33,113 nucleotides of DNA from a virus. The stretch lies in IMG/VR virus record IMGVR_UViG_3300020595_000110, positions 1-33,113 of that record; one strand, written 5' to 3'. The notes beneath the pieces are model-generated. The model was not told where the DNA came from. It did not search any database and worked only from the letters and a program-made list of their open reading frames with translations. Shown piece after piece: positions 1-33,113 of the stretch. The position numbers and the translations under genes were made by a program. Every line of letters begins with the position of its first letter. Within the stretch, counting starts at the first letter, position 1.

Positions 1-255
1 GTAAAGGCAGGAGAAGACGCTGAAGGCGAAACTTCTTACGACCTTTGGGGCCGTTACAACTGGAATGCAAACATGTATGTTTCAGTTCAAGCACCAACAG
101 AAGAAATGATGGACAACTTAACAGTTGGCATTGGTTATTCTTATGATGTATGGAAAGGTCTTTGCGTTGAACCTAACTACAGTATGGGTTTAAAAGAAGA
201 TGAAGCAGGTGAAAGAGAAGGTTCTTTTAACTTAGGTTTATCTTACAAGTTTTAA
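1..255 (+). CDS. Outer-membrane beta-barrel-like protein, C-terminal fragment
   Basis: The frame is open from the first base, so this is the 3' end of a longer gene. The 84 visible residues look like the last strands of an outer-membrane beta-barrel. Aromatic and aliphatic residues alternate with polar ones (TVGIGYSYDVW, LCVEPNYSMG), an acidic loop follows (KEDEAGEREG), and the protein ends in FNLGLSYKF. A terminal Phe with alternating hydrophobic residues is the known C-terminal signal for insertion by the BAM machinery. An internal ATG at 73 falls mid-strand and is not a believable start. In a phage this could be a host-surface modifier (porin-like, compare lambdoid Lom or NmpC) or a virion protein with a barrel-like fold. 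The N-terminus and any signal peptide lie outside the window. The fold is inferred from pattern only. Confidence 0.55.
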   Translation, partial: VKAGEDAEGETSYDLWGRYNWNANMYVSVQAPTEEMMDNLTVGIGYSYDVWKGLCVEPNYSMGLKEDEAGEREGSFNLGLSYKF

Positions 256-300
256 ACTTAGTATTAATTAAAAAAAGTCCTGGTGACAGGCATTAAAAAA

Positions 301-528
301 ATGGAAAAAGTATTTTCAACAGTAAGCGGATTTTTAGGTGGTTTAGGGTCATTATTTATGGCTTTCATCCCAGTAACAATCTTATGGTACGTTTTAACAG
401 GCGGATCAGTATTTGGAATGGATGCAATCGCTAATTTAACTTCATTAGTAAATGGATTTGGAGAAGGTGGTTTCGTAGGATTAATTGTATTAATTCTAGT
501 AGCATCATTTTTTACAGGTAAAAAGTAA
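301..528 (+). CDS. Small two-helix membrane protein
   Basis: A 75-residue protein with two hydrophobic segments. The first is about residues 8-33 (GFLGGLGSLFMAFIPVTILW) and the second about 57-71 (GFVGLIVLILVASFF). A Gly/Asn-rich linker joins them and the protein ends in GKK. The frame also has a GTG at 283, but the ATG at 301 follows an A-run and starts with a normal MEKV, so I prefer it. It lies between the barrel-like gene and the scaffold gene and ends just before a strong terminator. Size and topology would fit a holin or a small virion membrane protein, but there is no neighbouring endolysin to support the holin reading. Function unknown. Confidence 0.7.
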   Translation: MEKVFSTVSGFLGGLGSLFMAFIPVTILWYVLTGGSVFGMDAIANLTSLVNGFGEGGFVGLIVLILVASFFTGKK

Positions 529-552
529 TAGTTTTTAGAACATATTATTAAG

Positions 553-580
553 AGAGGCGCTTCGGCGCCTCTTTTGTTTT
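553..580 (+). terminator. Rho-independent terminator
   Basis: A GAGGCGC/GCGCCTC stem closed by a TTCG tetraloop (554-571) is followed by a T-rich tract. It ends the unit with the small membrane protein and lies 14 nt upstream of a promoter-like nonamer. Confidence 0.88.
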
Positions 581-593
581 CTATTTTTTTATT

Positions 594-602
594 ATATGTA
601 TA
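594..602 (+). promoter_or_regulatory. Late-promoter-like motif ATATGTATA (scaffold-capsid unit)
   Basis: ATATGTATA followed by TTTGAAAAC. The overlapping TATATTTG also fits the Bacteroidetes -10 consensus TAnnTTTG. It lies 126 nt before the scaffold ATG, the longest leader in the window. Confidence 0.6.
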
Positions 603-727
603 TTTGAAAACATACGCGCTTCCTAATAAGCCGTCCCTGATTATTTATAACCCTATTAAGGTTCCTAATAACCTTATTTCCCGTACAATTAATTAACGAG
701 ACTCGAAAGAGAAAAAACCAAAATAAA
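603..727 (+). promoter_or_regulatory. Structured leader of the scaffold-capsid unit
   Basis: This non-coding leader holds a perfect 7-bp hairpin at 657-676 (TAAGGTT, six-base loop, AACCTTA). It also has two copies of TTCCTAATAA at 620-629 and 662-671, the second overlapping the hairpin loop. TATTTATA at 642-649 is a partial second promoter-like match. No ORF is present. Any regulatory role is inference. Confidence 0.4.
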
Positions 728-1996
728 ATGGCAAAAAACATTTTAAAAGAGGCAATCGCTGACGCTAAGGCAGTTCGTGAAGTTGCTCTTGCAAATGCAA
801 AGGCCGCATTAGAAGAAGCTTTTACACCACGACTTCAATCTATGTTATCAGCTAAATTATCTGAAGAATTAAATGAAGAAGAAGATTTAGATGAAACTTA
901 CATGGAAGATGAAAAAGAAGACGTAAAAGAAATGTATGATGAAGACGAAAAAATGGACGAAACATACATGGAAGATGAAAAAGAAGATTTAGATGAGGAA
1001 ATTGATTTGGAAGAAATTCTTAATGAATTAGAATTAGAAGAAAGTGATGACCTAGAAGAAACGGTCGACGAAGCTAAAAAAGATGACGACGAGAAAATGG
1101 AAGAAGCTAAAAAAGACGACGATAAAGACGACGTTAAAGAAGCTAAAGACAAAGAAGACGACATGAATGAAGCTAAAGACGACAAAGAAGATTTAGATGA
1201 ACAAAAACCAATCTACAAAGCAGAATACGCTAATGATGTTACTTATAAAGCGGATCATGTAAATGAAGATAAGGAATTTGATTTAGATACTCTTCTTGAG
1301 GAAATTAACAATTTAGACGAAGAAAAAGAAGACGACGTTAACGAGCAAACAGATTCAGAAATGGATGACATGTATGCAGGTTCTGCACTTCACAAAAGAA
1401 AAGAAGAAGGCCAAACTAACGAAGTTGTTGGTGTAGCTGCAGGTATTGCAGGTTTAATTGCAGCAGCAGGTGGTTTAAGTGCTTTAGAAATGGCGGCTGA
1501 TGATCCAGAATGGAGAGCTAAGTATCCAAAAGTGGCTAGAGCTTTAGAAAAAATGCAAGACATTGGTAAAGCAGCAGCTGATACCAAAAGAATGGAAGAA
1601 GCATCTAAAGACAAAGAACTTGATGAAACTAAAGCAGCTCTTGAAGCAGTCACTACTGAACTTAACGAAGTTAATTTGTTAAACTCTAAATTATTGTATG
1701 TTAACAGAATTTTTAAAGCAAACAATTTAAATGAAGGACAAAAACTACGTGTAGTTGAAACTTTAGATAATGCGTCAAATGTTAAAGAAGCTAAGTTAAT
1801 TTACGAAACAATCAAGGACACGTTTACTGTTGCTAAATCAACAAAAACAACTCCTAAAAGATCAATCAAAGAAGGATTAGGAATGGCTTCTAAAGCTGCA
1901 GGAACATCTACAGCTCCAAAGAAACCAGTTCTTAACGAATCAAATGATATGGTGACTAGAATGCAAAAACTAGCAAACATTAAAATTAATCAATAA
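728..1996 (+). CDS. Prohead core scaffold protein, T4 gp22-like
   Basis: A 422-residue, very acidic, largely helical protein encoded directly upstream of the major capsid gene, where gene 22 lies in T4. Residues 1-50 form an Ala/Lys/Glu helix (KEAIADAKAVREVALANAK). Residues 50-215 are a low-complexity Asp/Glu/Lys region with duplicated DETYMEDEKED blocks and several EEAKKDDD blocks. A short Ala/Gly hydrophobic helix follows at about 233-257, then a coiled-coil-like region at about 290-366 (TTELNEVNLLNSKLLYVNRI). The C-terminus ends RMQKLANIKINQ. gp22-type scaffolds form the core inside the prohead and are degraded by the gp21 protease; that gene is not in the window. The ATG follows AAAATAAA with no Shine-Dalgarno. 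The capsid gene starts 23 nt downstream, so the two are probably co-transcribed. The assignment rests on position, composition and the C-terminal region. Confidence 0.8.
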   Translation: MAKNILKEAIADAKAVREVALANAKAALEEAFTPRLQSMLSAKLSEELNEEEDLDETYMEDEKEDVKEMYDEDEKMDETYMEDEKEDLDEEIDLEEILNELELEESDDLEETVDEAKKDDDEKMEEAKKDDDKDDVKEAKDKEDDMNEAKDDKEDLDEQKPIYKAEYANDVTYKADHVNEDKEFDLDTLLEEINNLDEEKEDDVNEQTDSEMDDMYAGSALHKRKEEGQTNEVVGVAAGIAGLIAAAGGLSALEMAADDPEWRAKYPKVARALEKMQDIGKAAADTKRMEEASKDKELDETKAALEAVTTELNEVNLLNSKLLYVNRIFKANNLNEGQKLRVVETLDNASNVKEAKLIYETIKDTFTVAKSTKTTPKRSIKEGLGMASKAAGTSTAPKKPVLNESNDMVTRMQKLANIKINQ

Positions 1997-2019
1997 CTAA
2001 ATAAAAAAATTTACAAAAA

Positions 2020-3735
2020 ATGGACAATGTAAACAATTTATTAGAAGGTGCAAGCCCTTACCAAGTTCTACAGGAGCAAGCTGGAAAATTAGCTAGCAAA
2101 TGGGATAAATCAGGACTTTTGGAAGGAATTACATCTTCTACAGAAAAGAACAACATGTCAATGTTGTTAGAAAATCAAGCTAAACAGCTTGTAAATGAAT
2201 CAAATACAGTAACATCAGCAGGTTCTGGAGTTTCTATCACTAATGGTGGTAATTCAGAAGCTTGGGCGGGTGTTGCTCTTCCTTTAGTACGAAGAGTATT
2301 TGGAGAAATCGTAGCAAAAGACCTAGTGTCAGTTCAACCAATGAACTTACCAGCAGGTTTAATTTTCTACCTTGACTTCCAATATGGAACAGGTACTGCT
2401 AACAAAACAGTAGGAGAATCACTTTATGGTGCATCTTCAGATCTTAAAAGAACATCAGAATCGTTCGATACAGGTCTTTATGGTGCAGGTGAGTTTGGTT
2501 ACTCAACAACTTCTGCTTCAATCGCAGTTACTTTAGACCAAACAGGACACACTTCACAATCACTACAAGCAGGTGGTGGTGGATTATTAGGAATTTTAGC
2601 TGGTGATACTGAATTCTCAGCATCTTTTGCTGGTGGATTTGATGGCGCTGACGCATTTGGAGATACAGATGCAATTAGAATTGTAAATGTTTTACAAGCT
2701 TCAGCATCTAATTTTGATGCAGATGCAATTAGAGCATTTGCTTTTGATGGGGCAGTAAAAACATTCCCACAATACACAAGATTACATACATCAGGATCAG
2801 GTGAAAAAGTAATTCAATTAGTAATTTCAGGTGCTGCAACTACTGCTCCTGGAAATTTAATTTACTTAACAACTCCTGATAACTTAAATGATAGAGGTGA
2901 TTTTGAAGACACAATGCCAGAAGCAGGAGCAGGTACAGTATCTGCTTTATCTATTCCTGAAATCAATGTTCAGTTAAGATCTGAAACAGTTGCTGCTAAA
3001 ACACGTAAATTGAAAGCACAATGGACTCCTGAGTTCGCTCAAGACTTGAATGCTTATCATTCAATTGACGCTGAAGCAGAATTAACTTCAATCTTAAGTG
3101 AGTATATTTCAATGGAAATTGATTTAGAAATCTTAGATATGTTAATCAGAAATGCTGATACTGTTGAAGGTTGGAGTGCTAAAGTTGCTCAAGATGTATC
3201 TGTAAATTCAAACCACACAGTAGGTGGTACTGCAGGTGTTACTTATACATCAAACCAAAATAATTTAGGTGTATATTACACTAAAATGTCTTGGTTCCAA
3301 ACTTTAGGTGTTAAATTACAAAAAGTTAGTAACTTAATTCACCAGAAAACTCTTCGTGGTGGTGCTAACTGGATGGTAGTTTCTCCAAAAGTTTCTACAA
3401 TTTTAGAAGCAATCCCAGGATTTGCAGCTGACTCATCAGGAGACAGTGACAAATACAATATGGGTGTTCAAAAGATTGGTGCAATAAATAACAGATATAC
3501 AGTTTATAAAAACCCTTACATGGTTGAAAATACAATCTTAATGGGTTATAAAGGATCTCAATTCCTTGAAACTGGTGCTGTTTTTGCTCCGTACATTCCT
3601 TTAATCATGACACCTCTAGTGTATGATCCTACTTCATTCACACCAAGAAAAGGTATCATGACTAGATATGCTAAGAAAATGGTTCGTCCAGATTTCTATG
3701 GTAAAGTAATGATTCACGACTTAAACGAGCTGTAA
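2020..3735 (+). CDS. 23: Major capsid protein, T4 gp23-like
   Basis: A 571-residue shell protein of the gp23 family (T4: 521). Family landmarks are SVQPMNLPAGLIF at about 104-116 (T4 GVQPMNSPTGQVF) and, from about residue 320, AAKTRKLKAQWTPEFAQDL then DAEAELTSILSEYISMEI, which aligns closely with the equivalent T4 gp23 segment. The C-terminal half holds GVQKIGAINNRYTVYKNPY and GYKGSQFLETGAVFAPYIP. The N-terminal ~60 residues are Gln/Glu/Leu-rich and are probably the propeptide removed by the prohead protease. MLLE at about 48-51 is a possible L-x-E cleavage site. The extra length lies mostly between residues 120 and 315, a Ser/Gly/Ala-rich insertion. The leader is only 23 nt with no promoter motif, so it depends on the scaffold promoter. 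A strong terminator follows. Confidence 0.95.
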   Translation: MDNVNNLLEGASPYQVLQEQAGKLASKWDKSGLLEGITSSTEKNNMSMLLENQAKQLVNESNTVTSAGSGVSITNGGNSEAWAGVALPLVRRVFGEIVAKDLVSVQPMNLPAGLIFYLDFQYGTGTANKTVGESLYGASSDLKRTSESFDTGLYGAGEFGYSTTSASIAVTLDQTGHTSQSLQAGGGGLLGILAGDTEFSASFAGGFDGADAFGDTDAIRIVNVLQASASNFDADAIRAFAFDGAVKTFPQYTRLHTSGSGEKVIQLVISGAATTAPGNLIYLTTPDNLNDRGDFEDTMPEAGAGTVSALSIPEINVQLRSETVAAKTRKLKAQWTPEFAQDLNAYHSIDAEAELTSILSEYISMEIDLEILDMLIRNADTVEGWSAKVAQDVSVNSNHTVGGTAGVTYTSNQNNLGVYYTKMSWFQTLGVKLQKVSNLIHQKTLRGGANWMVVSPKVSTILEAIPGFAADSSGDSDKYNMGVQKIGAINNRYTVYKNPYMVENTILMGYKGSQFLETGAVFAPYIPLIMTPLVYDPTSFTPRKGIMTRYAKKMVRPDFYGKVMIHDLNEL

Positions 3736-3761
3736 GCAGTTAGTTTAATATATTTTGAAAG

Positions 3762-3788
3762 AGAGCCGCATTAGCGGCTCTTTTTTTT
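3762..3788 (+). terminator. Rho-independent terminator after the capsid gene
   Basis: GAGCCGC-ATTA-GCGGCTC stem-loop (3763-3780) followed by T8. The T-tract runs straight into ATATGTATA. It is nearly the same cassette as the one at 4750-4785. Confidence 0.92.
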
Positions 3789-3797
3789 ATATGTATA
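3789..3797 (+). promoter_or_regulatory. Late-promoter-like motif ATATGTATA
   Basis: The nonamer directly abuts the terminator T-tract and lies 114 nt before the ATG of the 272-residue protein. The following TGTGTAAACAATAATT resembles the bases after the motifs at 24853 and 28483. Confidence 0.6.
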
Positions 3798-3910
3798 TGT
3801 GTAAACAATAATTGGTCGGTATTGTTAAACAATATTAAAAACGGGGAAAATAGCCTCTATGGGTTGACCACTATAGTTGTATCCCTATAATTGCTTAAAA
3901 AAATAAAATT
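3798..3910 (+). promoter_or_regulatory. Long leader with possible hairpin
   Basis: A non-coding leader between promoter motif and start. CTATGGGT...ACCACTATAG (3857-3876) can form an imperfect hairpin. I see no ORF. Function unknown. Confidence 0.3.
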
Positions 3911-4729
3911 ATGGCAAGTAAAACAAGATCGTTTTTAAAAAACGAAAACAGGGATTTTAATAACATCCTTGACAGTGTAGCAACTTTAAAGGACCAGAAC
4001 ACAAAAACTACTAGTGACAATGTAACTAAATTTGATTTAGGGGCACAAGTAAGTTTAGACCCACAATCAGATGGATCTATATTTTCTGGAGCAACTGGTG
4101 AAATTAACCAATGGGGATTTAGATGTGGTAATACATTAGCAGTACATGCTATTGGAACCCAAACTCTTTTAGCACCAGCATTAAATGCAGCAGGATTAGA
4201 TGTATCAGGTGACCAAACAAATAATGATGGTTGGGCTATGAGAGGTAGATCAGTAGCATCTTTAGGTAGATTAAACAAAGATTACTTTACAGTAGGAACA
4301 TCTCCAGCATTTTACATGAAATGTAAATTTTCAATAGCCGATGTTTCAGGTATTGATGATTTAAGATGTGGATTTGCAAAAGTTGAAGCACATAATGCTG
4401 ATCCAGATGCATTAGATGAATTAGCAGCTATGCATGTAGTTTCAGGTGATATTAAAACTACAACTATTATTAATAATGCAACAACTGTAACTACAGATTT
4501 AACAAATCCTTCTTCAGGTGACTTTGCAGATGGAGCAACTCATACTTTTAAAATTATGGTGAGTGCAACTGGTGTAGTAACTTATGAATTAGATGATACA
4601 GCTCCAACAGGTGCAGTAGCATTTACTTTTGATGATGCTGAAGTAGTAACTCCATACTGGTTCCACAGACATGATTCAGATGTAGGTGGTGCTGTTATAT
4701 GGCAAACATTTGAATTCGGTTTACAATAA
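3911..4729 (+). CDS. Putative head decoration / virion surface protein
   Basis: A 272-residue protein encoded right after the major capsid gene, with its own promoter motif, long leader and strong terminator. That setting suggests a highly expressed virion protein. After a short charged N-terminus (KTRSFLKNENRDFNN) it is rich in beta-strands: FYMKCKFSIADVSGIDDLRCGFAKV, a Thr-rich stretch around residue 190, then HTFKIMVSATGVVTYELDD and ends VIWQTFEFGLQ. This strand pattern resembles concanavalin-A-like jelly-roll domains (inference from pattern). I do not recognise it as T4 Hoc or Soc. The start has ATG after AAAATAAAATT. A minor capsid, decoration or carbohydrate-binding role is plausible but unproven. 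Confidence 0.75.
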   Translation: MASKTRSFLKNENRDFNNILDSVATLKDQNTKTTSDNVTKFDLGAQVSLDPQSDGSIFSGATGEINQWGFRCGNTLAVHAIGTQTLLAPALNAAGLDVSGDQTNNDGWAMRGRSVASLGRLNKDYFTVGTSPAFYMKCKFSIADVSGIDDLRCGFAKVEAHNADPDALDELAAMHVVSGDIKTTTIINNATTVTTDLTNPSSGDFADGATHTFKIMVSATGVVTYELDDTAPTGAVAFTFDDAEVVTPYWFHRHDSDVGGAVIWQTFEFGLQ

Positions 4730-4749
4730 GCCTTATTTAAACTTTAAAG

Positions 4750-4776
4750 AGGACCGCATTAGCGGTCCTTTTTTTT
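4750..4776 (+). terminator. Rho-independent terminator
   Basis: GGACCGC-ATTA-GCGGTCC stem-loop (4751-4768) with T8. It has the same ATTA loop and layout as the terminator at 3762, with compensatory changes in the stem. Confidence 0.92.
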
Positions 4777-4785
4777 ATATGTATA
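4777..4785 (+). promoter_or_regulatory. Late-promoter-like motif ATATGTATA (phoH)
   Basis: It follows the terminator T-tract directly and lies only 15 nt before the preferred phoH ATG at 4800, so the mRNA leader must be very short. Confidence 0.6.
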
Positions 4786-4799
4786 ATCAAACGTTATAT

Positions 4800-5462
4800 A
4801 TGGTAAAACCCAACACATCAAAAAAGCCCCCAAAAGGCTCGGTTAGATTTTCATTAACTCTTTCAGAAGAACAAAAATCGGCAAAACAGGCAATTTTACA
4901 CCACCCATACAATTTTATAGTTGGTAAAGCAGGTAGTGGTAAAACATTATTAGCTTGTCAAATTGCACTAGACATGTTTTTTAAAAGACAAATAGATAAA
5001 ATCATAATAACGAGACCTACAGTATCAACAGAAGACAATGGTTTTCTTCCAGGATCAGAAAAAGAAAAAATGGAACCATGGATTGTACCTATTAAATCTA
5101 ACATGCGTAAAATTTACAATAAACCTCTTATTTTAGAAAAAATGGAAAAAGAGGAATCAATTGAATTAGTATCTTTAGCACATTTTAGAGGTAGAACATT
5201 TGAAAATTCTATAGTAATAGTTGATGAATTTCAAAATTTAACTCGTTCACAATTTAGAATGGCTTTAGGTAGATTAGGAAAAAATTCAACAATGATATTT
5301 TGTGGAGACAACCAACAAATTGACTTAAAAGATAAAAATTATTCTGCAATAGTTGACTTACCTAAAATCAATAATTCCCAATATGTTTATAAAAGAGTAT
5401 TATTAGATAACCATCGTCATATAGCAATAGACGAAGTATTCGAGTTATTGAACGGAATGTAA
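4800..5462 (+). CDS. phoH: PhoH-like P-loop ATPase
   Basis: A 220-residue PhoH-family ATPase of the size typical for marine phages. Walker A is GKAGSGKT (about 42-49), Walker B is IVIVDEFQN (about 138-146), with TRPTVSTEDNGFLPG at 71-85 and the sensor-like GDNQQIDL at 169-176. PhoH proteins are superfamily 1-type nucleotide hydrolases, suspected to act on RNA; their role in phages is unsettled. The frame is open further upstream, but an ATG at 4686 would cross the terminator and overlap the previous gene, and the ATG at 4779 lies inside the promoter motif. I therefore place the start at 4800. The gene has its own terminator-promoter cassette, so it is expressed separately while sitting among virion genes. 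Confidence 0.93.
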   Translation: MVKPNTSKKPPKGSVRFSLTLSEEQKSAKQAILHHPYNFIVGKAGSGKTLLACQIALDMFFKRQIDKIIITRPTVSTEDNGFLPGSEKEKMEPWIVPIKSNMRKIYNKPLILEKMEKEESIELVSLAHFRGRTFENSIVIVDEFQNLTRSQFRMALGRLGKNSTMIFCGDNQQIDLKDKNYSAIVDLPKINNSQYVYKRVLLDNHRHIAIDEVFELLNGM

Positions 5463-5480
5463 ATTCTCCATACCTTTTTC

Positions 5481-5489
5481 ATATTTATA
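5481..5489 (+). promoter_or_regulatory. Late-promoter-like motif ATATTTATA (neck operon)
   Basis: TTTTTCATATTTATAATAGAAC, 25 nt before the neck-protein ATG at 5515. The next such motif is at 15460, so this one may serve the whole 5515-15436 unit. Confidence 0.55.
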
Positions 5490-5514
5490 ATAGAACAACC
5501 TAATTCTATTTAAA

Positions 5515-6672
5515 ATGGCAAAAATACCTATATGGCCGGGCTCATCATCATTTGCAACAGTATCTAATCCGACACCTTTTGCATTATATGATTCAGACAC
5601 TGAATTTATTACGGATGCTGATAATATTTCAAATTGGTGTGCTAAACGTTTAGGATACCCTCTTGTAGATATTGAACTACAAGATGTAAATTTTTATACT
5701 TGTTTTGAAGAAGCTATAAATGAGTATGGAGCTCAATTATACAATTTTCAAATAATAAATAATTTTCATACATTAGAAGGAACAACAACAGGATCTAATT
5801 TTAATAACCAATTAATTTCTCCTAATTTAGGGGGTACAGTTAATATATCGGACCAATATGGTAATGAAACTTATGGTGGTGGAGGAGATTATAAAAAAGA
5901 ATCAGGTTCTTTATTAGTAAAAAAAGGAATCCAACAATATGATTTATTATCAGCTGTTAGTTCTTCTTTAAGTGGTTCAGAAGCAGTTTATATTAAAAAA
6001 ATAATGCATTATCAACCAGCAGCTATAAATAGATATTTCGACCCATATGCAGGTACAGGTACAGGTATTCAATCCCTAATGCAAACTTTTGGATTTGGTA
6101 ATTATTCACCAGGTGTAAACTTTATGTTAATGCCTATGTTTTTTGATGCTTTAAAAATTCAAGCAATTGAATTAAATGATGCTATTAGAAAATCAGCATA
6201 TCATTTTGAAATAAGCAACAATAGGTATTTAAAATTATTTCCTATCCCTACAAGTGATTATACTTTATGGTATGAATACCAATTAAAATCTGTAGCTAAT
6301 GCTCCAGTAAAAAATGATGCAACAAATTTAATAACGGATATATCAAATGTACCTTATACTAATCCTACTTATGCTTTTATAAATGAGCCTGGTAAACAAT
6401 GGATTAGAAGATATTGTTTAGCATTAGCTAAAGAAATGTTAGGTAGTATAAGAGGTAAATATCAAGCTTTACCAATACCAGGAGATACTACTACTTTAGA
6501 TTATGCTAGGTTATTAAGTGAAGCAATAACTGAAAAAACAGCATTAATAACAGAACTAAAAGAATTATTAGAATCTACAACTAGATTAAAACAATTAGAA
6601 AGACAAAATCAAGAAGCACAACAAACACAAGAAACTTTTTATAAAGTACCATACCCAATTTATATAGGTTAA
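5515..6672 (+). CDS. Putative neck / head-completion protein (gp13-like position)
   Basis: A 385-residue protein opening the neck/tail-completion block. The N-terminal part includes NWCAKRLGYPLVDIELQDVNFYTCFEEAINEYGAQL, which has the layout of phage head-tail connector adaptors: a helical domain with LGxPxVDIEL and a later A/E-rich helix. A Gly-rich loop follows (GNETYGGGGDYKKES), then a strand-rich middle (YLKLFPIPTSDYTLWYEYQL), and a C-terminal helix rich in Gln, Leu and Glu. It precedes the gp14-like and gp15-like genes, which is the place of gene 13 in T4; I make the gp13 link mainly on order and not on recognised sequence identity. The TAATG overlap with the next gene suggests translational coupling. 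Confidence 0.65.
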   Translation: MAKIPIWPGSSSFATVSNPTPFALYDSDTEFITDADNISNWCAKRLGYPLVDIELQDVNFYTCFEEAINEYGAQLYNFQIINNFHTLEGTTTGSNFNNQLISPNLGGTVNISDQYGNETYGGGGDYKKESGSLLVKKGIQQYDLLSAVSSSLSGSEAVYIKKIMHYQPAAINRYFDPYAGTGTGIQSLMQTFGFGNYSPGVNFMLMPMFFDALKIQAIELNDAIRKSAYHFEISNNRYLKLFPIPTSDYTLWYEYQLKSVANAPVKNDATNLITDISNVPYTNPTYAFINEPGKQWIRRYCLALAKEMLGSIRGKYQALPIPGDTTTLDYARLLSEAITEKTALITELKELLESTTRLKQLERQNQEAQQTQETFYKVPYPIYIG

Positions 6673-7013
6673 TGATAAAATTAAAAAACATATTAAACGA
6701 ACTATTAAATACTTACATAGTACAAGCTTACATGCTAACAGACACTGAATATAATATTACAGATATATTAGATCAAATTAGAGCAATAAGAAAAGTAACT
6801 ATTGTAAGAAATATAACTCCTCCTGAATATGTTCAAAAACAAAATTTTGAATATACTTTAGTTACAATTAAATTTATATCAAGAGGAAATCCTAAAGAAG
6901 ATTTAAAAAAACTAAAAAAAGATATTTTAACATCTAATAGAAGTATAAATGATTTAAGAGTACCAGGTGTAAAATCTTTTAAAATTAAACCAGAAACCTT
7001 AAAAAGAATATAA
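6672..7013 (+). CDS. Small conserved-looking protein between neck genes
   Basis: A 113-residue Lys/Ile-rich protein. Its start overlaps the previous stop (TAATG) and its stop overlaps the next start in the same way. Residues 30-110 read as a compact alpha/beta domain: helix (TDILDQIRAIR), strand (KVTIVRNI), strand (FEYTLVTIKFISRG), helix (PKEDLKKLKKDILTS) and strand (GVKSFKIKP). This order is suggestive of a ferredoxin-like fold (inference). No T4 equivalent recognised between genes 13 and 14. The tight coupling suggests a structural or assembly role at the neck. Confidence 0.7.
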   Translation: MIKLKNILNELLNTYIVQAYMLTDTEYNITDILDQIRAIRKVTIVRNITPPEYVQKQNFEYTLVTIKFISRGNPKEDLKKLKKDILTSNRSINDLRVPGVKSFKIKPETLKRI

Positions 7014-7558
7014 TGGCTTTATTTGGAGGATCACGAGATATATCACTTTTTAACACAGTAAGTAAAGAACTTATTAATGATATTATTCAATCAGAAGTTG
7101 GATATTACAAATTTGCTCTTGAAAAAACTACATCTAATGTTTATGGTGAATCCCAGGGCAAAGTATACTATGAACCCGTAAGAATAGCGTGTTTAATGCA
7201 GAGAGAAGACCAAACATGGTCGTCTGATGACTTTGGATCTGACCTTAATCAAACACTTAATTTTAGGTTTTTAAAAGAAGAATTAAAAGATATAAATTTA
7301 GTACCAGAAGTGGGAGATATATTACTTTTTAGGAATAATTTTTATGAAGTTGATAGTAAAATCGAAAATCAATTAATACTAAGTAAAGATCCAGACTATG
7401 CTATTTCAACAGGAACAACTGATTTTGGTAATAGTCATTCAATTATATTAAATACTCATATTTCAGGAATAGAAAGATTAAATTTAATACCTTTAAGAGG
7501 TGGAAAATATCCATCTACAACTAAAATAACTGATGGAATAGCTAATTTACTTGGATAA
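7013..7558 (+). CDS. 14: Neck protein, T4 gp14-like
   Basis: A 181-residue protein (T4 gp14: 256). The clearest family segment is PEVGDILLFRNNFYEVDSKI, about residues 103-122, followed by LSKDPDYAIS. It matches in layout the T4 gp14 stretch EGDLIYFPMDNSLFEI and what follows. Upstream is the VYYEPVRIACLMQRED segment, comparable to the ECYYVPRE region of T4. gp13 and gp14 form the neck that closes the filled head and receives the tail. It is shorter than T4 gp14, mainly through loss of the C-terminal acidic region. Four-base overlaps (TAATG) occur at both ends. Confidence 0.75.
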   Translation: MALFGGSRDISLFNTVSKELINDIIQSEVGYYKFALEKTTSNVYGESQGKVYYEPVRIACLMQREDQTWSSDDFGSDLNQTLNFRFLKEELKDINLVPEVGDILLFRNNFYEVDSKIENQLILSKDPDYAISTGTTDFGNSHSIILNTHISGIERLNLIPLRGGKYPSTTKITDGIANLLG

Positions 7559-8604
7559 TGACAGATTTTAAAAGACCTATACCTAATAGACAAAATGAAC
7601 TGTTAAGAAAAAACTTATCAGCTCCTCAGTATGATCAAGAATCATTATCTGAAAAATCAGAAAAAGGTTCTAGTTTAGCTAGAGAATCTTCTACATTAGA
7701 AATAAATGAATTTCCTATTAAAGGATTAGTTGAAGATAGAAAAACCCCAAGACTATTAAAAGATAAAGTAAATAGATCTAATGTTACTCGTAGAGATGAT
7801 GATACAACAAAAGATGTAAATATAGGTTTACAAGATCATGATGAGGCTATAGCATATTATTTTGATAAAGTTATTCAACCTTCTATTATAAAAAATGGGC
7901 AAAGAGTAGAAGTACCTTTAGTTTATGGATCTCCTGAAAGATGGAAATCAGTTCAACGAGATGGATATTATAGAGATAAAGAGGGAAAAATTCAAACCCC
8001 TCTTATTATGTTTAAGAGAGACAGTGTTGAAAAAAGAAGGGATTTAGGTAATAAAATGGATGCTAATAATCCCCAACTACAATATACTTTTCAAAAAAAA
8101 TATACAAAAAGAAATCAATATGATAATTTTTCAGTATTACAAGGTAGAACACCACAAAGAGAATTACATGCTGTAGTAGTACCTGATTATGTAACTTTAA
8201 ATTATAGTTTTACTATATGGACTTCATTTGTAGCAGATATGAATAAAATGGTTGAAGCTATAAACTATTCATCAGATTCATATTGGGGTGATTTTGAAAG
8301 ATTTAAATTTAATGCAAGAATTGATACTTTTAGTAATAGAGTAGAATTATCACAAGGAAATAATAGGGTAGTAAAAACAGATTTTGGGTTAAAATTGCAA
8401 GGATATATAATCCCAGAAGCCATGAATGCTTTTATAAACAAACACCCAACAAAACAATTTTCAAAATCTATTCTTACTAATATCACAGAAGTAATAGCCG
8501 AAGATCTAATAGAACACGATAGAGCAAGACAACCAATAAATAAAGTAGGAGATAGTGGAAGTGGTATTGGTTATGATAAAATAGGACACCAACAAATAGG
8601 ATAA
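7558..8604 (+). CDS. 15: Tail completion / sheath stabiliser protein, T4 gp15-like
   Basis: A 348-residue protein (T4 gp15: 272). The core resembles gp15: VEVPLVYGSPERWKSVQRDG (T4 VPITYASKEHF), then TPLIMFKRDS, a strand/helix region YVTLNYSFTIWTSFVADMN with MVEAINYSSDSYWG (T4 MIYELSIFTRYEDDMFQIVE), and GLKLQGYIIPE near residue 282 (T4 FEVNGWMYPP). About 95 charged, probably disordered residues are added at the N-terminus, and the C-terminus is a basic/polar tail. gp15 caps the tail tube and sheath and contacts the neck. Its start overlaps the gp14-like stop (TAATG). A fibre gene begins 4 nt downstream. Confidence 0.78.
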   Translation: MTDFKRPIPNRQNELLRKNLSAPQYDQESLSEKSEKGSSLARESSTLEINEFPIKGLVEDRKTPRLLKDKVNRSNVTRRDDDTTKDVNIGLQDHDEAIAYYFDKVIQPSIIKNGQRVEVPLVYGSPERWKSVQRDGYYRDKEGKIQTPLIMFKRDSVEKRRDLGNKMDANNPQLQYTFQKKYTKRNQYDNFSVLQGRTPQRELHAVVVPDYVTLNYSFTIWTSFVADMNKMVEAINYSSDSYWGDFERFKFNARIDTFSNRVELSQGNNRVVKTDFGLKLQGYIIPEAMNAFINKHPTKQFSKSILTNITEVIAEDLIEHDRARQPINKVGDSGSGIGYDKIGHQQIG

Positions 8605-8608
8605 TAAA

Positions 8609-9241
8609 ATGGCAAAACAAACAAGAACAACATTAAAAGGATACTTTGAAACAGGAGATATACCTACAGGGGGAAATTATGTTGATTTAATAGACAGTCC
8701 CTTAATGTTAAATACTGAAAATACAGGAAGTGCAAATATTTTAGGCACCATAACAGCTTCAGGAGATATTAGTTCAAGTGGAGACATAATAGGAGTTACT
8801 GGTTCGTTTGATTATGTAAAAACAGATAAATTACAAGTAGGAGCAGCAGGTGGTACAGATATATTAAGTATAGATGGTGGTGATTTACAATTAGAAAATG
8901 GTAAACAAATAACATTCTCAGATATAGGTGATGGAAATACTGGTAGAGTAAGAATAGTTGGTAATGAAGATAGTGATACTATCCAGATGTTTGTTGATAA
9001 TAATAATTCCCATACATTAAGATTAGATACGACAGGTGTTAGTATAGGAACATCCACACCAGCAGAAAAACTAACAGTAGAAGGCAATATAAGTGCAAGT
9101 GGTTTTATAAGTGCTTTTGGAAGCTCTTCATTTGTAGGATTACCAACCACAGAACCTTCAACAACAGGAACTTTATGGTTATCAGGTAGTGGTGGGGGAT
9201 CAGCTTCAGGATCAAAATATTTAATGGTATTTACAGGATAA
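8609..9241 (+). CDS. Short tail-fibre-like protein (KGYFETGD class)
   Basis: A 210-residue fibre-like protein. The N-terminal KGYFETGD-x-PT...DLIDS (about 9-29) is shared with the gene at 13313 and is probably an attachment domain. TASGDISSSGDIIGVTGSF repeats follow, then a strand-rich domain around DTIQMFVDNNNSHTLRLDTTGVSIG and a second GNISASGFIS repeat. The C-terminus is GTLWLSGSGGGSASGSKYLMVFTG, a short Gly/Ser tip. The ISASG repeat type is typical of trimeric fibre shafts in uncultured marine phages (family knowledge). It is the first member of the long fibre array and is probably co-transcribed with the neck genes. Confidence 0.75.
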   Translation: MAKQTRTTLKGYFETGDIPTGGNYVDLIDSPLMLNTENTGSANILGTITASGDISSSGDIIGVTGSFDYVKTDKLQVGAAGGTDILSIDGGDLQLENGKQITFSDIGDGNTGRVRIVGNEDSDTIQMFVDNNNSHTLRLDTTGVSIGTSTPAEKLTVEGNISASGFISAFGSSSFVGLPTTEPSTTGTLWLSGSGGGSASGSKYLMVFTG

Positions 9242-9252
9242 TTCGATAAAAA

Positions 9253-10734
9253 ATGTCTATATATAACCCTCTTTCTAGTAGTATAAGTCCTTCTTTATTT
9301 TTATCTTATACAAATTTTCAAGTAACTTCATCTATACCCGTAAGTTCTTCAGAAAGAACTCCTACTTCATCAGCAGTACTAGTTTCTGGATCAGTTTTTT
9401 TACTGTCAGCTAGTGCAGCTTATACAGCAGGATTAAATGTACAAACATCAGTAAACTTAAATAGTTATGTTTATGGAGTAGCTTCATCTGATCCAACAGA
9501 TATTTCTTCTTCTTTATATGATGTAGAAACCCCCGGTTATAGTGCTATAGGAGATAATGCTACTACAAATAATCCTCCACAATATGTTGAAGGACCTATA
9601 AGAATAACTACAGGAAGTCAAGCAAGCACCACAACAGGTAGTATAAGAATTGGTTATGGAAGAATTTTACGAATTAAAGATGGAGATAATTTTACTGTAA
9701 GATTAGGATGCACAAACCCAACTGCTTTTAATTATGATCCTAATGCAAATGTTGATAATGGAAGTTGTATATTACCTATTTATGGATGTACAAATCCAAA
9801 TTCTTCGAATTATAATTCAGCAGCAAATATAGATGATGGTTCTTGCGCAATAGCAGGATGTACAGACCCTACAGCTTTAAATTACAATCCTTTAGCAACT
9901 ACAGAAAATGGAACATGTCAATATGTTACAAATGGTACTTTTATTAATACTAATCAAACTACTACACATACTGATAATTCTTATTTAAATTCAGGGATAT
10001 CTTCATATAATAGTCCAACTTTGAATACTAATGGAAGTATATTAATACAAACAAATGGAGAAGCTTATGTGGGTCCTTATCATGTAATAACTAATTCACC
10101 TAAAATATATGTAATAGGAACTACTCCTTCCCTCAAACCTACACAATTTGTAGAAGGAAATATATTAATTTTAAGAAATGGAAATAGAAAATATACAGAT
10201 AATAATGAATCTATTTCTAATAATTTACCTTCTGCTTATGATAAACCTATCTCTCAAGAACAACTTTGTTCTAATTGCTATTTTAATCAAAATGGTAATT
10301 GCACAAAATGGAATGCAGAAATAAGAATGGATTATTGGTGTGCTGCTTATAAACCTTTAGGAGTACTTACACCAGCAGGAGATACTTTTAGAAGTGATTT
10401 TCCAGGAATGATCCAAACAGGATTAACAACATCAGGTAATGAATTTGTACTTGATAATAAAAAATATTATATAGGAAGTTATCGTATAATGCCAGATGGA
10501 ACATATTTTGCAGATAATACATTACCTTTTAAAAGAATATATTTAAAACAAACACTTAAATTTGGTTCTAATAAACATTTTACAAAAATCAATAAAAATA
10601 AACAAGGAAAACAAATAATACAAACAACAACTTCTCCTTCAACAACAGTTCCTTCTACAACAGAAACAACTACAGTTTCTACAGGAACTACTACACCTTC
10701 CACTAGTGGAACAGGAACAAGTTATAGTTATTAA
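9253..10734 (+). CDS. Adhesin-like protein with GCTxP repeats and a Cys4 motif
   Basis: A 493-residue protein unlike its neighbours. Residues 1-150 are Ser/Thr-rich beta structure. Residues 152-222 hold three copies of the GCT(N/D)PxxxNYxxxAxxxxGSC module, each with a Cys pair (153/172, 179/198, 203/222); such modules are frequent in secreted proteins of marine Bacteroidetes. Residues 225-330 contain repeated strands (AYVGPYHVI). C339, C342, C350 and C363 form CSNC-x7-C-x12-C followed by AAYKP, a spacing like a small high-potential iron-sulphur protein. YYIGSYRIMPDGTYFADNTLPF follows, and the last 40 residues are a Thr/Ser linker. Likely a virion adhesin or fibre. The iron-sulphur reading is inference; the cysteines could equally bind zinc or form disulphides. 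Confidence 0.72.
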   Translation: MSIYNPLSSSISPSLFLSYTNFQVTSSIPVSSSERTPTSSAVLVSGSVFLLSASAAYTAGLNVQTSVNLNSYVYGVASSDPTDISSSLYDVETPGYSAIGDNATTNNPPQYVEGPIRITTGSQASTTTGSIRIGYGRILRIKDGDNFTVRLGCTNPTAFNYDPNANVDNGSCILPIYGCTNPNSSNYNSAANIDDGSCAIAGCTDPTALNYNPLATTENGTCQYVTNGTFINTNQTTTHTDNSYLNSGISSYNSPTLNTNGSILIQTNGEAYVGPYHVITNSPKIYVIGTTPSLKPTQFVEGNILILRNGNRKYTDNNESISNNLPSAYDKPISQEQLCSNCYFNQNGNCTKWNAEIRMDYWCAAYKPLGVLTPAGDTFRSDFPGMIQTGLTTSGNEFVLDNKKYYIGSYRIMPDGTYFADNTLPFKRIYLKQTLKFGSNKHFTKINKNKQGKQIIQTTTSPSTTVPSTTETTTVSTGTTTPSTSGTGTSYSY

Positions 10735-10750
10735 CATAAGACAATAAAAA

Positions 10751-13297
10751 ATGAGTACATTATTCGTAAATACAATTAAACCAGATTCAGGATCTAATAT
10801 TCTGATATCTTCTTCATTAATAGTTTCTGAAAGCTTAAAAGTAGCAGGAGATTTTGAATTAAGTGGTTCTATAAAATTAGGTAATGCAGACACAGATTCA
10901 ATTGGTTTTGTTGCTGATGTAAGTTCAAGTATACTTCCTGACGCAAATGAAACATTTGATTTAGGATCTACTACTAAAAAATGGAGACATTTACACGCAG
11001 TAGGAATTACAGCATCAGGAGACATAAGCTCAAGTGGAATCATAATAGGAAATATAGGACAATTTAATGAATTAGAATTTGGTGCTTTTGCAAATATAAC
11101 AGCTAGTGGTAATATAAGTACAAGTGGAGCTTTTATTGGAGATGGAAGTCAATTATCAGGAATAGGAATATCAGGATCTGCTTTAGATGTAATTAATATA
11201 TCCTCTAGTGGAAATATAAGTTCAAGTGCAACAGGATCCTTTAATCATTTCTTTGTAAGTGGTGAAATCAGTGGATCAGTTAGTGCTAGTGGTACTGGAT
11301 CTTTTCAGGGAGGAGTAAACGCAGCAGGAACAAATAGTACATTTGGTAACATAACAGCTTCAGGTAATATAAGTGCTAGTGGATATGTCTTTAGTAATAA
11401 TTTAGTTTTACCTATTGATGGTACTGAAGATGCAAAAATAGTATTTTCTAAAAATTGGACAGGTGATGTATCAACTCAAAAAGGTAACAATGGGTACATT
11501 TATGATGATGATGATTCTATACAAATAGGATATGCAGATTCAGATATTATTGCAATAGGACAACAAGATTCAATTAATACTGATTCTGCTGGGATGAGAA
11601 TATTCCTTCAATCAGGAGTTAGAGTAGCAGGAAGTGTAAGCGCAAGTGGAACAGGTTCATTTCAACATGGAATAGATGCAGCAGGAGCTACAGGTTCCTT
11701 TGGTATGATATCTGCAAGTGGAGATATATCTGCTTCAGGAACAGGATCTTTTGAATTTTTAACAGTACCAGGTGAAGTTAGTGGTAATATAAGTGCTAGT
11801 GGAACTGGATCTTTTAGAGGGGGAATAGATTGTATAGGGGATGGAACAGGAATGGCCCCAGCTACAGGAGCATTTGGATATATAAGTGCTAGTGGAGATA
11901 TATCATCTTCTGCTTCAGGTTCTTTTATGCATCTGTCAGTAAGTGGATCAGGTTCAATGACTTATTTATTTGTGTCAGCATCTGATCAATTAAATACAGC
12001 AATAAGTTGTAGTGGTGGTATTTCTGCTAGTTATTTCTCTGGGGATGGAAGACATCTTGAAAATGTAACAGCTAGTTTTGTTGCAGGAGGAACAACAGCT
12101 GCTGGTGCTAATACACAATTACAATTTAATGATGGTGGTGCTTTAGGGGCAGACGCAGGACTTGTATATAATAAAACAACAGATGTTTTATCAGTATCAG
12201 GATCTATAATAGTAGGTACTAATACCCCGGGATTAGGTCATGTAAGTGCAAGTAGAGTAAGTGCAAGTGCAGGATTTGAAGCAGACACATTAAGTACAAG
12301 TTCATTTGGTTTTATTTCTTGTAGTGGAGATATTAGCTCAAGTGGAACAGGTTCTTTTGAGGGGGGTATAAATTGTATTTCTCCAGGAGGTGATGATGTT
12401 GATGGAACAGGTTCATTTGGGTATATTTCTTGTAGTGGAGATATAAGTATGAGTGGAACTTTTTCGGCAGGTGCTATATCATCAAGTGGAACTATAAGTG
12501 GAAGTTTATTAAAAGGACAACAAATTCAAGCCCAAGAAGGTGATAGTTTAGGATTTAGATTTAATTTAAATAATGATTCAGTAGTAAATGCTTTAAGATA
12601 TAAAACAATATCTACAGTAGGACATGCAGATATAAATGCTTTACCTTTAACAGTAACTAAAGATATTTCAGGTAGTGCAAATCTTTTAATAGGTGGAACT
12701 GCAATAGTAGGAGGAGCAACAACAATAGCAGGAACTACAACAACAAATGGTACTTTAAATGTAGCTAGTGATTTTCAAATAGCAGGAGTAGCAGTAACAG
12801 CAACAGCAGCTGAATTAAATAAAATGGATGGATTTGTTGGAACAACAGCCCAATTAAATGCGTTCATAAAAACAACAGATGAAGCAATTGAAGCTTCTAA
12901 AGCAGTAAAATATGATTCAGATGGAGCAATAAGAACTAAAAAAGTAATAAAATCTTCAGGAGTAACATTAACTGCTGGAGATAGTGATGCATTATTAGCT
13001 CCATCAGGAGCAGCAGCACAAACATTTGTATTACCAGCTGTAGCAGAGGCTAAAGGAGTAAGATTTGAATTTGTAGCTGCTAGTGCTGCAGCACATATAA
13101 TACAAAGTGAAGGTTCAAATATATTTGGTCAAATAATAGATAATTCAAATGCAGCCACATTAGCAAGAACTGAATTAGAAGGAAGCAGTAGAATAGTATT
13201 GCAAAACCCAAAAATTGGAGACAGAATAACTATAATAAGTGATGGAGCTAGATATTTTGTTGATGGAAGAACAAATGACACACCAGGATTAGCATAA
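10751..13297 (+). CDS. Large tail fibre with ISASG repeats
   Basis: An 848-residue fibre. The N-terminus (STLFVNTIKPDSGSN, then KLGNADTDSIGFVADVSSS and ETFDLGSTTKKWRHLH) is paralogous to the gene at 15519. Residues about 90-600 are many (S/T)ASG(D/N)IS(A/S)SG units interleaved with TGSF, GGI and FGxIS segments, probably a trimeric beta shaft. TAAELNKMDGFVGTTAQLNAF (about 685-705) is a common phage-fibre element. The C-terminal ~115 residues form a globular-looking domain (FVLPAVAEAKGVRFEFVAAS and KIGDRITIISDGARYFVDG) that resembles the C-terminus of the 15519 product. No chaperone or peptidase motif seen. Role: host recognition or baseplate-attached fibre, inferred from repeats and neighbours. 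Confidence 0.8.
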   Translation: MSTLFVNTIKPDSGSNILISSSLIVSESLKVAGDFELSGSIKLGNADTDSIGFVADVSSSILPDANETFDLGSTTKKWRHLHAVGITASGDISSSGIIIGNIGQFNELEFGAFANITASGNISTSGAFIGDGSQLSGIGISGSALDVINISSSGNISSSATGSFNHFFVSGEISGSVSASGTGSFQGGVNAAGTNSTFGNITASGNISASGYVFSNNLVLPIDGTEDAKIVFSKNWTGDVSTQKGNNGYIYDDDDSIQIGYADSDIIAIGQQDSINTDSAGMRIFLQSGVRVAGSVSASGTGSFQHGIDAAGATGSFGMISASGDISASGTGSFEFLTVPGEVSGNISASGTGSFRGGIDCIGDGTGMAPATGAFGYISASGDISSSASGSFMHLSVSGSGSMTYLFVSASDQLNTAISCSGGISASYFSGDGRHLENVTASFVAGGTTAAGANTQLQFNDGGALGADAGLVYNKTTDVLSVSGSIIVGTNTPGLGHVSASRVSASAGFEADTLSTSSFGFISCSGDISSSGTGSFEGGINCISPGGDDVDGTGSFGYISCSGDISMSGTFSAGAISSSGTISGSLLKGQQIQAQEGDSLGFRFNLNNDSVVNALRYKTISTVGHADINALPLTVTKDISGSANLLIGGTAIVGGATTIAGTTTTNGTLNVASDFQIAGVAVTATAAELNKMDGFVGTTAQLNAFIKTTDEAIEASKAVKYDSDGAIRTKKVIKSSGVTLTAGDSDALLAPSGAAAQTFVLPAVAEAKGVRFEFVAASAAAHIIQSEGSNIFGQIIDNSNAATLARTELEGSSRIVLQNPKIGDRITIISDGARYFVDGRTNDTPGLA

Positions 13298-13312
13298 TAA
13301 ATAAATAAAAAA

Positions 13313-15436
13313 ATGTCAATAGTAACTAAAGCAATATTAAAAGGGTATTTTGAAACAGGAGATAGACCCACAGAAGGTCAATTTATTGATCTAATAGATT
13401 CTATTGTAACTTTAACCCATGCAAATACAGGTGATGTTACTATTGTAGGAACTTTAACAGTTGATAATATAAATATAGGCTCACACATAAGTGCAAGTAG
13501 AGTAAGCGCTAGTGGGGGCTTTGAAGCAGACACATTAAGTACAAGTTCATTTGGATATATTTCATCTAGTGGTGATATAAGTACAAGTGGAAATATATTT
13601 GCCCGAGAAGGAGTTTTAGAAATAACAAATGTTAGTGCATCTTCATTTACAAATATTTACTCTTTATCTCATATAACTTCTAGTGGTAATATAAGTGCAA
13701 GTGGAGACGTAATAGGATTCACAGGATCTTTTCATTATTTAGAAGGAGATGGTAGTGGATTAACTAATGTTCATGTTGAAGATGTTGTTCATGGTAATAA
13801 AGTATCAGTAACAGGTAGTCAAAAAGTAACATCTAATACTAATAATACTGTAGCAACTAATAATACAGGAGAATTTACAATACCAATAGGAGCAAATTAT
13901 ACAGTAGAAACAGGGGGACAAGTTGATTTACAATATACTCCTATAGCAGAAAGAGTATACAGATATGATGTTGATACAGGCAATTTTATTCCTTATGCTC
14001 AAGCAAATATAGATTCTGAAACTACTTTAATGAAAGGTTTTGGAGCAGGAACAGCAGGAGTAGGTAATGATATAACTGTAAGACATAACGCAACAGTTCC
14101 AGAAAATTTTGTTACAACTTTATATACAACAGCACATAATGTAACACAATCTGAGGATCCTAATAATAATCCTATAGTAAACGATCCTAATTCAATAACA
14201 ATACAAGATCAATCTACTTATACTATAAAAGCAGGAGCAGATGTAACAATAGATGGGGTTCATCATGGAGTTGTTAGAAAAGATATAGCCCTATTTAAAA
14301 CTATGGGGATAGGAGATACACAAGCAATTGGTCCTTCAGGAAGTGATTCTTTCAATGACCAATATAATAATATATACCCTTCAGCTTCCGCACATTTACA
14401 TATTTCAGCAAGTAATCCAGTAGTTAAAATAGAAGCATCATCAGGAACAGGATTATTGTCTATAGATGGTAATATAAGTGCAAGTGGGGGAACAATAACA
14501 GCATTATCAGGTTCATTCTCAGAATTATCAGGTAACAGTCCTTTAACAGTTAATGGAGAAGTTATTTTTACTGGAGTTGTTAAAACATCTGGTAATATAA
14601 GCGCAAGTGGAGAAATTAGTGCAAGTAATGGATTTGAGGCGGGTACAACAAGCACAAGTTCATTCGGATTTATTTCAGCAAGTGGAACTATAAGTACAAG
14701 TAAAGCTATTATAGCTAATAGTTTATCATTTCTACCTGGCATGTTTATTCGAGATGATTCAATTTCAACTAGTGCAGGTAACATATATTTTTCAGATGGA
14801 ATAGAAGTAGGTGGTACAGGTCACATAACAGCCTCAGGGAATATAAGTGCAAGTGGAACTCTCACAGCTGAAAATATAGAACTTCCTCCAGGGGGAGCAA
14901 TAAGACCAACTGTAAATTCTAATACTATTTCTTTTAGAGCACATGATCATGGTTCAGCTGAATTCATGGAAATAGGATCTAATATATTCAATGTGTATAT
15001 GGATGGTAGGAATACCTTTGCTATAGCTAGAACTAATACCCAAGAAGGACAAATAACTTTAAATGCTACTAATGACAATTATGATGTCTCTATAAAATAT
15101 GATGACACTTCAACAGCATTTACTTCAAACGCAGCAAGTCATTTTGTACAAATGTCTGGACCAGTAGTAATTTCAAGATCTGGTAGCGCAACAGCAACAC
15201 CACTAGGTTCTAATTTTTCAGCAGTTACAGATGGCAACTCAGCATTACAATTATCAGGAAGTCTATTTACAGATGGTCATATAACAGCCTCAAGTAATAT
15301 AAGTGCAAGTGGTGATATTACTGGTGTAACAGGTTCATTTGAGGGGGGATTAGTATTAACATCTCCTAATGGAACTAAATATAGATTCACAACAAATGAT
15401 TCAGGACATTTATCATTAACAGGTAGTGCAGTGTAA
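13313..15436 (+). CDS. Tail fibre, KGYFETGD class
   Basis: A 707-residue fibre with an N-terminal KGYFETGDRPTEGQFIDLIDS motif (about 9-29), as in the 8609 product. ISASR/ISASG shaft repeats follow, and then a non-repetitive insertion of about 215 residues (roughly 145-360) with strand-rich sequence (FTIPIGANYTVETGGQVDL, DQSTYTIKAGADVTIDGVHH). This insertion could be a knob or binding domain. More ISASG repeats follow from residue 360. The C-terminus ends SPNGTKYRFTTNDSGHLSLTGSAV. It is close to the upstream fibre gene (15 nt gap) and has no promoter motif of its own. Confidence 0.8.
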   Translation: MSIVTKAILKGYFETGDRPTEGQFIDLIDSIVTLTHANTGDVTIVGTLTVDNINIGSHISASRVSASGGFEADTLSTSSFGYISSSGDISTSGNIFAREGVLEITNVSASSFTNIYSLSHITSSGNISASGDVIGFTGSFHYLEGDGSGLTNVHVEDVVHGNKVSVTGSQKVTSNTNNTVATNNTGEFTIPIGANYTVETGGQVDLQYTPIAERVYRYDVDTGNFIPYAQANIDSETTLMKGFGAGTAGVGNDITVRHNATVPENFVTTLYTTAHNVTQSEDPNNNPIVNDPNSITIQDQSTYTIKAGADVTIDGVHHGVVRKDIALFKTMGIGDTQAIGPSGSDSFNDQYNNIYPSASAHLHISASNPVVKIEASSGTGLLSIDGNISASGGTITALSGSFSELSGNSPLTVNGEVIFTGVVKTSGNISASGEISASNGFEAGTTSTSSFGFISASGTISTSKAIIANSLSFLPGMFIRDDSISTSAGNIYFSDGIEVGGTGHITASGNISASGTLTAENIELPPGGAIRPTVNSNTISFRAHDHGSAEFMEIGSNIFNVYMDGRNTFAIARTNTQEGQITLNATNDNYDVSIKYDDTSTAFTSNAASHFVQMSGPVVISRSGSATATPLGSNFSAVTDGNSALQLSGSLFTDGHITASSNISASGDITGVTGSFEGGLVLTSPNGTKYRFTTNDSGHLSLTGSAV

Positions 15437-15459
15437 TCATGGTTTTCTAGAAAAAATCT

Positions 15460-15468
15460 ATATTTATA
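15460..15468 (+). promoter_or_regulatory. Late-promoter-like motif ATATTTATA
   Basis: CTATATTTATATAACG in the 82-nt gap, 50 nt before the ATG at 15519. No terminator hairpin is seen in this gap. Confidence 0.5.
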
Positions 15469-15518
15469 TAACGTAAAGCAATATTAAAAACCATACAACC
15501 ACATTAAAATAAAATATA

Positions 15519-18347
15519 ATGAGCAATATTAATGTAAATAATTTAACCCCCCTATTAGGATCGGGTTCATCTGTTAGTGTTTCTGGATCTTTAGTAGTAA
15601 AAAATGATGTCACTATAGGTGGTCATTTATATATTGGAGACCAAAACACAGATTCAGTAACTTTTTCAGCAGAAGTAAGTTCAAGTGTAATTCCAGATGC
15701 AACTATAACCTATGATTTAGGATCAGCATCAAAGAAATGGAGCACAATTTATCTAAATTCTTTAGTAACTCATCATATAACAGCAAGTGGTAATATTAGT
15801 GCTAGTGGTACTGGTATAAATGGAACAGGCTCATTCCATCATGTAGCTGCAAACGGAAATATTACTTCAAGTGGTACAGGTTCGTTTGAGGGAGGAGTAA
15901 TAGCAAATAATGCAACAGGTTCGTTTGGATATGTAAGTTCAAGTGGAGATATAAGTTCAAGTGGAGACATTTATGGTGTTACAGGTTCATTTGCAGGAGG
16001 AATTGATTGTATTGGAGATGGTAAAAATGCAACAGGTTCATTCGGATATATTTCAGCAAGTTCAGATATTAGTACAAGTGGTGATATATTTGGAGTAACA
16101 GGATCCTTTTTCGGAGGAGTAAGTTGTTCAGAAGATTCAACAGGTTCATTTGGACAAATTACAGCAGTTGGAGATATAAGTTCAAGTACATCAGGTTCAT
16201 TCATGGATCTGTTTGTAGACGATATGGTAGAAATACAAGGAGATGTAAATCTTCATGGTAATATAAGTGGAAGTACAACAACCACAGCTTCATTTGGATA
16301 CATTTCATCAAGTGGAGATTTAACAGCTAGTGGAACAGGTTCATTTGGAGGAGGTATAGATGCCTCAACAGCTACAGGTTCATTAGGATACGTTTCAGCA
16401 AGTGGAAATATATACGCTACACAATACTATGTAGGTAGTACAGGTGCACTTATAGCATTAGCAGGTAATAAATCAGCAAATACAGTAAAATTAGGAGGAG
16501 GAGCTAGTGTAACTCAATTACACGGTTTATCAATTGATGTAACTGGTTCAATATCAGCAAGTAGCGATATGACTATTGTAGGAGATATAAGTTCAAGTGG
16601 AAGAATAAGTGCAAGTTCAGGATTTGAAACAGACGCTGGAACTACAAGTAATTTTGGTACTATTTCATCAAGCGGTAATTTAGTAATATCAGGTCATGTA
16701 AGTGCAAGTAGAATAAGTGCAAGTGCAGGATTTGAAGCAGATTCAGATAGTAAGAGTACTTTTGGACACATTTCAATGAGTGGAGATTTACAAATTGGAA
16801 ACAATACAGTAGTAATGTCAGGTTCAGCAGGACAAATAACAGCTAGTGGAAATATTAGTGGTGGTGCTCAAATATTAGGAGGAGATTATTACGCACAAGG
16901 ACTTCAATTTGCAACACAAGCTGATAACCAAACAAGTGGAGTATTACAAATAGGAGGATCTAACCCAATGAGACTAACAGGTACTTCATTAATGGTAACA
17001 GGATCAGTTTCAATGAGTGGTGCTTTAAGTATGAGTGGTGCAAACTCAGATTTAACTATAGATACAGGTAATATTGAAGTTGGCACAGGTAATATTATTG
17101 TAAGTAATGGTTATCTTCATACTGTTACTGGAGCTATAAGCTCAAGTGAGCATCTTATAGGAAATTTAATACAACAACATACAAATGGAGTTACTAATTT
17201 TGCAGTAGATGCGCTTGGTCAAGTAACAGCATCAGGACAAATAAGTTCAAGTGCAGGATTAGCAGGAACAGCTTTAACATTAGCAACAAACGGAGTAAAT
17301 GCTCTAACAGTATCAACTGCCGGAGCTTTAAGTGCAAGTAGCACTTTAGCGGGTACAGCTTTAGAATTAAAAACAGCAGGTGTTCACAAAGCTTCAATTG
17401 ACGCTTCAGGTAATATAGCAGCAGAGGGAACAATTAGTTCAAGTGGTTTAATGTCAGCAACAGCTTTAACACTAACTACAGCAGGTGTTCACAAAGCTTC
17501 AATTGACGCTTCAGGAAATGTAGCAGCAGAAGGTAATATAAGTTCAAGTGCTACACTAGCAGCTAGAAATTTAGACATAAAAACAGCAGGTGTAACAAAA
17601 GCTACAATAGATACTTCAGGTAATCTTGATTTAATAGCAGGTAATGAAGCTGGAGCAACAGGTTCATTTGGATATATTTCATCAAGTGGTGATTTCACAG
17701 CAAGTGGAAATATAACAGCATCAGGGGTATATGCAGATGGTGATATAAGTGCAAGTGGAGCTGTATTTACAAAATTTATTAAACCAAATGTAGGTGCAAC
17801 ATTAAACATAACACCTGATACAGGAGCTGCATTTGCAAGTGATACACACACAGTACAAATTTATGGAGGACTTAGAGCGGGATCAGCTATTACAACAGCC
17901 CATACAATTCTAGGTCCTACAACAATAGCATCATTAGTTGATTTAACCCCAACACTGGAAACTAAAACAGCTAACTTTACTGCAGCAGTAGGTAGAGAGT
18001 ATATTGTAAATAAAGCAGATGGAGCAGCAATAGTATTACCTGCAGCATATGCAGGTGCTCGAGTTACTATATTAATAGGAACTCTAATCACATCAAATAC
18101 TACTACAATTACAGCAGCATCTGGTGATCTACTTAAGGGATATGCATTCATGGAAGCAACTGATGCTGCAAATAATAAAACACATTTTGTCCCAGATGGA
18201 TCAGATGATTTAATTATTACACTAGATGGTAGTACAACAGGTGGATTAATTGGAGATAGAATTGAATTAGTAGGAATCTCTGCAACAGAATGGAGAGTAA
18301 GAGCTACACTATCACACACTAGTACAGCAGCAACCCCATTCTCATAA
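15519..18347 (+). CDS. Largest tail fibre, ISASG and 35-residue repeats
   Basis: A 942-residue fibre. The N-terminal region (YIGDQNTDSVTFSAEVSSSV, ITYDLGSASKKWSTIYLNS) parallels the 10751 product. The shaft has dense ISASG, TGSFGYISSSG and GGID units to about residue 550. Residues about 555-705 are tandem 35-residue units of the type TAGVHKASIDASGN-IAAEG-ISSSG, with one shortened unit of 29. The C-terminal ~130 residues form a separate domain (NFTAAVGREYIVNKADGAAI, VLPAAYAGARVTILIG, GDRIELVGISATEWRVRA) similar in layout to the 10751 C-terminus. It has its own promoter motif and is followed by a terminator. Confidence 0.82.
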   Translation: MSNINVNNLTPLLGSGSSVSVSGSLVVKNDVTIGGHLYIGDQNTDSVTFSAEVSSSVIPDATITYDLGSASKKWSTIYLNSLVTHHITASGNISASGTGINGTGSFHHVAANGNITSSGTGSFEGGVIANNATGSFGYVSSSGDISSSGDIYGVTGSFAGGIDCIGDGKNATGSFGYISASSDISTSGDIFGVTGSFFGGVSCSEDSTGSFGQITAVGDISSSTSGSFMDLFVDDMVEIQGDVNLHGNISGSTTTTASFGYISSSGDLTASGTGSFGGGIDASTATGSLGYVSASGNIYATQYYVGSTGALIALAGNKSANTVKLGGGASVTQLHGLSIDVTGSISASSDMTIVGDISSSGRISASSGFETDAGTTSNFGTISSSGNLVISGHVSASRISASAGFEADSDSKSTFGHISMSGDLQIGNNTVVMSGSAGQITASGNISGGAQILGGDYYAQGLQFATQADNQTSGVLQIGGSNPMRLTGTSLMVTGSVSMSGALSMSGANSDLTIDTGNIEVGTGNIIVSNGYLHTVTGAISSSEHLIGNLIQQHTNGVTNFAVDALGQVTASGQISSSAGLAGTALTLATNGVNALTVSTAGALSASSTLAGTALELKTAGVHKASIDASGNIAAEGTISSSGLMSATALTLTTAGVHKASIDASGNVAAEGNISSSATLAARNLDIKTAGVTKATIDTSGNLDLIAGNEAGATGSFGYISSSGDFTASGNITASGVYADGDISASGAVFTKFIKPNVGATLNITPDTGAAFASDTHTVQIYGGLRAGSAITTAHTILGPTTIASLVDLTPTLETKTANFTAAVGREYIVNKADGAAIVLPAAYAGARVTILIGTLITSNTTTITAASGDLLKGYAFMEATDAANNKTHFVPDGSDDLIITLDGSTTGGLIGDRIELVGISATEWRVRATLSHTSTAATPFS
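17181..17640 (+). repeat. Tandem 105-nt (35-residue) repeats inside the largest fibre
   Basis: Units begin at 17181, 17286 (shortened to 87 nt), 17373, 17478 and 17583. A 38-nt block is identical at 17373-17410 and 17478-17515. Related units occur near the start of the gene at 22052. Confidence 0.85.
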
Positions 18348-18374
18348 TAATTAATTAAAATATATAAAATAATT

Positions 18375-18398
18375 AAAGCCTCTCAAGAGGCTTTTTTT
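18375..18398 (+). terminator. Rho-independent terminator
   Basis: AAAGCCTC-TCAA-GAGGCTTT, an 8-bp stem that runs into T7, then directly into ATATGTATA. Confidence 0.9.
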
Positions 18399-18407
18399 AT
18401 ATGTATA
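18399..18407 (+). promoter_or_regulatory. Late-promoter-like motif ATATGTATA
   Basis: It abuts the terminator T-tract and lies 39 nt before the ATG at 18447. Confidence 0.58.
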
Positions 18408-18446
18408 ATAAATGACAGTGAAAACAATAAATGAACTTAATTAATT

Positions 18447-19484
18447 ATGGGACAAATTCGAATTTTCAATCGTCCTCCCAAACCCTTTGAATTTGACAAA
18501 GAGGATTTAGTAATAGATAATGTTAGAGGAGACATCTATTATAAAGATGATAAAAATAGACTCCAAAAGATAATAAAATCTGATGACACTAGTACTTCTT
18601 TATCTGTAGCTAATTTAATAGCAGCTTCATCTGTATCATCCTCTGCAATAACCTCCTCAGTAATATTAACAGGTAACATTACAGCTAGTGGAAATATAAG
18701 TTCTTCAGGAACTATATTTGCAGATAATTTTCAATCATCAGGCCAACAACAAATAACAGTAGCAGACAGTTTTAATATAACAGGAAGTATAACATCTAGT
18801 GGAGATATAAGTGCCAGTGGAATAGTAATAGCAAACGAAGCTAATATTATAGGTCATATAACAGCCTCAGGTAATATAAGTGCAAGTCAAGTCTCAACTA
18901 TATCCAGTGGTACAGGTTCTTTTAGAAGATTAGCCCTTGGGGATACTAATGTAGCTGCTTTATCTGCAGAACTTCATATTAGGAATGCAGGTTCAGTTAA
19001 TATTAACTTAGATTCATTTGATCAAAATGGTAATCAAATTATTAATTTTTTAAATAATCAAGAACCTGATTTTTCAATAGGTAATTACTTTAGTGATGGT
19101 GGGTTTCAAATAAGATCAGATCAGAAAAGATTTGCAAAATTTGGAGCTGATGATGGTGATATTATTGAATTAAGTGGTAGTCTTCATATAACAGGTTCAA
19201 ATGGTCACATAATAACAGATGGTAATATCACAGCTTCAGGTAATATAAGTGCTAATGGTACTGTATTAGGAATTACAGGTTCATTTAATCAAACAGTTAT
19301 AACATTAAAAGCAGGAGCTCAAGACTCACCTTTCTTAATAAGAATAGCAAATAGTAATGGGCAAGATAATAAATTAGAAATGACGAAAGACGGTATTTTA
19401 AAATTTGGGGCATTAAACACTCTACCTACGGCAATAACAGGTGGTTTAGCTTATTCAGCTTCAGCTTTTTATGCAGGACTCTAA
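18447..19484 (+). CDS. Tail fibre-like protein
   Basis: A 345-residue protein. The N-terminus (RIFNRPPKPFEFDKEDLV, GDIYYKDDKNRLQKIIKSDD) is a distinct attachment-like domain not shared with other genes here. Residues about 60-145 are ISASG-type shaft repeats. A globular middle follows (LHIRNAGSVNINLDSFDQNG) and then more repeats. The C-terminus, from KAGAQDSPFLIRIANSNG to GGLAYSASAFYAGL, is a fibre-tip-like ending. It stands alone between a terminator-promoter cassette and the next promoter motif. Confidence 0.77.
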   Translation: MGQIRIFNRPPKPFEFDKEDLVIDNVRGDIYYKDDKNRLQKIIKSDDTSTSLSVANLIAASSVSSSAITSSVILTGNITASGNISSSGTIFADNFQSSGQQQITVADSFNITGSITSSGDISASGIVIANEANIIGHITASGNISASQVSTISSGTGSFRRLALGDTNVAALSAELHIRNAGSVNINLDSFDQNGNQIINFLNNQEPDFSIGNYFSDGGFQIRSDQKRFAKFGADDGDIIELSGSLHITGSNGHIITDGNITASGNISANGTVLGITGSFNQTVITLKAGAQDSPFLIRIANSNGQDNKLEMTKDGILKFGALNTLPTAITGGLAYSASAFYAGL

Positions 19485-19492
19485 ATAATTAC

Positions 19493-19501
19493 ATATGTAT
19501 A
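19493..19501 (+). promoter_or_regulatory. Late-promoter-like motif ATATGTATA
   Basis: ACATATGTATAATAAAC, 24 nt before the ATG at 19526. No terminator hairpin is visible in the short gap before it. Confidence 0.55.
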
Positions 19502-19525
19502 ATAAACAAATAAAATTTATATAAA

Positions 19526-21553
19526 ATGGCAGAATGGAAAAAGGTTATAGTTTCGGGATCAAATGCGGATCTAGCAGAAGTAACAGCTTCAGGAGGATTT
19601 ATAGGAGATGGTTCAGCAATAACAGGACTTGTAGAAGCATCATTAGCAAATGATGCAGTTACTAATGCTAAATTAGCAAACATAACTCGAGGTAGTGTTA
19701 AGGTCGGTGGTGCTTCAAATGCTCCAACAGACTTAGCTGCAAAAACATCTGGACAAATATTAGTAGGTGATGGAACAGATATTGTGTCTGTTGCAGTTTC
19801 TGGAGATGTTTCACTTGCAGCAAATGGTGCAGTTACAATTGCAAACACAGCAGTTGAAAATGCTATGATTGGAGATGGTGCAGTTGATACTGAAGAAATT
19901 GCAGACAATGCAGTTTCATTAGCTAAAATGGCGGGATTAGCTAGAGGTAAAATAATACATGGGGATTCATCAGGCAATCCTGCAGCATTAGCAGCAGGAG
20001 GAGCAAATACTGTGCTTCAATCAGACGGAACTGATATTACTTATAATACAGTAGCAACAGCTATGATAGCAGATAATGCTGTTTCATTAGCTAAGATGTC
20101 AGGATTAGCAAGAGGTAAAATTATAGCAGGAGATTCATCAGGTGACCCTGCAGCATTAGCCCCAGGAGGAGCAAATACTGTTCTCCAATCAGATGGGACT
20201 GATATTACTTATAATACAGTAGCAACAGCCATGATTGCAGACAATGCAGTTTCACTAGCTAAAATGGCTGGCTTGGCAAGAGGTAAAATTATAGCAGGTG
20301 ATTCAAGTGGTGATCCAGTTGCATTAGCAGCAGGGGGAGCAAACACTGTTCTTCAATCAGACGGAACTGACATTACTTATAATACAGTAGCAACGGCCAT
20401 GATTGCAGATAATGCAGTTGATGGTGATAAATTAGCAGATTCTTTTACAGTGGCTAATAGTGTAGCAGCTAAAAATTTCACCGCTTCAATGGGTGTAAGT
20501 GCAAGTCATTTTAGTGCAAGTACAGATATAATAGCATCTGGAAATATAATAACTACTTCAGGATCCTTTGTAGGAAGTGGTGCTGATTTAACAGGTATAA
20601 CTGTTGCAGATAATGCAATTACTCTAGCTAAAATGGCAGGATTAGCAAGAGGTAAACTAATAGTTGGAGACTCATCAGGTGATCCTAGTGCACTAGCAGC
20701 AGGAGGAGCTAACACAGTATTACAGTCAGATGGAACAGATATAACATACAATACAGTAGCTACAGCAATGATAGCTGATAATGCTGTTTCATTAGCTAAG
20801 ATGTCAGGATTAGCAAGAGGTAAAATTATAGCAGGAGATTCATCAGGCGATCCTGCAGCATTAGCAGCAGGGGGAGCAAACACTGTGCTTCAATCAGACG
20901 GAACTGATATATCATACAACACAGTAGCAACGGCAATGATAGCAGATAATGCAGTTTCATTAGCTAAAATGGCAGGTCTTGCTCGTGGTAAAATTATAGC
21001 GGGAGATTCATCAGGTGACCCTGCAGCATTAGCATTAGGTAGTGCCAACACTGTTCTTCAATCAGATGGAACTGATTTATCATACGGTACTATTGCTACA
21101 AATATGATAGCAAACGATGCAGTTACAGGTGATAAATTAGCTAATGATATTACGATAGCTAATGATTTAACAGTAACAAGAGATTTAATAGTTAATGGTA
21201 CCAGTGTTACTGTTAATACAGCCAACTTAAATGTTGAAGATCCATTTATATTATTAAAATCAGGCTCTTCTAATACATCAGATTCAGGTGTTATATTTGG
21301 TGGTTCAACTGGTACAGCTAATACAGGTAAAGCACTTATATGGGACGCTAGTTATAATAGTAATGATGGTAGATTAGCAGTTTCTACAACAGCCGTAGCG
21401 GGTGATGCTACTGCCAATTTTGACGGCTCTGGTACAGCAGGATATTATATAGCAGGTGTGTTTGCAGGAAGTGTAGATGATGCTGCAACAGCAAAAGCTG
21501 ACCACGCAGGTAATATTAGAATTGAATCAAGTGAAATTTTTATCTATGTGTAA
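19526..21553 (+). CDS. Tail fibre with six 56-residue repeats
   Basis: A 675-residue fibre. The N-terminus MAEWKKVIVSGSNADLAEVT is paralogous to the 22052 product (MPNWKKLLTSGSN). After a degenerate region it carries six near-identical 56-residue units, each LAKMAGLARGKIIAGDSSGD, PAALAAGGANTVLQSDGTD and TYNTVATAMIADNAV. Three precede and three follow a 67-residue ISASG-type spacer. The C-terminal part has DLIVNGTSVTVNTANLNVED, PFILLKSGSSNTSDSGVIFG and ends GNIRIESSEIFIYV, a fibre-end domain I have seen in marine T4-like structural proteins. The repeats probably form a trimeric shaft of fixed periodicity. The small genes downstream may be co-transcribed. Confidence 0.8.
   Translation: MAEWKKVIVSGSNADLAEVTASGGFIGDGSAITGLVEASLANDAVTNAKLANITRGSVKVGGASNAPTDLAAKTSGQILVGDGTDIVSVAVSGDVSLAANGAVTIANTAVENAMIGDGAVDTEEIADNAVSLAKMAGLARGKIIHGDSSGNPAALAAGGANTVLQSDGTDITYNTVATAMIADNAVSLAKMSGLARGKIIAGDSSGDPAALAPGGANTVLQSDGTDITYNTVATAMIADNAVSLAKMAGLARGKIIAGDSSGDPVALAAGGANTVLQSDGTDITYNTVATAMIADNAVDGDKLADSFTVANSVAAKNFTASMGVSASHFSASTDIIASGNIITTSGSFVGSGADLTGITVADNAITLAKMAGLARGKLIVGDSSGDPSALAAGGANTVLQSDGTDITYNTVATAMIADNAVSLAKMSGLARGKIIAGDSSGDPAALAAGGANTVLQSDGTDISYNTVATAMIADNAVSLAKMAGLARGKIIAGDSSGDPAALALGSANTVLQSDGTDLSYGTIATNMIANDAVTGDKLANDITIANDLTVTRDLIVNGTSVTVNTANLNVEDPFILLKSGSSNTSDSGVIFGGSTGTANTGKALIWDASYNSNDGRLAVSTTAVAGDATANFDGSGTAGYYIAGVFAGSVDDAATAKADHAGNIRIESSEIFIYV
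19907..21115 (+). repeat. Six 168-nt coding repeats (56 residues)
   Basis: Units at 19907-20074, 20075-20242, 20243-20410, then a 201-nt spacer, then 20612-20779, 20780-20947 and 20948-21115. Protein identity is very high, but codons differ at many synonymous sites, most clearly in the fourth unit. Confidence 0.92.
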
Positions 21554-21584
21554 TAGATAAGTGTTAAAAAAATTAATAAAAGTT

Positions 21585-21770
21585 ATGTTCCACAGTAAAA
21601 TTAATAAAGATAAAGAACCAATAAAAGGTCAAGTATCAGTACATTTATCGAAAGAAGAAATATCGATTTTACTTCAAGCAATAAAAAATTCAAGTTTTAG
21701 TGGCTCTGTGCTAGAAGAGTTATACAATCTAGTGTATAAACTACAAACAAATTATAATAAATTAAAATAA
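21585..21770 (+). CDS. Small protein within the fibre block
   Basis: A 61-residue charged protein; the frame can be extended to a GTG at 21561, adding LKKLIKV. I prefer the ATG at 21585 because it follows AAAAGTT, the leader seen before several other genes here. The conserved-looking core is VHLSKEEISILLQAIKNSSF and LEELYNLVYKLQ: two amphipathic helices. Similar tiny helical proteins accompany fibre genes in marine phages (recollection, not verified). It could be an assembly factor; function unknown. Confidence 0.65.
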   Translation: MFHSKINKDKEPIKGQVSVHLSKEEISILLQAIKNSSFSGSVLEELYNLVYKLQTNYNKLK

Positions 21771-21777
21771 ATAAGTT

Positions 21778-21966
21778 ATGTATACCCCAAATGAATGGAT
21801 AGTTATACGTCAAGGTCTTGACTTAGTAACAATCACAGGAAAAAATGCTAAAGATTTAGTTGCAATACAAATTAAAGTAGAAAAAGACATCCAAAAATCA
21901 ACAGCTAAAAAAGAAAAAGAATTACAAAAAATCGTAAAAGCAGAGGCAGAAAAAGCCAAGAAATAA
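21778..21966 (+). CDS. Small Lys-rich helical protein
   Basis: A 62-residue protein starting 7 nt after the previous stop, with the AATAAGTT-ATG leader. The N-terminus YTPNEWIVIRQGLDLVTIT looks folded. The C-terminal half (VEKDIQKSTAKKEKELQKIV and on) is a strongly charged helix. I do not recognise the family. It is the last gene before a promoter motif and structured leader. Confidence 0.68.
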   Translation: MYTPNEWIVIRQGLDLVTITGKNAKDLVAIQIKVEKDIQKSTAKKEKELQKIVKAEAEKAKK

Positions 21967-21976
21967 ATTTTTTTAT

Positions 21977-21985
21977 ATATTTATA
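21977..21985 (+). promoter_or_regulatory. Late-promoter-like motif ATATTTATA
   Basis: TTTTTTTATATATTTATAATAAA, 66 nt before the ATG at 22052. The T-run ahead of it has no clear stem. Confidence 0.53.
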
Positions 21986-21993
21986 ATAAATTA

Positions 21994-22034
21994 TTGGCCC
22001 TCCATAGGGAAGTGGGCTCACAGTGAGTAACCAA
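21994..22034 (+). promoter_or_regulatory. Branched leader structure before the 22052 fibre
   Basis: TTGG (21994) can pair with CCAA (22031), enclosing a CCCT-CCAT-AGGG hairpin (21998-22009) and a CTC-ACAGT-GAG hairpin (22017-22027). It is locally GC-richer than its surroundings. This could be a translation-control or mRNA-stability element (inference). Confidence 0.35.
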
Positions 22035-22051
22035 CCATAATAAAATAGAAT

Positions 22052-23050
22052 ATGCCAAATTGGAAAAAGTTATTAACCTCAGGGTCTAATATACAAATAT
22101 CAGAATTAACATTAGATGCAGCAGGAGTAACAAAAGCATCAATAGACACATCAGGAAATATAGCAGCAGAAGGTTATATTAGTTCAAGTGGATTATTATC
22201 AGGAACAAGTTTAGATTTAAGAACAGCAGGTACACAAAAAGCCGCTATATCAGCAGACGGATCAGCTTCATTTGCAGGTGGTATAGACACAGGACATAGT
22301 CCTACAGCATCTTTGGGATATATCACTGCTTCACAATTAATAGTACAAGGTACAGATCAAGATGCAGCCATTAGTTTAAAAGATAATTCTGGTAATCAAA
22401 TTGGAGTAATTGCAAGATGTGGCTCTGGTGCTAATGCCCATAGAGGTAGACTAGTATTAAGAGATAATGCTGACACTAAAATAGAATTAACCCCAATTGG
22501 TACAAGTTATATTATGGGTGATTTTAGTTCAAGTGCAGAATTAAAAGGAAACACATTTCAATTAGCACATAATGGTACAGACACACTTGATGTAGATACT
22601 AGTGGAAATTTATCTACAACAGGTATTGTAAATGCTGGTATAGGGTTAATTAAACATACCATTGGATCTAGTAAAGGTGATGTTGTTTATTTTGGAGGCA
22701 CAACGTCTATGACTACAGGAGATATATATCATTTTAAAGATGATGGTACTTGGGAAAAGGCTAATTGCAATGCAGCAGCTACTAGTGATGGTTTACTAGC
22801 TGTAGCGTTAGGTGCTGCTTCAGATACTAATGGAATGTTATTAAGAGGAATGGCTACACTTGCTGAAATTGATGGAACAGAGGCAGTTGGTGATGTTTTA
22901 TACCTTTCTGAAGACGCTACAGGTCATGCTAATGTGGCAGCTCCCGCCGGTGATGGTGATATAGTAAGAGTAATAGGGTACTGCTTACATGCATCTAATA
23001 AAACTATATGGTTTAATCCTGATAGCACATTTGTAGAAGTAACAGCGTAA
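22052..23050 (+). CDS. Tail fibre with decoration-like C-terminal domain
   Basis: A 332-residue protein. The N-terminal MPNWKKLLTSGSN matches the 19526 product. Residues about 20-85 hold units (AAGVTKASIDTSGNIAAEG, ISSSGLLSGTSLDLR) related to the 35-residue repeats of the 15519 fibre. A central strand-rich region (AISLKDNSGNQIGVIARCGS) follows. The C-terminal ~120 residues (GDVVYFGGTTSMTTGDIYHF, DGLLAVALGAASDTNGMLLR, GDVLYLSEDATGHAN) form a compact beta domain often found at phage fibre ends and similar in layout to small capsid-decoration folds (inference). Its stop overlaps the start of a 40-residue gene. Confidence 0.78.
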   Translation: MPNWKKLLTSGSNIQISELTLDAAGVTKASIDTSGNIAAEGYISSSGLLSGTSLDLRTAGTQKAAISADGSASFAGGIDTGHSPTASLGYITASQLIVQGTDQDAAISLKDNSGNQIGVIARCGSGANAHRGRLVLRDNADTKIELTPIGTSYIMGDFSSSAELKGNTFQLAHNGTDTLDVDTSGNLSTTGIVNAGIGLIKHTIGSSKGDVVYFGGTTSMTTGDIYHFKDDGTWEKANCNAAATSDGLLAVALGAASDTNGMLLRGMATLAEIDGTEAVGDVLYLSEDATGHANVAAPAGDGDIVRVIGYCLHASNKTIWFNPDSTFVEVTA

Positions 23051-23172
23051 TGAACGTAGATAATATTTTGTTCAAGTATAATGAACTAAACAATATAGTA
23101 ATAACATATCCACAAGAAAATACCGTGAAATTTGGATTATTATACCATATATTTAAACAATTAAAAAAATAA
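23050..23172 (+). CDS. Tiny 40-residue protein
   Basis: The ATG overlaps the preceding fibre stop (TAATG), the coupling style used by the neck genes. The product MNVDNILFKYNELNNIVITY continues PQENTVKFGLLYHIFKQLKK. It ends 3 nt before the next ATG, so it exactly fills the gap. Codon use is AT-rich like its neighbours. No recognisable family; it could be real or only a translational bridge. Confidence 0.5.
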   Translation: MNVDNILFKYNELNNIVITYPQENTVKFGLLYHIFKQLKK

Positions 23173-23175
23173 GTT

Positions 23176-24570
23176 ATGGCAGAAGTAATTATAAGACCAG
23201 ATGCTTTAGTTGGAACTGCAACTGGATTTGATACCGATCTTGACACAGTAGCCGGTTTAGGTAAAATTAATGATGATAGTGATTCAACTGCCATAGAACA
23301 AAACAGCACAACAGCTAATTTTCAAGTTACAATGGGAAATTCAGCTGACTATTCTGGTGCTACAATAAATTCAATTCAAGCGTTTGTTAGAGGGGTTCCT
23401 GGTAGATCAGGAGAAGCTAGTGTAACTTTAAAAGTATTAAACGCAGCAAATAGTGGGTTACAGAATGGTACTCTTTCATTTGAGAGTGGTAACTCAACAC
23501 AAACTTTAGGTACTATAACAAGTGGTTTAACTCCTACTGTAGTAGATGGTCTTCAGTTATTTATAGGTCCTGATGAAAATGGAATCTCTATTATTGATTG
23601 TTGGATAGTGGTTGATTTTACTGCTGCGGCTAATCCTTTTATATCAAAAATATCGGGTATTGTTATTGGTTCAGTTAACAAAGTATCTTCTTTAGCAAAA
23701 ACATCCATGGCAAAAGTAATTGCTGTAGTCAATTATTTTGATCGTTCAGCAGTAGCTAAATCAATATCTACTGGTACTAGTGAAGCAGTATATATTTCAG
23801 ATTCAAACGGAAGTTATAGAGTAGATCACAACGATGCATTTTCAGTTTCTTTTTGGATAAAAGTAGGATGGAATGTAAGTGTAAATGCAACATGCCATAT
23901 GTTTTCATCAGCTGACGTAGGAGCCGCTGGTGCCAACGCAGATGTATTCCGAGTCTGGTATTATGAACCCCATAATAGAATTTATGCAGAATGGAGATCA
24001 GGCTCCTCAGAAAAAAAACACAATTTTTGGTTTTTTCATTCAAATTCTTCTTCTAATAATAACTCAGCAGTTGCATTTGCGGCTGCAGGTTTAGGTACTA
24101 CATTTTGGAACTCAAGTAATCGAGGAAATGCAAATAGTGATGGGTATACTTTAATAACAGTTACTCGAGGTACTACAAATTCAGCTGCAAGTTCTAATCT
24201 GAATTTATATTGGAATGATGCTACTTGTGGTATAGGGTTTTATGCTAGTGGTGGTGGATCTGGTACACCTAATATGGGTAATTCAACTGATAAACAGATA
24301 GCTATAGGTTCAAACTCATGGGATTTTAGTGACTGTGGTAATAATGATGAAACCAAATATAATGGAGTTACTGTTTGGGATAAAAAACTAACTTCATCAG
24401 AAGTAACAGAATTATATAATAGTGGTACCCCAATGGATGTATCAACTCATTCAGCATATGCAAATTGTACTGGTTGGTGGAATTTTGAAGACACTAATGG
24501 TACAAATTTAATATCAGGAGGACCTGATTTCGATCAAATAAATGGCAACTCAAATATAGGACCAATCTAA
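23176..24570 (+). CDS. LamG / concanavalin-like lectin adhesin
   Basis: A 464-residue protein without ISASG repeats. Residues 1-150 are a beta domain (PDALVGTATGFDTDLDTVAG; ending IIDCWIVVDFTAAA). Residues about 210-445 fit a LamG/concanavalin-A-like jelly roll: HNDAFSVSFWIKVGWN near the start, a middle FRVWYYEPHNRIYAEW, and near the end VTVWDKKLTSSEVTELYNSG followed by TGWWNFED, the typical closing strands of laminin_G_3 domains. Such domains bind sugars, so a receptor-binding protein is likely. It starts after AAATAAGTT-ATG and overlaps an 86-residue gene at its end. Confidence 0.75.
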   Translation: MAEVIIRPDALVGTATGFDTDLDTVAGLGKINDDSDSTAIEQNSTTANFQVTMGNSADYSGATINSIQAFVRGVPGRSGEASVTLKVLNAANSGLQNGTLSFESGNSTQTLGTITSGLTPTVVDGLQLFIGPDENGISIIDCWIVVDFTAAANPFISKISGIVIGSVNKVSSLAKTSMAKVIAVVNYFDRSAVAKSISTGTSEAVYISDSNGSYRVDHNDAFSVSFWIKVGWNVSVNATCHMFSSADVGAAGANADVFRVWYYEPHNRIYAEWRSGSSEKKHNFWFFHSNSSSNNNSAVAFAAAGLGTTFWNSSNRGNANSDGYTLITVTRGTTNSAASSNLNLYWNDATCGIGFYASGGGSGTPNMGNSTDKQIAIGSNSWDFSDCGNNDETKYNGVTVWDKKLTSSEVTELYNSGTPMDVSTHSAYANCTGWWNFEDTNGTNLISGGPDFDQINGNSNIGPI

Positions 24571-24830
24571 TGAATTATTATATAGTAACATCAGAAGTAT
24601 TTGATACTTTAACAAAAGAAAATATAGCATTTATGCATAAAAGTATGGATGGAACACAAAGACTAATAGGAACGACAGATGAAGTAACTAATAGAGTAAG
24701 AAAATTCCAGAGTATAACGTCATGTTCAAATTATACATTCACAAACCACTCTGATTGGACAGGAGATGGTGAAGGTATAGAAGAATGGGTACTTGAAGAA
24801 ATCATATATATACCAGGAATAGATGATTAA
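24570..24830 (+). CDS. Small protein coupled to the lectin adhesin
   Basis: An 86-residue protein whose ATG overlaps the adhesin stop (TAATG). Sequence: YYIVTSEVFDTLTKENIAFM, HKSMDGTQRLIGTTDEV, ending in an acidic WVLEEIIYIPGIDD. The placement right after a receptor-binding-like gene suggests a fibre chaperone or accessory subunit (inference). Family not recognised. Confidence 0.65.
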   Translation: MNYYIVTSEVFDTLTKENIAFMHKSMDGTQRLIGTTDEVTNRVRKFQSITSCSNYTFTNHSDWTGDGEGIEEWVLEEIIYIPGIDD

Positions 24831-24849
24831 TGATGTTTTCTAAAATTTG

Positions 24850-24883
24850 CATATATGTATATCTGAACAATAATTAAAAAATA
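24850..24883 (+). repeat. 34-nt duplicated promoter/leader, copy 1
   Basis: Identical over 34 nt to 28480-28513. It includes CATATATGTATATCTGAAC and the following AATAATTAAAAAATA. Confidence 0.9.
24853..24861 (+). promoter_or_regulatory. Late-promoter-like motif ATATGTATA
   Basis: It lies inside the duplicated leader, 27 nt before the ATG at 24889. Confidence 0.6.
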
Positions 24884-24888
24884 AAGTT

Positions 24889-25185
24889 ATGGCAGTTAAA
24901 AAACCAACAGAATCTACTACATCTTCAAAATCATTAGAATCTAAAAAAATTGAAGAAAATGATCTAAATAATCTTAAACAGCTTCAAACAGAAACTGATA
25001 GATTAGTTTATAGTTTAGGTCAATTATATATTCAAAAAGAAAAATTATCTAACACTGAAAATGATCTTAAAAAGGCAATTCATCAAATTGAGCAAAAAGA
25101 AGAAGAATTAGGTAAGCAATTATCTAGTAAATATGGTGTGGGTACTGTTAATATAGAAGAAGGTACTTTCGTACCAAGGTCTTAA
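24889..25185 (+). CDS. Coiled-coil protein upstream of tail sheath
   Basis: A 98-residue protein with a Ser/Thr/Lys-rich N-terminus (1-22) and then a continuous coiled coil at about 23-78 (LKQLQTETDRLVYSLGQLYI, NDLKKAIHQIEQKEEELGKQ). It closes with KYGVGTVNIEEGTFVPRS. The same layout, a short coiled coil ending in KYGxG, recurs in small proteins of marine T4-like phages (recollection). It has its own promoter motif. Structural or assembly role unknown. Confidence 0.7.
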   Translation: MAVKKPTESTTSSKSLESKKIEENDLNNLKQLQTETDRLVYSLGQLYIQKEKLSNTENDLKKAIHQIEQKEEELGKQLSSKYGVGTVNIEEGTFVPRS

Positions 25186-25203
25186 TTTTTCCCAATATAT
25201 TTT

Positions 25204-25212
25204 ATATTTATA
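25204..25212 (+). promoter_or_regulatory. First ATATTTATA motif before tail sheath
   Basis: The nonamer lies 59 nt upstream of a second copy and overlaps the foot of the hairpin at 25209-25236. Confidence 0.4.
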
Positions 25213-25236
25213 GGTGACTTAAAATAGTCGCCTATA
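25209..25236 (+). terminator. 11-bp hairpin between two promoter motifs
   Basis: TATAGGTGACT pairs with AGTCGCCTATA (one G-T pair) around a TAAAAT loop. No T-run follows directly; the nearest starts about 18 nt later. It may therefore be a weak terminator or a leader element rather than a standard terminator. Confidence 0.4.
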
Positions 25237-25262
25237 TTAGGTTAGGTTTGTAGATTTTTTTC

Positions 25263-25271
25263 ATATTTATA
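25263..25271 (+). promoter_or_regulatory. Late-promoter-like motif ATATTTATA (tail sheath)
   Basis: TTTTTTTCATATTTATATATGTAAGC, 47 nt before the sheath ATG at 25319. Confidence 0.6.
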
Positions 25272-25318
25272 TATGTAAGCAAACACAAAATATATAACAA
25301 TTATCAAATAATAAAAAG

Positions 25319-27892
25319 ATGGCAGAAAATATAATTTCACCGGGTGTATTTACAAGAGAAAACGACCTATCATTTTTACCACAAGGTATTGGACAAATTG
25401 GAGCAGCAATAATTGGACCTACAGAAAAAGGACCAGCTTTTGTCCCTACAGTAATCCGAAGAGGATTTAATGAGTATGAAGCTAGATTTGGTACTTATAG
25501 TAATGACACATATGTTCCATTAACAGTAAGAAATTACTTAAGAAATGCAGGAACTGTTACTATAGTAAGAGTACTAGGTGGTGGTGGATATACTATACAA
25601 GAAAAAGGCCTCCAAGCACTTGTTATAACAGGAAGTGGTGACTTTACAGGAAGTTCAGATTATGCAAATGTGGATGGAAAAGTATTAGCAGTACTTCATC
25701 CTTCTAAAAATGATGATGCTAAAGCAGACAAAAATACTTTTGATGTATCGGGATCAAGTATATTAGCATTTTCAGCATCTGATTCTAACCCAATTACAGC
25801 AATGGTGCCATTTAATACAAAAAGAGATGGTTTTGGAGACACATTTTGTTTAAAAATAGCGGGTGTTGGTTTCTCAGCAACAAAAGAAGTATCTGCTTCT
25901 TTAAATCCATCTTCACCTAATTATATTACAAAAGCTTTAGGAGCAGATGAAAACAATTCAAGATCAGGTTCAAATACTTATGCTGACACAGCTTACCCTT
26001 ACTTATATTTTAGAGAATATTCAACAGCTATAGACACTTTAACAACAGCATCAGCTACAGCAGCAGGATTATCTGCTTCAGTAAGTATAATACCACTACC
26101 AGAACATGTATTTACTGGAGGTACTAATAATAGTGGATTTACAGAAGGATATGATCATGCAGCTACACCAATGATTCAATCAGGATATAATGATGCTAGT
26201 GGTACTGTAACAGATTTATTTAGAGTACATAAAATTGCAGATGGTACACAAACAAACACAGATTGTAAAATTAGTATATTAAATCTTAAAGAACCTTCTG
26301 ATATAGATGGTGAAGAGCAATATAGTACATTTTCTTTACAAGTTAGAAAATTTACTGATAAAGATAAATCACCAGGAGTATTAGAACAATACGATGGTTT
26401 AAATTTAAATCCAGATAGCCCACAATATATTTCAAGAGTAATTGGGGATAGATATGCTGAATATAATACTGATTTACAAAAAGTAATTATATATGGTGAC
26501 TATCCTAACAAATCACAATATATTAGAATTGAAGTAATGTCAGATATAGATAATGGAGCTACTTCCCCTAAATTATCACCTAGAGGATTCGCAGCACCAT
26601 TAGATCCAATTGTATCTTCTAGTGCTGGTACTACAGTATCAATATTACCAGGATATGTTTCAAAATCAGAACAAACACTTAATAGTGTATATAGTAAAAA
26701 AGCATACTTAGGATTTGATTTTTCTAAATTAGATAATCATTTCTTCTGTAGACCAATCCCATCAACTACAATAGCAAATAACACAGGTAAATTTAATGTT
26801 GATGCTCATAATGGACATTCATCAGCAACATGGACAGGATCACTAAGTGCTTCAATAGATCAATCACAAGCATCAGGACCTAATGCTGATCAAGTTAAAT
26901 TTTCAGTACCATTCCAAGGTGGTTTTGATGGTATGGGACCTCATATTGTAAAAAGAACAGGAGAATTTATTACATCAACTAACTTACATGGATTAGATTT
27001 ATCTAGTTCAGGAGCTTCAGGTTCAGCAGCTTATCAAAAAGCACTTGATATATTAGAAAATCAAGATGAATATGATATTAATATGTTAGCAACTCCTGGA
27101 GTTATCCATAGATTACATTCTACAGTTACAGTAGCAGCTCAAACATTAGTAGAAGACAGAGCAGATTGTTTTTATGTAATGGATTTAACAACAAGAGATG
27201 ATAAACACACAGAAGCAGTAAGTCAAGCATCTGGAATAGATACTAATTATGCAGCTGCATATTACCCATGGGTTAAAGTATTAGATCCATCTAAAAATAA
27301 ACCAGTATTTGTACCACCTTCAGTAATTGTACCAGGAGCAATAGCTCAATCGGATAGAATTGCTGCTGAATGGTTCGCACCAGCAGGTTTAAATAGAGGA
27401 GTATTAGGAAATGTAATTGAAGCAAGAACAAGATTAAGTCAAGCTGAAAGAGATGTTTTATATGAAGGAAAAGTAAATCCAATAGCAACATTTCCAAGAA
27501 CAGGAGTTTGTATTTGGGGTCAGAAAACACTTCAAGCAAGACCAACAGCACTCGATAGAATTAACGTAAGAAGATTATTAATTGAAGTTAAGAAATTTAT
27601 TGCAAGTTCTTCAAGATACTTAGTATTTGAACAAAACACAGTACAAACAAGAAACAGATTCTTAAACATAGCAAATCCATATTTAGAGTCAATTCAACAA
27701 AGACAAGGATTATTTGCATTTAGAGTACAAATGGATGAAAGTAATAATACACCAGATGAAATAGATAGAAATAGATTGATTGGTGCTATTTATTTACAAC
27801 CAACTAGAACAGCTGAATTCATAATTTTAGACTTTAATATCTTACCAACAGGAGCTACATTTGATGGTGGAGGTGGTGGAGGAAGCTACTAA
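25319..27892 (+). CDS. 18: Tail sheath protein, T4 gp18-like
   Basis: An 857-residue contractile sheath subunit (T4 gp18: 659). The N-terminus is diagnostic: ISPGVFTRENDLSFLPQGIG, then AAIIGPTEKGPAFVPTVI and YVPLTVRNYLRNAGTVTIVRVLGGGGY. The conserved C-terminal sheath domain (about 690-845) has PAGLNRGVLGNVIEARTRLS, QAERDVLYEGKVNPIATFPR, GVCIWGQKTLQARPTALDRI and NVRRLLIEVKKFI, then RFLNIANPYLESIQQRQGLF and a Gly-rich end (GGGGGGSY). The ~200 extra residues lie in the middle (about 130-560), probably added surface domains. The leader has two promoter motifs and a hairpin, consistent with high expression. Confidence 0.96.
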   Translation: MAENIISPGVFTRENDLSFLPQGIGQIGAAIIGPTEKGPAFVPTVIRRGFNEYEARFGTYSNDTYVPLTVRNYLRNAGTVTIVRVLGGGGYTIQEKGLQALVITGSGDFTGSSDYANVDGKVLAVLHPSKNDDAKADKNTFDVSGSSILAFSASDSNPITAMVPFNTKRDGFGDTFCLKIAGVGFSATKEVSASLNPSSPNYITKALGADENNSRSGSNTYADTAYPYLYFREYSTAIDTLTTASATAAGLSASVSIIPLPEHVFTGGTNNSGFTEGYDHAATPMIQSGYNDASGTVTDLFRVHKIADGTQTNTDCKISILNLKEPSDIDGEEQYSTFSLQVRKFTDKDKSPGVLEQYDGLNLNPDSPQYISRVIGDRYAEYNTDLQKVIIYGDYPNKSQYIRIEVMSDIDNGATSPKLSPRGFAAPLDPIVSSSAGTTVSILPGYVSKSEQTLNSVYSKKAYLGFDFSKLDNHFFCRPIPSTTIANNTGKFNVDAHNGHSSATWTGSLSASIDQSQASGPNADQVKFSVPFQGGFDGMGPHIVKRTGEFITSTNLHGLDLSSSGASGSAAYQKALDILENQDEYDINMLATPGVIHRLHSTVTVAAQTLVEDRADCFYVMDLTTRDDKHTEAVSQASGIDTNYAAAYYPWVKVLDPSKNKPVFVPPSVIVPGAIAQSDRIAAEWFAPAGLNRGVLGNVIEARTRLSQAERDVLYEGKVNPIATFPRTGVCIWGQKTLQARPTALDRINVRRLLIEVKKFIASSSRYLVFEQNTVQTRNRFLNIANPYLESIQQRQGLFAFRVQMDESNNTPDEIDRNRLIGAIYLQPTRTAEFIILDFNILPTGATFDGGGGGGSY

Positions 27893-27908
27893 AAAAAAGA
27901 AAAGTATT

Positions 27909-27917
27909 ATATTTATA
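27909..27917 (+). promoter_or_regulatory. Late-promoter-like motif ATATTTATA (tail tube)
   Basis: TATATTTATAACGGAATAAAA, 24 nt before the tube ATG. It allows separate tube transcription 17 nt after the sheath stop. Confidence 0.57.
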
Positions 27918-27941
27918 ACGGAATAAAATAAAACAATAAAG

Positions 27942-28427
27942 ATGGCAATATTAAATACAAACGAAATTATGTTCACAGCATTTGAACCTAAACTACAAAA
28001 TAGGTTTATAATGTATATTGATGGAATTCCAGCATTTTTAGTGAAAAAGATATCAAGACCAAATATTCAATTTGGAGAAGTAACTCTTGACCATATCAAC
28101 GTAAAAAGAAAGATTAAAGGAAAAGCAGATTGGCAAAATGTTACAGCTACTCTTTACGATCCAGTAACACCTTCAGGTGCACAAGCAGTAATGGAATGGG
28201 TTCGTTTATCACATGAGTCAGTTACAGGTAGAGATGGTTATTCTGATTTCTATAAAAAAGACATTAGATTTAACGCTTTAGGTCCTGTAGGAGATGTAGT
28301 TGAAGAATGGATCTTAAAAGGAGCTTATTGTTCACAAGCAAATTTTGGAGAAATGGATTGGGCTACAGACACACCAGTTGAAATTTCATTAACTATTAGA
28401 ATGGATTACGCCATCTTAAATTACTAA
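27942..28427 (+). CDS. 19: Tail tube protein, T4 gp19-like
   Basis: A 161-residue protein, nearly the same length as T4 gp19 (163). Landmarks are AFEPKLQNRFIMYIDGIPAF with LVKKISRPNIQFGEVTLDHI, a KRKIKGKADWQNVTATLYDP strand pair, GAQAVMEWVRLSHESVTGR, and VVEEWILKGAYCSQANFGEM with the closing VEISLTIRMDYAILNY. This is the tube subunit fold shared by gp19 and other phage tail tubes. It lies directly after the sheath gene, as in T4, and is closed by a terminator. Confidence 0.95.
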   Translation: MAILNTNEIMFTAFEPKLQNRFIMYIDGIPAFLVKKISRPNIQFGEVTLDHINVKRKIKGKADWQNVTATLYDPVTPSGAQAVMEWVRLSHESVTGRDGYSDFYKKDIRFNALGPVGDVVEEWILKGAYCSQANFGEMDWATDTPVEISLTIRMDYAILNY

Positions 28428-28445
28428 TAGTAATAAATAATAAAA

Positions 28446-28477
28446 AAAAGCGCCTATTTTGGCGCTTTTCTTTTTTC
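28446..28477 (+). terminator. Rho-independent terminator after tail tube
   Basis: AAAAGCGCC-TATTTT-GGCGCTTTT, a 9-bp stem followed by CTTTTTT. Confidence 0.9.
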
Positions 28478-28479
28478 TA

Positions 28480-28513
28480 CATATATGTATATCTGAACAA
28501 TAATTAAAAAATA
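28480..28513 (+). repeat. 34-nt duplicated promoter/leader, copy 2
   Basis: Identical to 24850-24883. Confidence 0.9.
28483..28491 (+). promoter_or_regulatory. Late-promoter-like motif ATATGTATA
   Basis: It follows the tube terminator and lies 43 nt before the ATG at 28535. Confidence 0.6.
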
Positions 28514-28534
28514 GTTTTTACTAAAAAAAAAGTT

Positions 28535-29326
28535 ATGGAACAAAATTCAACAAACCCAACAAACACATCAATTCAGTTTCCCTCAGAAGAAGTTACATTA
28601 CCTTCAAAAGGTTTACTTTATTCAGAAGGATCCCCTCTAAAAAATGGGATTATAGAAATGAAGTATATGACAGCTAGAGAAGAAGATATCTTAACAAACC
28701 AAAATTTAATAAAAAATGGTACTGTTATAGATAAATTATTACAATCTCTTATAATAACTCCTATAGATTACAATGATTTACTAATAGGAGATAAAAATGC
28801 TATATTAATTGCTTCTAGAATATTAGGATATGGTCAAGAATATAGTTTTACATATACACACCCTAATTCTGGAGAAGAGGAACAAGTAACAGTTGATTTA
28901 ACTGAAGCTGAAGATATAATACTTGATGAATCTTTGATCATGAATAATAAAAATGAATTTTCATTTACTTTACCTACATCAAAAACAGAAGTTACATTTA
29001 AACTTTTAACTCATGGTGATGAAAGACAAATAGACCAAGAAATAAAGGGATTAAAAAAGATAAGTAAATTAAGTAGTTCAGAATTAACTACTAGAATGAA
29101 AAACATGATTTTATCTGTAGATGGTGTTTATGATAAAAAAACAGTTAGAGAATTTGTAGATGGTGCTTTTTTAGCTAGAGATGCAAGAGCTTTAAGAGAA
29201 TATGCAGGTTCTATTATGCCTGATATAGATATGACATTTGATTTAGAATTTAAAGATGGGGCGAGCGCGGAGGGCGTAACCATTCCCATTGCAACATCAT
29301 TTTTTTGGCCTGAGTCAGCAGTATAG
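28535..29326 (+). CDS. 26: gp26-like (T4_baseplate family) / putative tail assembly chaperone
   Basis: A 263-residue protein. The family block is at about residues 20-110: VTLPSKGLLYSEGSPLKNGI, EMKYMTAREEDILTNQNLIK, NGTVIDKLLQSLI and GDKNAILIASRILGYGQEY, followed by TYTHPNSGEEEQVTVDLTEA. This matches the T4_baseplate (gp26, baseplate hub) family as seen in marine myoviruses. It lies between tube and tape measure, where other tailed phages encode the G/GT tail assembly chaperones. The zero-frame ending is SFFWPESAV. A T7 run at 29300-29306 could shift ribosomes into the frame at 29280-29564, giving a product of about 340 residues. Bases 29258-29276 are unusually GC-rich. Start: ATG after AAAAAGTT. 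Confidence 0.8.
   Translation: MEQNSTNPTNTSIQFPSEEVTLPSKGLLYSEGSPLKNGIIEMKYMTAREEDILTNQNLIKNGTVIDKLLQSLIITPIDYNDLLIGDKNAILIASRILGYGQEYSFTYTHPNSGEEEQVTVDLTEAEDIILDESLIMNNKNEFSFTLPTSKTEVTFKLLTHGDERQIDQEIKGLKKISKLSSSELTTRMKNMILSVDGVYDKKTVREFVDGAFLARDARALREYAGSIMPDIDMTFDLEFKDGASAEGVTIPIATSFFWPESAV
29256..29306 (+). promoter_or_regulatory. Candidate recoding site (GC-rich patch plus T7 run)
   Basis: The slippery run is T7 at 29300-29306, read TCA TTT TTT TGG in the zero frame. Moving +1 or -2 keeps full Phe-tRNA pairing and enters the downstream frame at GGC (29307). A GC-rich patch containing GCGGAGGGCG lies about 25-30 nt upstream. GGAGGG could act as an internal Shine-Dalgarno-like stimulator, though the spacing is long for that. 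Confidence 0.5.
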
Positions 29327-29564
29327 AAAACAATTTTTTACTCAAATTCATGATTTAGTTTATCATGGTAATGGAGGATTTGTCCACTCAGAAGTTTATA
29401 ATATGCCTATTTGGTTAAGAAAATTTCATATTCAATCAATTAATGATTTTCAGAAAAAACAAGAGGAAGAACATAATAAAGCTAGAGGGGAATCAAATAT
29501 AGGAGATGACAATAAAATCTTTAGACCAGGAGTAAATCCAACTAATTATAATTTTAGTAAGTAA
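29280..29564 (+). CDS. Downstream frame reached by frameshift from the gp26-like gene
   Basis: This frame opens after a TAA at 29277-29279 and overlaps the end of the gp26-like gene by 47 nt. There is no ATG until about 29403, which is already inside conserved-looking sequence (MPIWLRKFHIQSI). The only early alternative start is a TTG at 29289. Protein from the T7 run: GLSQQYRKQFFTQIHDLVYH, GNGGFVHSEVYNMPIWLRKF, then a charged, probably disordered tail. The best explanation is a fusion with the upstream frame by +1 or -2 slippage on TTT-TTT-T, as in gpG/gpGT systems. It might correspond to T4 gp51, which neighbours gp26 on the T4 map, but I cannot confirm this. An extra T in the assembly would give the same appearance. 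Confidence 0.7.
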   Translation, partial: PFPLQHHFFGLSQQYRKQFFTQIHDLVYHGNGGFVHSEVYNMPIWLRKFHIQSINDFQKKQEEEHNKARGESNIGDDNKIFRPGVNPTNYNFSK

Positions 29565-29590
29565 AAAGTGCCATAGGCACTTTTTCTTTT
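29563..29590 (+). terminator. Rho-independent terminator
   Basis: AAAAAGTGCC-ATA-GGCACTTTTT, a 10-bp stem that overlaps the stop codon and is followed by CTTTT. Confidence 0.9.
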
Positions 29591-29591
29591 C

Positions 29592-29600
29592 ATATTTATA
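29592..29600 (+). promoter_or_regulatory. Late-promoter-like motif ATATTTATA (tape measure)
   Basis: TTTTCATATTTATACGTG, directly after the terminator tract and 18 nt before the ATG at 29619. Confidence 0.58.
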
Positions 29601-29618
29601 CGTGAATAATTTTACATT

Positions 29619-31948
29619 ATGGCAAACGAAAACGAAAAAGAAAGACTAACACTAGAACAGGAATTAATCCAAATGCTCAAAAACAGACAAGTAGAGCTAC
29701 ATGGTATAATCAACGTCATAATGATATTTCTATTAATATTCAAAATGAACTTAGAGATACTCAACTTACTGTTAAAGAAAAACAAAAAATACAAAGTATA
29801 ACTAATCATTTAGTTGCACAAAATAGCAAATTAAAATTATTTTCATCAGACCAATTAGGTACTAAAGTAAAAGAAAGACAAATATTAGAACAAATAAAAA
29901 GTACTGAAGGGGCCTTAGCAGGTATTCAAAGACAAAAACTTAAAGCAAATAAATTAGAAGGAGATGCTAAAAGGGCAGCATTAAAAGACATTGAAAAACA
30001 AGAAAATGCAGCAAAAGGAGTAATAAAAACTCTACATAGACAAAGAGATGCTGCTAAAGAAATAGCAGACAATAAAATAGCAGATAGTTTTGGTAATGTA
30101 GGAAAAACACTAGAAGGAATCCCAGGATTAAATATATTTAGTGATGCTTTTGCAGGAGCAGGAAAAGCAGCAACCTTAGCAAAACAACAAACAGTAAACT
30201 TTTCTAAAGGATTTGGGGATGCATCTCAATACACTAAAGCAAATTTAGCTAAATTAGGTAAAAATGCTGAAGTTGTAGGTAAATCTGGAAAAGCCTTATT
30301 TGGATCAGCAGCCAAAAAAGCATTAGAAGCAGGAACAGCACAAGTTAAAGGAGTAAATATGACTATGCTAACTGCTAAAGCAGGTATGAAATCTTTAGCA
30401 GTATCAGTAAAAGCTATATTTGGTCCCCTAGCATTGTTAATGGCTGCTATAAAAGCAGGATTTCAATTTGATGCTGAAGTAACTAAATTACAAAAAGGAT
30501 TAGGAGTATCTAGAGGAGAAGCCAAAGGTATTAGGGATAATATGTCAGGTTTATCTAGAGAAATGAAAAATAACGCAATTAATTCTGCGGATATGCTCAA
30601 ATCTTTTAATACTTTAAATGAACAATTTGGAACAGCTGCTACTACTATGAGAGATGACATAGTTGGAGAAACAGCCAAATTAATGAAATTGACAGGTATG
30701 TCTGCACAATCAGCAGGAAATTTTGCTAAATTTTCTAATATATCTGGTAAAAATATGAAAACTGTTACTACTGAAGCTAGAAGAGCTGTAGTAGCAGCCG
30801 AAGCTGAAGGAGGGGCTAGATTAAATATAAATAAAACATTAGATGAAGCAGGTAAAATAGGAGGTCAAGTATCAGCTCAATTAGCAGGAAATCCAGCCAA
30901 AATAGCTAAAGCAGTAGCACTAGCTAAACAATTTGGTATGGAGTTAGAAAAAGTAGCAGCAGCAGGAAATCAATTGTTAAACTTTCAAGACTCTATAGGT
31001 AAAGAATTAGAAGCAGAATTATTATTAGGAAAATCACTTAATTTAGAACAAGCAAGATTAGCTGCTTTAACAGGTGATTATGAAACTTTAATTAAAGAAA
31101 TTAATAGAGAAGTAGGATCATATGCTGATTTTACTAAAATGAATGTTTTACAACAAAAAGCACTAGCAGAATCTGTGGGTATGACAGTTGATCAATTATC
31201 AGATCAACTATTAGCTAAAGCTAATTTAAATGAATTAGCAGAAGAAGCAAGACTAATGGGGGATGAAGATTTAGCTAAACAATTAGAAGCAAGATCAGCA
31301 CAAGAAAAATTTAATGATACAGTAGCTCAATTAAAACAAATATTTGTAGATTTAGTAGGTGGACCATTTGGAGATGTTTTAAATGCTATAGGAACAGCAG
31401 TAAGTGGAATGTCAGTACTTTTAGGATACGCACAAGATTTTGGTGCTTTTGTTGGAGGATGGGCTTCAGGTTTAGGAGATTTTTTAGCTGGGTTAGGACC
31501 TATAGGAAAAGCATTAAAAGGTTTAGGTATGTTAGCAGTTGTATTTGGAGCCTATAAAGCATTTTCAGCTTTAGCCTCAATACCTGTTGTAGGACCTATT
31601 TTAGGAGCGGCAGCAGCAGCAGCAGTAATAGCAGCGGGTTCAGCAGCACTAAATGGTGCTGAAACTGCTGATGATGCTACTTTTGAAGGAGGAGGATATG
31701 GAAAAAGAACATTATTAGAAGAAGGAAGAATAACCAGATTTAATGATAATGATACTATTATAGCAGGAACAAGATTAGGTAGAGCAAATGACATGATTAG
31801 TGAAGGAGCAGCTACACCACCAAGAACAACTCCAGCACCACAACCTATAATAATAGATAACACAGTAGTACACGATTCATTCCAATCATCTAATTATTAT
31901 AATGGTCCTAGAAGTAGAGAAAAAGCAAACTCAGCTATATTTGACTAA
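29619..31948 (+). CDS. Tape measure protein, frame-interrupted near the N-terminus
   Basis: The ATG at 29619 starts MANENEKERLTLEQELIQML, but this frame soon turns non-coding in character and stops at 29801. The frame 29684-31948 is open for 754 codons yet has no ATG, GTG or TTG start until 30359. Joining them at the A5 run (29679-29683) gives LIQMLKK-QTSRATWYNQRH and a 776-residue protein. It has helical, Lys/Gln-rich N-terminal sequence (QLTVKEKQKIQSITNHLVAQ), hydrophobic segments near 264-278 (AIFGPLALLMAAIKA) and about 635-680 (VVGPILGAAAAAAVIAAG), and long helices such as LNEQFGTAATTMRDD. Position after tube and chaperone-like genes, length and composition fit a tape measure (functional equivalent of T4 gp29). 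The break is either one missing A or -1 recoding; the heptamer CAAAAAC is not a standard slippery site, so I favour an indel. Confidence 0.78.
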
Positions 31949-31956
31949 TATGTATA
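31948..31956 (+). promoter_or_regulatory. Late-promoter-like motif ATATGTATA
   Basis: It begins on the last base of the tape measure stop codon and lies 21 nt before the ATG at 31978. Confidence 0.55.
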
Positions 31957-31977
31957 ACAAAATAAAACAATAAAATT

Positions 31978-32874
31978 ATGGGATTAAAAAATTTAAAATC
32001 AAATTTAGACATACATGGGGGTAATCAAGCTATTTCTCAGGGAGGTAATCCTGGAGGAATATTATCTAACCCAAACCCCCCTTATGATGGAGGAGCTTTC
32101 CTAGCCCAAGGACCAGAAGTAGGAGCAACAGATTATGATTATGATTTTCATAGACAAGGTGAAGGCAATACAGATTCTCCTTTTGAGTATGGTGCAGGAA
32201 AGGGTACTTACCCAGGAACGGATGATCATATGGTAGCTTTATTAGAAAGAAGAAACGTATCTAGTACTAACACAGATCCTTTAGGACCTTTAGGAAGTCA
32301 AGGAACTACTAACCCAATGATTTATAGTCCTACTCCTGGAGGAAATGGACAAGGAACATTAGATGAAGTATCTAGTCTTAATAATGCTCAATATGGTAAT
32401 GGGTTATTCCATGGAGTAAGTCACCCACAACATGGACAAGGATACAAAGTAAATGGTGAAGATTTACATGTAGCATTATTAGACCAAACAGTATCAAATT
32501 ATCATAGAAACTCAGATGCTAATTATGGTGCGGGTCAACCAGGAGGAAGTTTCCCAGGAATGAAACCATCCCCATCCCCTAGTACTACTGGAGTCAATGC
32601 TACTAGATATCAAGATTTAAATACAACAGCAGGAGGAATAGGAGATGCTTCCGGATTTGCAAAATATCAAAATAAATTTACAAACCCTAATATGGAACCT
32701 TCTCCAAATGTAATAGATACAGTATCAGAACAAGGATTAGAAGGATTATATACCAGTACTGTAAATTCAAGTACAGTGTATAATAATAATTGGCCAACAC
32801 CTTCAAGAAACCCTAGAAATTTAGATTTAGACGGTAATACACCACCAAAATATATTAATAATATACCTCAATAA
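31978..32874 (+). CDS. Gly/Asn/Pro-rich virion-associated protein
   Basis: A 298-residue protein that follows the tape measure with its own promoter motif. It is low in predicted helix and rich in Gly, Asn, Pro and Ser (GGNPGGILSNPNPPYDGGAF, TPGGNGQGTLDEVSSL). Two similar elements, DDHMVALLERRNVSS (about 82-96) and GEDLHVALLDQTVSNYHRNS (about 160-179), look like an internal duplication. The N-terminus MGLKNLKSNLD resembles the start of the next gene (MGLKSLLTDLE). No recognised family; probably a baseplate or tail structural component by position. Confidence 0.7.
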   Translation: MGLKNLKSNLDIHGGNQAISQGGNPGGILSNPNPPYDGGAFLAQGPEVGATDYDYDFHRQGEGNTDSPFEYGAGKGTYPGTDDHMVALLERRNVSSTNTDPLGPLGSQGTTNPMIYSPTPGGNGQGTLDEVSSLNNAQYGNGLFHGVSHPQHGQGYKVNGEDLHVALLDQTVSNYHRNSDANYGAGQPGGSFPGMKPSPSPSTTGVNATRYQDLNTTAGGIGDASGFAKYQNKFTNPNMEPSPNVIDTVSEQGLEGLYTSTVNSSTVYNNNWPTPSRNPRNLDLDGNTPPKYINNIPQ

Positions 32875-32883
32875 AATAAAACT

Positions 32884-33113
32884 ATGGGGTTAAAGTCACT
32901 TTTAACAGACCTTGAGTCGTTTGATGCTAATAATAATAGCATGGACTCTTATGGGTTTCATGATACTCCAGCAAGTAGTGGGGGGTTTAATTATGGACAA
33001 AGTATTTCTATATTTGACTATAATGATGCAGCAAATAATCCATATTTTCCTTTTAGACAAAGATCTTTAGGATACGGAGATGGTAGAAATGGTACTCCTG
33101 GTCATGGAGCAGA
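32884..33113 (+). CDS. Related Gly/Asn-rich protein, cut by window end
   Basis: Starts 9 nt after the previous stop with MGLKSLLTDLESFDANNNSM, a paralogous N-terminus to the gene before it. The visible 76 residues are rich in Asn, Gly and aromatic residues (GFNYGQSISIFDYND, PYFPFRQRSLGYGDG). The gene continues beyond the window, so its length is unknown. Likely a second member of the same structural family. Confidence 0.7.
   Translation, partial: MGLKSLLTDLESFDANNNSMDSYGFHDTPASSGGFNYGQSISIFDYNDAANNPYFPFRQRSLGYGDGRNGTPGHGA

Follow-up and report, generated by a model that had tools for sequence, protein, structure and literature searches.

The window, that is, the whole stretch of 33,113 nucleotides of viral DNA analyzed here, is a run of genes that all point rightward in our gene map, in which intergenic DNA totals 1,521 nt. 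Its marker genes include a T4 gp23-like major capsid protein, 59.4% identical to the capsid of Flavobacterium phage Immuto across 85% of the query. The gaps hold 15 copies of the nonamer ATAT(G/T)TATA, six of which follow a terminator-like hairpin at a distance of 18 nt or less. The features are as follows.

549..576, + strand: terminator-like hairpin, precedes motif 594
594..602, + strand: motif ATATGTATA, 17 nt past the hairpin and 125 nt before gene 728-1996
2020..3735, + strand: T4 gp23-like major capsid protein (phrog_138, E 6.1e-73)
3757..3786, + strand: terminator-like hairpin, precedes motif 3789
3789..3797, + strand: motif ATATGTATA, 2 nt past the hairpin, downstream of the major capsid gene
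4746..4773, + strand: terminator-like hairpin, precedes motif 4777
4777..4785, + strand: motif ATATGTATA, past the hairpin; next comes the PhoH-like gene, whose start we set at 4800
5481..5489, + strand: motif ATATTTATA, before 5515-6672 (head-tail adaptor-like)
15460..15468, + strand: motif ATATTTATA, before gene 15519-18347
18375..18394, + strand: terminator-like hairpin, precedes motif 18399
18399..18407, + strand: motif ATATGTATA, past the hairpin, before gene 18447-19484
19493..19501, + strand: motif ATATGTATA, before gene 19526-21553
21977..21985, + strand: motif ATATTTATA, before gene 22052-23050
24853..24861, + strand: motif ATATGTATA, before gene 24889-25185
25204..25212, + strand: motif ATATTTATA, distal of two copies before the tail sheath gene
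25263..25271, + strand: motif ATATTTATA, proximal copy; the tail sheath gene starts 47 nt on
25319..27892, + strand: tail sheath (phrog_23, E 2.3e-75)
27909..27917, + strand: motif ATATTTATA, before the tail tube gene
27942..28427, + strand: tail tube (phrog_4542, E 2.2e-26)
28446..28469, + strand: terminator-like hairpin, precedes motif 28483
28483..28491, + strand: motif ATATGTATA, past the hairpin, before the baseplate hub gene
28535..29326, + strand: baseplate hub (phrog_150, E 8.8e-15)
29563..29585, + strand: terminator-like hairpin, precedes motif 29592
29592..29600, + strand: motif ATATTTATA, past the hairpin, before the tape-measure gene (start 29619)
31948..31956, + strand: motif ATATGTATA, shares one base, the last, with the preceding stop codon; before gene 31978-32874

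The original prediction had placed these 15 copies in gaps or at their edges, 15-126 nt before a start. All 15 coordinates are correct on the + strand and all 15 copies are intergenic, with the one at 31948 touching a stop codon; our recount of the spacing gave 14-125 nt. They occupy 14 of the 18 gaps of at least 20 nt. No copy was found in + strand coding sequence, which includes the tightly packed genes at 6672-13313 that had been described as free of it, and the minus strand had none in the gaps and one in coding sequence (13468-13476). The core TATKTATA is less exclusive than the nonamer (16 + strand intergenic, two + strand coding, and three minus strand coding copies). The map includes choices made by hand, namely the PhoH-like start at 4800 and a tape-measure gene taken as the single interval 29619-31948; a purely mechanical gene caller starts PhoH at 4779, within the motif, and leaves 14 clear copies.

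A word made only or nearly only of A and T could be an artefact of base composition, or a mirror repeat, in gaps that are themselves AT-rich. We give this next to no credence: dinucleotide-shuffled gaps had a mean of 0.38 + strand motifs (maximum of three in 2,000 shuffles) against the 15 real ones, the opposite strand of the same gaps has none, and the motif is conserved across dereplicated relatives.

These relatives number 61 (80 loci less 18 that were redundant by shared 21-mers and one near copy of the window). They contain 193 sense-intergenic, 29 sense-coding, 19 antisense-coding, and three antisense-intergenic motifs, counts that do not amount to independent events because relatives kept after the 21-mer cut are still akin. 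Of the 80 sheath loci, four were partial and were excluded, and 30 of the other 76 were removed as redundant or near the window. An exact motif lies within 110 nt before the tail sheath gene in 42 of 45 dereplicated relatives and, ahead of the tail tube gene, within 90 nt of the sheath stop in 44 of 46; the minus strand of both gaps has none. The gap after the capsid gene, compared in 56 relatives, has an exact motif in 29 and one with a single mismatch in 25, and again no exact copy on the minus strand.

Three larger contigs were also counted, in the order + intergenic, + coding, minus intergenic, and minus coding: G017 had 33, 9, 2, and 3 motifs; G019 had 22, 4, 0, and 1; and G010 had 11, 3, 1, and 4. 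A count of genes versus gaps on both strands had been proposed together with the prediction, and in the window, the 61 relatives, and the orthologous gaps the motif proved rarer in genes and in antisense.

The flanks of the motif are oriented. Of 206 sites, 96% have a purine as the fourth base past the motif, as do 95% of the 97 sites without a T run; the mirrored place to the left is 62% pyrimidine, and the G form of the motif is itself asymmetric. The tail T-N-TG-N-AA, initially described after the G form, is better written as three free bases, a purine, and after that mostly A, and it follows both the G and the T forms. The transcription start is probably at or just after this purine.

The absence of a visible −35 element was borne out by a position table over 191 sites in relatives, which has no fixed −35 word. 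Upstream of the late sites, no single distance has TTG in more than 16 of 206 cases, TTGACA occurs once, and E. coli-type sigma70 TTGACA/TATAAT pairs are not in excess (87 vs. 83.3 expected; 59 vs. 76.1 expected). A single −10-like element without −35 conservation is the arrangement of a T4-type late promoter.

The T4 late promoter is read by gp55 with gp45 and gp33. Its consensus is given as TATAAATA (PMC1524935), and as a sense word on the + strand of the window this consensus has no intergenic and three coding copies. The resemblance extends to a single −10-like element, no −35, placement before head and tail genes, and a similar distance from motif to start when T4 is treated in the same way. 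Unlike in T4, the core here is TATKTATA. Its T form, TATTTATA, is the exact reverse complement of the T4 consensus (PMC1524935), so the sites could be T4-type late promoters in reverse that fire leftward, in antisense. We consider such leftward firing extremely unlikely: the genes of the window map are all rightward, the G form lacks the reverse-complement identity, and it is to the right of the motif that the purine and the start-codon spacing are seen, even at sites with no T run on the left. Moreover, T4 carries TATAAATA in the sense direction, in eight + strand gaps of its structural region, with seven of the eight copies 14-28 nt before a start.

It could also be proposed that the word acts in the mRNA, as a processing site, leader, or translation signal. 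In its favor, many motifs lie close to the start codon (median of 21 nt in relatives, n = 188), and those ahead of the sheath gene keep nearly the same spacing (40-51 nt). This reading is nevertheless very unlikely. The six hairpins described above directly precede motifs, and new transcription would therefore need to begin there; distances reach 125 nt, the genes of the packed run lack the motif, and the start-proximal AATAAAA is a word separate from it.

Immuto allowed the motif to be compared between classes of genes. TATKTATA was present in 17 of 30 structural gaps, two of 32 early-type gaps, and three of 33 other gaps (Fisher p = 5e-7), with the regions assigned by the analyst from the annotation; this is 17 of 30 against 5 of 65 elsewhere, and 13 structural gaps are without the core. 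The gene list omits tRNAs, minus-strand ORFs, and the 30-codon gp068, which holds one motif, and counting gp068 as a gene gives 16 gaps with the motif. The preference for structural over early-type gaps is the late-gene placement of T4-type promoters.

A separate two-element pattern, TTG-N24-TTTAGG, was found in 14 of 32 early-type gaps, two of 32 other gaps (one fewer than in the TATKTATA count), and none of the 30 structural gaps, a count that is descriptive because the pattern was picked after the sites were seen. The spacing was 24 in 17 of 17 cases, and spacings of 18-23 nt gave no matches. This class is absent from the window and is not in excess in G017, G019, and G010 (TTTAGG in + strand gaps: 1, 3, and 0).

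The existence of this class bears on the alternative reader named in the original prediction, a host sigma factor. In this alternative the host primary sigma would recognize the late promoter, and an activator or a modification supplied by the phage would replace the −33 box. The flavobacterial primary sigma is described as using a TAnnTTTG box at −12 to −5 (PMC9723704), the first window copy overlaps such a box at 599 (TATATTTG) as had been pointed out, and ATATTTA occurs both in the late word and in the early-type word of Immuto. However, this overlap concerns 1 of the 15 copies. TAnnTTTG is found in + strand intergenic DNA of the window at only two places, 599 and 25243, and not at all in that of the 115-160 kb stretch of Immuto; the G form does not preserve the TTTG box, and the late sites have no preferred TTG distance. 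The late motif does not combine a TAnnTTTG −7 box with a TTG −33 box: unlike the Bacteroidota sigma-A promoter (TTG / TAnnTTTG), it has no fixed TTG and nearly always no TTTG box, and it is the Immuto early-type promoters that resemble that model in having two elements. The host-promoter reading is disfavored because the early-type region of Immuto has its own distinct two-element promoter, and we regard it as unlikely.

A gp55-like sigma gene had been expected elsewhere in the genome. The search gave a good candidate in relatives and none in the window, itself a fragment of 33 kb. One protein family is present in eight of 20 records, namely all those of at least 64 kb except T4, and at least 599 virus stretches, among the 600 in the scan, encode a relative. 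The Immuto member is gp118, annotated as hypothetical. The N-terminal half of the family models as sigma region 2 in the predicted structure, and its top match in a VIA comparison was T4 gp55 (7d7c_F, Z 9.2, rmsd 3.4, 115 aligned). Other sigmas scored within 1 Z of it, and values at this level (Z < 13) can be chance for helical proteins. The best 50 rows were all named sigma factors or polymerase complexes containing one; VIA compared only the 316 top chains from Foldseek, which itself had no PDB match at E ≤ 0.001.

At the profile level, Sigma70_r2 matched 28 of 41 family members at E ≤ 1 (best 0.0022), about equal to T4 gp55 in a similar search (0.0045), and the first family member had no sigma match at E ≤ 1. 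In some members other Pfam families scored equally well or better, namely SNaCT10 (6e-5, one member) and DUF2624 (17 of 41, best 0.0012). The gp55 profile phrog_234 matched two of 41 members (best 8.5e-4) and reached E 0.008 per genome, or 0.5 per library, against Immuto. With hhalign, the wider alignment A4 (15 rows) scored 26.9 against gp55 with a probability of 9.4%, a score reached by none of 200 column shuffles (maximum 21.2), and the narrower A2 (41 rows) gave E 0.14 and 0.4%. Tyr97 of gp55, which stacks on A−12 (PMC7892883), aligns with an invariant Tyr of the family (41 of 41 in A2, 15 of 15 in A4). In phmmer searches of Immuto, relatives, and RM378 ORFs with T4 gp55, T4 gp45, and RM378 p144, only p144 matched, to itself, and profile searches of PDB sequences with the family returned one unrelated weak match each.

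The family differs from T4 gp55 in being longer (228-269 aa over 41 rows vs. 185) and in having additional helical sequence at the C-terminus. The C-terminal 106 residues modeled alone with a pLDDT of 83.8; the best Foldseek match for them had E 0.33, and VIA (best Z 5.8) gave mixed rows, among which were an Arabidopsis protein, SRP, and one sigma70-complex row (Z 4.9). No LDFLYE-like clamp-binding motif was seen by eye at the family C-termini in A4.

A gp45-like clamp was found in five of 11 relatives (G016, G017, G019, Mel-JY01, and LR756508), and clamp dependence is plausible in some relatives. No such clamp was found in Immuto, RM378, G018, G001, G003, and G005 with two queries that each miss some known clamps; the G019 query and profile do not recover that of T4 itself. 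For Immuto and RM378 this is an apparent difference from T4.

The capsid and sheath of Rhodothermus phage RM378 mark it as a distant relative. It encodes p020, which belongs to the sigma-candidate family (E 9e-10), but its upstream word is TTATTTAAA (23 copies, 20 with an ATG no more than 20 nt away). It additionally has another sigma, p144, which we rejected as a shared protein; p144 belongs to a different family (phrog_1740). LR756508 also encodes the candidate family, and its structural stretch does not have the motif upstream pattern (one + intergenic and one minus intergenic copy). Because RM378 and LR756508 have the family without this word, candidate sigma and motif are not coupled everywhere. 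Another T4 relative also departs from TATAAATA: Aeromonas phage Aeh1 has the variant CTAAATA (PMC1524935; PMC2988020). Unlike Aeh1, which keeps the AAATA half, the centre here becomes KT.

The distribution of the motif in the window and its relatives supports the core of the original prediction, and we consider it likely that ATAT(G/T)TATA is a T4-style single-element late promoter with an altered consensus, probably served by a divergent gp55-like sigma. It would be a rightward −10-like element of a myovirus related to T4, with a probable Bacteroidota host, and would start most structural transcription units, several of them directly behind a terminator-like hairpin; late timing is suggested by the content of the genes that it precedes. 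A phage sigma of the gp118 family, with a putative region 2 close to T4 gp55 and an added C-terminal helical domain, would direct the host RNA polymerase core to the motif. Early genes, judging from Immuto, may depend on the host primary sigma, which would recognize a two-element promoter of a different kind. More tentatively, and with low confidence, a single polypeptide might join a gp55-like region 2 to a C-terminal DNA- or polymerase-binding domain that replaces gp33 or region 4, and late transcription in lineages like Immuto and RM378 would then be clamp-free, uncoupled from gp45.

Late transcription was worked out in T4, with a sigma that makes no −35 contact and is tied to the replication clamp. 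For T4 relatives of Vibrio, Aeromonas, and cyanobacteria, late transcription of the T4 type has been inferred in silico (PMC2988020). Among open-licence papers, searches on Immuto promoters, gp55, late promoters, RM378, distant T4 relatives and their sigmas, the motif word, and Bacteroidetes phage promoters gave no title or abstract opening that reports the present promoter; PMC12619734 mentions a sigma orthogroup in another lineage, and PMC7077304 has none of the terms sought. Our results point to the same T4 logic, but with another word and a candidate sigma that has diverged, in a group that is frequent among public virus contigs. As both promoter classes are present in Immuto, which has a cultured host, it can be tested directly which sigma reads which promoter and whether a clamp is needed, and the motif can serve as a practical guide to late genes in these genomes, whose annotation is poor.

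All 15 copies of the nonamer ATATKTATA (K is G or T) in the original prediction were recovered on the forward strand of the window, and one further copy was counted on the reverse strand. As had been claimed, the forward copies were all located in gaps between genes (15 of 15), which amount to only 1,521 nt in a hand-checked gene map. The proposed comparison of intergenic with coding sequence on both strands gave no forward coding copies, no reverse intergenic copies, and one reverse coding copy. Dinucleotide shuffles of the gaps (2,000) contained a mean of 0.38 forward copies and a maximum of 3. With a mechanical gene caller 14 clear copies remained, because one motif includes an ATG that a caller can take as an in-frame start of the PhoH-like gene. 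The motif was present in 14 of the 18 gaps of at least 20 nt, and six copies had a terminator-like hairpin no more than 18 nt upstream. The eight-base core, TATKTATA, occurred 16 times in forward intergenic, twice in forward coding, and three times in reverse coding sequence. No excess of E. coli-type promoters was found in the window. The 125-nt gap at 23051-23175 had neither the motif nor any of the listed terminator-like hairpins, and may conceal a different signal or a gene end that was called wrongly.

The window is a virus record of 33,113 bases. All the genes retained in its map run rightward, and they include a head and tail module of the T4 type, from the capsid to the tape measure:

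Members of the head and tail module in the window
gp23-like capsid
PhoH-like protein
head-tail adaptor
tail sheath
tail tube
baseplate hub
tape measure (29619-31948)

Close to the start of the tape-measure gene the reading frame is broken. Two near copies, L264 (99.9% identity) and L297 (95%), each show a single gap relative to the window in this stretch; the likely cause is an error in the window's sequence or assembly. By its capsid, the nearest named phages are Flavobacterium phage Immuto (identical at 59.4% over 85%), Microcystis phage Mel-JY01, and an uncultured phage of 484 kb; Rhodothermus phage RM378 comes next. This kinship makes a Bacteroidota host likely, as does a Flavobacteriales metagenome bin that contains a capsid relative at 52%. 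Mel-JY01 (stretches L097 and L234), whose record is named as a Microcystis phage, groups with Immuto by capsid, sheath, and sigma; its host label, or a host jump, deserves a check.

The count was extended to relatives. We fetched 80 capsid-bearing contigs, in which the motif occurred 271 times forward and 25 times in reverse. Removal of 18 redundant loci and of a near copy of the window left 61 loci of 769,856 nt in total, 43,977 of them intergenic according to a simple gene caller, and the claimed intergenic placement was seen there too, as it was in three larger contigs that carry the candidate sigma family described below:

Copies of ATATKTATA in relatives, by strand and location
61 relative loci: 193 forward intergenic, 29 forward coding, 3 reverse intergenic, 19 reverse coding
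G017: 33 forward intergenic, 9 forward coding, 2 reverse intergenic, 3 reverse coding
G019: 22 forward intergenic, 4 forward coding, 0 reverse intergenic, 1 reverse coding
G010: 11 forward intergenic, 3 forward coding, 1 reverse intergenic, 4 reverse coding

The distance from the motif to the next start had a median of 21 nt (quartiles 15 and 26, n = 188). In the 150 nt after the capsid stop, 29 of 56 loci had the exact motif and 25 had it with one mismatch; in the 110 nt before the sheath these figures were 42 and 3 of 45 loci, and in the 90 nt from the sheath stop, 44 and 2 of 46. The reverse strand had no exact copy in any of the three places. A second conserved word, GGTTT, precedes the proximal promoter motif of the sheath gene by 14-18 nt in the window (25245-25249) and in 43 relatives, where each position is conserved in 93-100%; it is not general to the late promoters.

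The lack of a −35 element, also part of the original prediction, held over 191 relative sites, in which no conserved word near −35 was found. Of 206 sites, 96% have a purine after three free downstream bases (47% have G there), with the G and T forms alike, and this purine is kept in 95% of the 97 sites that have no TTTT in the 15 nt upstream. The mirrored place to the left of the motif is a pyrimidine in 62%. The direction is of consequence since the T-form core, TATTTATA, is the reverse complement of T4's TATAAATA, and the motif could be taken for a T4 late promoter firing leftward. The existence of the G form, the downstream purine, and the direction of the genes argue against this. The purine at the fourth base points to rightward transcription, with a candidate start site near that base.

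As a yardstick, a 45 kb structural region of T4 was treated in the same way as the window. TATAAATA occurred there in eight forward gaps, six forward coding sites, two reverse gaps, and one reverse coding site, and seven of the eight forward gap copies were 14-28 nt before a start (the other was at 73). Set against the core counts in the window, these indicate a similar architecture, although the consensus differs. The single-element design of the proposed T4-like variant is supported; by its consensus the motif falls outside the TATAAATA class. Late promoters of T4 relatives are described as single elements with small changes and a weak T at −13, that of Aeh1 being CTAAATA (PMC1524935, PMC2988020). 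No report of a late promoter or of a gp55-like sigma in this phage group was found among open-licence titles and abstract openings.

The complete Immuto genome has 17 forward and two reverse copies of the exact nonamer. With region borders that we set from the annotation, and with gp068 (a 30-codon ORF with one motif inside) excluded from the gene list, TATKTATA was present in 17 of the 30 structural gaps; in the early-type region, one of small genes, it was in 2 of 32, and elsewhere in 3 of 33 (structural against the rest, Fisher p = 5e-7); the exact nonamer was in 10 of 30, 0 of 32, and 2 of 33, respectively. A different promoter, TTG about 24 nt before TTTAGG, was found in 14 of 32 early-type gaps, in none of the 30 structural ones, and in 2 of the 32 others, and its spacing was 24 in all 17 occurrences in gaps genome-wide. 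From their gene content, the early-type genes would be early in time. This promoter class resembles the flavobacterial primary-sigma box, published as TAnnTTTG at −12 to −5 (PMC9723704), and the late class does so less. G017, G019, and G010 showed no excess of the early class. At 60.9-76.3 kb of Immuto (L091:10958-26250), many early-type promoters are followed by a shared leader, ATCAATAATTAAAA.

When a gp55-like sigma was sought, as proposed, a weak match to the gp55 profile phrog_234 (E 0.008) was obtained in Immuto gp118, encoded at 78174-78872 of NC_055915, annotated as a hypothetical protein and the sole such match in that phage. Proteins of four large relatives matched Sigma70_r2 weakly (E 5e-4 to 5e-3; T4 gp55 itself, 4e-3), and they form one family with gp118 (phmmer, 1.2e-43 to 7.9e-59). 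A scan of viral contigs yielded at least 599 relatives among at least 600 candidates. A 41-member profile detected the family in 8 of 20 records (Immuto, Mel-JY01, LR756508, RM378 [p020, E 9e-10], and four contigs of 64-90 kb) and did not find it in the other 12, T4 and 11 fragments of at most 54 kb. In Immuto (L091:28884-28892) and G010, a late motif lies no more than about 15 nt past the sigma gene end and heads the next gene set.

Sigma70_r2 matched 28 of the 41 members at E ≤ 1 (best 0.0022) and the sigma profile phrog_1740 matched 26 (best 0.0011). DUF2624 matched 17 (best 0.0012) and SNaCT10 one (6e-5), so the sigma match is not the best by E-value in every member; phrog_30540, of unknown function, matched 14 (best 0.0015). 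For an AlphaFold2 model of a family protein (pLDDT 73.5, pTM 0.44), Foldseek gave no PDB match at E ≤ 0.001. When its 316 top chains were re-aligned, the leading match was T4 gp55 (7d7c_F, with Z 9.2 and rmsd 3.4 for 115 residues), a rank that other sigma factors share to within 1 Z; the best 50 matches listed were all named sigma factors or polymerase complexes containing one. Among viral models the best match had no name (5.9e-5) and the next was a phage sigma-E factor (2.3e-3). Comparison of the family profile with 15 gp55 sequences scored 26.9 over 84 columns (E 0.0034, probability 9.4%), against a maximum of 21.2 for 200 column-shuffled gp55 alignments. It aligned gp55 Tyr97, which stacks on the flipped A−12 (PMC7892883), with a Tyr invariant across the family. 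These pieces are weak singly; combined, they make a divergent gp55-like sigma likely. The 41 family rows have 228-269 residues, compared with 185 in T4 gp55, and the family has an extra C-terminal helical part (pLDDT 83.8 when modelled alone).

A gp45-like clamp (phrog_223) was found in G016, G017, and G019, and the G019 clamp as query also found one in Mel-JY01 and LR756508. Divergent gp45-like clamps lie in stretches L241, L345, and L346; those of Mel-JY01 and LR756508 are 26% identical to G019's and were missed by the PHROG model. Clamp coupling is possible in some relatives. No clamp was found in the complete Immuto and RM378 genomes, even with a wider profile, a soft negative because the G019 query and that profile also miss T4's own clamp.

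Family and motif do not always coincide. RM378 (L094-L096) has the family, and the word found upstream there is a different one, TTATTTAAA; of its 23 copies, 20 have an ATG no more than 20 nt away. Since some of the 23 are palindromes placed between divergent genes, a single word may act in both directions, leaving very short leaders. LR756508 has the family, and the motif was not found in its structural stretch. In the 50 kb structural stretch of Mel-JY01 the motif was in six forward gaps, one forward coding site, and four reverse coding sites (whole record, 21 forward and 14 reverse). In RM378 and LR756508 the word may have drifted with distance, or another factor may read it.

We consider it very probable that the motif is a promoter. 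That it is a late promoter read by the gp118 family is probable, a view tempered by the tie of gp55 with other sigmas and by the other families that score in members. A late sigma of one polypeptide, with a gp55-like region 2 and a C-terminal domain replacing gp33 or region 4, clamp-free in lineages like those of Immuto and RM378, seems rather unlikely, given the soft clamp negatives. We infer the late timing, the start site, and any clamp dependence. Our preferred reading of the motif is a late promoter that works in the T4 style, as a single element, and whose consensus has changed.

Follow-up and report, generated by a model that had tools for sequence, protein, structure and literature searches.

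The window analysed here is an IMG/VR virus record of 33,113 bases (IMGVR_UViG_3300020595_000110, positions 1 to 33,113). Following a tail sheath gene (25319-27892) and, on the + strand, a gene for a gp19-like tail tube protein (27942-28427; phrog_4542, E 2e-26), a + strand gene at 28535-29326 encodes a gp26-like protein of 263 residues, the proposed short form of a tail assembly chaperone. This protein matches the T4_baseplate family (PF12322) with an E-value of 4.4e-8 and 33.5 bits against a curated cut-off of 24.5, and phrog_150 with an E-value of 9e-15. The tail tape measure gene, also on the + strand, lies at 29619-31948 (phrog_2854, E 5e-6). The phrog_4542 and phrog_2854 matches bear out the location between tail tube and tape measure given in a preliminary description of the sequence, which is the position of a G/GT-type gene pair. 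The gp26-like frame ends TCA TTT TTT TGG CCT GAG TCA GCA GTA TAG, with the stop at 29324-29326 and the putative slip site, TTT TTT T, at 29300-29306 (+). Overlapping this end in the +1 frame is a second ORF (29280-29564, +), which opens directly after a TAA at 29277-29279, the last stop in that frame ahead of the T-run; the coordinates agree with the ending and the overlap as first described. The +1 ORF continues FFGLSQQYRKQFFTQIHDLVYHG; read from the slip site (29301) it begins FFGLSQQYRK, which would give a fusion of 341 residues. By chance, 0.09 copies of the pattern TTTYTTTGGCC would be expected in the window, which contains one.

At window positions 29619-29809 the tape measure gene opens MANENEKERLTLEQELIQMLKN in one frame, but from about 29675 (CTC AAA AAC AGA) onwards the rest of the gene is read in the -1/+2 frame. 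Since the tape measure genes of close relatives run uninterrupted in a single frame from their ATG, this break has the appearance of a local indel or an error in sequencing, not of a second programmed shift. At 29565-29619, ahead of the tape measure ATG, there is a small hairpin with a T tract together with the motif TATTTATA, both of which recur there in relatives. The motif is also present 30-75 nt before three more structural genes (upstream of 22052, 25319 and 27942) and is a possible late promoter, with a total count in the window that is not above chance.

Searching IMG/VR with the gp26-like protein as query retained 80 loci of approximately 55-72% identity, which after removal of near-copies gave 66 rows, including the window and the phages immuto and Mel-JY01. 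The site is present in all 66, as TTTTTTTGG in 57, TTTCTTTGG in 7 and in other forms in 2. Its first codon is always TTT, the second is TTT in 59 rows and CTT in 7, the third is TGG in 64, and the codon that follows is CCT throughout; L040, which was skipped by the search pattern, carries the site as well. With the Mel-JY01 protein as query, a further 58 non-redundant rows were obtained from a sister group, none of which comes within 95% of those in the first set, and here too the T7 is kept (TTTTTTTGG in 56, TTTTTTTAC in 2), making a combined set of 124. Scanning with the proteins of SP-15 and LR756508 yielded no further relatives. A homologous +1 ORF was found in every first-set row with sufficient downstream sequence, the consensus being FFGLTPEYR..LF.QIHDLVFHG.GGF....VYNMPIWLRR, and the three short +1 ORFs of the second set are shortened by the end of the contig. 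With site and +1 ORF recurring across both sets and in cultured phages, the overlapping-frame arrangement in the window is genuine and beyond chance. The preliminary description had made its reading depend on the T-run and overlap persisting in relatives, which they do in more than 100 non-redundant loci; the window's lineage contains neither a T6 version forming one continuous gene nor homologues split into two well-separated genes, each with its own ATG. The T7 is also retained in eight phage-like MAG contigs, five from Bacteroidota bins, two from unassigned bacteria and one from a Woesearchaeota bin. This binning, along with the Flavobacterium phage immuto, suggests that the host of the virus in the window belongs to the Bacteroidota.

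The first TTT is invariant in the 66 rows, although TTC accounts for 13% of the Phe codons in the same genes. Where the codon before it encodes Asn, AAC and AAT occur in a ratio of 33:1 against 222:802 in the remainder of the genes, and the base preceding the T-run is T in only 1 of the 124 rows, with third positions being 40% T; the rows behind these codon and preceding-base counts are related, so that p-values assuming independence would be too strong.

The overlapping frame had been described as lacking an ATG ahead of its conserved part. This is correct for the window, with the refinement that a TTG is present in the +1 frame at 29289, 12 nt ahead of the slip frame. Together with the ATG found in the +1 frame of some relatives, the annotation of cyanophage gp51 from an ATG just past the gp26 stop and the mostly separate DUF6760 genes of contractile injection systems, this TTG might be taken to indicate that the downstream ORF is translated independently, through re-initiation or a coupled start near the overlap. 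We consider this very unlikely. In 46 of the 124 rows (23/66 and 23/58) none of ATG, GTG and TTG occurs in the +1 frame from its last stop up to the site, the first internal Met of the ORF is usually residue 34, inside the conserved domain, and independent translation would leave both the invariant TTT and the avoided preceding T unexplained. In L030, L054 and at least eight second-set rows the +1 frame is open for just 3 nt ahead of the T-run, and a stop in the zero frame usually follows 6-8 codons past the first TTT. The start-less frames, these short openings and the nearby zero-frame stop place the shift in or next to the T-run (FRAMESHIFTING). The arrangement has the features of a G/GT-type pair that were initially ascribed to it: between the tube and tape measure genes, two ORFs in different frames overlap at a conserved slip site, and the second has only a TTG in the window and no ATG, GTG or TTG in many relatives.

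On a T7 taken by itself, a +1 and a -2 shift land in the same frame and tRNA-Phe re-pairs after either, so the initial proposal of a +1 or -2 slip holds as far as both being possible; comparison with relatives favours +1. The variant TTT CTT TGG, seen in seven non-redundant rows including that of the cultured phage immuto, lets tRNA-Phe reach UUC from UUU by +1 and is better suited to that shift. In LR756508 the site is TTT CTA TTC (AAC TTT CTA TTC), where a +1 shift would take tRNA-Phe from UUU to UUC, and in Streptococcus phage GXN1 it is TTC TTT CGT (GAA TTC TTT CGT), where +1 again gives UUC; in both a -2 shift leaves the tRNA mispaired. The sites in Bacillus phage SP-15 (TTT TTT CAC) and Listeria phage LIS04 (TTT TTT AGT) are also compatible with +1. 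A -2 frameshift as in Mu-like phages, which would give SFFFG in place of SFFG, is thus unlikely, though it is the least improbable of the alternatives. The same homopolymer-breaking variants (UUU_CUU, UUU_CUA and UUC_UUU_CGU) favour +1 over slippage of RNA polymerase on the T-run to give mRNAs of mixed length. A T7 homopolymer in an AT-rich genome would be a plausible substrate for such slippage, but the frame relation stays where TTTCTTT, TTTCTATTC or TTCTTTC interrupts the run, and we give this possibility very little weight. Least credible of all is a sequencing or assembly error within one continuous gene. The second frame break near 29675, absent from relatives, shows that the window's sequence may contain such errors, but at the T7 an error is ruled out by the relatives and cultured phages, in that the frame relation is the same in the 124 non-redundant rows and in several cultured phages, non-homopolymer variants included.

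The most convincing explanation, and in our view a very probable one, is that a programmed +1 frameshift at the T7 yields a short and a long tail assembly chaperone from the gp26-like gene of this myovirus. Most ribosomes would terminate at the TAG at 29324 to give the short form. What the comparisons show is that both frames and the slip site are kept, that starts are lacking and that the protein is homologous to T4 gp26 and gp51; the shift itself, its direction at the T7, its efficiency and the chaperone function are inferred. On this reading a fraction of the ribosomes would slip one base forward at TTT TTT TGG, the peptidyl-tRNA-Phe (anticodon GAA) moving from UUU to the overlapping UUU, or UUC in the variants, while the next codon is waiting. 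Reading would then continue GGC CTG to produce the 341-residue long form, whose C-terminal domain would resemble the one in T4 gp51. If the pair works as lambda G/GT does, the tape measure protein may be coated by the short form, and tail tube subunits may be recruited by the long form.

A canonical -1 heptamer (X_XXY_YYZ) is absent, the new ORF being in the +1 frame and the preceding base not T. The +1 frameshift of prfB (CUU_UGA_C) is similar in that the UUU_CUU_UGG variants hold CUU_UGG_C, where the same slip on a Leu codon would be possible. It differs in that a sense codon here replaces the stop (the A-site codon of the window is TGG, Trp), and a Shine-Dalgarno-like sequence is absent from the position 3 nt upstream. 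In those sequences that have it, the G-rich element lies approximately 31 nt upstream of the slip site; it is strong in the window (GGAGGG, 29269-29274, +) and missing from about half of the relatives, and at codon -10 GAG is preferred (GAG:GAA 26:7 against 137:1170). This patch is possibly a Shine-Dalgarno-like stimulator. No conserved RNA structure of the pseudoknot-free kind was detected by RNAalifold in 63 sequences from -60 to +75, and fold z-scores were near -0.3 downstream and about -1 upstream.

The gp26-like protein and ORF2 were modelled separately. A sequence search for solved structures gave no match. The predicted model of the gp26-like protein (mean pLDDT 90.6) aligned best, of 917 realigned PDB chains, with YqbN (3klu), which we take to be a tail-chaperone relative, and the HK97 tail assembly chaperone (2ob9). 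Both matches are weak, with a Z-score of 5.2 against 3.2 for the next chain and an rmsd of 8.4 for the 3klu alignment. ORF2 is predicted with modest confidence to be helical and has no clear fold match. T4 gp26 and gp51 are listed as hub assembly chaperones (PMC3004832). The position of the gene, the short and long design, this listing and the weak fold match all point the same way, towards the gp26-like protein being a tail assembly chaperone.

In P-SSM2, S-PM2, pelagiphage HTVC008M and Sinorhizobium phage phiM12 there is a single T4_baseplate gene, the end of which is overlapped in the -1 frame by the gp51 domain (phrog_634) behind T_TTT_TTC or T_TTT_TTT. Among IMG/VR relatives of P-SSM2 gp26, T_TTT_TTC with an open -1 frame is present in 35 of 37 non-redundant sequences, the picks for the remaining two resembling a different ORF, and the jumbo phages RaK2, Atu_ph07 and RAS14 have the same -1 arrangement. 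Like the window, the Kyanoviridae phages P-SSM2 and S-PM2 have one T4_baseplate gene followed, past a T-run, by a gp51-like domain in a different frame; they differ in the frame and in the site, T_TTT_TTC. In the Kyanoviridae and jumbo relatives this -1 site is of the canonical type and sits at the homologous place. We propose that all these phages shift -1 there, although gp51, annotated in the cyanophages from an ATG of its own, may also start at that codon. Sullivan et al. noted that cyanophage gp51 is without its first ~200 residues (PMC3037559). T4 has no frameshift but separate and divergent genes for gp26 (208 residues) and gp51 (249 residues), both of which match PF12322 over its whole length, with gp51 having an additional C-terminal part. 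An hhalign comparison matches the +1 ORF family of the window to the C-terminal domain of T4-like gp51 over 54 columns with a probability of 83, and the two T4 genes correspond to short (gp26) and long fused (gp51) versions of the same protein, which fits the reading of the window's lineage as one gene with a +1 shift.

In a tree of 42 zero-frame proteins all 29 +1 rows lie on one side of a branch with support of 82/68, the -1 rows form two groups, and T4, RaK2 and RAS14 are on long branches. This fits a single switch to +1, for which the branch support is modest. We lean towards the view that +1 shifting on UUU_Y is a fixed trait of a clade of myovirus tail chaperones in phages of Bacteroidota, Cyanobacteria and Bacillota, which would have arisen once from a -1 ancestor, with the base preceding the T-run as a switch forbidding -1 and the gp26 and gp51 genes of T4 being a hard-wired remnant.

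The injection systems offer a weaker parallel. The window's +1 ORF scores 17.3 bits against DUF6760 (PF20546), below the curated cut-off of 27, and in its family 13 of 29 members match weakly at E <= 0.1, with a best value of 9.7e-6. In two Bacteroidota genomes an injection-system-like protein has both domains in a single frame, that of L122 matching T4_baseplate with an E-value of 2.5e-9 and DUF6760 with 1.5e-6, and the join is directly after ...SFF, the position of the frameshift. In other injection systems DUF6760 is a separate gene, overlapping the first or just after it. With separate genes and the two fused frames, programmed frameshifting as a rule in contractile injection systems is unsupported. 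In a single case, the Bacteroidota injection-system locus L121 (reverse strand, ~1471-1500), DUF6760 is encoded in the -1 frame relative to the ORF ahead of it, with no ATG, GTG or TTG before the conserved part, and the overlap contains GGGGGAA, a motif of tail-chaperone -1 shifts. A Deltaproteobacteria MAG contig (L118, 2962-3890) with sheath, tube, T4_baseplate-like and tape measure genes has a small ORF in the -1 frame for which a GTG start is possible.

Most described tail-chaperone frameshifts are -1, and to our knowledge bacteria and their phages have few conserved +1 sites. The lambda G/GT genes, as presented where Xu, Hendrix and Duda (2004) is cited in PMC5009743, resemble the locus in having, between tube and tape measure, overlapping frames of which the first ends shortly after a slip site, and the proposed short and long products are likewise shared; the window differs in shifting +1 on UUU_Y, not on a -1 heptamer, and in its protein belonging to the T4_baseplate family. 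The review describes G-T frameshifting as conserved among long-tailed phages except T4, and gives +1 precedents in phage tail genes: the HSTV-2 tail chaperone is "very likely +1", and Listeria PSA, A118 and A500 shift in the major tail protein on CCC_UGA (PMC5009743), slip sites that in both cases differ from that of the window. The measured +1 site of influenza A PA-X, UCC_UUU_CGU (PMC3498833), shares the UUU_CGU core with UUC_UUU_CGU of GXN1, although it is used by eukaryotic ribosomes in an unrelated gene and the window has UUU_UGG. Our literature search found no paper linking the T4_baseplate (gp26/gp51) family to a +1 frameshift. T4-like phages with separate short and long chaperone genes are already known, as the citation of Vladimirov, Gautam and Davidson 2022 (Virology 566:9) in PMC10885494 indicates; what appears to be new is the +1 clade, along with the split between +1 and -1.

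The deposited annotations of immuto, SP-15 and LIS04 omit the +1 ORF or give a short downstream ORF, indicating an unannotated or truncated ORF in these published genomes. As the +1 site is available in more than 100 natural versions, with a clear rule on the base ahead of it and with relatives that have -1 at the homologous place, the choice of direction becomes testable. The finding would also bring T4 gp26 and gp51 and cyanophage gp51 together as a single chaperone pair, to which the DUF6760 proteins of contractile injection systems would be more weakly linked.
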